NCBI RefSeq assembly: GCF_003144195.1
Contig: NW_020290004.1
Span: forward strand, 179,290 to 243,289
Direction: 5' to 3'
Length of the DNA stretch: 64,000 nt
From: Ceraceosorus guamensis
Lineage: Eukaryota > Basidiomycota > Exobasidiomycetes > Ceraceosorales > Ceraceosoraceae
Position 1 is the first letter of the stretch, and every line of letters starts with the position of its first letter. Shown here piece after piece: positions 1 through 64,000 of the stretch. Under the pieces are notes generated by a model. The model searched no databases, was not told the DNA's origin, and worked only from the letters and a program-made list of their open reading frames with translations. The position numbers and the translations under genes are program-made.

Positions 1-460
1 AGCGGATTCTAGTGGGTCGACAGCGTACAGAGTGAAGTCCTTGCGCTCATCCAAGCCGAGTTCAGGTCTGAGCGACAAGTGAGGTCAGCCTTGCATTTCG
101 CACGTGCGAACGAACGACGTGCTCCGCAGACTCACGATGCGCGGTATATGGCTCCTAGACATGCCTTGAGGCTTATGTGGCCAAATGTGGGCAAGGAAGC
201 AGGAGGAGAAGTTGCAGAGAAGGCCGACCTGACGCGGCTTTCCATCTCTATGTCGACACCAAGCGGGCGATCGGGATACGCCACCATCACATTGTGAGGT
301 GAAGACTCGAGGGAGTACAGTACCTTGACTGCAACAGGGTAGAGGTATCGGTGTTGGTTAGCTTCCTTGTATCGTCTGCGAAGGCAAAGAGCTTCATCTG
401 GCCAGTCTCACCATCCATCAAACGCCGCTGACGACGCGTCTTTCCAGTAACCTTCTTCAT
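1..460 (-). CDS. Unrecognised protein, 5' part only (cut by left edge)
   Basis: I do not recognise this protein. Three exons join in frame on the minus strand: 460-412, 328-136 and 67 to beyond base 1. Both introns are GT-AG (gtgaga and gtgagt donors); the first has a ctaac branch site. The start at 460 gives a very basic N-terminus (MKKVTGKTRRQRRLMD). The next segment reads VKVLYSLESSPHNVMVAYP, and later SLKACLGAIYRASPEL followed by DFTLYAVDPLES. This looks like a folded, conserved domain rather than chance coding, because the frame stays open and protein-like across both splice junctions. About 100 residues are visible; the rest lies outside the window. Upstream is a gene-poor stretch of about 3.2 kb. 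Start choice is moderately sure, function unknown. Confidence 0.6.
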
Positions 461-3400
461 TGTTTGCGCTGACGTCGGTCCTGAGACCGGCCAGACTTGT
501 GATCTGCTGCCGCAACCAGAATTGCTGGTGAGTGAATCGCTTGTAGGCCAAAGTGTGCTGGGCAAGGAGGCGAAAGTCAGACGAAATGTAGGATGAGTGG
601 AGACGGGTACGAAGTCGCAGTGGGAGCGTTTGGGACGATGAGGGAGCGTATGCCAGACTGATCAGGAGGATGGATGGATGGCGAGAGGAGCTCGCATCAC
701 CTCGTGATCGTTCGCCTGCTGCACGGGCGTCTGGATGTTGTTTTGGAACATCGAGACTTTAGAAGCGCATCTTTACGCGTAGCGAGGCGCGTGTCACGCG
801 TCGCGCGCACGCGCGCCTCGCATCACACACGTACGCAACGCTCCACACGTCTGCGAGCTATAGGCGCGGCCGCGCGGATTTTTGACTGGACGCGGCGGCT
901 CATGATGGTGATGCTCCGTGCAAAACTTCAGGTCGAGGGGTGAAGCGGACAGCTCCGTTCTCTCGCAATCCCGACTTGTCAAGTAGGCTAGCTTAGGGTG
1001 TCGCAGCTGCATAGACACCTTGATTGATGTAGTTGCCACACTCCGAAGTACCACGCGAGCACTTGCACGTGTCATGTCTATGAAGAGCCGCGTCACCTTA
1101 TAGCTGCACAGAAGATCCCACTGACCCCTTCTTATGCTTTGAAACCATTCGTGATTGTCTGCTGCTGTACCGCGAAGAGGTCAGATGGCCAAATCATCCA
1201 ACAGTCAGCGTCTTAGAGATCGCTCGCTCGCTCAGTCCAGTCCGTCTGTACAATCTACGTCTCCTCCGCGCCGAGTAGCAGCTCGTAATTCATCGGAGAT
1301 GTTCGAAGGCTGCAGCAGGGCCATCATCCAGCACTCACGAACAGGAAGCTGAATATGCTGCTGATGAGCCCTGACGGCAGCGTACTTCGCCTCATCACGA
1401 CCCGACCCAATTAAGGCACCTATACAACCAGGAGTCAAGAGTTAAAGTCAATTGAATAGACGCAAGTGTGCGTGCATGCTGGATGCAAGCGGCGGCGCAG
1501 CGTACACCTGCTGCACGGCGCGGCTGCTGCAGACGTTAATTGCATGCGCTGCTGCTCGTCCATCACGACTCACTCACGACTCGATCGTGACTCTGGCCGC
1601 ATCGGCAGCTGATACAGTCGTGAGTCTGTGAGGATCAGTCGCGAGTCGTACATATGCATGATGATGATTGGGCCGTACAGCGGCGGCGTGGCGTTTGCTT
1701 GGCTTGTGCATGTTCTGCTGAAGCCGATGAGACCCTCGCGCTTGTGCTGCATGCAAGACCGAGACCGTGGGACTCGTTTCAGGGAACTTCCGGTGGCTCA
1801 GCAGCGCGCGTATATATCATTTATATGCAGCATCCGGCCACTGACCAACTGCGTCCCACCCATGCACAACACAATCAAGTCAAAGCAGCCTTGATGAGTG
1901 TTCATCAGACACTCAAGACTCACTTCCCGCGACTCTCTTCTACAGCTGATCGACTTGTGACTACAGGCTACCGGCGCTTGTGTTGTGGGTGACATGAAGC
2001 TCGTCTGGCTGCATGGAGCAAAGCATCTCGCATGTCTCTGCCGCTTTATTGTCTTCGCTACGCACTAATTGTATTGCCGAGGTATCATAGCACCTTTTCG
2101 CTGCCCCTGTGTCAAAAGCTAAGTACAGCTCAAGGATTTCAGCGGAAGCTTTCAAAGGGGATGCTTATCGCGGGTAGGTGCTCTGGCTGATCGGATCGCC
2201 GTGCAATTCTTGATTCATGATGATTGCAGGGAGCATTGATCGACATGCTGGATGCTGCGCTTATCACAATGAGTCATATGAGTCGGATAAGTAGCCGCGA
2301 GTCTTAACTACGAGCGCGAGAAAAGTTAGGGATGGCCCGCGCTCGGCGTGGTAAGTTAAGGGCAGCGCGTCTGTGTCCTGTCGACGTGGGCCATCCGGCA
2401 CAGCCTGCGTGCTTTCTTCTCAGCTCCAACGGGAGCTCTGACAAGTCAAATTCAAAGCTCGAATGCTCTTTGTTGCCCGACAGCGATTAAACGAAGCGAA
2501 GCGAGACTTCAGTCTCTTGTGTGGGGTCGCTCTACAACATTCACGATTTCAGCAATGCCCATCACTTGCCTGGCTCACCGCCCGAGCCAGATCGCAGCTA
2601 TGCAGAAGAGGTACCCGAGCCTTCGTGAGTGAGATGACTCACGTGATTAGATAGTACGTGCAGATATATGCGCCTCACCGATCGAGTGCGCAGCAGCAGC
2701 CTTGCGTGATCTCCTTATCGAAGTTTGGGCCAGCCAGGTCCACAGTCTGAGTCTTGAATGTTACACACAGCAGCATGGACAGAGAGAAGAGTACGCGCAG
2801 CTAGCACGCGCGCGCGTCTCACAATCAAGAACCAACATGAGAGCTCATGCATATGGAGATGCACGCGGAGAGGAGCTCCGCCGTCCGGCGCAGTCCTACC
2901 AGGGGGAAGCCAAGGTGATGTAATTCTCGCTCCCTCGCCTGATGCTGAGAGCGGCGTGCCGGTACCGGAATCGCGAATGGGGTGCGGGGCTGGCTACGCG
3001 CAGAGCATCGGAGGAGGCTCACTCGCCTGTTCGTGGTGTACAGCTGCATCAAGCTGCCACAGGAGCTGTGCCCACCTGTGTATCGCGGTCGGGCCACGGT
3101 GCGAACAACTGATTTACTGACCCCGCCTGGCTGACGCTGCTGCCGCTGCTGACGCTGCTGAGCCTCCCATGCATGCATGCATGCAGGCAAAGACGGGGGC
3201 GTGTGCGCTTACGGCGCGCATGTGCCCGCCGATGATCAGGAAGGAAGCTCTGCTCGCGCGTGTGCTGTGTTGCGTGTGGGTAGCGACGCACACCTCAGCA
3301 GGCGTGCTACATATGCAGCGTTGGCCCCTTCGTGCATTCGCAGCCATGACCCGTGACTCGTTTTGGCCACCATCACTGCCTCACTCGACTCGATTGGCTT

Positions 3401-3698
3401 CTTCTTGTTGTATCCGACCAAATCGTCTTCGGCGCAGAGACCTATCGATCTGGACTAGATTAACCCTGCTCGAGCCTTTCAACTCTGCACGCCATCATCG
3501 CCTGGCTCTGCAACTTCCTGAACGACTGCAAGTCTAGAAGCGAATCAACATCGCTGGAACGTCCGCTTCGAGTCTACGCGTACGTTGACTTGCAAGTCAA
3601 ACTAGTATCGTGTTGATTAAGCTTGTGCTCAACAGTGCTATCGCAGACAAGGACGAGGCAGGCGCAAGCCTCTAGTTGCGGTCTCCCTCATATTCAAC
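461..3698. other. Gene-poor intergenic region
   Basis: About 3.2 kb with no ORF that looks like a protein; the ORFs present are short, overlap on both strands and show no motif. It holds many copies of a TGACTC/CACGACTC-type word (for example 1561-1600, 1612-1650, 2262-2285, 2625-2646), a CTG-rich stretch followed by a TGCA repeat at 3130-3185, and one GATATATGCGC word at 2663. It probably contains the promoters of the two flanking genes, which diverge. Confidence 0.6.
3169..3186. repeat. CATG/TGCA tetranucleotide repeat
   Basis: About four tandem copies of catg, preceded at 3130-3162 by imperfect gctgctgac repeats. It is a simple, self-complementary repeat in the gene-poor region upstream of the HSF-domain gene. 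Confidence 0.7.
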
Positions 3699-6686
3699 AT
3701 GGCAGCCTTGCCACCAGCTCAGCGGGCTTCAGCCCGCAGCCCTCAGCGGCAAACAGGCTTCAGGGTTCCCTCACCCAATCACACAGATTCGGATATGCTG
3801 GATGCAGAGTCCGAGAAGGCTTCAGAGGTGAGTCCTGCCGAGCTTGCTTCTCTGTCATAGAAGGGACTAGTCGGACTTCAGGTGCTTGGGAGATGAGCTT
3901 TTGAAAAGACTAGACAGCTTGCTTTCACGCACGGCCAAAGGCAGTCGAGGCCAAAAGTCAGCCATTCATGGTAGGATATCGCTGACACACGGGCTGTGCC
4001 TTGTCCTCTGACAAGCAGGTGCGAGGCAGACCACAGCCGCTGGCAATCCCAAGGCCCTCAGCACCCACCTCGAACATGAAAGGCAGTATGGAAGAGCCAG
4101 GCACTTCCCACACTTCCGAGATCTCCACTCCTCCCGATGGCGTGGGACTCGCTCTCGATCGACGGGAGGTTGCTTCCAACGCGAAGATCAGCAGCGAATG
4201 GTCCGACAGAGTGCCAGTCACTGCTGCGCAGAGCGTTTCCTCTGCAAGCAGTCTCGAGCCATCTTCTTGGACGCTGTCAGGCAGTCAGCAGCACTCCCGA
4301 ACTTTCGGTGCTATTTCCGGAGCGAATGCGAACGGCGCCAAGAATGGTCTGGGTGCTTCGAGCGACGGAAAGCATAGACTGGCACCGTACCTATCTACCT
4401 CTTTCCGGACCAGTGCTGAGCGGCGCGGCGGAGGCGCCGAGGAGGACGAGATGGAAGTCGACGAAGGAGATGACGTCTTTGGGTGGAGCGCTCGCTCTGG
4501 GGCCGGTCAGCATGATCGCGATGAAAGACTTTCGTCAGCCCAGCTTGCTCGCGGGGAATCGCAACAATCAATCGCGTCCGCCAGCGGAGGTACCAGCAGA
4601 ATTTCAGAGGGCGACGATGCGGCAGGCGTATTTAGCTTCAGCAGCCCTCACTTCGGGCCGCGCAGCCTGGATGCAAATCCGGATGCTATTGGCAGCCATC
4701 GCTCCCCGCCGTCGCCACAGCTGGCAACGAGCTCGAGAGGTGATCAGCGTCTCATGTCGCCTGGCTGGGCCGCTACCAATCTTGCTCGAATGTCGCTCGG
4801 GGGTGCCAGTCAAGGAACGCCTGACCGTGTCTCTACCTCATTCATCGAAGCTCCCTATGAAGCATCCATTGGACCCGCCCGCTCTGCGAGATCCTCCGCA
4901 TTTTCGCCTCGACTTGCCCCGAACAACATTCTCCCAGGTGGGGCCGTGTCTTTGAGCAGCAGCTTGACTCATGGCCATGGTCGAAAGTCAAGCACGGGCC
5001 GTCGACCGCCGCTCTCCTTCACTTCCACCTCTGGACCTGGCATCAGCCATAGCTTCTCGCATGTCCATGGTGTTTCCACACCGCCCTCGTCTGCCTCTGC
5101 CCAAACCTCGGCACGTGCACTGAGCGCGACTTATGGCCGGTCTAGATCACGCTCTCGCCAACGTCCGTCATTCGGTCATGGCGCAGATCAACCTGGAAGT
5201 GAGCGTGCCGCCAGCGCCGCACCTTCCCGTGCGCTTGAAGATGACGACGCTACGGATGACGAGATGTTCGATTTGGACGACAACAACGAAGGCTACGGCG
5301 CTGCAAGCCAGGCGACGATCCGGGGTCGCAGACCGGGCGACGCTCCAGAGGGTCCACCTGGCTTGCCGACCTTGTGGTCTCGACCTGAATCACACACGCA
5401 GCGTGGCATCTCCCCACAGAGACGACATCCCGTAACAACCATGAGCGCCTCTTACGAGAGGGCCGGGGCGCACATGGCAGCTGGCGCTGGCTCAGGTGGC
5501 ACAGCTCTTGCGAGGGGGTATAGCAATGACAGGCATCACCCGGGCTATCCGTCAGGCAGCTTCTCCCTGTCCAGACACCATCCCTACGCGACCAGTCCTG
5601 GTCCCAGCTCCTTTGGCACATCTCATGGACATTCCTCCGCTTATCCGACCCAGCTTGCAAGCCCCGGACTGACGGGCATCAGCAGACCTAGCCAGGTGCG
5701 AGGATCCTCTGGCGCTGGAGCTCATTACGCACCTAGCGTGAACAGCTACACAGCAAGCCCACATCTGGCAGGGAACACGGCCCTCCCACCGCTCTACAAT
5801 TTCACGGATGGCGACTCGCATGCAGCGGCACAGCCTTTGGATGCTGGTCAAAGGGCAGCACATTCAGCCTCTTCTTCTAGGTCTGTGTTGTCTACGTCCG
5901 CAAGTTCACACGAATCTGGAGCAAGCACTGGAATGGGGACGAGCCCTGGAATTGGTATCGCAGCTCAAAGGAGTGCGCCTCGGAACGTGGCAGCGGCGGG
6001 ACCACCGCGCGATCCCTCCGATGCCCAACACCTTGCAAAGGCGTCGCCTTCGACGAGACTGTCGACCAGTGCCGGAGCTGCGGCTGCTGGTGAGACGCCG
6101 GAGATGGCTGAAGTCACAGCGATCCGCGAACGACTTGGAGGCGCCGCCAATTGCTCCGCGTTCATCTCAAAGCTGTGGTATCTGATGTGCAGACCAGAGC
6201 TGTATTCAGCTTATCTCAGATGGAGCGAAGCGGGCGATTCGATCATACTCTTTTCCGATCAAGACATCGCCAATGACTTCGCAAGCGACGTCTTGCCCCG
6301 ACTCTTTAAGCACGGCAATAACGCGAGCTTCGTGCGGCAACTGAATGTGAGTACGTCCGCGTCTCGCCGTGCGATGATCGCGAGCTGATCGGGTTCTCGT
6401 GATCACCGACCAGCTGTACGGATTCCAGCGCGTTCCGTCCTCTCGGCTCCTTGATGGTGTGGAACACAAGGTGGCTAAGCGCCCAGGCGGGCTGAAAGGG
6501 GTCTCAAACATCAGCACAGCACTGCAGTATTACGGGCCACATTCCTCCTTTTCACACCCTCGCTTTCTGAGGGACCGGGAGGATCTGCTGACCAGCATGA
6601 AGCCTCGCAGCAGCAAGAAGCCCAAGAAAAGCAATGGCAGCAATGCTTCTGCTGGTGGCGTTGGCGGGGACGACGATGAAGAATGA
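3699..6686 (+). CDS. HSF-type DNA-binding transcription factor (C-terminal HSF domain)
   Basis: Predicted 909-residue nuclear transcription factor. Exons: 3699-3827, 4019-6346, 6414-6686. The first acceptor is a NAGNAG (exon could start at 4016). The first ~750 residues are low-complexity, rich in Ser, Gly, Ala and Pro, with an acidic stretch (EEDEMEVDEGDD). The HSF DNA-binding domain sits near residues 757-850: SAFISKLWYLM, a helix around FSDQDIANDF, LPRLFKHGNNASFVRQLN, then LYGFQRV immediately after the second intron, as in classical HSF families (NFSSFVRQLNMYGF). A basic tail (KPRSSKKPKKS) and an acidic end follow. In Hsf1, Sfl1 and Skn7 proteins this domain is usually towards the N-terminus, so its position here is unusual. 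I see no clear coiled-coil oligomerisation region after the domain. Specific HSF subfamily not assignable by eye. Confidence 0.85.
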
Positions 6687-8288
6687 ACTCTGGCCTGTCA
6701 TCCAGCTCCCTCGAGGCTCTGCTATGCCCGTTTCGCTGCCCAGTGTTCCGTGCTCTTTGGGCTGCGCTCAGGATGCCTCGATTCCGAAGCTCCATTCGAT
6801 TTCCTTCGTCTTTGCCTGGGTGTGTTAGTCCATCTGCTCGTGTATCCCGACCGGCGCGCAGCTTCCTCCTTTCGTTTTCTTGCACAACGTCATTTCTTCC
6901 CCATCAAAGTGGTCGCATCCTGCATCCCAAGCTACTCCTCCAATTGTCTATTCAACACGAATGTAAATGTATATCATAGGCTGGCGCACGCACGAGCGCG
7001 TGCAACTCTTGTTTTGAATCAGGAATCAGACGAGACAAACCACCTCAGCCGATTCGCGGACATCCGGCAACCCCTAGCCCGCGATCGCACGCACTCGCGA
7101 CTACACCGCGACTGCATGTGCGTCATGATTTTGATCCGCAAAGATATTCTTTTTTTGCTGCGTGCCAAGTCGACACGTGTGTTCAACAGTATGAGTAGTC
7201 GAAGACATCGCTAGGGTATCATATTTGCAGTCGTGAGTGGCTTTGTTCGGCTCGGCAAACAAACATGCGCTCGGTCGTCGCCTCTCCCGCGGTGTCCTCA
7301 TCATAAGCGGAGTCACCTTTGCTATTCACACGCACGTCGCTCGCTCGTGACTCGTGACTGTGTGACAATCATGCGCGGTCGTGAAAGTCTCCTTGCAAGT
7401 TGACTATTGCCCGCTCCGCCAGTCTTGCATAGGAGCCGCCTGTGATCCACAAAGAGCATGACCACTCACGATGAGTCACGACTCACGACCATATACTTCA
7501 CAGTGACTGACAATTTGGCCCTGCTGCATGCTGAGATGCGGCTGTGCTTAATTCACATCCTTGATTCGTGATTGTCATCCTTCCTTGTGCTCGCTCCTCT
7601 CTTATTTGGAACTTACGACTTACGACTGGGCCGTGCGGACCCACACACACCGCCATGCATCCCAGCAGCAGCCGATTGCTGCACGTTGGCGTGCGCAAGC
7701 CGAAAGGCGGGCTTTTATAGGTCGTGTCATGCAAGGATTAGGCTTTGGACGCTAGTCTGCTGCTGGGTGCCAAGGGTGGGCGGAGTGCTCGTGGTCTGAT
7801 GCATCTGCGGCTTGCATGAATCGTGGATGTGAATGTTGGCTGCTAATTTGAGTAGGAGCACAACGAACGTGGAGGTTATTGTGCTGAGCTTGCACATCCA
7901 GCCACGAAGCCCACAGCTCCTCAACCTCCCCAGCATCTGTTGCTGCCAGATCAGCAGGGCCGCTGAGCGCTTCAAGACAAGCTAGGAGGTCTCTCTCGCC
8001 CACCGCCCAAACTCTGCTGGGCTCAGCATTGGTGGTGTGAAGCATCCGTATGCGCACTTGCCATGCCAAGTATAAAGACAGCGTGTTGAAGGGAGCGTTG
8101 ACCGATGTCCATGTTCCAGATCAATCACCACCACAACAAGACCTACGAAAGCGCAGGTCATAGACGTGCAACCAGGGACTTTAACGCGCAAGGTGCACCC
8201 AACAGGGTGGAGGAACCTTGTTCAACCCCCCTCAAGTACCACTACCTAGTCCTCAGAGCACGTCACATCTCGCTACGGGCACACACTT
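6687..8288. other. Intergenic region, HSF gene to DUF2235 gene
   Basis: 1.6 kb containing the 3' region of the HSF-domain gene and presumably the promoter of the DUF2235 gene. No convincing ORF. Dense in direct and inverted TGACTC/GAGTCA words at 7341-7380 and 7455-7492, including TGAGTCA. Confidence 0.5.
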
Positions 8289-10857
8289 ATGTCTTCATCG
8301 TCATCAAAGCCTGCTGGGCTGCAGCTCGCAACTGGCGTGGAAGAGACGCCAATCACTTCAACCGTCGAGCCGAGTACGACAAAGGTAGCTCCAAACTCCG
8401 AAAAGGCCGCACCCGATGGGTCTCATGATACAACTCTAGCCGACAATTCTCCTGGCCAGAAGGAGCGTGAGCTTCTGCTGAGGCTGGGATCGGATCACCA
8501 TGAGAAGGAAGCTGAAAGAATTCAAGGTGGGCAGCTTCGTCCCACGCAGAAGCTGATTCTGCTTTGCGATGGAACCTGGTGAGCCTCTTGCTTCTCCTGC
8601 AACGTATCATTAGAGCAAAAGCTTTGTGGTCACACTTCCTGACGTCATCCTTGTTTTTCTTCCAGGCAATCTCGGCGCTCTGTTCGCTCAGCCGTGCATG
8701 GCAACACCCTCACCAGCTCCTCTGCCACCGGTGACTTTTGGACCAACGTGGCGATTCTCGCCCAGTCCATCGCCCCAAACGCAAGCAAGCCCAATGCTCA
8801 AGGCGTATATCAACGTCAAATTTGTGCTTATCAGCGCGGCGTGGGAGCGGTCGAAGATCTCAGCACTCGTCTCATCGAAGGTGCTACAGGCGCTGGGCTC
8901 GGAATCAAGGTTCAGGAAGGTACGTGCAGCAGAGATCACAGCGCTTTGCGGTTCAATTTCACTGACACACGTGATGTAACGACGCTTCATCGTCTGCAGG
9001 ATATCTGTTTTTGGTGGACAACTACCGCGATGGAGACACAATTTCGTTGTTCGGATTCTCTCGTGGCGCATACACGGCGCGTACACTCGTCGGATTCATC
9101 AATTACGCTGGATTATGGTCGAAGACGGAAGCAGCGATGGGCATGGCAGAGTCTTGGGAGGCGTACCAGCGACGTGATCCTAGCAAGCCAGAGACCATCA
9201 TCGATTCTGCCAAGCTAATGTTCGAAAAGACGGGTCGTTGGCCCGCCGCAAACGCGGAGCACACTGAGACACAGCTTGTCGAGCAAGCGGCTCAAATGAA
9301 GAGCAAAGAATTGGAACAAGATATCAAGAATTGGTTTGCAGACAGTGGCAAGAGAGACCAGGAGGGCAGAGCTGTACCTCCTGATGTAGACGTCGTAGGC
9401 GTCTGGGAGTGAGTTGGGAAGCGGTCAAGCGAAACCATATTGTGAAGTCTGATCAGTCGTGTCTCCTCCTATTTTCATGTTTCAGCTCCGTCGGTGCCGA
9501 GGGTGTAAGTTCGACCCTTTCAGTAAGGCGCAATTTGTGCCTTCACGCCTCAAGACTGACACTCTTTGCCTGCATCTTGAATCAGATTCCTGGCAGTTTC
9601 ATCTCCCCGGATCTGGTGCGCTTCTATAGCTCGTTCGACCCCATGCTACCGCCTTGCGTCCGCCATGCTTTCCATGCTATGGCTCTCTTTGAGGATCGCA
9701 AGGACTTTACGGTGACTCGCTACTATGTGCCCTCGAAGAAAGCCGAGCTGCCCGCAGATCGCGCCCGACGCAGGGGTCAAGTGCTGCGCCAAGTGTGGTT
9801 CCAAGGCTCACATTCGGACGTGGGCGGTGGACACGCATGGCACGGTCTTTCGGTGAGTTGCATGAAATCGCCCCGACGGATAGAAGTCGTGCTCACAGTG
9901 GTGCGCAATCGCAGGACGTGGCCTTATCCTGGATGGTTGCAAATTTGCACGATGCGCCCGGCGGCCCTCTCATCGACGTGGACCTGGTGACGCTCAAAGC
10001 CTTACAAGATCGCCGTCGCATATGGGCTCTGCAACCTCAGCACCCATCACGCATCGCTGTAGAGCTCCAGCTCACACGCCAAGTTATGCACGTGCCTGAC
10101 ATCGCGGCCAAGGGTGATGGAGGAGAGGACGTTGGGCTCGTCGGAAGGTTCTGGGAGAGGATGGTGCAGAATTCGAGAGCTTTGGCAGCCGATCCCGGAA
10201 GCAGAGACGACGAGCGAGCCGCTGAGGAAGCAGACGCGGACGTCGACTGTCAGGCCATCGAAGAGATTCATCATAGCGTTGTGCTTGGAGGGCGCTACAA
10301 TCCCCTCAAGAGCCGACAATTTGACGAGCTTCGCAAGCGCGATTCCGCTTTGCTGGACAGACTTTGGACGCGCGCTGGGAACCCTGCCAGTCTGCTGCCA
10401 ACAGAGAGAGAATTGCGCTGGTGGGAAGCAGACAAGCACATGACCCCCGCAACTCCAACTCACCGCAACATGCCCTGGCACGAGGAAGACGAGGATCTCG
10501 AAGCGGTCACAAACGAGCTGCCATCCGACAAAGCTGCCAATGTGGCCGGAGATTTGCAGGATACGGACGCTCAGCTGCCGCCCGCCAAGCCGACCGGGGT
10601 CTCGCGCATCTCTTGGTCCACGCTCAAGAGTATCGTCGAGGCGCCCACTAGGCTTCTTGCCATCATCGTCAACCGTCGTCCAGTTCCAGACGACAACCTG
10701 AAAGTGAGGAACGCTGCTATACAGACTATCCTTGTACACTTGCTGACGCCGATGACGACTCATGCATCCTAATCGATTTGCACAGCCAAGCATTGCTGCG
10801 CAGACCGTTCAGCGCATTCGCGCGTCGATCGACGCGAGACGCAAATCTCAAAGCTGA
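8289..10857 (+). CDS. DUF2235 (Tle1-like) alpha/beta-hydrolase-fold protein
   Basis: 699-residue protein of the DUF2235 family, the domain found in bacterial Tle1 phospholipase effectors and in many fungal proteins of unknown substrate. Seven exons: 8289-8578, 8666-8919, 9000-9408, 9486-9504 (a 19-nt micro-exon), 9586-9852, 9915-10703, 10786-10857; all phases agree. Family motifs: LILLCDGTWQ near residues 91-98; nucleophile elbow GFSRGAYTA with Ser202; VDVVGVWDSVGAEG rebuilt across the micro-exon; GSHSDVGGGHAWHGLS at about 398-413, giving the expected Asp and His region. The last exon restores a KPSIAAQTVQRI-type tail. No signal peptide or membrane segment is obvious, so probably cytosolic. 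Hydrolase activity is inferred from family and motifs; the substrate is unknown. Ending at 10772 by reading through the last intron is possible but less likely. Confidence 0.9.
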
Positions 10858-11168
10858 TGACCTTACAGGCAGCCTCAAAGTCGTGCTCGCACACCATACC
10901 CCCTTAATCTCCTCGAACGACAGGTCTTACTTACGAATTGCGCAAGCGCAAATGAATCACCACAACCGACGAGATCATGGATCACCACAACCGACGAGAT
11001 CACCAATTTCTCTGAACCTGTCAATATCCTCGCCAAGCGCCGAGACTCGCAAGTCGCAGTTCCTTCTACATTACTTTCAGGTCCGCGTCTGGTGTCCCAC
11101 AAGAACATATAAAGCTTCAAGCGTCGAAATGAGCATCGACGATATATTACTGTCGATTTTGGGCGCAG
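10858..11168. other. Convergent intergenic spacer
   Basis: 311 bp between the ends of two convergent genes. It holds a short direct repeat (catggatcaccacaaccgac and a second copy just upstream, about 10952-11000) and nothing gene-like. Confidence 0.5.
10952..10999. repeat. Short direct repeat (two ~20-bp copies)
   Basis: The words atcaccacaaccgacgagat and atcaccacaaccgacgagat follow each other within the convergent spacer, about 24 bp apart. Two copies only; likely a slipped-strand tandem duplication. Confidence 0.7.
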
Positions 11169-12583
11169 TCAATTGCTGTGCACAGGCGGGAGCTTGTTGA
11201 GATCAAAGTCGTGGACTTGCTTCGACGTTGACGCGCCCGTATTGTCTTGCCCATTTCCATGCGCCTGGAGATGCTTCGAGGCTGGACTAGCCCTTGAATA
11301 TCCTGAGACGGCGTGGTCGGGATTGCTCGATCGAATGCGGGCTAGCTTGCCGGGGTCCTCTGCCCTCATTGGGATCACGCCGTCGTCGTACTCAATTCCG
11401 GGCTTTGCATATACTTTGTGACCGGTGTAAGGCACGCCCGAGGAGGTGATGCCACCTAGGCGGAATAGCGATGTCAGTGCGCCCTGCGCGGCTTGGGGGA
11501 TGTGAAGACCGATGATGTCGCTGCGACTCGAGAACGTACCTCCTTCCGCATTCTTGTTGCGGCGCGCCCGCATCCTGCCGATGGCGTGCAGAACCGGTTC
11601 GTCCAAGCTTCTACCGAATCCCTTCGTGATCTGGGCCAAATCACAAAGCGTCAATGGGCGTCAAATCGTGCGCATCTATGAAAAGCTCGTTGATGACACT
11701 CACTCTGAAGCCTTTCGCTTCAGGATGAAAGTGCTGGACGTAATATTTGACGGATTCTTCTACAGCACCCCGATGCTGACCTGACAATTTGGTATTAGAG
11801 GTAATCTTGAAGTCCTTGTGCAAGGGCCGATCTGGAGTTTGGGGTGTGGAGCTGCCATATGCTCTTTCAGTGGCCACGAGATCGTGTGGATTGGATGATG
11901 GGACCCACCTTTCGCTCGATGCGCGGTGCAGTCTTCCCCCTCGATCTCGATACTCGAGCCATTTTTGCAAGAATTCCGAATCTTTATCGACCCGTATGGG
12001 ATACGCCGTTCGAACCCCCGGTCTCAGCGTTCTTCCAGAAACTTGGCTTCGACCTCCGTTTCGAATGCCTGGGTGACGCAACACACCCTGGGTGATGTCA
12101 TCGGCGATCCGACTCGCTTGCTCATGTGTCATCGCTCTCCCTCGTTTCTCGAGCTTCTGCACTTCTCGACGCGGAGAAGTGTGCTGGGTTGCGCTGTCAC
12201 CCCTCGAAGTGCGGCGAATGAGTGCGCGCTGACTTGAAGGGGTTGCGAGAGACGATGACTGATCGCGCTGGTGGAAATTTGCCGCTGATATGTGACGTAG
12301 CTCCTGAGCAGCGGCACGAAGGAAGCGTGAAGATGGTCAGAAAAGAGAAAGACCAACTCCATCATCCGTCCTGACAACTCACGCGCACTTGCGCGGTCGA
12401 CTCGGTAAAGTTTGCGAAGTCCCATCTCGCGAAACCCCCATGAAAATCCGAACGTTGTCCAGCTAGCAGCCCAGACTTAGCGTCATGCAAATGCCGACGC
12501 ACGAACTTTGCATTCCGAGCAACTTGCTGATCAGCGACTCTCGGCTTGGCCGTCGAAGTCGAGCCCGCATGGTGGTCAGACAT
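11169..12583 (-). CDS. Unrecognised protein (about 420 residues)
   Basis: I do not recognise the family. Exons on the minus strand: 12583-12383, 12303-11704, 11630-11169. Introns 12304-12382 and 11631-11703 both have gtgagt donors and keep frame. A further 84-nt frame-preserving intron (11456-11539, gtacgt donor, cctag acceptor) may be removed. The start MSDHHAGSTST has A at -3. An alternative start at 12664 (MSLNGAD) joined by a gtaagt intron to 12526 is also in frame. Visible segments: ARWDFANFTESTAQVR; a Ser/Arg-rich linker; MTHEQASRIADDITQGV; RVDKDSEFLQKWLEYRDRGG; EESVKYYVQHFHPEAKGFRI; and VPYTGHKVYAKPGIEYDDG near the end. No transmembrane segment or signal peptide in the chosen model. 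Coding status is supported by splice-frame consistency; function cannot be given. Confidence 0.65.
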
Positions 12584-14274
12584 TATGTAGCGAGTGCAAC
12601 GCAAGGCGGTGAGGGGAGACCACCTCGAGAACAGGCCACTTACATCTGCTCCATTGAGTGACATCGCGACCTCCGCATTCGTTTTGTCCCTCGAGATGAC
12701 GCTACGCTCAAGCGAGCGAGCGTTGCAGTGGTACGTGACCGCGAGCGGTGCGAAGATTGATAATAAAATGGTGATCGACACCATTTCGCGGTTTGTGGAG
12801 GTCCTGACCTATGCGGGGCTGCGACGTGCCTTGATGGGCCGGAGTTGATTGCCTGGGCTCGCAATAACGAGGATGGAGGATGGCGCGTAAAGGAAAGATC
12901 AACAGTCGGACCTGCATCCGTAGAAGCTGTTTGGTCTGTCGGAAATCGACGATAGACTTGGCGGACGCGGCCAATGAGCACAGCTTCCCGGAGTCGAATG
13001 CCTTTGAGGTTTTGGGTTCACAACGTCCTCGATGTGGGCGAGGGGCTATTCTGAACGCCACTCGTCTCTCAAAGTGCCCAATCCTCTCCGTGCCATTGAG
13101 GGGTCGTGTGAGCTCGATGTAGTGTCCGACGGATCGCTGCAGTCAAATTCTCAAGCTTGGTAGCCTCGCTCTTGTTGTGGCGGAAAAGGTATCGTGCGCT
13201 GCCACAAACGATCGCTGAGGTCCATTTGCGTTGTGGCGAGCGTGGGGGCGTACAAGGGCGCCGTTGGGGAACGGACCGCCGTGGTGGCGGATCGGCCGCC
13301 TTCGCAACCAGCCCAATCGGAGATTTTGAGTTGGCCGAGCTGTGCGAGGGTGACGAAAATTCGAAGCAAATACGATTCGAAGGACGAAATTAGTTCCGAT
13401 AGCGGTGTCACGACTAATCTCTCATATCCGTTAGACGGAAGATACCGCAATGCGGAAAGAAAATTCAGGTCAGCACCCCTCATCGCTGTCAGTCAGCGAT
13501 ATGGCGGGGATCGTAAGGGAGTGGGATCGATGCGCTGCGATACGAGCGCGTGAAGCGCTGCATTCGTGATTCACGATCACGCTGAATGGCGAGCGTATTT
13601 CTCGCGCGCAGTCACGAGTCCTCCAAGAAGGACAAGAAGTGGCGGTGCCCGTTGCCGATGGCGTTCCACACCTCTAGATGACCCCTTGACGCTGATGCAA
13701 TCCACTTGCCAGGATACTTGCCAGTAATCGAGGCCGCATGTGGTGCCTCGAATGTCCCATTTCGCCTGCCGCCTATTATGGCCCTCAGCGCCAAGTGAAC
13801 ACGTTAACGTACCGATGGCAGCGATTGTGCGAGTAGATACCTCGCACGTGACCCACTTATGGGTGCTGCCTGCGGACACCGTCGATGGTGAATTGGTAGG
13901 AATGCACGTCAGCATGGCGCTGTCTGCCTCGCAAAGATCTGTCAACGGAGTCGTGGGCGACGCTCAGTACTCCAAGACGATGAGGAAAGGTCAACACACA
14001 ATCTGCACGACGTGCGTGCAAGCAGCTTGGAACAGCAGAACCAAAGATCGATGCGGAATGTGATGCTTTTTTGGGCAATGTCGCCGAGCTGAGAGCGTTG
14101 TACATGGGTTGTGAAGAGTGAAGCCTGCTTAGCTTCTAAAAAGCTTGCGCATAGGGCAGATCAGTGCCGAATGATGGTCTTTGCGCTTCGCCAAGCGGCA
14201 TGACGTGCCGGCTTCGGCTCGGCGAAGAGTTGCAGGGCATGTCGAGTCGTCCGGCCATTGGTTGGTAGGACCGC
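12584..14274. other. Intergenic region with weak ORFs
   Basis: 1.7 kb between the unrecognised gene and eL43. It includes a possible 5' UTR exon of the minus-strand neighbour (around 12644-12664, gtaagt donor) and weak minus-strand ORFs (13151-13483; 13612-13917 with a possible gtacgt intron) that I could not relate to any family and do not call as genes. Confidence 0.4.
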
Positions 14275-15204
14275 TTAAGCCTCGGTGATTTCACGCAGAC
14301 GACGGATGGTGCTGGAAGGAGGTGCGAACGACGAGCAGGTTCAGCGGAGCGTTCCCTGAAGCCTTGCCTGAGCTCTCGGGCAGTGATTGTACAGCTAGAA
14401 CAGCATTGCCTAAAGCGTGCTGGGATTGCACTTGATCTATCCCCCTTTTTCAATCTCATATTCCTTTGGCAGCCGGTGTCCTACTCCCTTCACATGACTG
14501 AACGACCAGGCCACCCCTTGGACAGACCATGCATACCCTGTCACCATCTTCGACCCTATCAGTGCAAGTACTTACCTGCGGACAGTTGCAGCAGCAGTGG
14601 TAGACAAAGTCCAAGCTCCACCAGCAATTGTCTTTCTGCAGCTCTTGCATTCCCAGATACCGACAGACTTGCGCTTCACGCTGTCCTTTCCGCAAAAGGT
14701 GCATGTGTACCTGGAGTGCTGAGAAATTTCGATCTTCTTGATTCCCTTACGGAGACTATAAGACGGAATAGAGCAGAGCGAGTTGGTGAGCTTGTGCAAG
14801 GTTGTCTGACGCCATGCGCTCCCCTTTCTGATGACGCTGGGTTTGAATAGCCACGAGGCCACACCTTTCGACACTCACGAAGCACCGTAACGAGTACCGT
14901 ACTTGCCGGTGATTCCGACCTCTGCAAAGTGAAAGGGGTTCGCGCTCCGTATGTTAGCCTAAAATAATCCACCATCCATGGAGACGCAATTCCAGGGCAG
15001 TCCCTTAGCCAACTGAGCAATGTCCCGCTGCCTGTCCGCCCTGTCACTTCGCTGGTGGTCCCTTCTCCGTTTCCCAGCGCTCGCCGTGCGCGTGGGGCAT
15101 GGCCCGTCCAACGCCGTCAAGCCTACTGCTCCATCATCCTCTGCTCCTTCCCCCCGTCACATCCTGACCACACCTCGATACCCACTCTTTGTACGAGCAG
15201 CCAT
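14275..15204 (-). CDS. RPL43: 60S ribosomal protein eL43 (L37a/L43)
   Basis: 92-residue large-subunit protein, the exact usual length. Four exons on the minus strand: 15204-15186 (19 nt), 14921-14879, 14755-14576, 14311-14275. The first exon encodes only MAARTK plus one base, and splicing restores [21 protein letters not shown]. Four zinc-binding cysteines are at 39, 42, 57 and 60 (YTCTFC and WECKSC). The conserved core [19 protein letters not shown] and the C-terminus [11 protein letters not shown] are intact. eL43 sits near the E-site side of the 60S subunit. The upstream region carries CCACGTGG at 15353-15360, about 150 bp from the ATG, and diverges from DAM1. Confidence 0.97.
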
Positions 15205-15752
15205 CTTGAAGAATGAAGAGAGTTGCGTGTATGCGTGATTGTTGATCTGGGAAGATGTGAGGTAGTTGAAGGTGCGGGCCGGCTCGCTGCGCTCACTCCT
15301 TATTGATTCGCAATCTAGAATCTCAAGCCTTCGCGCTGCTGTAGGTATTTTGCCACGTGGCTACTCCTCTGGTGCTTGCCTGGGCACGTCGTGGATGCGC
15401 GCGGGGAGCACCGCAGCTGCATGAGAGCGGCGATTCGCGGCCGATTCCCAGCGAAGACGCAAGTAGACTTTCTGTGCACGTGATAATCACACTCTGGCGC
15501 GCTCAACGCGTCCACGGCGTGATAGCTGCTGCCGACGCGTTCAAGCCCATCGAACCGCGGAGCAGCTATCCACGATGTGATCATCACTCCGCCAGGCATG
15601 CGGGCCAGCCAGCTTTGAAGCAACACAATCGCGATTCGATGCTTCACCACTCATCGCTTCCAAGGTCTTGATTTCTGCGGACGCGTGGATAACCTCACAC
15701 TAAGTCTCACGTACAGTTGGCAGACCAGGTATACACCTGTGGATGGCACGTC
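15205..15752. other. Divergent promoter region, RPL43 / DAM1
   Basis: 548 bp between two divergent start codons, with one CCACGTGG palindrome at 15353-15360 on the RPL43 side. No ORF of interest. Confidence 0.6.
15353..15360. promoter_or_regulatory. CCACGTGG palindrome (E-box), RPL43 promoter
   Basis: Exact 8-bp palindrome containing the CACGTG core bound by bHLH factors such as Cbf1. It lies about 150 bp upstream of the RPL43 start. Part of a set found at every ribosomal-protein gene in the window; binding is inferred. Confidence 0.6.
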
Positions 15753-17142
15753 ATGGCAGCAAGACCAACTACCCCGCTCAGGCGGGTATCACGCGGCTCG
15801 ATCTCAGCCTCTGCATCGCTACGTCGCTCTCAAGGACCTGGCGGTGCGTCTGGATATGGAGCAGCTGATGATACGCCCCTTGCATTTCTGGACTCTGCAA
15901 TGTCCGACTTGGCGGATGAGACGGCAGTGTTGCAGTCCAATTTGGAGGCCGTTAGCGGTATTCACGAAGCGCTGCGGACCTTCGATGAGAACTTTGCAAT
16001 GTTTCTCTACGGCCTCAAGATGAACGCGTTCTGCGTGGAGTGGCCAGAGGTGAGTGATGGAAGGTAACCACGGCGGTGTTCTGATTTGCTGATTTACTGA
16101 CTGCTTGTTCTTCGTCTCCCTTGAGGCGCCCGCGGAGGAGAACTTCGAAAGAGCCGGAGAGCGCGGACGTGAGCGATGCCGCCATGATCTAGTGACTTGT
16201 TCATGGACATGTCATGCTCATCCTCCTGACCCCGTGCGCCGTCAGATCGATTGCAGGAGCAGCAGCTCGCGCGCGCCCAGATCTCATCTGGGGACTACTC
16301 CTCCGGAGATGTGCGAGGACGCGCCAGCGGGGGTGGAGGTGCCTCCGGTTTCAATGCGGGAGATCAGACCTACATGACTACCGATGAGAACGACTCTTTC
16401 GGGCCTCCAACTCCCAAAGCTGCTCCTGCTGCTCAAAGAGCGGCCACACTGAAACCTGCCCTCAAGAAGACCGTGCCCGCCAACGGAGCTGCCGCTGGGA
16501 AGACTGGCGCAAAAGCGAAAATCACACCTGCGTTGCGTAAGAAGCGAGAGGTGAGCAAGACAAAGTAACGCGAGCTTCGTCATAGACCCAGTAGCTCATA
16601 CCTGTGCGGTCCCATCTAGAGCATTGCTGCCACGATCATCGAGACTCTGCCGTTGGAATATCGCGGTGCGGATCCAGTGAGTACCAACGCGTCTTTGATT
16701 CGGAGCATTGGATCTCTGAGCTGACTTGTTCTCCGCGAGCAGAAACCTCGCGCTCTCGCCGAAAATGTCATCCTCGCACTGATGGCTGCAGGACCAAAAG
16801 GAGCCAGAAGTGAGCGCTGGTACGGCTCAAAGTCCCTTTTCATTGCAGGCGCTGACCTTGCCCTATCTGCACCGAAACCTTTGACAGTCAATGAAATCGC
16901 AACCACGGACATGCCTTCAGCGCGCGTAAACAAGACATTGATCGCCCTGATCGCCGCGAAACACGTCGTGAAGTCATCTAATAATGTGGGTGTGAACAGT
17001 GGGCAGCTAGGCCTGCCAGCCACACGGGCTTTTCGTACTGGCACTGACGACAAAGGCAACGTCTCTTCTGACCCTGCGCTTTTTCTTCTTCCAGGGAGTT
17101 GTCTATCACCTCGACCCGGCTAGGCATCCAGATCTGCCCTGA
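15753..17142 (+). CDS. DAM1: DASH complex subunit Dam1, with C-terminal winged-helix-like extension
   Basis: 304-residue kinetochore protein; Dam1 is a microtubule-binding subunit of the DASH ring coupling kinetochores to spindle microtubules. Seven exons: 15753-16049, 16126-16168, 16246-16550, 16620-16676, 16743-16809, 16888-16985, 17095-17142; all phases match. A basic N-terminus (ATPLRRVSRGSISASASLRR) offers Ser/Thr phosphosites. The Dam1 family domain is at about 42-101: TPLAFLDSAMSDLADE, FDENFAMFLYGLKMNAFCVEWPEAP. A linker rich in Gly, Ala and Lys follows. Residues 216-304 form a separate compact module (ETLPLEYRGADP, MAAGPKGARINEIATTDM, RVNKTLIALIAAKHVVKS, GVVYHLDPARHPD) whose pattern suggests a winged helix. 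This module is not in budding-yeast Dam1 as I know it. Confidence 0.9.
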
Positions 17143-17727
17143 GCAGCGGAGACGCTTGCTGCCTTCCCCTAATCTTGTTGTATTCTATCCACGCCTGTCC
17201 GAATAGCGAGTCCATGCGATTGTTCAATGCTCGTGTGACCGACCAAAGACGGGCATTCGAGCGATGCGTGCTGCGCGGCTTGTCACAATCAACAGGTGGA
17301 CACGCATGTGAATTTCATCGCATTGAACTGGGGACTCAAAGAATATAAGTGCGCCTACTAGACACAAGAGGAGACACGCTGAAAATCGAATCCACGCCAG
17401 TGGATTTCTTAGCGACACCTAAGAGAGCCCATTCAACAGTTCGCTTGGACCTTACCGACACAAGCTATCACACGTTCGCCTCACAAGCAAAGCACGCAAC
17501 CCCGCCAAGTCGAGGCTTGCTGCGCTCTGTGGTCAAGGGCTTTGAACCTCACACTTGACGTGCAAGGTGCGTGACCAAGCGATCTTTCGATCAACTTGGG
17601 GGTGCATTTTGGAGTTCAAGTCGTGGAATACATGTGGTTGCGAACGACCTCGCAAGGCTTGATGATCATGATGGCGTAGAAGAAGAGACTGTGGCTGATG
17701 CGATGCACCTACGACCGGACGAGTGCC
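17143..17727. other. Convergent intergenic spacer
   Basis: 585 bp between the ends of DAM1 and RPL25. Short ORFs only; I see no gene, repeat or RNA. Confidence 0.5.
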
Positions 17728-18769
17728 TTAGAGCAAACCAACGCGGCTGGCCATGTCGAGAGCGTCCTGGTCTGCAGTCAGCCTGATGAATGCCTTCTTT
17801 TTGCCATCCGGACGAATCAAGGTGTTTATCTTTTGCGCGTCGCAGTCGTACAGCTTCTTTACGGCTGCCTTGATCTATTCCGTTGCGGGCGAGGAGGCCA
17901 GTCAGCACGATGTTCATTCAATTCGCTGAGCGCACACCACCATACTCTTGCGAACCAGCAGGATGCAGATCCAGCAACTGCCTAGTCTCTTCGACTTCTT
18001 CCAACCACCTGCTACTGTCCGTTCGCTATTCCTTCCGGCACCTTCAGTCAAGTTCTTGTTTTGTGACTCACCTGACGCTTGTTTGCGCGACGGTCGCAGA
18101 TGACGACGAGAGTGTTCTCCTCCTCGATCTTCTTCATAGCACTCTCAGTGTTCAGAGGGAAGAGCACAGTGGTGTGCGCATCCATGCGAGGGAGGTGAGG
18201 AACGCTCTTCCTCAAGTATTTAGGCTTACGAGCCAAGCGGAGGGTCTTAGGTCGGTGGAAGGTGACGGACGTCCTGACCTTGCGGATCTTGTTGCCAGAG
18301 ACACCGTGCAGAGCGGCCTTCTTGGCTGCAGCGGCCTTGAGCGCGGCTGGCTTGGCCTTTGCCTTGCCGACGGCTAATAAGAATGCAGAATGAAGTTGGT
18401 CAGTTGTCAAGTCGCTAATTATCTTGCCTGTGCCCATGCGCGTCTCCCCCCGCAGTCCACCTAATCCGGCCTGTCCACTTCGCTGCGATTTCTCGGCCCA
18501 GCCAAACCCGTCGCCGGGCTGGTCTCCTTCCTTCGCTTGACAGACGACAGCAACGTCTAGCGCGGAGTAGCGTACTCCAAACTCGACCCTCATACATCAG
18601 CTGCCATTGATGTTTCAAGTCTTCCACTGTATGACACCTCATGCCCTCCCATCGCGATGCGCACTTTCTGTGCCTCGCACTCGCAGCACGCATTGACCAG
18701 CGATGCCGCGACCACAGGCTACCGATACTCACCAGTGCCGCCAGTAGCTCCCTTGTTACCTGAGGACAT
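17728..18769 (-). CDS. RPL25: 60S ribosomal protein uL23 (L23a/L25)
   Basis: 161-residue large-subunit protein near the peptide exit tunnel, where in all eukaryotes it helps dock SRP and the translocon. Three exons on the minus strand: 18769-18733, 18373-18072, 17874-17728. The N-terminus is an Ala/Lys-rich extension typical of the eukaryotic form. Conserved blocks: [49 protein letters not shown], then across the second intron [15 protein letters not shown] and [18 protein letters not shown]. The C-terminus [11 protein letters not shown] varies slightly from the usual NKIGII-type end. The start is fixed by a short exon with a gtgagt donor. Divergent from RPL10A; the shared 406-bp region carries two CCACGTGG palindromes. 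Confidence 0.96.
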
Positions 18770-19175
18770 CTTGAAGTGTGATATATGAATGTGGGTGCTT
18801 GAGGTGACGGTAGACAATCCGAAGAGTTGGGGCACTGCCGCGAAGCGATTGATTGGCCATGCGCGAACCTATGACTTCTAAAAATGCGCTGCGCCTGCAG
18901 CCACGTGGTTCGCCCCAGAGAGAGGACGCAAGAGCGCAGGCGCGCGCGCTGCACTCCGCATGCCACGTGGTTGGTACCGAAAAGCCTACGTCTGCAGGAC
19001 CGCTTCTCGGATTTGATCAAGAAGCGCTGAAACTCAGCTAGACCGCCTCCTCAACCACAATATACACCAGTTTCGAGCGATTATCTAGAGTGAGCAAACG
19101 TTCAAATCATACTGTGGAGCATTAGACACGCGAGCTGACCGTCTTTCTGACACATCTCTCCCAATAGCGCCCAAG
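18770..19175. promoter_or_regulatory. Bidirectional ribosomal-protein promoter (RPL25 / RPL10A)
   Basis: 406 bp between divergent start codons of uL23 and uL1. It holds two exact CCACGTGG palindromes, at 18901-18908 and 18963-18970, 54 bp apart, with a GC-rich alternating stretch (gcgcgcgcgc) between them. A GATTGGCC word (inverted CCAAT) lies at 18851-18858. A likely 5' UTR intron of RPL10A occupies 19090-19167. Confidence 0.65.
19090..19167 (+). other. Probable 5' UTR intron of RPL10A
   Basis: A gtgagc donor at 19090, a gctgac branch word at about 19133, a pyrimidine-rich stretch and a caatag acceptor ending at 19167, 8 nt before the ATG. Inferred from splice signals alone. Confidence 0.45.
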
Positions 19176-20216
19176 ATGTCGAAGATCGCGGTTTCCCAAG
19201 TGCGCACGCAGCTCAATGACCTGCTCAAGGGGTCTCAAGAGAAGAAGAGGAACTTCTATGAGACCGTCGAGCTCCAAAGTGAGTGCTTGAGCGACGGGTT
19301 AGGCATGGCGAGAGTCGGAGGGAAGACATAAAAAGAGTGCTGCTGTGTCGGAGCGAAGCGCCGGGGATCAATCAGATGAGCTGGCAGAGTGCGAAGGGAA
19401 GAGTCATGACTCTAGGGAAGGCTCTGAACATGTGGTGATTGAGATGATACAAGGCGCTCACGAGGTTATTTCCGATCCTTCATTGGCAGTCGGATTGAAG
19501 AACTACGACCCTCAACGTGACAAGCGTTTCAGTGGCACCATCAAGCTGCCTCACTGTGAGTTTAAGACGGACTCGTCAATCCCGTATGGTACCCACCGCC
19601 TGACCGGCTTCTGCTCCCTTTAGTGCCTCGCCCTCGTATGTCGATGGTCATCCTGGCTGATGCCGCCGATGTCGATCGTGCGAAGCTCATCGAGCTCGAC
19701 TTCATGACTGTTGAGGATTTGAAGAAGCTTAACAAGAACAAGAAGCTCGTGAAGAAGGTGAGAACCGCGGATCTGCCGAAAAGTTCAAGGGGCACGATGG
19801 CAAAAGTTCTGTTGCTGCAGGTCAGTCGAGCGCGAGCTGAATGAGACACCTTCCCACCCGTTGCGCAGCTCGCCAAGAAGTACAACGCTTTCCTGGCTTC
19901 CGAGGCGCTTATCAAGCAGATTCCTCGTCTGTTGGGTCCCGGGTTGTCCAAGGCCGGAAAGTTCCCTACTCCTGTCTCTCACGGTGACGATCTTGAGAAG
20001 AAGGTGATCGAGGTCAAGTCGACCATCAAGTTCCAGCTCAAGAAGGTTCTCTGCTTGGGTGTTGCCATTGGCCACATCCAGATGAGCGAGGACCAACTGT
20101 TGGCCAACGTCATGCTTGCCATCAACTTCTTGATCTCCCTGCTGAAGAAGCAGTGGCAAAACGTCAAGAGCTTGCACGTCAAGACCACCATGGGTAAGCC
20201 CATCCGCCTCTACTAA
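19176..20216 (+). CDS. RPL10A: 60S ribosomal protein uL1 (L10a/L1)
   Basis: 216-residue protein of the mobile L1 stalk, which helps move deacylated tRNA out of the E site. Four exons: 19176-19278, 19490-19555, 19624-19757, 19869-20216. Starts [17 protein letters not shown]. Conserved blocks: [25 protein letters not shown] split by the first intron, [30 protein letters not shown] across the third intron, [21 protein letters not shown], and the C-terminal MGKPIRLY. The length matches the family (217). The first intron (211 nt) is longer than most here. Divergent partner of RPL25. Confidence 0.97.
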
Positions 20217-20493
20217 GCGGAATTTTCTTCGCACTTCATCCCAAAACCATTGTTTCGGTCACAACATAGCGTGCGCACGCCTCACCCAGCGACGGACTGT
20301 GCTCGTGACGAGCGGCACATTTACGTCGTGCGGGTAGCTCGAAACAACTCCCTTTACGTCAAAATGCACGTCAACCCATTGTACTGGTATGCCGAATTCC
20401 ATGCTAAGGTAGTGCTCAAACCTGTCTGCTTGTTCAGCGTGATAGCACCCACTCATCGGAATCGTCAGGCCGGAAGCGCAGACATCTCTCTGG

Positions 20494-21840
20494 TCATGGA
20501 TGACATTGTCGGAACTTGACACCCGCATTGCGAAAAATTTCTCGGCTCCTGTCGTCCATGCTGTACGCCAGCTCGTACACCACCTCCTTGACGCCTACCT
20601 GAACGATCTTGACAGCGCATCGCAGGCATGGGCAGCTGAGGTTCGCAAGCGATGTGAAGTCTAGCGTCAGTGTGAAGGAGCACGAGATGGCGGCGCAGAG
20701 GCTGCGCAAGATGTCAACTCACGTATTGCAGTACAACACAGTCCCTTCCGCTCCTCCTCTTTCCCTTCCACATTCCAGAAGCGCATTCTCCTCGGCGTGC
20801 AGGCACAGACATTCGTCCAGCCTTGTACCACCTTGAGCCCCGCCATTACACCTTGGACATCCACCTTGGTTGCAATTGAGCAGGCCGATAGCTGTGCCGT
20901 TGTAGCCCGTGCTCAAGACTCTGTTTGAGCGCACCAAGACTGCCCCAACCCTGCGCTTCATACAATTGCTCCGCAGAGAAGCGAGCGTGCAGAGCGAAAG
21001 AAAGTAGCTGTCCCAAGGTGGACGTAGACGGGCTGCATTGACCAAGTCGAGGTCGTCCAGATGAGCGTAGAGGGATGCGAGATCTGCACTGCTGTTTTGC
21101 ACCCTGACTTGAGCGGTGTTCATCAGCGACCACAAAGAGTGCTGTGCGCCGCTCGTCGCTGCTGCACCGCTTGCGCCGTTCACTAGCCTCGCGACGGACT
21201 GGCTCGGTAGCCCTTCCTGAGACACCAGCGAGACGCCGTCGTTGGAAATCGTGCTTGCACTCTTGCTCAACGCGATGGGCGCGTGGCCGTTCGGCTGACG
21301 AGCCTGCCGACTGATGACGTGCATCTCTTCGTGATCTTCCGCGGCAAATTTGCTCCAATCGAAAGCATCTCCCCCACTCAAGGATCTGCTAAGAGAGCGT
21401 GCCGGTCGCTGCTCAGACATTGAAACATGCTGGAGCGAAACTTTGTTTGGAGTAGGAAAGGCGACTCACCTGGCCCTTTCAGCTCTTGCGAAAAGAGAAG
21501 CATCGATGGCTACAAGCAGAAAGAAGGGTCTCTTGTCGAAGCCGAGCGAGATGTCCTCGATGCGCCTGAGATCCTCCGTGACAAAATTTTGCCTCCAGTG
21601 GGAAGTGACGTGCGTCAACAGGTCGGCATGTGATCTGAAGCTGAGAGAGCCCACCGCTTCGTTGACGTCCAGATTGGAAGCTGCCTCAGCGAGTGATTGA
21701 GATGATGAAGGAGATTGAGATGGCGAGGTCTTGCAGCAGGCGTCGGTCACTGTGACGGGAGTGAAAGCGTGACGTTGAATGAGGTATCGCGCGACAGTAG
21801 TCTTCCCCGAGAGTGTCGGGCCGATAAGCGCGATGAGCAT
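20494..21840 (-). CDS. DCD1: Deoxycytidylate (dCMP) deaminase
   Basis: 392-residue enzyme that deaminates dCMP to dUMP, the substrate of thymidylate synthase. Three exons on the minus strand: 21840-21470, 21388-20723, 20635-20494. The N-terminal part (residues 1-120) has a P-loop-like motif, IGPTLSGKTTVARYL at 6-20, as in yeast Dcd1, which has an N-terminal kinase-like region before the deaminase. The deaminase domain contains RPPWDSYFLSLCTLASLRSN, KRRVGAVLV, STGYNGTAIGLLNCNQGGC, the catalytic HAEEN with His321 and Glu323, and zinc ligands in CPCLRC (347-352), rebuilt exactly by the second intron. The C-terminus KEVVYELAYSMDDRS and AGVKFRQ is typical. The exon-2 acceptor at 21389 was chosen because it restores phase. 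Confidence 0.93.
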
Positions 21841-22307
21841 CTCGTTCAGGGTGTCAGCCTCAGAGCTGGACGCGATAGCTTCGAAAGAGCGATGTCATGC
21901 ACCAGAAAGGCAGAACGGATAATGGGTGGCAGTTTCGTCGGGTGCGGTTGATGGAGCTCTGAAGCAATCCCGCTTGCGCAATCAATGGAACAGACACGCA
22001 GCATCGGTGCTGGGTGTGGATCGGAATTGCGCGCGGGCGTGTCAAACGCGCGGAACGACGGACGCGGCTCGTGTTGCTCTAAAAACGCGTGACGCTAATT
22101 TACGCGTAAGTTCTAGCTACGAGCTCTGGCTGACATCACGGCATTTCCGTCAACTCCCGCAGATATGTAAGGACGCTCATGTATCAAATCGATTCTGCGA
22201 CCTTCGCAGACTGTCGTTAGGCTGCCGTATCAGTCACTCTGTTGTTCACGACCAGCCCTCACTGAAACGCAGACACACAAGCTTGCTTAGCATTGCATCG
22301 AGTGGCT
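21841..22307. other. Intergenic region, DCD1 promoter side
   Basis: 467 bp between the end of TCP1 and the start of DCD1, which are in tandem on the minus strand. No gene or repeat seen; GC-rich with taaaaacgcgtgacgc-like words near 22080. Confidence 0.5.
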
Positions 22308-24135
22308 TTACATGTGGCCGTGAGGGTCCTCGGGCTGTTCGGGAGGTGGAATTCTGAAGGAGTCATCGATTCTCAACAACGAGGTAGCAGCTTCCACAGC
22401 AGACTTGAGCGATCTGACTTTCGAGATTGTTGGCTCGAGCACTCCAGCTCTGACGTTGTCTCTGACTTGTCCGTTCAGCAAGTCCAAACCGTAGAATCTG
22501 AGAGCCTTCTTGGGATCTCCTGCGTTTGCATTCTGCGCAGCATTGTGGTACGCGCGCAGCTTGGCCACCAAGTCAGTGCTGTCCTTTCCGGCATTCACAG
22601 CGAGCGTCTTCGGAATGACCAGAAGCGCTTGCGCGAATTCGGCGATAGCCAGCTGTTCTCTTGATCCCAGAGTAGTAGCAAAGTTCTCCAGATAGATGCT
22701 GAGAGCGCTTTCGACAGCGCCACCACCCGGAACAACTGACCCAGACTCAAGAGTGCGCTTGACGACCGAGAGCGTGTCGTGCAATGACCTCTCCATTTCA
22801 TCCAAGAGATAGTCGTTGCCTCCTCGTAGAATGATCGAAGAGCTGCTGACGGTCTTGGTGCCCCGGACCAAGATCAGTTCATCGTCCGAGATGCGCTCTT
22901 GTGCCACCTCTTCTGCGTGTCCCAAGCTCGAAGCCTCGAATGTCTCCTCTCCCTCCAGATTAGCCAAGCTTGAGACCAATTGACCGCCGGTTGCCTTGGC
23001 GATCCGGCGCAGATCCTCCTTCCTGCATCTCCTCACTGCCATAGCACCAGCTTCCACGAATTCCTTCAGGCAAAGATCATCGATGCCCTTTGTCGTCAAA
23101 ATGACGTTGGCACCCGCTGCCAGAATCTTGCGCACGCGCTCCAAAACAATCTCGCTCTCCCTCGCCCTGATCTTCTCCAATTGCTCTGGGTCATCGATGG
23201 TAATGTGAACGCCCATGTGCATGCGCTGCTTGTGCAAGTTGATGTCCAGGCAAGCGATGCGAGCGTTTTTGATGCGCGTCTTCATTGCTTGAGAGGCTAC
23301 CGTGCAGTTGAGAGCGTAGCCACTAACGAAGAGTGACTCGCGCGCGGACTTGCCATGTGCTTTGAGCACATTGACCGCCTTCACAGGGTACTTGACCTCT
23401 CCGCGAGGGTTGATGGTCTTGACGGCAAGCATGGCGTCCACTGCGAGCTGCGCGAAGAAGTCATCATCGCTGCACGGCAAGGTAAAGGAACAGGCGTTCA
23501 GGATTATTTAGATAAAGCGCAGAGACGCTGGACCGCTCTCACCTGCCAATGACCTTGCTAGCCATACTTGTCTTGGCCACATTGACCAGAGACTCTTTGC
23601 CAAGCTGCTCTACCTTCAAGCTCAACTGATCCTGCAAATACTTGGTCGCCTCGCGGCTCGCCAACCTGTACCCAGTGATGATGGTGGTGGGATGAATGCG
23701 ATTCTTGACCAGCTCGTTCGCCCGCCTGAGGAGTTCTGCAGCGATGATGACCACCGAGGTTGTGCCGTCGCCAACTTCCTTGTCCTGCTGAGTCGCCAAC
23801 TCGACGAGGATCCGTCCCGCGGGCTGCTCCACCTCGAGCAGCGAGAGAATCGTGGCACCGTCATTGCTGATGGTCACATCACCAATGTCATCTACCAGCA
23901 TTCTGTGGACAGCAAGGCGATGATGAGCCAGATGCCTCGAGAACCTGACCCGTGCACAGCGCCCATTGTTCTCTACTCACTTGTCCAATCCGACAGGACC
24001 CAGGCTGCTCTTGACGATGTTTGCGATGCTTTGTGCAGCCAGGACATTCTCGTTCCTAATCTCTGCTCCTGACATGCGCTCTCCTCCGATGAAGAGACCC
24101 GCATTTCGAGGGTCCTTGGCAAACAATTGAGCCAT
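22308..24135 (-). CDS. TCP1: T-complex protein 1 subunit alpha (CCT1 chaperonin)
   Basis: 558-residue ATP-dependent chaperonin subunit of the cytosolic TRiC/CCT ring, which folds actin, tubulin and other clients. Three exons on the minus strand: 24135-23981, 23902-23543, 23469-22308. Start [13 protein letters not shown]; the upstream in-frame TTG is not used. Group II chaperonin signatures: [17 protein letters not shown] across the first intron, SNDGATIL (64-71), the nucleotide motif GDGTTS at 96-101, [41 protein letters not shown], and the second ATP-domain motif VVPGGGAVE. The alpha assignment rests on [11 protein letters not shown] and [13 protein letters not shown], which are alpha-specific. 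It diverges from RPL20. Confidence 0.96.
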
Positions 24136-25277
24136 CGTTGCTGACGGGGTGTCCGGTTGCGACAATTCGCCTCGTCGAAGAGGCTGCTTGGAGAGAGACC
24201 AATCGTATGAACTCGCTACACGCCTGCGACTACCGGGAACGGCTTATTGGATGCACTCGTGACTCTTGGGTGCCGGGGACTGAGATTGATCTGTGATGTG
24301 AGTACCCTCAACTCGCTACTGGTGATCTTGTGTGAACTGGCCACAATCGTGAATCTTCGCGCGCTCATACGCGTCTCTCGAATTCGTCGGTGGTGTTCGT
24401 TTGAGCGCGAGCGTTGGGAGTGGGACGCATATAGGTATGCCCACTTATTTTATCGTTCACTCAAGATTCCTGCACACTGCTGCATCTATCTAGCTGATCA
24501 CGCGCCGCGCTGAGTCGGCCAATTTGGAGGGCTCGATTGATGCCACGTGGTGAGAGCTGCATGCGCGAGCTGCAGCGAGAGCTTCGGCTGGAAGACTGGC
24601 GGCACCGCCAGGCCGCAGCGCCCTGCCTCGATTTTGAGTGACGCTCCATTTCAACTCAGTCTTTCGACCCTCACCAACACCTCAAGACAACGCTCTCCTC
24701 CACACGTCGTCAGATTACAGCGTGAGTACCGCTCAAGCACAGAATTGCTCTAGATTTCGGCAGCCACCTCGCTTCCGCGGCTGCGAGGAGAAGGATGGGA
24801 CCTCAGTAAGCTCGTCAATTGCGAGCAGGCCTCGATCCTTCCGAGCCAAAGGTGGACCAGTCACACGGCGCCCTCGGAAAGCATATCGAGGGGCTCACAG
24901 TCCTCGCAATGAAGGGAAAAGCGGCGTCGTGGGGCGGAACTTGCCAATTGGCATCTCGGTCGGACAGACGCCGCGATGGGGTGAAGCCTCCGCCTTTGGA
25001 GCACGCTGCAGCTCGCATCAATTGGGAAAGTGCGGAGGATTGGGAGCGCAGTGGGGAGAAGGAGGATGAGGCTGAAGATACTAAAAGGGCTAGGGACAAG
25101 CAGGGGCGAGCGCACAAGATCAGTAGTCATCGAGAGATGGAAATAATTGCAGTCCGCTAGGCGAAGCACGGAGGGCCTAAAGGTCTGACGACTACGCAAC
25201 GGGTTGTGGATGATGTCGTTGTTGCGCTGGTTAGAGAACGTCAAAAGCTGACCTGCTGTCACTCACTTGTACAGAAG
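24136..25277. promoter_or_regulatory. Divergent region TCP1 / RPL20, with probable long 5' UTR intron
   Basis: 1.14 kb between divergent start codons. CCACGTGG at 24543-24550 and a CCAAT word at about 24515 mark a likely RPL20 promoter. A pyrimidine-rich stretch at 24640-24715 looks like a transcription-start region. A donor (gtgagtacc) at 24722 and an acceptor (tgtacag) ending at 25274, 4 nt before the ATG, suggest a 553-nt 5' UTR intron, long for this window. The ORFs inside it have no resemblance to known proteins. Confidence 0.5.
24543..24550. promoter_or_regulatory. CCACGTGG palindrome (E-box), RPL20 promoter
   Basis: Exact copy of the 8-bp palindrome, about 180 bp before the proposed 5' UTR intron donor of RPL20 and 408 bp upstream of TCP1. 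Binding by a Cbf1-like factor is inferred. Confidence 0.6.
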
Positions 25278-26122
25278 ATGGCACGATTCACCGAGTACCT
25301 GGTCATTGGCCGCCACCTCCCCACGGAGCGCGAGCCTACCCCCAACCTCTACCGCATGCGCATCTTCGCGCCTAACCCCACTGTCGCCAAGTCCCGCTTC
25401 TGGTACTTCGTGCGTCAACTGAGGAAGATGAAGAGGGCCACTGGTGAGATTGTTGCATGCCACGAGGTGAGTGATGGCTGGTAAATCGCAATGCTAGGGG
25501 CGCGCCAGGAGCTCAGCGTGGATATTTGACACTCGTCTTGCAGATCCACGAGGCCAAGCCTCTCAAGGTCAAGAACTTTGGCATCTGGCTGCGTTACAAC
25601 TCCCGATCCGGCACTCACAACATGTACAAGGAGTACCGCGAATTGTCCCGTGCCGAAGCTGTTGAGCATATGTATCAAGACATGGCCGCTCGTCACCGTG
25701 CTCGTTTTGCATCCATCCACGTGAGTAGGGAATGGCGCTGCAAGGAGGCGTTAAAGTAGTACCTAGGACAGGTTTCGCGTCACCGACGTGGCTCGATCAT
25801 TGGCAGCGCTTCGCAAGAAAGGCTCGTTTGGACCGCTCAGGCTTGTCATTGTGGTCCAATCCCGAAGCTTACCTTCCCGCTCATCCCGGTCGTCAGATTC
25901 TCAAGGTGTCCGAGGTGGAGAAGACGTCCGACATCCGTCGATCATACATCAAGCAGTTGGTGAGTCTGCACCTGCAGCTTTCATGGTGTAGTCTACCAGT
26001 ACTGACCTCCTTTCGTGCATCTGCACGCACAGGTCACTCCCAACTTGCGCTTCCCTCTGCCTCACCGCCGCCCCGTCGCTCGCAGCGTCTTCGCCGGCCA
26101 GCGACCCAGCACTTGGGCCTGA
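25278..26122 (+). CDS. RPL20: 60S ribosomal protein eL20 (L18a/L20)
   Basis: 172-residue large-subunit protein, same length as yeast L20. Four exons: 25278-25466, 25544-25720, 25897-25959, 26033-26122, all phase 0, which is unusually regular. Conserved blocks: [52 protein letters not shown] across the first intron, [37 protein letters not shown] across the second, LRFPLPHR, and the end RPSTWA. It lies at the base of the ribosomal stalk region of the 60S subunit. Transcription probably starts near 24640-24720 with a long 5' UTR intron. Confidence 0.97.
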
Positions 26123-27258
26123 GCGGATCTTCACGCCTGCAGCACTTGCATTTGCTGGTTCTAGATCCCGCTTTCGTTCAAATTCACAGACGCATCCATT
26201 GACGTTCGTCACGTCAGTTGTACCCCACACGATTTTGCGGGTTTCGAAGTGCAAGCGTACGTTCTTTGCCAACGTCGACTTTGCCTCGAACGCTCGCGTA
26301 CATGGCGCACACTGCGCACACTCCATCGCTGTAACGCTTACGCATCATATGCACACACAAAAGATCAACTTCTCTTCCCCAACTTCGATAGCGTGACGAC
26401 CATATTGACAGGGATGCCTTACAAGTCGAGCCTTGAGTGGTCCTCTATGTTCACCTGAATCATCCATTGGGCTGCCCTGTCCGCATTGCAGGTCATGTAT
26501 TATGGGGAAAGGCTGGTGTTTGGTCTTTGTGTGCATATAGATCAAGGACGGCGAGGGTCAGAGGTTTGAGTGTCTTGGCAGGTCGTGCAACCTTCCCCGC
26601 CGGTGGCCTTCCATGCGCAGCATTCTGATTGTGAATGCGCATGCCTCTGCGAGCAAGCAGAAGGTGCGTGGATGAGCTGCGTCAGCTGCAGGCGTGGGGC
26701 AGCCCGCTGAATGGAGCAGATTTGCTCATGCTGTGTGCCAATCGGAACCCAAGTCAAGAAGTCAGAGACCCGACTAGACTCGTAATAGGAGACAGTCGAG
26801 TCTGAGTGAGTGCATGGCGAGTCCTTGTCTGGTTTGCGGTAGGGCTGGGACACCGCGCATGCTTGGATGGATGCGGAGCGCGCAAAGCAAGGCTGCCGCG
26901 TGCCGCACATTTGCAGCCCGCGCCTGTCTCGTGCGAGTGTCTGTGGTCCTATCTTCCCGAATCAAAAAAGTTCAACAAGTCGTGTGTCTCGAGTGATGTC
27001 GTGCATGAAGCGGGGACCTTACGCCTCCTCATTCCAAGTCACAACGTCACATAGTCCAGCCAGCACTCACCCTGCACCTCCGCCGCATCTTGGGACTCGC
27101 TTTGGTTCGTGTTTCACCAGTTCTCATTAGAGCTGGCTATATCGCTTGTTGCCGCCTGGACGCCGGCAAACACGACTTTAGAGCAGAAACATAGCTGCCT
27201 CGCGCTCCTTCCAAGACAAGCATCGAAAGCTGGCGCATTGTGCAACCTCAGCACCGAA
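26123..27258. other. Intergenic region RPL20 to RRP3
   Basis: 1.1 kb holding the RPL20 3' region and RRP3 promoter. ORFs on both strands overlap one another and carry no recognisable domain. Nothing else seen. Confidence 0.5.
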
Positions 27259-28944
27259 ATGAGCTCCGCCGATTCAGCTTCCGGCAGCGAGAGCGATGGC
27301 AGCTCTACTTCCGCGAGTTCCAGCTCTGGCTCATCGCTTCGGCAGTCGACTCGGGCTCACCGATCCAAGGCGTCCGCACAGCATCTAGACGACGATGCAA
27401 GCGACAAGGAGGAGGAGGAAGACTCTGCATCAGAGCAAGAGGGTCAATCTGGCGATGAAGTGGATGCCACCTCTTCTGATCCATCGATCAAGCAGGTCGA
27501 GGAGCAGACCAAATCATTCGCTGAGCTAGGCGTGCATCCATCGATATGCGAGGCCTGCGAAAGCATGGGGTTCAAAAAGCCCACCCCTATCCAAGCCCAA
27601 GCCATACCGGAAGCGCTCGGAGGCCGCGATATCATAGGTCTAGCAGAGACAGGATCGGGCAAGACTGCCGCCTTTTCTATACCCTTGTTGAATGCACTTT
27701 GGGACTCGCCAGCTCCCTTTTACGGGCTCATTCTAGCCCCAACCAGAGAGCTCTGCTATCAGATATCTCAGCAGGTGGAAGGTCTTGGAAGCGTGATTGG
27801 CGTGAGATGCGCTACGATCGTGGGAGGAATGGACATGATGGCTCAGAGCATCGCGCTTGGCAAGAGACCACACGTCATCGTTGCCACACCTGGTCGTTTG
27901 ATGGATCATCTGGAGAATACAAAAGGATTCAGCCTTAGAGCGCTCAAATTCATGGTGAGTCTCAGACTTCATGTCGCACGTATCTTATCCCGCTGACATC
28001 TGCTCTACAAATCGCGCACGTAGATCATGGACGAGGCGGATCGATTGCTAGATATGGACTTTGGTCCCATCATTGACAAGCTGCTCCTCGCCATCCCTAG
28101 AGATAGGACTACCATGCTGTTCAGCGCCACAATGACCACTCGCGTAGCCAAGCTTCAGCGGGCCAGTTTGCGCAATCCTATTCGAGTGGAAGTGGGCAGC
28201 AAGTATCAAACCGTGTCAACCTTATCGCAGCACTACCTCTTCATGCCTTTTGCGCAGAAGGACACCTATCTGGTTCATTTGGCCAATGAGCAAGCCGGAC
28301 AATCTGTGCTGGTCTTCACACGGACCGTCCATGACGCGCAGAGAGTCTCGATCTTGCTACGGCTGCTTGGCTTCTCCGCCATTCCTCTGCACGGTCAACT
28401 GTCGCAGACGGCGCGATTGGGTGCACTCAACAAGTTCAAGGCTGGTGGACGAGCCATTTTGGTGGCGACGGACGTGGCGAGCAGAGGTTTGGATATCCCG
28501 GCTGTCGACCTGGTCGTCAACTACGACATACCAACCCATTCGAAAGACTACATCCACCGCGTCGGACGCACTGCCAGAGCAGGACGCAGTGGGAGGAGTG
28601 TCACGCTGGTCACCCAGTATGACGTAGAATTGCTGCAGCGCATAGAACACGTCATTGGCCAAAAGCTGACGGAATTTCCAGGTTGCGAAAGAGAGATGGT
28701 CATGCTCTTGTCAGAGAGGGTTGGACAAGCTTGTAGGGAAGCCATCAGGGAGATGAAGGACTGGAAAGGATCTGCTGGAGGCGCTGGCAAGAGAAAGAGG
28801 AGAGGCGACAAGGATGACATGGACAGGGATGATGACGAAGTGCAGGCTGGAATGCCTTCCAGAGGGCGAGGCGGTGGTGGAAGAGGGAGGGGCGGCGGTG
28901 GCGGTAGGGGAAGAGGAGGCCATAAGAAGAGGGGACGACATTGA
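27259..28944 (+). CDS. RRP3: DEAD-box ATP-dependent RNA helicase, RRP3/DDX47 type
   Basis: 538-residue nucleolar helicase; Rrp3 is required for 35S pre-rRNA processing to 18S rRNA. Two exons: 27259-27954 and 28024-28944. The Ser- and acid-rich N-terminus (about 80 residues) is followed by the full motif set: Q motif [14 protein letters not shown], motif I AETGSGKT (130-137), Ia APTREL, TPGRL, motif II DEAD (235-238, right after the intron), SAT (266-268), TRTVHDAQR, motif [11 protein letters not shown], motif [12 protein letters not shown] near 410. Family choice rests on [31 protein letters not shown] and [11 protein letters not shown]. The C-terminus is a basic region and an RGG-rich tail ([18 protein letters not shown]) expected to bind RNA. 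Confidence 0.92.
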
Positions 28945-29704
28945 CACATAAGCGCAGAAAGCCCTTCCGGTACCGCTCGTGTCTCGCACTCAAAGTGATT
29001 CTGCAATTCCTCGCTCTCGCCTTCCATTTCTCCTGTAGCAACTGTCTCGCAATGTCTCGCAATGTCACCTTCACACCATCGGTTCAAGAAGCGCTACGGC
29101 AATTTGCGATCTTCTTCGCCACGACTGTCGCGATCGCCCAAGAGCCTCGCAGGCGGGTCGGGGCAGCATGGGAAGCCATGATGACGCCTTTGCGAAGCTT
29201 CATCGGACAGCTCAGATGAAAGGCGTTCACGATTGGCCGCGATGCCGTCCGGGCGCAACACCACCGATGCACGCGACTGAATCGTGGAATTCACGATTGC
29301 AGGAAGCACAGCCTCAACGCTCAGTTGCTGTGCGTATATATAGCAGCAGGCGCTCGCGCAGCTTCCCGCCGGGCGGCGGGAGGGGTGCAGCCCGCGAATC
29401 CAAGCCGCGGTTATCTCGCCCGCCACTTGGGTTGGAAGCGAGGTCCTGTGCAACGCGTGACTTGCTCATCGAGTCCCTTCTCCACACGACATCGCTCGCG
29501 CGTGCAGTCGTTGACATCAATGAGCCTGTTCGAGGCGTTCTCATCTACCTTTCACCTCATTTGCCTCACATTACACTCTTGACTGCTTGCGGCATCAAGG
29601 CTGGTTGCTGCCACTTACCATTTGAAGCTCTGGCTGCGCCTGCCTTTTCAGCCCTCCATGCATTGACGACCGTCTCCCTCGAAAAGTTCACACCTGGCCG
29701 CAGC
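28945..29704. other. Intergenic region RRP3 to exchanger gene
   Basis: 760 bp. A perfect TATATATA at 29335-29342 is the best TATA candidate, about 370 bp before the exchanger ATG. A frame in line with the exchanger is open back to 29168, but it spans the TATA element and reads as non-conserved sequence. An aatcgtg-gaattcacgatt inverted repeat lies at 29280-29299. Confidence 0.5.
29335..29342 (+). promoter_or_regulatory. TATA box candidate
   Basis: TATATATA followed by agcagc, upstream of the exchanger gene. Placement makes a 5' UTR of roughly 300 nt likely. Inferred from sequence only. Confidence 0.4.
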
Positions 29705-30149
29705 ATGGTGAATGCAAGCTTTAGCAGCAGCGGCAGCGGCGTTGTCGGTGGCGGGCAAGGCAGTACTCGACCCAGGAGAGGCTGGGCGCTGGTCGGTCTC
29801 GTCGTTGCTGTGCAGCTCATCTGTTGGCGAGGAGCCAAGCTGAGCGCACGCTCGTTGGACTCCCGTGCTGCGAATCACCTGGGCTATGCGTCAAGAGGAA
29901 GTCCTGCGATTGAGTATCCATCACTCGTCAAGAGGCAGATATTGGAAGACGGTGCAGCTTCTCAGCACCATGTGAACCTCGAGCCAGCAAGGCCACCCAC
30001 CAACGATGCAGCAGCCGGGTATGACAGCGCCAAGCATCACGACAAGGATCACCACCATCATCACGATGGCGACAACGACAAGAAGCACGACAAGAAGCAC
30101 CACACTTCTTCGAGTCACAAATCAAAGCATACAACAACATCCAAGCATC

Positions 30150-30185
<36 letters not shown>

Positions 30186-33100
30186 CCAGCACTAACACCA
30201 AGACAACTACCACTACCAGCACGACGAAATCAAAGGAGCACAAACACAGCCCCACTGCCGAACCACCACCACATGACCCCGAGCCGGCCCCGGAGCCGAC
30301 GCCGGATCCGAGGCCCGAGCCCACTGCGGGCGTGCCGGGAAGTGATTGTCATCCTATCCCACTCGAAAGAGGATCGACCGCAAGCTGCGCACACGTCATC
30401 AGAAACTGTCCTCCCAGAGGGCACTTGGACTATCTGAGGTTCTACTACTGCGCAGGCGTCCAGTCGGAAGCCTTGCGGCACGAGCTTGAATGGTCCGCCA
30501 GTGACTCCAGCGCCTCTACATCGCACATGACGGGCATGGGACAGAAGCTCGAGCTCGCACAGACCGAGGCCGTGTACTCGAAGAGACCCATCTCGGCTGC
30601 CGTCCAGGCCAGTCGGACTGCGGCACTCACGCTCATCATCATTTGGATGCTCTTCTTGTTCTCTTCTGTCGGCATCGTGGCGAGCGATTTTTTCTGCCCC
30701 AATCTGAGCACACTTGCAGCTCGGCTGGGACTCAATGAAAGCACTGTGAGTCGAGACAAGAGGTGTCACACGGAGACACCAGAGGCGCGTCCTGAGTGCT
30801 GATGGAAGCTCTGCTTCTGCCTCATCCACCACTCTCTCAGGCTGGTGTCACGTTCCTGGCTTTTGGAAACGGCAGCCCAGATGTATTCTCGACATTTGGA
30901 GCAATGAAGTCGGGGTCTGGCTCGCTGGCAATCGGGGAGCTGATAGGCGCAGCCTCCTTCATCGTCTCGGTCATCTCGGGGTCCATGATGCTCATTGCGC
31001 CTTTTCGCGTCAAGGCATATCCCTTCATTCGTGACGTTGGCTTCTTTACCGTAGCCGTCACGATGACCGTCGCGTTCCTTTTCGATGGTCACCTGCGCTT
31101 CTCGGAATGCATAAGCTTAATGAGCCTCTACATGCTCTACGCCGCAACCGTCATCATTGGTTCCTGGTTTCAAGAGCGGCGGAGGAAGCAAAGAGCAGCG
31201 ATTGCTGCTGCGAGGGGCGAGTACATCCAGTCTAGTCCTAGCATCAACTCAACCCCGTTCCACGTCTCGCCGGAGAGGACGAGCGAGCGTGCGACGAGTG
31301 AAGGCATGATTAGGGGGCACAGTATGCGATCCGACCTGGAACGGACTGGCAATCACCTAGCTGTCCCGGGCGGAGGGGGCTCACCTTACACTTCCCCTCT
31401 GAGTCTTTCCGAATACGATCCGGATGCCGACCCGATGGATGTTTGGGGACAGGAAGTGCGTAATACTGGCGGAACGAGCACTCCGACCAACTTAAGTCGA
31501 CAACCAAGTCCGCATGGCTCGCCGAGGATAGGGCCCTCAGGCGCACCATCTCCTGGTGCACTATCAGCCTCGGCATCCGCCAACCTGGCGCGTTCGCAAG
31601 CGCGCTTCCGAGCAGGAATCGCAGCGAGACATTCCCTGCTCGGAGCAGTGGAGTTCAGAGACGTGGTGCGCAGTCTCCAAGACGCGGCAGCGCCAGATCG
31701 CAGTATCGAGATCTTCACATCTAGAGACCCAGAGAGATTTTTGCCTCACCCTGCTCATCAACATGCCACTCATCGTTCAATCAGACCGCGTCCTAGTCGA
31801 CATGCTCGAGGCGTGAGCATGGGCGCAGGTCCGATGACTGCTCTCGAAGGCCCCGTCGAAGCGTTCAATTGGAACACGACGGGTGACGGTTCTTCATCAG
31901 GCAGGGACCGATCCAACTCCACAGGCGCAGCGCAGCGGCCTGCGCCTGCTCTGAACCGCAGTACATCTGCTATACCAAGCTACGGAGCAACTTCGACTTC
32001 ACAGAACACGTTATCTTCGACAAGAGCCAACAACGCTCAGACGAAGTCTTGGATACGTGACACCAATGCGAATGCTGACGTCCGCCCCGCCCCTCTAGAT
32101 GCATCAGTCGCGGTTGATGATCCATGGCGGGAAGGCAGCTCGTTTGCGCAGCAGGCAGGCGTCCCCTTTCCCCCCCATGATGGCTTGCACAAGAGGGATA
32201 CTAGTGGGGGCAGCGCTTCGCATCTCGACCTTCCTCGGATACGGACGGATGCTGGTCGCTCACGCTCGCCCGTGCCTTCCATTCACGTGTCGAGTCATGG
32301 TGAAGCAGAAGAGAGTAGCCTTCAGAAAGGCGCCAGCCAGTCCACTGGGCATTCAAAGAGCACACTCCTCGGTCGTTCTAGGGACCCAACAGGCGCCTAT
32401 TCGCAACTCATGAAGCCCAAAAATTTTCACCGAGCCTTCGTACGCCCTTTACGACGCGCCTTGTTCCCATCGCTTCGACACTTCCACGAGAAGTCCTGGC
32501 TGGGTGTAGTAGTGTCTCTACTCACCGCGCCGGCTTTACTTGTGCTCAACTTGACCCTACCCGTCGTCGACGACGATGGAACTTCGCAGGTCGGAGATGG
32601 GGAACTTGACCATTCTGGAGAAGGAGCAGTACGCCTCGAGGGAGACGAGAGGCCCCTACAAGCGAGTGCGCCCTTCGCGGAAGGGGACGAGGAGCGCATC
32701 ATTCAGCTCGGTGCAACCTCAATTTCGATGGGATCAGAGGAGGACCCATGGGCCGCCAGAGACCGAGAAGAAAATCGCAAGCGGGACCTGGACGTGGCGA
32801 AGGCGCTCAAGGCGTTGCCACGGGGAGAGCAGTCCTTAGACGATGCTGCGTCTGCCGCAACCGCGTCGGTAGAAGGGGCACATCAAGGACACGGCGCCGA
32901 CACGATCACAGGAGATGTGGAAGATGTGGCAAGCGAATGCGAGTCCTTTGACTCGCACAAAGCCGTCGGCTTCGCTGGGGCGCCTTTACTTCAGACGGTC
33001 GCGCAGTGCGCCTTGGCGCCGCCGTTCAGTGTCTGGTCGGTGACCGATCCACGCGGCAAGGGACAAGGCTGGAAGATTCTACTAGCGCTTCTGATTGGTC

Positions 33101-33868
33101 TATGCTTGGGCGTGATCGTCTTCCTCATCGGAATCAGGGCAAGGATACACGGAGGAGCCTGGAACTCGCGTCAGTCCATTCTAGCTGCTGGCATGGCGCG
33201 TTGCTGTCTCGGGTTTCTGGTCTCTGTCATGTGGATCATGACCATCGTGGATGAGGTTGTCACCATCCTGCAAACTGTTGGCGTCATCATGGGTCTCTCG
33301 GACGCCATTCTGGGCTTGACCGTCTTTGCGATGGGCAACTCGCTCGGCGATCTCGTAGCAAACGTCACTATAGCCCGGATGGGTCATCCGGTCATGGCTG
33401 TGAGTATGCGATGAATGATCGCTCTACGGCTTCTACATGACATTGACTTCCTCTGGTCCGTGTTGCAGATTTCCGCATGCTTCGCAGGGCCACTGCTGAA
33501 TCTTCTACTTGGAATCGGCATTTCGGGCTCCTACCTTCTCTCGGGCGCATCAGCCTCGGCAGCAGGACCGCAGTGGGCAGATGGCGTCTACCACATCGAC
33601 TTTAGCCCGACATTACTCGTCTCGTCCATGGGACTCCTGACCATCCTGATTGGCACGCTCATCGCAGTGCCTTTAAATGGTTTCTACCTCTCAAGACCGC
33701 TAGGGTGGACCTTGATCGGCACTTATGCTGTCATCATGACGACAAACAGTGAGTGGACCGCAGATCTGGTACTGGCAACTTGATCGCTTAGCCTTTGCCT
33801 GGATCTTCGCAGTCCTGGTCGAGATCTTCTATCATCGCAAGCACAGCTACGAGCACCTCTCCATCTGA
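29705..33868 (+). CDS. Cation/calcium exchanger of the CaCA superfamily (CCX/NCKX6-like)
   Basis: 1311-residue membrane antiporter. Four exons: 29705-30745, 30841-33399, 33469-33748, 33813-33868. The N-terminus has a signal anchor (ALVGLVVAVQLICW), then a His/Asp/Lys-rich stretch and a Ser/Thr run (AGC repeats). Then comes a Cys-containing segment (SDCHPIPLERG, CAHVIRNCPPRGHLDYLRFYYC), typical of the NCKX6/CCX branch. Alpha-repeat 1 is FLAFGNGSPDVFS (354-364) and alpha-repeat 2 AMGNSLGDLVANVTIA (about 1177-1192), each with the ion-binding Asp. Between them lies a cytosolic loop of roughly 650 residues, rich in Ser and acidic residues, far longer than in animal homologues. Expected to exchange Ca2+ or another cation across an internal membrane (vacuole, ER or Golgi); ion and location are inferred. 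Confidence 0.9.
30145..30185 (+). repeat. AGC microsatellite encoding a serine run
   Basis: About a dozen AGC codons in tandem inside exon 1 of the exchanger gene, giving poly-Ser between the His-rich segment and a Thr-rich segment. Trinucleotide unit, so length changes keep the frame. Confidence 0.85.
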
Positions 33869-34082
33869 TAGCTGGCTGGCGTCGGGCAGCTACCCTCTCG
33901 TACACACTCTACCTTATCTGTATATACGACAAAGATGCGGCTGTATCAACACATGGCATGAAACATTCAAAGAAAGTACAACACGAGCGTCAACGCGGCC
34001 GCACCAGCGTGCATGTAGAATGACGGAGGCCGAGTGTCGGTCGCACACACTCCGCCCGCGCATGAAAGCTAGAATGCCAGTG

Positions 34083-36746
34083 CTACAGGCGAAGTAAGTC
34101 CACTCTTGCTCTCTCGTAGATGCGATGTCCAACACTATCCTCTCCGGCCTGCTGCAACTCCTGTTGGGACAATGGGGCAATGCTGAACCTTGCGAAGCAG
34201 CCTTGAGCTTGAGACTGCGGCTGAGTAGCAGGAGACGCAGCGTGCTGTGTCGCATTGATGCTAGCCTTGCCTCGAGCCGATGCTCCCGGATTGACGATCA
34301 CTGTAGAGTCGATGACCCGCGCAAAGGGGCGCATGATGGATGGCAGGAGCAGCACATCCGGAGTGATGGTCTGGAAGTGCGACAAGGCACTGTGCGTCAC
34401 ATCAAGGGGATGTCCTGTCGCACAGGAAGCTGGGAAGATTGGATAGAAGCTGCATCATGATGGAGTGGGGGCAAGCTTGACGATCAGCCTAGAGATAGGG
34501 AGATGTCCGAACGCCGCTTGCGAGCAGACACCGCGACTCACCTGCGCTGACCCAATACGTGTCTACAAGACCTGGCGAGTGGATCTTCCCTGGCAGCGTC
34601 ACCGTCTTTGTTTCTTTTCAGCGCTTCTAGCGCTGCATAAGGTAACCGGACGTCAACGCAAGTCTCCTCCTTTCCAAGATCTCTCAGCACGTCGCCCGTC
34701 GTGACGCCGAAGACCACCTCATTGACGCTGAACATGCTCGGATTCGGCAAGCACTTGACACGCTGGGGTCGAGTCGAGATCCACAAATTCAGCGGAAGCA
34801 TCACGACAGCTTCATTCCGGCGAGCGCGACTCACTTTCGGTATTCCCAAACTTGCGTCTTTCTTATCAAGCATAGGCTGGGGCCACGCTGCATGAGCAGT
34901 CACAGCGTCCTTGGTAGAAGGTATGAGGATGGCGGTCGTCCTTGGCGCGGTCTGCTCCAATCTAGCCAGGCGCGCAGAGATGTGCTGCTTGAAAACGTCC
35001 GCAGGAAGTTGATCTTGACCCGGTGCGGTCAATGCCGGGTGGCTGATAGGTATGAATGGCCCCAACTTTGGCCCGCAGAGCAATTTGGGCAGCGTATCAG
35101 CACTGTTTTGCCCGCTCTTTGTACCTGTTCTGCGCCCAAGCATATACAACTCAGCCGCGCACTCACAAGCAAAAGAACGTCTGGGCGGCTTTGCTCCACG
35201 CTGTCCATCAGTCGATGCCACGGCTCAAAGAGCAAGTCGGAATCGATACTGAAAGGTCCCGAAGCAACGACGATGGAAAGAGGAGTAGAAGCCATCCTGC
35301 CAGGGGCGTGATGATGCGTCTGTAGCTCCTCGGCCGATGTCGAAGCGTGGGGTAGTGGGGGTGGCTGAAGTTTCCAGCGGTTCGGTGCCGAGCTGTGAGC
35401 CAAGATGTCCGTTGGAGAATCGTGTACAGTATTACTCACTAGCAAAATTTCTTCGACCACGAATTTTCCAGCACCTCCATTCTTGCCATACAGTCCCACG
35501 ATCATGCCAGGAAAGACGCCGGTTCTGGGTTCTGTCCTCGGGTCGCATCCAGGTGTTGTCCTGATTGTACAGCTGGGCGGGAAGACGAGCGGAGTCCTGC
35601 TTCCAGCTCCGACTAGTCTGCTCGACTCAAGCACCACGTTTCCGCTGGTCAACCTCGGGAAACCGCGCTCGCTCTGCTCCTCATCTCCGTCCAGAGCACC
35701 AGCCAAAATTTCTTCATGAGCAGCAGATGTCGAATGCGCGACAGCAGTCCCAGCGGGAGCAGAAAGCGCTGGTGCCAAACGGCCAATGACGTAGACTGAA
35801 TCTTGAGACGCTTGTGCAGCATCGGCTATATCGTTGGCAGAGAGGTCGTAGGTCTCTAGGATGATGGATGCCATGGCATCGATACGATCGTCCAGAGCTG
35901 ATGCAAAAAGATGGGGACAGCCGGTCAGCTTGACTTGCAAGGGCCTTTCAGTGCCAGATTGAGACGATTCACTGAACTCACCTTCGCCTTTGCTACCCAG
36001 CCTTTCGAACATATATCGGTAACTCCACGCTTTTGGATCTGTTCCAACAGCGAGAGCAACGCGTGTAGGACCAGCGGAGCTGGGCCCGCTTGGCGCTAGC
36101 TCGAGATTTGCATTGAGAGTCTCGAGGGTGCTTAGGGAGGCTTTCAGCTGAGCGTTTGCATTTGTAGGCGTCACGTGGGAGGCGATGCCCGGCAGAGGGC
36201 CAGCAGAATCGGGACCATTTTGAGCTCCTGCTTTAGTCGGCGCGCGAGAAGGCGTGGATTGGTAGGGCGAGCTAGCGTTAGGTATGGAGCTTCTGGCAAA
36301 GACACTTCGAGACGGTGTAGAGGGCGAGATGCCTAGCCTGAATGCGGAGCATTAATGGACGCGTAAGTCCGCAAGGTGCTTGCCGAAGCGTCTCGGTCCA
36401 ATGGCACTCACATTCCACCCAGACCTCTTTTCTGAGCGCTTCGAGCAGGCGTCACCCCACCTGCGTTGCCCCTGGCATCCTTGATGGCTGCTCCAAAGGT
36501 CGCTTCCCTCGCTCTACGCTCCTCATCGCTCAGACTCCTAGTCAAGAGGGCGACAGCGCTCTCGTCAAGCGCAGGAGCAGCCTTGCTCGGTGTGGCCAAG
36601 GACAAAGAGAGGGCTTCCCATTTGTAATAGAGATCCTGAGAGGTTGGCACGAGCGTGGGATAGGTCGATAGAAGTACGCAGAGCTTCGGCACGACGTTCG
36701 AAGTGGGTGGCAGCGAGAAGGTCTTGGCTACGTCTGCGGAAGACAT
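34083..36746 (-). CDS. POL12: DNA polymerase alpha subunit B (Pol12)
   Basis: 798-residue regulatory subunit of DNA polymerase alpha-primase, needed to start replication. Four exons on the minus strand: 36746-36412, 36337-35167, 35065-34542, 34449-34083; frames are restored exactly (LLLLGPFIPISHP across intron 2, GQRSFYPIFPAS across intron 3). N-terminal helical domain, a Ser/Pro-rich linker (SPSTPSRS, TPSRAPTKAG), an OB-fold region with VFPGMIVGLYGKNG and KFVVEEILLV, then the inactivated phosphodiesterase domain: IVVASGPFSIDSDLLFEPWHRLMD, RPDVLLLLGPFIP. Typical C-terminus HFQTITPDVLLLPSIMRPFARVIDSTVIVNPG. The long intron 2 contains a gctgatac branch site. Shares its promoter region with the divergent transporter gene. 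Confidence 0.94.
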
Positions 36747-37643
36747 CCTGATCAATGTTGAATGAGATTTACAAGCGCGGTGCCTTCGCGTAGCTATCGA
36801 ATTAGTCCAGTGGTTGGTGGTTGTCGGCGCCAGCTGCACGGTTGACACTCACAGCGCGCAGATGTCCTGAGATCTTCTTTGAGTGATGCTCTTGATGCGA
36901 TGTCGATATATGCGCGAGCCTCGAATGAGAATGCCATGGATGATGGCAGAATTGGGCTTCCTGGATATTGGAGGGTAGATTCGTGATCGAGATTCTGGAT
37001 GCACCTCACACATGACTGCAGCTTACAAGAACCAACCAACAGCACAGAGCAACGCGCCTGGGGACGCGTCGCACGCCGCGTAAATTCGCTCGACGCGTTC
37101 TCGCACGCTACTTCTTCTCGGCCGATATTCTTGATTAATACGGCACCTTAATCGTCCTTGCGTGCACGCGCAATTGAGAATCAAGAACGTGAATGCGGCG
37201 ATATATGCGCCGGAAGACGTGTTTTTTACAATCTAAAGTCACCAGTCACGAGTGACGTGCGCATGAAATGCGGCGCATATCGCCGGATGATATGTTTTTA
37301 AATTTGAAGTGAGGTGCGCATACCGCTCGCCCACCCTCTTCCCGTTATCAGCATGATGTTTAGCGTGAGGTGGAGGAGCTCAGCGTGCGCACGCGGATCG
37401 TCATCAGGGGGAACGAAAGCGGAAGCTCACACAATCTGAATCTTCACCCATCAGACTCGCGACTGATCGCCTCGAGCATTCACACTTTTGACCCGCCCAC
37501 CGCTGACAATCGTCCTATGTTACATTGCACGAAAAGCGACGGATCACCCTGATCCACTGCTTCGCATCAAACTTTGTGGCCGAGGAGTCGATCTTCTGCT
37601 GAGGTCTCGAAGGGCCAGCGCCAATTTCGCAGCAGGGTACAGA
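36747..37643. other. Divergent region POL12 / transporter
   Basis: 897 bp between divergent starts. It holds the GATATATGCGC word at 36905-36915 and at 37200-37210, and a pair of related ~75-bp segments at 37195-37315, each starting gcggcg and ending near tgcgcat, with a run of T in the middle. AT-rich islands (ttcttgattaatacgg near 37130; gtttttaaatttg near 37295) are unusual for this GC-rich window. Confidence 0.55.
37195..37325. repeat. Imperfect tandem duplication, ~75-bp unit
   Basis: Two segments beginning gcggcgatatatgcgccgga (37195) and gcggcgcatatcgccggat (37270). Each is followed by a g-t-rich word, a T run (gtttttt / gttttta), an A/T-rich patch, aaagt/gaagt and tgcgcat. The second carries a 2-bp deletion in the near-palindromic head. 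Diverged, so probably an old duplication. Confidence 0.6.
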
Positions 37644-40635
37644 ATGTCAAGCAGAAAGCTGCCAAGCGCATTTCCGAGCGCAGTTGCCTCTTCCTCGACG
37701 TCTACGGAAGCGCGCGACTCTGCTTTGATAGCGCCGCTTGACACGCCTCCGCCCATCGAGTCTCTGTCCGATCTCGTAGCTCATCGAGCTGCGCAGAAAA
37801 CACAGAGCGCCGGTTCTGCCTCTCTCGCACAAGCCTCCTCTTCTCCTCTTCACAAGACGTTTTGGTTCGGTAATGGAAGCCAAAATGTACCTTCCGCAAC
37901 TGAGGATGCTCGCGCTCAGCCCGTCTCGGAGGACGATGAGACGATCAGAAATTCTGGAGGACGTAGACGGACTCCACAGCCAAGCCTTTGGCAGCGAGCT
38001 CGTAGGGCGCTGAGTCCGCTGTCAGGACTATTGGGGCAGTCAGCCCACGCGGCACTCTCGCGAGACGATACAGCGAGCAAAAGCGTCGCTGGAGCAACCC
38101 GTGGTTCAGATTCGAGCGAGCCTGGCGCGATGTGTGAGCGTCAAGCGCCAGAAGGCGAGGCGGGATTGAGTGACACGGTAGAGGAGGAGGAGGACGTGTC
38201 GCTCGAGTCCCTGCGTCTGTCGACTGCCTCCTTAGCCATTCTCACTGCTGCGGTCGCTGGAGCGCAGATGGCCTGGTGCCTGGAGCTGGCGTGAGTAGCG
38301 TGCAGGGTCCTTTGTCTTCGACGAAACTCGCAACTTGCTGAAGCGCTTCTGCCTTCCCGCCTCGCTTTGCAGATTTGGCACGCCCTACCTCTTGTCCCTG
38401 GGTCTGTCTAAATCCTCCACGTCACTCGTATGGCTGGCAGGCCCTGTCAGCGGGCTGATAGCGCAACCGCTTGTAGGGTCCATGTCCGATCGATCCACCT
38501 CCCGCTTCCGCCGAAGGAAGTACATGCTGTCAGCTGCGCTCGTCCTCTCTCTCAGCACTCTTCTCGTCGCGTTTTCACGTCCTCTTTCTGAGCTGTTGGC
38601 CGATATCACAGGTATTGGAATGGGCGACTGGGATCCCAAAAGAGAGAAGACGGTGGTGGCATACAATCAGTCTTTTGCCATCGTCGGCTTCTGGATTCTG
38701 GATTTGAGCCTGAACGCTCTACAAGCTGCTTCTCGGGCATTAATCCTCGATGTCGCACCATCTGAGCAACAAAGCAGCGCAAATGCTTGGCAAGGACGCA
38801 TGGCTGCCCTGGGCAATCTAATAGGCTATTCTGCTGGATGGCTCGACCTTGGATCATCTAGAGCCCTGAGATGGGTCGGAGGCGGTCAATTCAGGAAACT
38901 GGCGTTGGTGGCTTTGACGGGCATGTTAGTCGGAGTGGGAACGACCTGTTTGCTCATCGACGAGACCAAAGGTGCGCATTCAAACGCTACCAGTGCAAGT
39001 CACAACACGACTACGCCACATGGACATACAGTGCAGCCTCAAAGCAGTCTCTGGCAGGAGCTGAAGCTCTCGCTGAGAGACATTTGGCAAGCAGCAAGAA
39101 GGCTACCCCGACCTGTGCGTAGAGTCTGCATGGTCCAGCTATTTGCATTCATGGGCTGGTTTCCGTTGCTATTCTACGCCAGCAGCTACATCGCAGAAGT
39201 CCACGCAGCCCAGAGAGGTGGTCAAGATGCCGTGCTTCTTGAAGCTGGGCCGGTGCAGAAGTTTCTTGGGCGGTCTGAGGCAGACAAGGACGCGGAAAGG
39301 GGAAGCAAAGCTCTGCTGTGAGTGTTCGCGTGCGCGTGCGCGTGCCGTCAGTGTCGCTCCTCGGTGTATGCGGCATAGTTCGCATCTGAGGCCGCTTCGC
39401 TTCTGACCGCTTCTTCTCGATGCAGATTGTATTCTCTTGTAGCTTTGGTTTCAGGAAGTGTGCTGCCTTATGTAGCTCTTGCTTCGGACTCGCGCTTGCA
39501 GAATCTGTGGTCGAAGAGGCAGCCCTTGGCCAGTGAAGGTCTTACCGAGTCAGCACATCTGCTCCCCGGGGTGGGCGAGGAAGCAGGATTGACAACATCG
39601 CCCAAGTCCAGGACAAGACTTCAACGGATCGCCCAAGGCATTCGAGAGGGGGTTACTCTGCGGACTATATGGACCTGCGCAAGCCTCCTTCTCGCTACCT
39701 TGATGGCGATCACATTTCTTCCACTCAAAACCACTGGAGCGACTGTACTGATATCGATGGTTGGCATTCCCTGGGCAGTTGCTAGCTGGGTACCCTTTGC
39801 GTTGGTCATGGAGCAAGGTGAGCGACTGCCATTTCCCAGCTGTCGACGTTGCTGAGACTCACCAACACCGTCTTACGTCGCTTCGTCAGTTCACGAAGCC
39901 GAACAAGGCTCGTCGCCGTTTGAGTTCGAGGGAGACTATCATGGCGCGCAAAGGACTGCCCAGCGGAGGCGGGCCAGCATGCTCGCTGTGGCAAGCTTCC
40001 ACGTCACAGGTACTACCTCGGAGAGCACATCAAGTGATTCCACGATGGCGCAGACACAATTGAGAGCCGCACTGAACGAGTGCGGTCCTCTGCGACGAAG
40101 AGACCCGCCTGCATCACTTTTGAAAGGGCGTTCGAGCAGGAACACGACTCCTAGTGGGAGCGTCCTGGCCAGGGGTGGAGAGATTATCGGTCATCTCCCA
40201 TCCAGCGGTCCGAGGCATGCGCCAACAGCTGCCTCGACGCAGGGCGGATCGGGAGGCACGATTCTCGGCATTCACAATCTCGCCATCGTCTTCCCTCAAT
40301 TTGTTGTGGCAGTCATTGCTAGTCTGATCTTCAAGGCCGTGGATCGTCAAGACCCGACGGTCACCCTCGTCGACGAAGGTGGCAGCGCGAGCCCCGATGT
40401 TTTGCCATTCCTTGTCGGGATTTCAGAGGCTCCGCACCAGCAGTCAGCAGAAGGTGTGGCTTGGGTGCTGCGATTCGGAGGTCTCATGTCCCTTTGCGCT
40501 GCCTTACTCACCAGATACATTCCGTTGACGAGAACGGAGAGGGCAAGAAGAGGTGAAATACTGGATGCTGATTTTGCACCCTCTCACTTCGACGACGAGG
40601 TAGGCGAGGACGAGGCGGATGATGAGCTGGACTGA
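37644..40635 (+). CDS. MFS sugar transporter, sucrose/GPH (SLC45/SUT-like) type
   Basis: 909-residue membrane protein of the glycoside-pentoside-hexuronide/sucrose transporter group, probably a proton-coupled disaccharide or glucoside importer at the plasma membrane. Four exons: 37644-38290, 38373-39317, 39426-39817, 39890-40635. A long polar N-terminus (about 190 residues) precedes TM1 (TASLAILTAAVAGAQMAWCLELAFGTPYL, split by intron 1). Family signatures: LVWLAGPVSGLIAQPLVGSMSDRSTSRFRRRKY (227-266) with the RxGRR-type loop, AFMGWFPLLFYASSYIAEV, and VGIPWAVASWVPFALVMEQV across intron 3. Then a ~110-residue loop, GTILGIHNLAIVFPQFVVAVIASLIFKAVD, and an acidic tail. Compared with plant SUTs (about 500 residues) the extra length is in the N-terminus and cytosolic loops. 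Substrate is not determinable by eye. Confidence 0.88.
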
Positions 40636-40827
40636 TGCTTCTGGGGCTCGGTCTGCGCTGTCTCATACCCACGATACCTCCCGCTTCACGAACCCGAAAC
40701 ACCATAAATGACGTGATACCTAGAGCCAAAATTTGGAATGCAATGGTTCCTCGTTGCTCGGCCTTGCATCATTCAATAGGACAGATGCACGCAGATTGTA
40801 TTGCTGGAAGTACGGGACACAGAATGT

Positions 40828-42900
<2,073 letters not shown>

Positions 42901-43504
42901 GCTTGCGAATTGGGTGCTTGTGTAGCTGATACTTCTGTGGGAGATCGGCAGACTTGGAGTGGTGGTGGCAATCACGATGGGAAGGCATGAGTTACAACCA
43001 CATCACCGCAATCCACTCTGCTGCTGCTGCTGCTGCTGCGAGGTGTACTCTCGGTCGAAGGTCCGTGGGTCCGCCCGCCCGTGCGTGCGTTCCACGGGTT
43101 GGGTTCGGCCTCGCAGCCCTCACGCAAACCCCAACCAGAGCAGCGCAGGCGTTCAAATTTCGCAGATCGATGAGCGCGTGCATGCATGTCAGCAACGCTT
43201 CCCTCCTCAAAGCCACACGTCCTGCCGGCGAAGCGCGGTCGAGTTGCGCCGATGCTGTTGGTGCATAGGGCTGTCTGCCCTCATGCTCACAACGCGCTCA
43301 TGACTTGTGACTTGTGACCATAGCTTTCACCTCAGGCCCTCCTGTTTGCACTGCTGATCGCCTTTTGTCACGTCTTGAGGAGAATTGGAACGAAGCAGCA
43401 CACTCGCACTCGCGCAGAAAACACAAATATACACCAGAGTCACTTGAGGTGGTCCCGGGCATGGAAGATGCGATGTGAAATCAGAAGGAAAAGACGAGGA
43501 CAGC
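42901..43504. other. Divergent region LPD1 / PIG-P
   Basis: 604 bp. Contains a (CTG)6-7 microsatellite at 43017-43037 and TGACTTGTGACTTGTGAC words near 43300. No gene seen. Confidence 0.5.
43017..43037. repeat. CTG trinucleotide microsatellite
   Basis: About six CTG units in the LPD1/PIG-P divergent region, non-coding in both gene models. Confidence 0.8.
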
Positions 43505-44358
43505 ATGTCGATGGACCATCAGAAAGCGGATCATCCTCGGCTCAGCCAGTCTCCATCCACCAAGACGTCCATCGCAAAATCCGCAGCGCAGGACGGGAGG
43601 ACTAGCGAGGGAAGTGACGGCGTGCCGACAACGATCAGCGCTCGCGAGGCCTATGGCTTCGCGCTCTTCTTATTCGCCACGCTCCTGGGTGTGGTCTGGG
43701 TCATCTGGGCTTTGACGCCCGACAGGCTGCTCAAGGCCGCCGGCTTGGACTGGTATCCAAATCGGTGAGCCCTTGCCTCTTTGACTGCAGCGAGCGCAAG
43801 CTACATGCTCACATCACGTGTGCGGACGAAATTGGTGCTCAACCCTAGGGAGTGGGCCTTTTTACTCCCTGCTTGGAACCTGGTCGCTGTCCTTGTCACC
43901 TACACCGTCTTCATGTCCCTCAACTTGTACGGCAATGGTGATCTAGCGGACTTGTCCAAGGTCGTTGGTGAGTCCCGTTCAGGTCATCTGACCACTCGCG
44001 TGACGGTTGGTTCGACGATCATTGGTGTGCGGATTTGGGGGGAGGCGCCGCGCTGCGAGATCTTCAGGCGCTGAGCGAAAGCGCATCTAAAGGTGCCTCG
44101 CTTGCCACTCATCCTGCAGATTCTCACAGCAACATACACGCAGTAGCGTCTGGTCCAGCCAATCCAATCCAGCCACTTCGGGACACGTCAAGCCTTTTGG
44201 AAACAGGATTCAGGGCCACGAACACCCGGAGTCGCCGCAAAGAGGCTCACGAAAGATACGCCTTCGATGGACCCTTGGCCGGAGATATTTACGATCTGCC
44301 TCCTGGGCTTGTTAGCAGACTCACGCCGCGGTGGACCAAGATAGAGCAGCGGCGATAA
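43505..44358 (+). CDS. GPI19: GPI-GlcNAc transferase subunit P (PIG-P/GPI19)
   Basis: 205-residue ER membrane subunit of the GPI-N-acetylglucosaminyltransferase complex, which makes the first GPI-anchor intermediate. Three exons: 43505-43764, 43849-43967, 44120-44358. Start MSMDHQKADHPR. TM1 is AYGFALFLFATLLGVVWVIWAL and is followed by LTPDRLLKAAGLDWYPNREWAFLLPAW, a family hallmark rebuilt across intron 1. TM2 is LVAVLVTYTVFMSLNLY. The C-terminal YDLPPGLVSRLTPRW replaces the usual DIPLxxVNxxLY block. A Ser-rich N-terminus and a longer linker before the last block explain the extra length over human PIG-P. Acceptor at 43848 was chosen over an earlier ctgcag that leads to a stop. Confidence 0.9.
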
Positions 44359-44548
44359 GCCGGCAGTGGTGGTAAATAGAGCCGCAACGTGCAAAAGGGG
44401 CAGCCTTGGAGACCGGCACGCATGCAAGAGGCTGCGTGACGGAGCATTCCAAAACTTTGAGAGCTTCCACTCATCAGTGTCGCGCATGGTACGCAGTCGT
44501 CAGAATTTCATGCCATTGAATGCCCAAGCTTGAATGACTGTGAGGTGA

Positions 44549-45356
44549 TTAGAGGGTGACCTCCCTCACGCCATCTCTGTCCACGACCCTGACCTTGAAC
44601 TGTCCCAAGTCGACAATGAATCTGAGTTTGAGCTGGTTGATGCATCTCCTCAGCAAGTCCAAGCCTTCTTCCAAGCTCATGTCAGGCCTGTGATACCTGT
44701 CCATCGTACTGAGAGTCAAGTGAGCACCGTAACCATGTGCGCCGAAAGGTACCGGGATGGAAGTTCCGAGATAGTCGACCCAATACAATGCTGGCGTGGA
44801 TGCTGGGACGTCAAAACCTGCGAGCAAGAGGTTCACTTGGTAGGCGTTGCGTGAGCGCAGAGACTCTGCGAGCTGATTGCGGATCCAGGCTGCTGCTGCT
44901 CTTGGTCGCAGCTCAACGTGATGACTGCGGCCAGGGAGGATGCGGGAGAGGTGTCGCTGAGTGAGTGAGCAAGCGCGCAGCACCGGAGCTGCTCGATCCG
45001 AACTCACCGAATGCTGTACAGTTGCAAGTTTCGCTCGATGTACTCTGAAAATTGCAAGGTATCGCCTGCGTAGGAAAGGTCGAGTGGCTATGTCACTAAG
45101 CCGCTTTGTTCTACGCTTTTGAAGAATGCCTTTGCACACCCGTGGTACACGATACGCCTTCCATCGCAAGGCACCGTGGCCTACTTCTTAGCGTCTATCA
45201 CTCACCGCTCTCGCCAGAATAAGCCATGACAAGGTGACGACTCAAGACTTTCATCTTGTCCTCATCACCCTTCATCTTGATGATGGACCTCGCCGCATTG
45301 CTATCCGAAGCAATGATGGCATATCCCTTGCCCGTGATACCGAACGTGCACTCCAT
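44549..45356 (-). CDS. PRE1: 20S proteasome subunit beta-4 (PRE1/PSMB2)
   Basis: 194-residue non-catalytic beta subunit of the 20S core. Three exons on the minus strand: 45356-45206, 45065-45008, 44924-44549. It starts directly at MECTFGITGKGYAIIASDSNAA, with no propeptide and no N-terminal catalytic Thr, as expected for beta-4. Further blocks: MKVLSRHLVMAYSGESGDTLQFSEYIERNLQLYSIR across introns 1-2, LAESLRSRNAYQVNLLLAGFD, PALYWVDYLGT, FGAHGYGAHLTLS. The exon-3 acceptor at 44925 (ccgcag) was chosen because it keeps the frame; an earlier cag does not. Confidence 0.95.
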
Positions 45357-46030
45357 CCTTTCGTCTGTTCGCAGGTAGTGTCAAATGCGTCCGGCAGGCG
45401 ATTGAGGGATCGAATGCAGACCTTGTAGTTGTTCACTGATTCGATAAGGGGTTCCACGAGGTGGAGCGTCTGAAGAGCTAGAGGTCGGGGGCGCAAGCTG
45501 AACTTGGCGATGGAGACGGGCTCAATGGCTGTGAAGATTGCGAGGCCGAATTGGCTTCGCTACCCAAGAATCCGGCAGGAAGGAACAGACGAGAACTTCC
45601 GCTGTCTCGAGGGAACGAATGCGGTGAGGTCAATGAGCGCGTTGGTAGTTGTGAGAGGTTCAGTCATGGTTGAGTACGAGCATACACGACTCTCAAGCTG
45701 CACAAGACGCTTAGGCTGCTTCGCACGCTCACGACTTCAGGCCGCGCGTCGAGATGCGGTGGCCCGCGCGCGCCATCAATCGCGACTAGCTTACGCGTCC
45801 CACCTCAGCACTCCGGTTTAATATTTTTTGATTGAGGTCTTTTGGCGCGCCTTCACTCGTGGCTTCCCAAATTCTGTGCACCTTCTCGCACATGGTGGGA
45901 ATCGTCCACGCGAATGACATGCTATACAATACACGCTATCGCTGTCATGCAACAATCACGTTGCTGAAAGATGCCGGCCATGCGGTACGGGCGGAAGGAG
46001 AATACGTATTGAACAAGTACACGGGTGGAA
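45357..46030. other. Intergenic region NOP14 3' end to PRE1 promoter
   Basis: 674 bp between two minus-strand genes. Several open stretches but none with a recognisable protein. AT-rich word aatattttttg near 45823 stands out. Confidence 0.5.
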
Positions 46031-49000
46031 TTACTTGGCATTCTGCCTTTTGCGCTCTCTTTTGATTTTCTCCTTTTCTTTCCTGAACAGCTTGTCCTGA
46101 TGTTCCTCGTCCTGCAAGCTACCAGTGACCCTTCTGGTCCATTTCTCATATCTATCCTCTTCTTCCTTGTTGTCCCTCCTGCGCTGTTCCGCAACAGCAG
46201 CGGCGTCTCTTCGCAGCTCCCTAACCGCGCCCTTCTTCTCCTTCTTGACGAGTGCACGCAGCTTGGCCGCTTCCGCTCTCTCAGGATCTGGATCAAAGAC
46301 GCGGCTGGACTTGCGTGTCGGATCGAAGCCGCCGAGATCGAACTTGGGCACTTGCGAAGCAAGCGGAATGGCACGGTGCGCTTGCAACCTCAAGGCTCGA
46401 CGATTTTGTGACGCTCGAGCAAGGGCAATTGAGAGTGTTGCGCGCAAAGTCGACGCACGAGTCTGCAACGAAGTGGGCAAATTGATATGTGCTGCATCGA
46501 TGCAAGCCATAAGCTCTTCGTATGGTTGCATCAGCTCGACGTAAGCTACGCTACCGTCATATAGCTGCGCAAAAGCTTCGACCAGGGCAAATGCTTGATG
46601 AAGAAGTAATGCCTTGACTTCGCCCCTTTCTTTTGCGTCGTGTCTCGCTGACTTTGAGGACTTGAAGGCCAACAGGTGCAAGAGGTCGGCAGGTCGTGAT
46701 GCTGATGTGCCTTCGCTCTTCAGAGAAGCGACTTCCTCTTTTGTCAGTGCCAAATGAGCAGTGTGCGCCGCACCAAGATCAGGTGCAGGGATGCCAAATG
46801 CATGCTTGATGCTTTCTGCACGCTTCAGAGCCTTGCCAGTCGGTGAACCCAGAGTCAAAACAGCGATAGCCTGGTGCAGGAAGTTCAGGGACTCCGGAAA
46901 GATCCGCTTAGACTGTCTCTCATTGGACGCCACCAAAGAAGCAAGGAAAAGACCAGAGGCGAGATCCGACAACGTTCTGATCCTGCAATGGGCGAGATAC
47001 TGTGCTATCAGTAGGGCCATAGGTGTAGCGACTGGATGAGACCTGTCGGAGGTAGGGAACACCTGAGCAGTGATCCTGAGAAGTGCGCATTCCGCGGGTC
47101 CTGGCCACGTCCTTGCGTTCTCGTCCAGCGCGCCCTTCGCAACGCCTCGTCCCATATTCTTGTGCATGATGTTGAGTTTACCCACAAAATGCTGCGCCGC
47201 AATTGTTGGGTAAGTCTGGGACAGCTCATGGATGTGAGGGAGCAGATTTGCGACTGTCTTGAAACCACCGGCCGATGCATCAAGTGAGCAATGAAGGCAG
47301 TGCTCCAGCAAGACACCGAGTAGCGCTGCTAACTTGTGCTTATTATCGATACCAAGACTAGCATGGTACAGCGCTCGAATACGCTGCACGACTGTCGGTA
47401 CATCTGAAGCGCTGATTCCATTGGACAACAGCAAATCGAGGAAATCCTCGTGCGTCGCTGGGCAAGAAAACGTGTAGGGTAGCGAAGAGCTCGGACCTTC
47501 AGCACCCTGTAACGAGGAGCCCTTGTTGGCTTTCGAGGGGACAGAAGAAGTCGGATTGTTGCCAATGAGGTCCACTTGAGCTTCCGATCCTTGAGCCTCT
47601 TCGCTGCTGGCGAGCTCTTCCATGTCTTCAAAATTGTCCATATCTTCCTCCTCAGGCGAGCCCTCATCGCCGCTCTGATCGCTCCCATTGTCGTCATCGC
47701 TTTCATCCAGGTCAGACCTTTGCCGATCATCCTCTTCCTCCTCGTCCCGAGCGTCTCCAAGTCCGGGACCAAGACCATAGACGTCTGCAGCGTTACCCAA
47801 ATCTAAGTCCAAGTCGTCATCTAGGTCGTCGGCACCTGGTGCTCTGCGATTTGTGATCCCGCCATCCGGTACCATCTCGCCTCGCATGCGTCTTAATCTA
47901 GCATCTTCGGCGATTCTCAGCCTTTCCGCTTCTTCCGCTGCTAGCTCGTCGGCCGTCTTAAGTCTGTCCTGTGGCTGCGCTCTGCGATCAAAAGCCAGTT
48001 CGCGGACAAAAGCGTCGTACTCTTCCGACTTCTCTCGTTCAACTCGGGCAGGTTTTTGAGCATTCCCATCGGCATCGGAGACTTTCGCTTTCGCTTGCCT
48101 GCCCTCAGCTTCAGGCTCTGTCGCAGTCCTCTCCGCTTCGCGTAATGCTTCGGTATAATCTTGCGCTGGGCCAAACAGAGCTTCGCGCAGTGACGCAAAG
48201 TCATCGTCCAGCTCCATGCGCAAATCATCATCCTTCTCCTTGGCACGCTGCCTCTCAAGCTTAGCCAGTTTTGACTTTGCCATGACTTCCTGCATGACCT
48301 CGTACTTGCTCTTTTTGCGATCAGGCTGGCGAAGAATAAATCGGTCGCGTACGTGAGCAGGTGCTTGCTGATTGGTTCACACGTCTGTATGCTCACATCA
48401 TCATCGTTATTTTCGTCATCGAAGCCCCCAAAGTTGAGCTTGGAAGTGGTGGCGCGATCGATACCGCCATGCTCATCCTCATCGTCGAAACCACCGAGGC
48501 CCAGCCCATCGTCCTCCATGTCATCAACATTGAGGCTTTGGCCGTAATGCGTCAAGCGATCTTCGGGACCATCATCAAGATTGAACAGGCTCTTCTTGCC
48601 GCCTACGTCACCAGCCCTCGCCCTGTTCTGCCTTTCTCTTGTGAATCGCTCTAAAGCTCTCTCTTCAGGTGTCAGATTAGCGTCACCCTCTCCAAAGCGC
48701 CTATCGATGAATGTTCCGCTACGATGTCTACCTTGAATCTCCGGTAGCAGCTTCTGCCTTCTTTGGTCTAGCGCAGTCGACTTGGACACGCCAGGCCGAC
48801 CCGTCACCCCCTTGAGATGTCGGCCAAGCACCTCATGCTTTGGCTTGGTGATCCTCTCCTCGAAAGGGTTGAATGTGGCATCACTGCGAATCCGCGCTAG
48901 CGCTCCTCTACGTGCCTCCTCTGCCGCTTTCTGAACCGCACCGGCTGATGTGGATGAGGATTTCCTTTTCCGCGATGCAGCACTATTCTGTCGCTTATCT

Positions 49001-49059
49001 TTGATTCCATCCGAGGAGAGGCGCGCTTTAAGCTGCTTGAGCTGAGACCCCTTGGCCAT
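46031..49059 (-). CDS. NOP14: Nucleolar complex protein 14 (U3 snoRNP / 90S pre-ribosome)
   Basis: 985-residue protein of the small-subunit processome, needed for 40S subunit maturation and 18S rRNA production with Nop9, Noc4 and Emg1. Two exons on the minus strand: 49059-48397 and 48325-46031. N-terminus MAKGSQLKQLKARLSSDG, then NPFEERITKPKHEVLGR and SGTFIDRRFGEGDANLTPEERALERFTRER, all family hallmarks; LTHYGQSL and acidic stretches follow. After the intron: PDRKKSKYEVMQEVMAKSKLAKLERQ, a strong Nop14 signature, acidic/Ser-rich patches, then the alpha-helical C-terminal half (TFSCPATHEDFLDLLL) and a Lys/Arg-rich end (FDPTRKSSRVFDPDPERAEAAKLRALVKKEKKGA). Diverges from PRP16. Confidence 0.94.
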
Positions 49060-49557
49060 TGCAGCACGGTGTCAGGAATCTGATGATGCTGCCGTGCCTA
49101 TCAGTGTGTGGTGGCGGCAATTATGACTGACGAGTTTGTTTGCCTGGCTGGAGGACTGCACAAAGCACGCAAGGTTGAGTGTCGGAGCGAGCTGATTGTG
49201 AAATGGGGCAAATCGCGATCAGCGAAAAAGCTGGCGAGTGGTGTTTTGGCGGATCGTGGTTGTTGTCATGTATTCAGAATGTCCTGATCCCGTTTGTGGT
49301 TGCTTCCGTTTAGGTTTACAAGGCTGCACTTTCGACTTTTTTTGGTGCGGCAGCTGCGCAGTGCGTGATTCTCGTGCGAGACGCGCGCAAGCCGGAGACA
49401 CCACGATGGGAATTGGCAATTCCTACGCACCAAAATGCTGTAGCCTCCGCTTCCCCAACCCTTACAGACGACCTTCATTCTCGTCAATGCGATGTCGCCA
49501 CCCACTGAGACTTGATTCTGCGACCCCACGTGCTCGCTGCTCCTTCGTCAATACGGA
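49060..49557. promoter_or_regulatory. Bidirectional promoter region NOP14 / PRP16
   Basis: 498 bp between two divergent RNA-processing genes. No ORF or repeat of note. Includes gtggtgttttggcggatcg near 49238 and a T-rich patch (ctttttttgg) at 49337. Confidence 0.5.
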
Positions 49558-52500
49558 ATGGTATCGTTTATCGAGGACGATGTGGCGGAACGGCTAAGTC
49601 AGCTGCTAGGGCTCGGCCAGCCGAACAAACTTCTGGCGAGCAGGGTCATAGCCCTCGCTCGCAGCCTCCCCTCCGAGCAGGCATTCGTGGGCGCTGCGCG
49701 CGGGTTTGGCAAATTCGAGCAGGCAGACCTTGCGGAGCTTAGAGAGAGGATCAGGAAGGCCCCTGTCGACCATGATGCGCAGGCTGTCGATGCGAATTTC
49801 GATGGTCACTCTTCGGCCGCTCGGGAAGACACCAGCTCACGCTTGCAACCCGACGAGCCAAGAAGGGCTGGACTGACTACAAGTAGCAGCGAGGTGAGTC
49901 ATGCGTTCATTTGACGTGAGCGTCAGTTGAAGCTAAAAGATGCGTCTGTGCTGTAGCGACACGTTTTCAAAGCTCCGGCAACACCACGAACGTCAAAGCT
50001 GGGTTTGGACAGGATAGCAGCAGACAAACGCGCTGAAGCCCAAGTGAAGGGACCTAATGGTACAAGTGGCGGCGAAGCTCGGAAAAGAGCACGTCTCGAT
50101 CCGCCGAGCTCCAGCGAATTTCTTGTTCAGGGCTCCGAGACTCCCGTCCCTTCTTTCAAGGTCCCAGCACGGCCCACAGGCGGGTCCGGGGCTGCGCAGC
50201 AGCGCGTTCGGCCTCAAGAAACGCCTAGTCATTCTGGAGGCATCAGCTCTAGCGCACGCGAAGTATTGGAAGCCAGGAAAAGAAGCAGGGCTGAAGGAGT
50301 ATCTGCTGGCAACTCGAGAGACGCAGCAGCAAACAAGCAAGGGCAACGTCTTGAAGACGAGCTGAGGGATAAGCTCAACAGAAATGTCCGCTATCGTAGG
50401 GAACAGCTTGATCCGCGCGATCGGAACGGACGTGGATGGCGTGAGGACTCGAATGGTGGCATAAGCGGCGGAAAAGGCTGGGGAGGTGATGCACCAAGAA
50501 CGAGTCACGGATCCAGCCGGGGGGATTGGGAAGCAACTCCTCGCAGCTCTGCCCCTTTGCCCAACCGATCGTGGGACTCAACGCCACGCAACGATCACTC
50601 ATTTACTCCTCGCACGTCTCGAGGCTGGGAAGCTACACCGAGGCGCAACGGCAGGGAGGAAGACGACGGACGAATGACCCTGGCGGGAAGAGGGTGGGAA
50701 GCGGATGGCGAAGAGTCAGCCGCTTTAGATAGAGACTGGTACAGCATGGACGAAGGTGGAGTTGCAGGCGATGAAGAGACCAACGCTTTCAGCGCATATG
50801 CCGATTTGGAAGCATCCGCTACCGCCGCTGCTTCTGGATCTGGAGGCACCAAGAAGCAGACAGCAAGGCAGGCGGCTAGACAAGCGGAAGCTGATAGGTG
50901 GGAAGATGATCGGTTGGCAGCGTCAGGCATCGGTGGTAGACGAAGGGTAGATTTGGACAGCATGGACGACGAGAGCGAGAGCCGCGTCCATCTGCTAGTA
51001 CACGACCTTCGTCCGCCGTTCCTGGACGGCAAGACTGTCTTCACGCGTCAGCTCGAGCCCGTGAACCCAGTCAGAGACCCGACCTCGGACCTCGCCGTCT
51101 TTAGCCGGAAAGGCTCGAAGCTGGTCAAGGAGAAGAGGGAGCAAAAGGAGAGAGCGAAAGCGGCAGCCAAGATGGCGGCACTTGGAGGCACTGCCCTGGG
51201 GAATGTGCTGGGCGTGAAGGAAGGCGAAGAAAGGGATAGCGCTGGGAACAAGATTCACGAGACGGGCGGTGACGAGGAAGATGCAGAAGGCTACAACCAC
51301 CGAAGCGACAGTCAATTCTCCAAACACCTCAAGAAGAGCGATCAGGGGGCTAGCGCGTTCTCGCGCGGCAAGTCTCTCAAGGACCAAAGGCAGTATCTGC
51401 CCGCTTTTGCCTGTCGAGAAGATCTGATGAGGGTGCTCAGGGAAAACCAAGTCGTGATAGTGGTGGGAGAGACAGGGAGCGGCAAGACGACTCAAGTAGC
51501 TCAATTCCTGCACGAAGAAGGGTACACGCGGCACGGCCTGATCGGATGTACTCAGCCCAGAAGAGTCGCTGCAATGTCCGTTGCGAAGCGAGTGTCGGAA
51601 GAGATGGAGGTGGAGCTCGGCGATCTGGTCGGCTACTCGATCAGGTTCGAGGACTGCACCTCGGAGAGAACGAAGATCAAGTACATGACCGATGGCGTGC
51701 TGCTAAGAGAAAGCTTGAACGACCCCGAGCTGGGAAAGTACAGCGCCATCATCCTTGATGAAGCTCACGAGCGCGGTCTGAGTACCGATATCCTCATGGG
51801 TTTGCTGAAGAAGAGTGAGTGCGGCGCCGAAGCATATCCCAATGCCGCTGCTCGTTGACGACTTTAAGTGCCTCATCAGTCTTGACACGAAGGAGAGACC
51901 TGAAGTTGATTGTCACGTCTGCTACCATGAATGCCGACAAGGTGAGCAGCACTCGGTGTTCTTGGCACTCAAGCTTTTTGAGCTGATCTTGAGGTACGAT
52001 CACGTGCTACGTAGTTCGCTCAATTCTACGGCCATGCTCCGAATTTCACAATTCCTGGACGTACCTTTCCAGTGGACACCTTGTTTTCCAAGTCTCCTTG
52101 TGAAGACTACGTGGACTCAGCGGTCAAGCAGGTCTTAGCTGTGCACGTCGGAGGTGGTGTTGGAGACATGCTTGTCTTCATGACTGGTCAGGAGGATATT
52201 GAGGTGACTTGCGATGTCATCCAGGGTGAGTGTAGAAATGCGGGAAGTGACGCTGGCGTAGGCAAGTTGCTGATGGAGGATCATCACTCCTCACAGAGCG
52301 GCTGTCGCAGCTAGACGATGCCCCACCCCTTCTCGTCCTGCCGATTTATTCTCAGATGCCAGCGGATTTGCAAGCCAAAATCTTCAACCCAGCACCTAAT
52401 GGCGAGAGGAAGGTAATTGTGGCTACAAATGTAGCGGAGACTTCATTGACGGTGGACGGTATCATGTACGTAGTCGACTGCGGCTACTCTAAGCTCAAAG

Positions 52501-54059
52501 TCTACAACCCACGCGTGGGCATGGACAGTCTACAAATCACACCTGTCAGTCAAGCGAATGCAAATCAAAGGTCGGGCAGAGCAGGCAGGACTGGGGCAGG
52601 TACAGCATACAGGCTGTATACCGAGAATGCCTATAGAAACGAGATGTTTCCCAATACGATACCGGAGATACAGCGGACCAATCTTGCCAACACCGTGCTA
52701 TTGCTAAAGTCTCTCGGAGTGAAGAATCTACTGGAGTTCGATTTCATGGATCCTCCACCTCAGGACAACTTGCTTCAGTCTATGTACTCTCTTTGGGTGA
52801 GTTGCCTGCCTGCACCCACAATACGTTCCCTGGATCGGTACTCATGCGTCATTTCTCTACTTCGCAGGTACTTGGTGCTCTGGACAACATCGGCGACCTG
52901 ACGCCCGTTGGCAAGAAGATGGTAAGCTCAATCAACCCGCTTCCGCACGGCTCTAGCTGACACCTCATGCAAACCCACTTTCAGAGCGAGTTTCCGATGG
53001 AGCCATCACTCTCAAAGATTCTTATCGCCAGCGTCGACTTCAAATGCAGCGCGGAGCTGCTTACCATCGTCAGCATGCTCAGCGTGCCATCCGTGTTTTA
53101 TAGACCCAAGGAAAGGCAAGAGGAGTCGGACGCTGCCAGAGAGAAATTCTTTGTATCGGAATCCGACCACTTGACGCTCCTACATTGTTACACTCAATGG
53201 AGACTCAACGGATACAGAGATTCTTGGTGCGCTCAACACTTTCTGCACGGAAAGATCCTAAAGAAAGCCAGAGAGGTTGTGAGTGCAGAGTTTGACCAAC
53301 GGCAGACTGGACGCAATGTGGCTCACAAACTCCTTATCTGACTCGAATTTCTGTGCGCAGCGCACTCAACTCGAGGACATTATGAAGACGCAAAGGCTCG
53401 ATGTCATCTCTTGCGGTACAGACTGGGACACCGTTCGCAAATGCATCGTGACAGGATTCTTCCATCAAGCAGCTCGTGCGAAGGGGATTGGCGAGTACGC
53501 TCACGCCCGAACGGGTATGCCTCTACAGCTGTAAGACTTCCGTTGCGATCGGTGCCAAGTGATCTGCTTCACAATCCTGACATGTATTGATCGCCTATTT
53601 CAGGCACCCAACTTCGAGCTTGATAGGCGCTGGCGTCACGCCTCAATTCTTGGTGTATCACGAAGTGATCCAGACCAGCAAAACCTACATGCACACGTGC
53701 ACTGCCGTCGAGGCAGAGTGGCTGGCCGAACTGTAAGTGGTAGCGCTATGGAATTTGAGCGGCTTCTCGTCTTGTGCTGACGTTCCCACGATCCTTCGGC
53801 TGTCTCGATCGGCAGGGGCTCTGTCTTTTACTCCGTGCGACAGCAAGGAGAGAACACAACGGGAGCACAAAGGCGCTTGGAAGCTCAGCAGTCTCTTTCC
53901 AAGCAAACAGAGCACGAGGCTGGGTTTGCGGCAGCGAGAGCGAAGGTCCTGGAAAGACAGCAGATGGAAGCGAAGAAGGAAGCCTCGGCCACGCCGAGGA
54001 TGCAGATCGCTACACCTGGCGGTGCAACGCCGAGAAGGGGGCGACGCATCGGATTCTGA
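49558..54059 (+). CDS. PRP16: DEAH-box pre-mRNA splicing helicase Prp16
   Basis: 1285-residue spliceosomal ATPase that remodels the spliceosome after the first transesterification. Ten exons: 49558-49893, 49957-51814, 51880-51941, 52015-52225, 52297-52796, 52868-52921, 52985-53278, 53361-53530, 53604-53732, 53816-54059; every phase closes. The ~570-residue N-terminus has charged, RS-like and repeated W-E/D-TP-containing stretches ([34 protein letters not shown]). Helicase core: GETGSGKT (about 616-623), [23 protein letters not shown] near 712, TSATMNADK rebuilt by exon 3, [46 protein letters not shown], then HA2 and OB-fold regions ([46 protein letters not shown]). The N-terminal half is typical of Prp16, not Prp2/Prp22/Prp43. 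Confidence 0.96.
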
Positions 54060-54456
54060 GCCCAACATGATCTTCAGCCGACTCTTTTTCGGACGACGGG
54101 TGGTGTAGTCAAGTCCATTGTTTATTTGCGCCTCTGGGACTTTCATCGCCGTAGAGGTACACCCATTGCAGCCAGGCTTGTTGCGCGCTCCTATTGCCCT
54201 TCGTGACACACGCACTTCCATAGATCCGATCCGATTTAGACCAATGACATGAGTACTTTTCGCTCATATTCTCCGCGCTCAAATCATCTTCGTGGCTCGA
54301 TACCGATCTCTGCACCTACCTTCGCCTTGCACTCGCAGACGACCCAGATCGCACATGAACGGGCAACGGTTGCCGTCTTCCTTGTGCTATGCAGACTGAG
54401 AAATTCATTGATTCCGAGGGAGTTTGGCAACGAGGCACATTCACCGCATATAGCGT
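54060..54456. other. Convergent intergenic spacer
   Basis: 397 bp between the ends of PRP16 and ARPC3. Nothing recognisable. Confidence 0.5.
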
Positions 54457-55330
54457 TCAAGACAGACTCTTGCCCATACTGTGTAGCGACCAAAAAGGCT
54501 GCCGTGAGCCATCTTATTCGCCTGATGATGTGAGCCTTTTGCAATCTGCTGTGTACTCACAAGCGCCTCTTGGTGAAGCTGAGCCACCACTTGCTGGGCT
54601 TGCCGTCCACGTACACCTTCTCGACCAACCTAAGCGATAGTTCTTGCCGCAGCTGAGTGAGATAGGACTTCAGTTGGTCTGCGGAGTGTGGAAGAGAATG
54701 GCTTCAGCGAAAGAATTACCGCAACTCGCTTTCTTGCGCAACTCAAAGCGAGTGGTTGGGCTGAAGCCGAGCGCCTGGGACGTTCACACTGACCTGCTTC
54801 TTGCCTGGTAGCCGGAGCGGAGTAGAGGTTGTTCAAGGGGAAGCCAGCATCGCCTGGAAGGCTAAAGTTGTCCACCGCCAGTGTGGAAAGCTGCTTGATA
54901 GCCTCGTTCTGCGACATGGGCACCCTTGCTGATGCGATTTTGCTCAAGCAGTCAGAGATGTAGAGAATGAGGTAGATGAGAAGCTGCGGAGGACAGGAAC
55001 GATGAAGAGGGGTGAGCTGGTCCTAGCTCTGTGCGCGCCATGCCAAGGCAGGCGAGTACAGCAGATGCAAGGCATAGTTTCAGCGTCGTCGAGCAGCAAA
55101 CACCTCTCACTCACTCGGTCAGCGCCACCTTTGATTTCAAAGTTCCTGAAGAGACAGTTGGCCCTGAACAAGTCGATGGATTCTTCCACGATGTCCATAT
55201 CCTCAGCAGAAGCTTCCAAGGGCATAGGAGGCGCTGGACCACGAATCTTAGTGCGGATAGGCAAGATCGACATGCTCGCTATAGATTGTATGCCTGCATC
55301 TTCGTTGTGAGCGCTGTGATAGGCTGGCAT
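54457..55330 (-). CDS. ARC18: Actin-related protein 2/3 complex subunit 3 (p21-Arc)
   Basis: 181-residue subunit of the Arp2/3 actin nucleator, which drives actin patches and endocytosis. Four exons on the minus strand: 55330-55115, 54983-54794, 54678-54561, 54478-54457. Start MPAYHS, as in all ARPC3 proteins. Blocks: [57 protein letters not shown] across intron 1, FSLPGDAGFPLNNLYSAPATRQEADQLKSYLTQLRQEL across intron 2, and GKPSKWWLSFTKRRFMGKSLS at the end. The last exon has only 22 nt (8 codons with the shared one); it matches the conserved KRxFMNKSLS tail, so it was preferred to an earlier in-frame stop (KRRL) at 54557. Intron 2 uses a gtcagt donor. Confidence 0.93.
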
Positions 55331-55649
55331 CTTGGCGACCTTGACGTGCTGTCGAGTCTCTGAAGGCGGGATAGCTTGGCAAGGAGCGCGGGTCAGATCG
55401 TCAGGCACGCTTGTGGGATCGATGGGCGAATTGCAAGCCAGAAATTGTTGTGCACCTGGGTTCGTAGAGTGGAAGACGTCGGGTTATGAGTGCAAGTCTG
55501 CCGGTGTACTCGCAGAGGTGGTGGAGGTGCAGCGAGGCGAACCAAGCAAGTCGATCGGGTCGTGATGGCGGGAAGCTGGGCGATCGCGCACCAGAGTTGT
55601 GCGGCGACTGCACGCACGGGCATCGGCATGCGGGCAGGCGCGGCGGTGC

Positions 55650-56122
55650 TCTGGCTGCCATCCTCGACATCCTGCTAAATCTGGTCACGTGAGTCAGACT
55701 TTGACGGCCTATATCTCTGCAACGAGAAGCCGTAGGGCAAATCTGATTGCATTTTAGTCACAAAACAGGCAATTTCCTTTCAAAATACGTAAAGACCCAG
55801 GATTTGACAGACTAGCCCCCACCGGCGCCTCACCCAGGGCCAGTGAGGCCTGGGTGGCTGCTCGACATCTTGCGAAATCCAGCCTGGCCCGCTGCTCGAC
55901 ATCCTGCTAAATCTGGTCACGTGAGCCCCCAGCGCCTCACCCAGGGCCAGTGAGGCCTGGGTGGCTGCTCGACATCCTGCGAAATCCAGCCTGGCCCGCT
56001 CCTCGACATCCTGCGAAATCCAGCCTGGCGCGCTGCTCGACATCCTGTCAAATCAGCCCTGGCCCGCTCCTCGACATCCTGCAAAATCCAGCCTGGCGCG
56101 CTGCTCGACATCCTGCAAGCGT
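55650..56122. repeat. Minisatellite B, 34-bp period, two interrupted arrays
   Basis: Unit starts ctcgacatcctgcgaaatcc and ends agcctggcccgctc; spacing between successive ctcgacatc words is exactly 34 bp. One copy near 55663, two at 55862-55910, and five at about 55967-56110 before a truncated end. Each of the first two blocks ends ctaaatctggtcacgtgag. Positions cycle between cccgctc and gcgctg, so there is a 68-bp higher-order alternation in the last array. Confidence 0.85.
55820..55970. repeat. Duplicated block with perfect 8-bp hairpin arms
   Basis: The segment gcctcacccagggccagtga followed by ggcctgggtggctgctcgac occurs twice (about 55827-55865 and 55934-55972). Each carries CACCCAGG and CCTGGGTG arms (55831-55838/55849-55856 and 55938-55945/55956-55963) with a 10-nt loop. 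The copies lie 107 bp apart. Confidence 0.75.
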
Positions 56123-56460
56123 CACTGTCACCGTCACCAGTCACTGTTGCCAGGTGTTGGCGTCACGTGTGCAGTCAGCCGCGAGTCTTGTGGACTCAGA
56201 AATCAAACGATGCGTGAATTCTAAATCAGTTAGAGGTAGCCCCGAAGCTACTTTCTTGACTCACGACTCACCCGTGCCTGCTTCCCCCCAACTGACTCAT
56301 GCTGGACTTGACCGACGACGCTCGCATCCACAATCCACGATCTGCGCCTATGCCATCGCACCACTTGGATGTGTCTGAACTCTTCTAGCAAACAAAGCCA
56401 GACGTTAGTGCTCCAGTGGCTGGCGAGCTGCGGTTCTAGTACGAGAACACCTTTGCCACC

Positions 56461-57783
56461 ATGCCGACTGCTGATGATCCATTCGCCGCTTTAGGCCTGC
56501 CGGTGGGCGCATCAGGTGAGTGACACAACGTCTGGCTGGTTGTCCCGAGCCTCATTCTCGATGAAGTCACACTGACGCTGCCTCGCACTCCCTCGTCGGA
56601 AATTTCAAGAGGCCGACATTCGCGCAGCATACCGAAAGCTCTCGCTCAAGCTGCACCCTGACAAGGCGAGGGACGTGACGCCCGAAGTAGCCTCGGCTCG
56701 CTTTCACGCAATTCAGACGGCGTACGAGGCGCTCCAAGATCCAGTGTATCGAGCTAAAGCTGCATCCATAGCAGAAGCAGAGCGCAAGAAAAATGAGAGG
56801 AGAGGCGCTTATGATGGCAACAGAAAGAGGATGGCTGAGGAGCTGGAGAGGGAAGAACGAGAAGGCTTGAAGAAGAGAAAAGATGTCAAGGATCGCGAGG
56901 AAAGGTTGAGAAGGTTGAAGGAAGAGGGCAAGAGGCTGACAGAAGAGCTGCTCAGGAGCAATGCGTCATCCTCCATGCCTTCCACGCCGGACCCGAAAGG
57001 CGCTGGTGGTGAGGCATCATCCGAGCAGGTGCTGGAACAGCGAGAAGACGAAGATGGCGTGGAGCCTGCGTTAGGTGAGCGTTCAAGAGTAATGCGGCAA
57101 AAAAATTGTCAGATGCATTTGAGGTTCGGCTGACGATGGTCTGCCCTTTTGTCCTCCTTCAGGGCCACTCGACAAGACTGTGAAGCTACGCTTTCCCTCC
57201 CATCAACAATCTCTCCTCGCGGGCTCGTCCGCCAGCTCAGCCTCAAGTGAATCCCTACGTACTCCACTCGCCAGCGCGATGTCGCGTCGCTTCGGCAAGA
57301 TCGAGGCAATTCGATTTCTGCCGCCAAAGGCTTCAAAGAGGCACCCGGAGAGGATACCTAATGAAGCGACAGCTCTCGTATCATTCGCGGGGTTGGAAGA
57401 CGCCATGAAAGCTGTGGACTTGGGTGGGCAGATGAATGCCGCGAATCCCAACGACGAGCAGACCAGGATACTGGAGGATGTTCACATTGGATGGGCTACA
57501 GCGGGTAAAGGGAATGATGGAGAGCCGCCAGCTGCTCGTTTCAGAAGGTCACGGCGTGCAAGGGAGCAGGCCGCTCCACCACGAGGCGCGAATGGCCAAT
57601 ATGCGCGCGGAGAAAGTCTTGTGAGTTTCATTCCGCGTGCCACGGAGACAACTGGGAGCCTCGTCATCTCCGCTAACGCAGCCTGCTTCCCGCACATCGC
57701 AGCCGCCTCCTGATGGCCCCACACCTGAAGATGCAGCGACGTACGAAGCGAATACCCTGGCGAGGCTCATGAGCATGAGCTGA
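56461..57783 (+). CDS. CWF23: J-domain splicing factor (CWF23/DNAJC17)
   Basis: 352-residue nuclear co-chaperone of the DNAJC17/Cwf23 family, associated with the spliceosome. Four exons: 56461-56515, 56610-57074, 57163-57620, 57703-57783. J domain at the N-terminus: DPFAALGLPVGASEADIRAAYRKLSLKLHPDKAR, split by intron 1, with the HPD motif at 34-36, then FHAIQTAYEALQDP. A long charged coiled-coil region follows (residues 75-130). After a Ser-rich linker comes an RRM-like fold: TVKLRFPSHQQ, RRFGKIEAIRFLPPK, EATALVSFAGLEDAMKAVDLGG. The end is PTPEDAATYEANTLARLMSMS. The J domain plus coiled coil plus RRM order identifies the family. Confidence 0.92.
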
Positions 57784-57970
57784 AATGGGACGCGCCAGAT
57801 GCGTAAGCGCGCACAGGCACAGAAGATGCTCGCCCGCGGTAATTTGTCCAGACGAACTCGAATCTTGGAGCACGTCTATGGTTCAATGATGTCCGTTGTA
57901 TTTGTACATTGTTGTTCAGTATAAGCTTCTTGCACAGCATCCGTATTACCAGGCAATTTGGTTTCTGAAA

Positions 57971-59045
57971 TTAGCTTATATCGTTGAGGCCAATCTCTTC
58001 AACTTGTTCCGGTTGGGTTTGATGCAAGTGTAGATCTTCGGTCGTGGGCATTTCAGCTGTGGCGTTGTTGCCCGATGCCGAGGGACTTTTAGGTCTGCTT
58101 CTAGGCGCGACGTCGATTAGAAAGTCAAAAAGGTCCGAACGGCGAATCGCAGCAGAAACGTCTGATCGTGTAATCGTCCTTCGCTTATGAGATGTCGCTT
58201 CCAGGTATGCTCGGCAGGTCAGATCGGATATGAAGACTGCGTAACATGAAGAGCGGAAGGAGGATCTTCGTCAGCAGAGCGGCATCAGAAATTACGTGCG
58301 ACCACATGACCCACCTTCACAAGCGCGGGCAAAGATGATGGGCGCTTCCGCAGAAATCATCTGTCGAACATACAGGGCAATAGGGGTCGTCAATGAGCGC
58401 TCAGGCAAGCACACTCATGTGCAGCCATGGCAGCGCAGACGGAGGATATCCCGCTGCGCAAGAAATTTGGGACGAGCTACGAAAGATGCTCACCTTGATC
58501 TCGTCATCCGCCTTCATCACCTTTTTTATCCTAGCCAGCGGTAGCTGTCCCGGTCCCGGTTTGAATCCATCCGGATTGAAGGAGCAAGGTCCTGCTGCAA
58601 TTCTATCCCCAGCAGAAGCCGGTAAAAGTGGTGCACCCTCCATCTCGGCCCCTTCCTGAGGAAGTCTTTGCTGCAGGGCCAGGCTGCTGCTCTCCACCTC
58701 TACAGCCCTCATCTGCCTCTCCCAAAACCTGTCTTGCCAACTGTTCAAGTCTTCGTTCGTCTTGACCAATGGACCTCCCGACGCGTTGGTCGATGCGCAC
58801 CAAGACCAGTAGGAAGAAGGATCGGCAGAGGTGGACAGCTTGCCGCTTGATGTGCGAGGTTTTGGCTGATTTTGAGCCGCATGCGGAGGGTTGGAAGGTC
58901 CGGCTGCAGTGTTTCTACTAGAGCCTGGAATTGGACTGCCGTGAGGGGATGCCGTTGCTGCTGTAGTGGCACCAGAGGATGCGCCCGACTCCCCAGCCGT
59001 GTATGCAAGCTGTTGACCACTACGCGCCCGCTTCTTGGAAGCCAT
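57971..59045 (-). CDS. HAP5: CCAAT-binding factor subunit C (HAP5/NF-YC)
   Basis: 287-residue histone-fold subunit of the CCAAT-binding complex (Hap2/3/5), which in fungi controls respiration and iron-responsive genes. Three exons on the minus strand: 59045-58494, 58360-58315, 58236-57971. The first ~170 residues are Ser/Ala/Pro-rich with a short helix (SWQDRFWERQMRAVEVE), which could be the fungal Hap4-recruitment region. The histone fold spans exons 1-3: LPLARIKKVMKADDEIKMISAEAPIIFARACEVFISDLTCRAYLEATSHKRRTITRSDVSAAIRRSDLFDFLIDVAP, matching NF-YC. The 46-nt middle exon is required for this fold. The tail is short and polar. Start MASKKRARS. Divergent from RPS20. Confidence 0.95.
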
Positions 59046-59718
59046 AACGGTGCTTCGCTGGAAGCTTGTTCAGTGCCAGAAGGCGCAGCAGCAAGTGGGA
59101 TTGGCGGCGATGAGAGTTGCAAGTGCAAAGTTCATGAATCGGAACGAGGATGTGATGGTATGCTGACACGCTGATCAAGATGTGCACCACAACTCACCAC
59201 TCACGACTGTGACTCTCGACAGCTGAAATCGTGAATCTCTTGGCGCGCGCCCGCGAGATCATCAGATATCCCGCGCGAGTGGAGCGGCCGTCATCGGCCG
59301 AAGGAGGGCGATCAAGCCTTCTTGCTCTCGCAACAGCCACGGTGCGCACTCGGCCTTTGTATAGGTTCACAATCACAAATTGATGCTGCTGTTCACATTG
59401 ACATTTGTAATTATTCCTGTTTGGCTTTTGCAGCTCGTGCAAAAGCTGAGCAAGAAAGAGCGGCACCACAGGACTACTGAACCTCAACATTTCAGCAGCA
59501 AGGTCGAACCAGATGATACAAGCTTGAGCCTAGGGGTGCACCAAGCAAGTTTGCAAACAAGACCTGTCAGCAGGGTGAATCAGAAGCAAGACAGAATTTG
59601 CCTGTGCAGAAAGCAACTTTACTGCTGGAATTGAAGAGTACTGTGAGCTGGTGAGCCAGCAATGTGCACAGTCTGAACAAATGGGTACGCCGACAAGACT
59701 TGTCAGAGCGGCAAACGC

Positions 59719-60058
59719 GTATGCGGACAGCGTTGATCACCGCGACGAACGCATATGCAAACAGCGTTGGTCTCCGCGACGAACGCATATGCAGACGGCG
59801 GTGCTCACCGCGACGAACGCATATGCAAACAGCGCTGGTCTCCGCGACAAACGCATATGCAAACAGCGCTGCTCACCGCGACAAACGGATATGCAGACGA
59901 CGGTGCTCACCGCGACAAACGTGTATGCAGACAGCGGTGCTCTCCGCGACAAACGGATATGCAGACGACGGTGCTCACCGCGACAAACGTGTATGCAGAC
60001 GACGGTGCTCACCGCGACAAACGTGTATGCAGACGACGCTGCTCACCGCAACAAACGT
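59719..60058. repeat. Minisatellite A, ten 34-bp units
   Basis: Ten contiguous units of exactly 34 bp, starting at 59719, 59753, 59787, 59821, 59855, 59889, 59923, 59957, 59991 and 60025, plus a degenerate partial unit. Each begins atatgcagac or a close variant and ends accgcgacaaacg plus one base. Variation is mostly single-base and patterned: the early copies carry gacgaacgc, the later gacaaacgt. Because 34 is not a multiple of three, three copies give one 102-bp period and several frames stay open on both strands; I take it as non-coding. Confidence 0.92.
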
Positions 60059-60071
60059 GTAGGCAGACAAG

Positions 60072-60096
60072 GCGCGGGCGCGGGCGCGGGCGCGGA
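60072..60096. repeat. GGGCGC hexanucleotide run
   Basis: Four tandem copies of gcgggc just after minisatellite A and before the RPS20 E-box. Simple repeat. Confidence 0.8.
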
Positions 60097-60123
60097 TGCA
60101 GCTCAGCTTTCCGTGTTGAGGCG

Positions 60124-60131
60124 CCACGTGG
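60124..60131. promoter_or_regulatory. CCACGTGG palindrome (E-box), RPS20 promoter
   Basis: Exact palindrome 179 bp upstream of the RPS20 start codon; same motif as at the other ribosomal-protein genes of the window. Confidence 0.6.
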
Positions 60132-60309
60132 GTTGTGCGCCACTGCAGCCATCTGCGCGCGAACCCATTCGCAGCTTGACACTCGCATCAGAAGATCCAG
60201 ACTCTAGTCAACGCCAGATGGTAGCCACGCCTCTCACCTCACTACTACACTCGATTCTCCAACTCAAAAAACTTTCGACGGTCAGCGCTGTGACTACACT
60301 TTGTTCAAC

Positions 60310-61041
60310 ATGTCGTCGCAACTCGCCGGAAAGGACGCCGATGCGTCGGTCGCACCCAAGCTTCACTCTATTCGCATCACCCTCTCCTCCAAGAGCGTAG
60401 TGCCCCTCGAGAAGGGTGAGTAAGGAGATGTTCGGGCAGGCTTCGTGCTCGGGAGTTTCGCACTCTCGGGAAAGCAGGCATTGGGAAGGAATCGCAAGGA
60501 GGCAGCGAGGCACTTCGATATTAGGTTGCGGAGGGTATTAGCCTTTGCGCGTCGTCAGCGTGGAGGAGCTGTGGAGATGCGACTGGATCTGAGTCGCCGC
60601 ACTCAGAGGGCTAGCATAGCACGTCGTCCTGCTCAACAATGACGCCAACTGATGTCCCCCTCTTTCTTCCTCTATGGCGCAGTCTGCAACGACCTCGTCA
60701 CTCGTGCCAAGGACAAGCAGCTGCGCGTCAAGGGCCCTGTGCGCCTGCCCACCAAGGTCCTGACTCACACCACGCGCAAGTCGCCATGTGGTGAAGGATC
60801 CAAGACGTGGGACAGGTTCGAGCTGCGCATCCACAAGCGTCTCATCGACCTTCACTCTCCCTCCGAGATTGTCAAGCAGATTGTGAGTCGTCTCATCGCG
60901 GCTGGAAGATTCGAGGCGCACCCATGGTTTCCCCATCCCCAGCCCAGTCGTGCGCTGACACACGGCCCTTGAACGGTTTCCACGCAGACTTCGATCTCTC
61001 TTGAGCCTGGAGTTGAGGTTGAGGTCACTGTTGCTGCCTAA
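60310..61041 (+). CDS. RPS20: 40S ribosomal protein uS10 (S20)
   Basis: 119-residue small-subunit protein at the head of the 40S subunit. Three exons: 60310-60415, 60683-60882, 60988-61041. Conserved blocks: [44 protein letters not shown] across intron 1, [31 protein letters not shown], and [22 protein letters not shown] across intron 2. The length and C-terminus are those of the family. Intron 1 (267 nt) is long for this window. The next gene downstream is RPS2, on the same strand. Confidence 0.97.
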
Positions 61042-61942
61042 GTCAGGCTTCCTTGCACAGGCGGTCCATTAGGCTGCTCCGACTCGATCATGTGTCCAAA
61101 GCTGCCTGAGCCTCTTGGATTGAGCCACGATCACGAACGTCTTCATGGGCGCACTGTCATGTCGGGCTTTCTTTCAAACGCTTTGATTCGCGCATGTAAC
61201 CCGACAGCCGTGCTGTAAATTCATGCAACACAAAGCCACTGTGACTTGCAGTTTGAGTCGTATCTCACTGCTCGCATTTCTGGGACAGGTTTCGCGCGCA
61301 CGGCACACAAACGTTAACACCTGGACAAGAGTTGACTTCGAAGCATAAGTCGGTATTTCGAAGAACGCTGTTCCGACCCCAGAGCGCGCAGTGCCACGCA
61401 AGCAATCCTCGACTTGAGGATTCAAGCAGTCTGCACTCGTGATCACCGAGCTTCTTGACTGCGAATGATTGCTTGTATATCGCCTGTACAGCGTGCGCCG
61501 CTTCTCTTCCGAAGGTGTTTCTGCGGTGCTTAATTGCACGGGCGAAAGGATGTTGCATGCACGGCTTTTCTGACCGATTTGGCGTGCGGCTGAACCACGT
61601 GGCGTGCCAGCTGCGAAGAATTCGCGCGCGCGACGTGTGCAAAAGCTCGCCCGCAGCGCGGGCGCATGAGCTCGAGGCATCGAGGCTGCATTCGCGCCGT
61701 CCATTTCTCACATCGACCCCACCCCTCACCACAACCTTCCTGGGACCTCTCGTAAGCATCCGTGGCTCTCAGATTTGCATAGCTGTCCGACGCTCATCCC
61801 CTGCCTTTTCTGCCCACGTATCTCTCTGCTGCTCTGCAGAACTATCAAGGTGCGAACGAACAAGCTCGTCCACCCAACGCACACAACTCAAGGAAAGGGA
61901 GGGAATCATCATAGAATCAAGCCATCATAATTAGAAGACAAT
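61042..61942. promoter_or_regulatory. Intergenic region RPS20 to RPS2, with E-box and probable 5' UTR intron
   Basis: 901 bp. CCACGTGG at 61595-61602 lies about 340 bp before the RPS2 ATG. A gtaagc donor at 61752 and an acceptor (ctctgcag) ending at 61839 suggest an 88-nt 5' UTR intron; a pyrimidine-rich stretch (ctcacatcgaccccacccct) precedes it. The large minus-strand ORF here (61174-61704) has no protein-like features. Confidence 0.5.
61595..61602. promoter_or_regulatory. CCACGTGG palindrome (E-box), RPS2 promoter
   Basis: Exact palindrome upstream of RPS2, about 160 bp before the proposed 5' UTR intron. Same motif as at the other ribosomal-protein genes. Confidence 0.6.
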
Positions 61943-63165
61943 ATGGCTGACGCTGCACCTCGCGGACGTGGTGGATTTGGCCGTGATCGCGGTGGTCGCG
62001 GTGGACGTCGCGGACCCCGTCGTGGCGCTCGTCGCGGAGATGAGAAGGAGGAGTGGGGTGAGTAGTTCTTTCAGGAATTGGTGCAGACGGGCTAGCGTGT
62101 ATGCTGCAGTAGAGGGATAGACGGAATACCTTGGCCAAGGAAGGTGGACTAGACGGAGGGTGGAGGGTATACTCAGTAGTTGATGCGAAGGTCGAAGCTG
62201 GGAGAAGGAGCATAGGGCTGCGCCTCCAATGCTGCCTGCGCACCAAGCTCGCAATCGCTTTAAGGACTGTGCTCTTGTGTAACAGCGCAGCGACGCATCA
62301 CTAACGTTGCTCTTTCGACACGCGTTCGCAGTTCCCGTCACCTCCGTCGGTCGTCTCGTCAAAGATGGCAAGATCAAGTCTATCGAGGAAATCTACCTCT
62401 TCTCCCTGCCCATCAAAGAGTTCCAAGTGGTCGACTTGCTCTTGCCCAAGCTGAAGGATGAAGTGATGAAGATCAAGCCAGTCCAAAAGCAAACCCGTGC
62501 AGGTCAACGTACCCGCTTTAAGGCTTGCGTTGCTATCGGTGATGGAGATGGTCACTTGGGTCTTGGTGTCAAGTGCGCCAAGGAAGTAGCAACCGCTATC
62601 CGCACCGCCATCAACATTGCCAAGCTCAACGTCATTCCCATTCGCCGAGGATACTGGGGTAACGCTCTTGGAGAACCTCACACTGTCCCTCTTAAGGTCT
62701 CTGGAAAGTGCGCTTCGGTCACCTGCAGAATCATTCCTGCACCTCGCGGTACCGGTATCGTCGCTGCTCCTGCATCCAAGCGCTTGTTGCAGCTCGCTGG
62801 TATCGAAGACGCTTACACGCAAACTCGTGGACAGACCGGTGAGTACTTCGGCGAAAGGGTATTCTCCAGAGCGGCGAGAGTAGAGGAAGTCGGTGGACCG
62901 GCACTTCGGCACAGGCGTTGCGCTGCATGTTTGCCTCGCGATCGTTTATGTTCCCGTGCGGCACCTTCGCTGACCAAGATACGCTTCATTGTTTGCACGC
63001 CTTTTAGCCACCACCGGCAACTTCGTCGGCGCAGCATACGAAGCTCTTTCCAAGACCTACGCTGTCCTCACCCCGGACCTCTGGAAGCTCATCGCTCCCC
63101 CGCCCACTCCATTCGTCGAGCACTCTGCACACCTCGCTCGCACCGCGCCCAAAAAGCTCTACTAA
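61943..63165 (+). CDS. RPS2: 40S ribosomal protein uS5 (S2)
   Basis: 259-residue small-subunit protein near the mRNA entry channel, important for decoding fidelity. Three exons: 61943-62057, 62332-62838, 63008-63165. The N-terminus is a Gly/Arg tract ([18 protein letters not shown]) typical of eukaryotic S2, a methylation target in yeast and humans. Core: [110 protein letters not shown], and [23 protein letters not shown]. The end is [13 protein letters not shown]. Confidence 0.97.
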
Positions 63166-63672
63166 GCTAGCCAGCTTGTGCAGCCCCTTCGCCGAACCAC
63201 CGATATGCTTCGCCATCTGTACTCTCCCACCCAGCCATGTGTTGGCTTGACATGCAACTCATGAATCACTCGCTAAGTGCAGCATCGAGGGAGTGTCACA
63301 TGCCGCTAGACGCCCACGCGCTTGATCTTAGCTTCTGTCGCGCACGTGGCAAGTGCCAGCGCATGATGACGCGACTGTGGTACATATATCCGGTGGGTAT
63401 ACCGACCCATGACCGCAGAGTGACTCACCGGCTTCTGCTTTTTTTCTTCATCGCAGTCATTGTTATCCATAGCTGTGCGACATCTGGCCAGCGAGCGCGA
63501 TAGAGGGCGCACACCGCTGTACTCCCACTCGCGACCCGTGCACGTCTACCCCCTCCTCCGCCGCCACTCGCCCCTTGACTCCTATCTTCAGCGACCGCCA
63601 CCTCTTGCGACCGATGCGCCGACCGACGCGACGACTTCACCACACCACTGGCGTACGAATGAAGCTGCTACC
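63166..63672. other. Intergenic region after RPS2
   Basis: 507 bp. Contains RPS2 3' sequence and the presumed promoter of the right-edge gene, with a ctttttttcttc tract at 63438 and GCACGTGG (one base off the E-box palindrome) at 63342. Confidence 0.5.
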
Positions 63673-64000
63673 ATGGACACTGAGAATCCCGCCATCGCGA
63701 CTCGCGTCGAGGAGATTATCAAGAACGCGTGAGTGTCTCCGGAGAAGAGCGCTTTCACCTCGCAGCCCCGCAGTTCCTTACACGACTATTTCAGTGACTC
63801 TCACAAGCCAGCAATTGTAGCGATCGCAAAAGCACTGCAGCGCGCCTTCAAGCCAGTTGAAAAGAGAAAGCGCGACAAGAAGCCACGATCGTCGCCAGCA
63901 GAGAAGCAGTCATCGTCGCCAGAGAAGCAGTCATCGTCGCTAGAGACGCAGTCATCGTCGCTAGGGACACAGTCATCGTCGCTGGAGACGCAGTCATCGT
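63673..64000 (+). CDS. Unrecognised protein, 5' part only (cut by right edge)
   Basis: I do not recognise this protein. Exon 1 is 63673-63728 (MDTENPAIATRVEEIIKN...) and exon 2 runs from 63795 beyond the window; the intron has a gtgagt donor and tttcag acceptor and keeps frame. Next comes ADSHKPAIVAIAKALQRAFKPVEKRKRDKKP, a helical basic segment, then a heptad repeat: five copies of a 21-bp unit encoding (P/L)(E/G)(K/T)QSSS from about 63895 to the window end. The Ser-rich repeats look like a disordered or surface linker. Start ATG has ACC before it (accatgg), a good context. Confidence 0.6.
63895..64000 (+). repeat. Coding minisatellite, 21-bp unit
   Basis: Tandem copies of gagaagcagtcatcgtcgc and variants, period 21 bp, in frame with the right-edge gene and encoding a Gln-Ser-Ser-Ser heptad. 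The array continues past base 64000, so its size is unknown. Confidence 0.85.

Follow-up and report, generated by a model that had tools for sequence, protein, structure and literature searches.

A C-flanked E-box upstream of six ribosomal-protein genes in a basidiomycete genome window, a candidate regulatory element

The E-box word CCACGTGG occurs exactly six times in the window, the whole 64-kb stretch of DNA that was analysed, and all six copies sit upstream of ribosomal-protein (RP) genes, six of which were identified there. A seventh copy is absent from the entire window. It is likely that the extended word GCCACGTGG(T) is a cis-regulatory element common to RP genes and bound by a putative CACGTG-type bHLH dimer. 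The element is probably functional, and its flanking letters set it apart as a variant of the RP E-box known in fungi. The evidence base is six genes in one 64-kb window of one species.

Sites and genes

The copy at 15353..15360, which reads GCCACGTGGC, lies 148 bp from the start codon of RPL43 (eL43, Pfam Ribosomal_L37ae), a minus-strand gene at 14576..15204 with its start codon at 15204; the model comprises three exons and ends at 14576, short of the last exon of the gene. RPL25 and RPL10A have one common upstream region with two copies, both reading GCCACGTGGT: 18901..18908, 131 bp from the ATG of RPL25 (uL23; 17728..18769, minus strand, identified by Pfam), and 18963..18970, 205 bp from the ATG of RPL10A (uL1; 19176..20216, plus strand, Pfam match in the last exon). 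A further GCCACGTGGT site at 24543..24550 is 727 bp from the ATG of RPL20 (eL20/L18a; 25278..26122, plus strand), a gene identified by PDB sequence search with its exons joined by eye, the first exon by itself giving no Pfam match. The site at 60124..60131 reads GCCACGTGGG and lies 178 bp from the ATG of RPS20 (uS10; 60310..61041, plus strand, Pfam match in the middle exon), while the minus strand of the site at 61595..61602 reads GCCACGTGGT, 340 bp from the ATG of RPS2 (uS5; 61943..63165, plus strand, Pfam match in the main exon). The original prediction had placed copies at these six positions, upstream of all six RP genes, and had noticed no others; a re-count of the window agreed with it exactly, with the correction that there are five upstream regions for six genes, because RPL25 and RPL10A share theirs.

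The sites keep a similar distance from the start codon. With the predicted 5'UTR introns taken out, the 18963 site lies about 127 nt from the RPL10A ATG (intron 19090-19167), the 24543 site about 174 nt from the RPL20 ATG (intron 24722-25274) and the 61595 site about 252 nt from the RPS2 ATG (intron 61752-61839). By this arithmetic on the sequence all six distances fall within 127-252 nt, the introns themselves being predictions from GT-AG signals, and it is the removal of its predicted intron that makes the far RPL20 site fit the others. Of the 231 stop-to-stop frames at least 95 residues long, 50 were searched with Pfam, together with pieces of the RP genes and their neighbours; another RP gene, if small and rich in introns, may therefore have been missed.

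Number and placement of the shared word

The number of CCACGTGG copies is by itself just moderately unusual, because the Poisson probability of at least six is 3.4e-4 to 7.2e-3. The expected number runs from 0.87, the mean of dinucleotide shuffles, to 1.66 (Markov orders 1 to 5), and six copies were reached in 0 of 100 shuffles. The strong part of the evidence is placement rather than count. The five RP upstream regions make up 6.7% of the window yet contain all six copies (binomial 8.7e-8, uncorrected for how the word or the region limits were chosen). They hold 3,633 distinct 8-mers, only two of which, CCACGTGG and the overlapping CACGTGGC, are found in all five; the next-best 8-mers occur in three of the five.

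That the word reflects chance or post hoc choice, with no function, is scarcely credible. The word was selected after inspection, and the probability from the count alone leaves some room for accident, but in a word-corrected test none of 5,000 random five-region sets, drawn anywhere in the window and unmatched to promoters, had any 8-mer in all five regions and nowhere else. The identical 9-mer GCCACGTGG, read in one orientation, is present at all six sites, each at a similar distance from its start codon, and has no copy elsewhere in the window. Nor are the sites one copied repeat, since the RP promoters lack long homology: blastn matches among the five upstream regions at E<=1 are all 24 bp or less, and an origin by repeat or shared ancestry was rejected on these grounds.

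A comparison with the other genes of the window gives the same picture. All six RP genes have CCACGTGG within 800 bp of the start, against 2 of 17 non-RP genes (Fisher p=2.8e-4, window only). Within 500 bp the figures are 5/6 and 2/17 (p=0.0034), RPL20 dropping out because a predicted 553-bp 5'UTR intron lies between its ATG and the site, 727 bp away. Within the window, the sites are therefore enriched ahead of RP genes over other genes, as would be expected of a fungal RP regulon with a CACGTG core. The proposal of an RP regulon element was in this way supported inside the window.

The two non-RP genes with a site are DAM1, whose upstream region is common with RPL43, and CCT, whose region is common with RPL20. 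Two sites lie roughly 400 bp from where DAM1 and CCT begin, and the sites might chiefly serve divergent neighbours (DAM1, CCT and an NF-YC-like gene) or general nucleosome clearing without a growth signal. CACGTG is nucleosome-depleted in most pre-duplication yeasts, with Yarrowia lipolytica and C. albicans as exceptions, according to the part of PMC2897762 available. This explanation is nonetheless improbable: RPL25/RPL10A is an RP-RP pair, RPS2 lies in tandem behind RPS20, and 15 of the 17 non-RP genes have no site within 800 bp.

Flanking letters and the putative factor

The canonical Cbf1 site is a T-flanked core, RTCACRTG or GTCACGTG, with T/A flanks. The RP upstream regions present a different pattern. 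Half-sites flanked by C account for 12 of 14 there and 4 of 38 elsewhere in the window (p=6.6e-7, a comparison that is partly circular, the word having been picked as CCACGTGG), while T-flanked half-sites are 1/14 and 14/38, respectively. Taken together, C- or G-flanked half-sites are 13/14 in the RP regions, the non-T flank of Pho4/Max-type sites. The original prediction had linked the element to GTCACGTG-like Cbf1 sites, a link that is not borne out: GTCACGTG occurs five times in the window and never in an RP upstream region, where C flanks prevail, and just one of 12 RTCACRTG copies falls there. Ascomycete Cbf1 sites at RP genes likewise have T/A flanks, whereas those described here have C/G flanks, as in GCCACGTGGT.

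Judged by their letters, the C flanks would fit a Pho4 or Myc/Max site more closely than a canonical Cbf1 one. In the portion of PMC4242493 available, T flanks weaken Pho4 and Myc-Max and leave Cbf1 unaffected, CCACGTGG is the top-ranked Myc-Max 8-mer, and Cbf1 at C-flanked sites is not mentioned. The factor may nevertheless be a Cbf1 orthologue. The families identified in the window (Pfam, 50/231 frames plus RP and neighbour pieces) include no bHLH gene.

One alternative concerns the identity of the factor and is thus a sub-case of the best explanation: the protein would be an ordinary Cbf1 of unaltered specificity, and the C flanks would have arisen by accident, through the small sample or the GC-richness of the DNA. 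A Cbf1 homologue, UMAG_02449, is described in Ustilago maydis (PMC8175908, in part), and in Candida albicans Cbf1 occupies RP upstream regions (PMC2834713, in part). Set against these precedents are the excess of C-flanked half-sites, with its partial circularity, the lack of GTCACGTG from RP upstream regions, and the T-flanked RP E-box of Aspergillus niger (PMC8419926, in part). Ordinary Cbf1 is a candidate, though less likely than not.

The best explanation, a shared RP element bound by a bHLH protein, suggests the following model. A CACGTG-type (class B) bHLH homodimer would bind GCCACGTGG(T) just upstream of the transcription start and would open or activate the RP promoter, allowing RP genes to be co-expressed in step with growth. 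The same element would be expected at RP genes elsewhere in the genome. The protein would most likely be either a Cbf1 orthologue whose flank preference is altered or tolerant, or a second bHLH, one of Pho4/Max type.

In plants CCACGTGG is known as the G-box, GBF3 being one G-box binding factor. A bZIP protein could in principle read the site in the form known from plants, but this is quite unlikely, as the RP E-boxes described in PMC2834713 and PMC8419926 (both in part) are attributed to Cbf1 or another bHLH protein.

Known systems and wider significance

The idea of a regulator site in RP promoters is known from other fungi; what differs here is the flanking letters. Hogues et al. 2008 reportedly gave the earliest account of Tbf1/Cbf1 at RP genes. 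In Candida albicans and other ascomycetes, a regulator or site of CACGTG type is likewise located upstream of RP genes (PMC2834713, PMC6173580, both in part). In Aspergillus niger the E-box TCACGTGATC similarly marks ribosome and translation genes, one RPL30 footprint driving a reporter, but it has a T flank and a 3' ATC, whereas the sites here have C on both sides (PMC8419926, in part). Ascomycete RP promoters with Cbf1 differ further in that the Tbf1-type site ARCCCTAA has 0 copies in this window.

According to PMC6173580 (in part), RP genes gained Cbf1 sites once, in the common ancestor of Pezizomycotina and Saccharomycotina, and losses followed. The basidiomycete host is outside the clades named there, and the string 'basidiomy' has no occurrence in the main text of that paper. 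For Ustilago maydis, 1,997 targets of the Cbf1 homologue were predicted (PMC8175908, in part). No description of an E-box RP element in basidiomycetes was recognised in the open-licence PMC literature, among the matches listed. The Myc/Max regulon of Holozoa shares a CACGTG core near the start of growth genes, but those are ribosome-biogenesis genes (PMC2570694, in part); here the sites are at RP genes, and neither NOP14 nor a DEAD-box gene with DBP10 as its best eukaryotic PDB match has CCACGTGG within 800 bp upstream.

RP promoters serve as a leading model of regulator change in a conserved gene set. A more far-reaching reading, which we consider tentative and rather doubtful, is that a fungal lineage, probably outside Ascomycota, uses the C-flanked E-box GCCACGTGGT as a dedicated, main RP element read by a Max/Pho4-type bHLH rather than as a canonical Cbf1 site, perhaps with GCGCGA just downstream. 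If so, bHLH control of ribosome genes would either date from earlier in fungal or opisthokont history or have had a second, convergent origin. The gain of RP Cbf1 sites has been placed within Ascomycota (PMC6173580, in part) and Myc-type E-box control of ribosome-biogenesis genes in Holozoa (PMC2570694, in part). A clean E-box RP regulon that lies outside both groups and has Max/Pho4-like flanks would help to show whether bHLH control of ribosome production is ancestral.

Other motifs and observations in the window

A total of 22 words, several of them E-box forms, were tried in the motif comparison, those for non-E-box RP motifs being consensus words. None of the Tbf1, Rap1, Homol-D, Homol-E, Fhl1, RRPE, PAC and Mcm1 motifs is significantly enriched in the RP upstream regions; the Rap1 motif is absent from the window, and one of two Homol-D copies lies in an RP region (p=0.13). 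An RP promoter of the Tbf1, Rap1 or Homol-D type was accordingly rejected. Rfam gave no match at the gathering score over the window, and no tRNA was found in it with bacterial settings. Two peptide-pattern scans of a genome-contig collection and one of a viral-contig collection, with one of six patterns derived from an intron in the viral scan and in one of the other two, returned no relatives for a conservation test. The sole nominal non-E-box signal is ACGCGT, five of whose 24 copies lie in RP upstream regions (p=0.019, uncorrected). The window also contains a DASH Dam1 gene, identified by Pfam, which supports a fungal origin of the DNA, and CCACGTGC at 49526 stops 24 bp short of an ATG, the possible start of a PRP16-like gene.

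Placement of the E-box word

The palindromic 8-bp E-box word CCACGTGG, with its CACGTG core, occurs exactly at the six positions of the original prediction (15353, 18901, 18963, 24543, 60124 and 61595), with no further copy in the 64,000 bases. Shuffled sequences average 0.87 copies, and none of 100 reaches six. The number of copies alone is just moderately unusual, since Markov models of higher order predict as many as 1.66 (Poisson P for the count alone, 3.4e-4 to 7.2e-3). The CACGTG core, present 26 times, is not in clear excess (shuffle mean 19.4; 12 of 100 shuffles hold at least 26).

The striking part is the placement of the copies rather than their number. The five upstream regions that serve the six ribosomal-protein (RP) genes, one of them common to RPL25 and RPL10A, total 4,260 bases, or 6.7% of the window, and contain all six copies (binomial 8.7e-8, uncorrected), confirming the claim that the word lies upstream of RP genes. 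The post hoc choice of word was corrected for with 5,000 random sets, each of five regions matched in length to the RP upstream regions. No set had an 8-mer that, like CCACGTGG, is present in all five regions and absent elsewhere; an 8-mer shared by all five, whatever its presence elsewhere, turned up in 0.48%, and one confined to the set and found in four or more of its regions in 0.76%. The control is somewhat generous because its regions came from the whole window, promoters or otherwise. The RP upstream regions hold 3,633 distinct 8-mers, and just two of these, CCACGTGG and the overlapping CACGTGGC, are shared by all five regions; the runners-up reach three. By gene, the word lies within 800 bp of six of six RP genes versus 2 of 17 others (p=2.8e-4), and within 500 bp of 5/6 versus 2/17 (p=0.0034), where several of the 17 have an open-frame edge as 5' end and an unproven start codon. 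The two others within 800 bp, DAM1 and CCT, are each the divergent partner of an RP gene.

Site form and the Cbf1 question

In a common orientation all six sites read GCCACGTGG, a 9-mer absent from the rest of the window; the base after it is T at four sites, and the other two have C and G respectively. The site lies 148 bases from the start codon in RPL43 and 178 in RPS20, and the nearer of the two shared sites lies 131 bases from that of RPL25. For RPL10A (nearer site), RPL20 and RPS2 the distances are 205, 727 and 340 bases, or about 127, 174 and 252 without the 5'UTR introns 19090-19167, 24722-25274 and 61752-61839, which are predictions from GT-AG signals read by eye. Subtracting these three predicted introns gives a span of 127-252 for the whole set. 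No long homology was found among the RP upstream regions, which suggests that each site is maintained on its own. At 59708-60095, a 34-bp minisatellite with about 10.6 copies leads into a GGCGCG run, which stops 28 bp short of the RPS20 E-box. A near-match, GCCACGTGC, lies on the minus strand at 63342-63350, about 330 bp ahead of a gene starting at about 63674.

The base flanking the core bears on the factor. A 5' T beside CACGTG is described as able to tell apart Pho4/Cbf1 and Myc/Max (PMC8431614, PMC8419926). A switch to T flanks is reported to weaken Myc-Max, Max and Pho4 binding and not to lower that of Cbf1, and the top-ranked Myc-Max 8-mer is CCACGTGG itself (PMC4242493). C-flanked half-sites make up 12/14 in the RP upstream regions versus 4/38 elsewhere in the window (p=6.6e-7), a contrast that partly repeats the finding itself because the word was picked as CCACGTGG; its use is in showing that E-boxes elsewhere in this DNA frequently carry T flanks. 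T-flanked half-sites number 1/14 versus 14/38 (p=0.043). GTCACGTG has five copies in the window and none in the RP upstream regions. With C-rich, T-poor flanks and no GTCACGTG, the RP sites are therefore not of canonical Cbf1 form. The proposed Cbf1-type RP regulon is supported within the window as to an E-box upstream of RP genes and not supported as to the canonical Cbf1 site; Cbf1 may remain a candidate factor for the C-flanked sites. Upstream of ARPC3, identical 20-bp stretches (55674-55693 and 55906-55925, the second within a 107-bp tandem repeat) each carry a T-flanked E-box, GGTCACGTGAG, which makes a candidate for a Cbf1 site of canonical type within this window.

The best reading of CCACGTGG is a putative promoter-proximal RP element for a class B bHLH dimer. 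Such a dimer would bind the E-box and, once bound, would clear nucleosomes or activate RP transcription. In most pre-duplication yeasts CACGTG sites are reported to be depleted of nucleosomes; Y. lipolytica and C. albicans depart from this pattern (PMC2897762). Within the window, CCACGTGG comes with no significant signal for Tbf1, Rap1, Homol-D, RRPE or PAC.

An E-box RP regulon is an already known kind in fungi. An E-box motif is linked to ribosome and translation genes in Aspergillus niger, where an RPL30 footprint drove a reporter (PMC8419926). At some RP loci of Candida albicans, Tbf1 works with the help of Cbf1 (PMC2834713). Cbf1 sites at RP genes are attributed to one gain in the ancestor shared by Pezizomycotina and Saccharomycotina, after which they were lost in scattered cases (PMC6173580). 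A bHLH growth pathway in an opisthokont ancestor has been proposed by a study that describes most ribosome-biogenesis promoters in its fungi as lacking E-boxes (PMC2570694). What is new here is the C-flanked form of the RP site and, if the basidiomycete lineage is right, its position outside Ascomycota. No report of a basidiomycete E-box RP element was recognised in the open-licence literature, and no relatives of this DNA were found in two sequence collections scanned.

A possible second element

The hexamer GCGCGA follows the E-box within 80 bases downstream, in gene orientation, in five of six RP promoters (E-boxes 15353, 18901, 24543, 60124 and 61595), as do CAGCGC and CGCAGC, each likewise in five. 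Any 6-mer common to at least five promoters arises in 0.3% of 1,000 GC-matched random sets. GCGCGAA and two more 7-mers each recur in four of six promoters, a level reached by 0.9% of random sets, and 5-mer sharing is ordinary (36%); this exploratory search covered three word lengths, and its percentages are uncorrected. GCGCGA, which resembles an E2F- or CGCG-type word, is a possible second RP promoter element beside the E-box.

Ribosomal-protein genes and their neighbours

Pfam matches identify RPL43 (Ribosomal_L37ae), RPL25 (Ribosomal_L23), RPL10A (Ribosomal_L1), RPS20 (Ribosomal_S10) and RPS2 (Ribosomal_S5). RPL20 is identified by PDB sequence matches (best E 6e-73), and its first exon alone has no Pfam match. 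A typical fungal genome has about 80 RP genes. Those in the window are dense, six per 64 kb (14576-26122 and 60310-63165), of which four fall inside 12 kb and two are tandem neighbours; RP pairs and triplets are also described in yeasts (PMC10218983). A Pfam scan of 50 other stop-to-stop frames found no additional RP gene. The window has 231 such frames of at least 95 residues, many being shadows of genes read in another frame, and with 50 of them covered an RP gene that is small and rich in introns may have escaped detection. Neighbouring genes encode DASH Dam1 (Pfam), which points to fungal DNA, a TCP-1 chaperonin subunit (CCT), NOP14, a DEAD-box helicase and a PRP16-like helicase. The gene divergent from RPS20 (58300-59044) is NF-YC/HAP5-like by eye (LPLARIKKVMKADDEIK); Pfam and PDB searches with its first exon gave no match. 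A further gene, at 8643-10769, carries a Tle1-like phospholipase catalytic domain.
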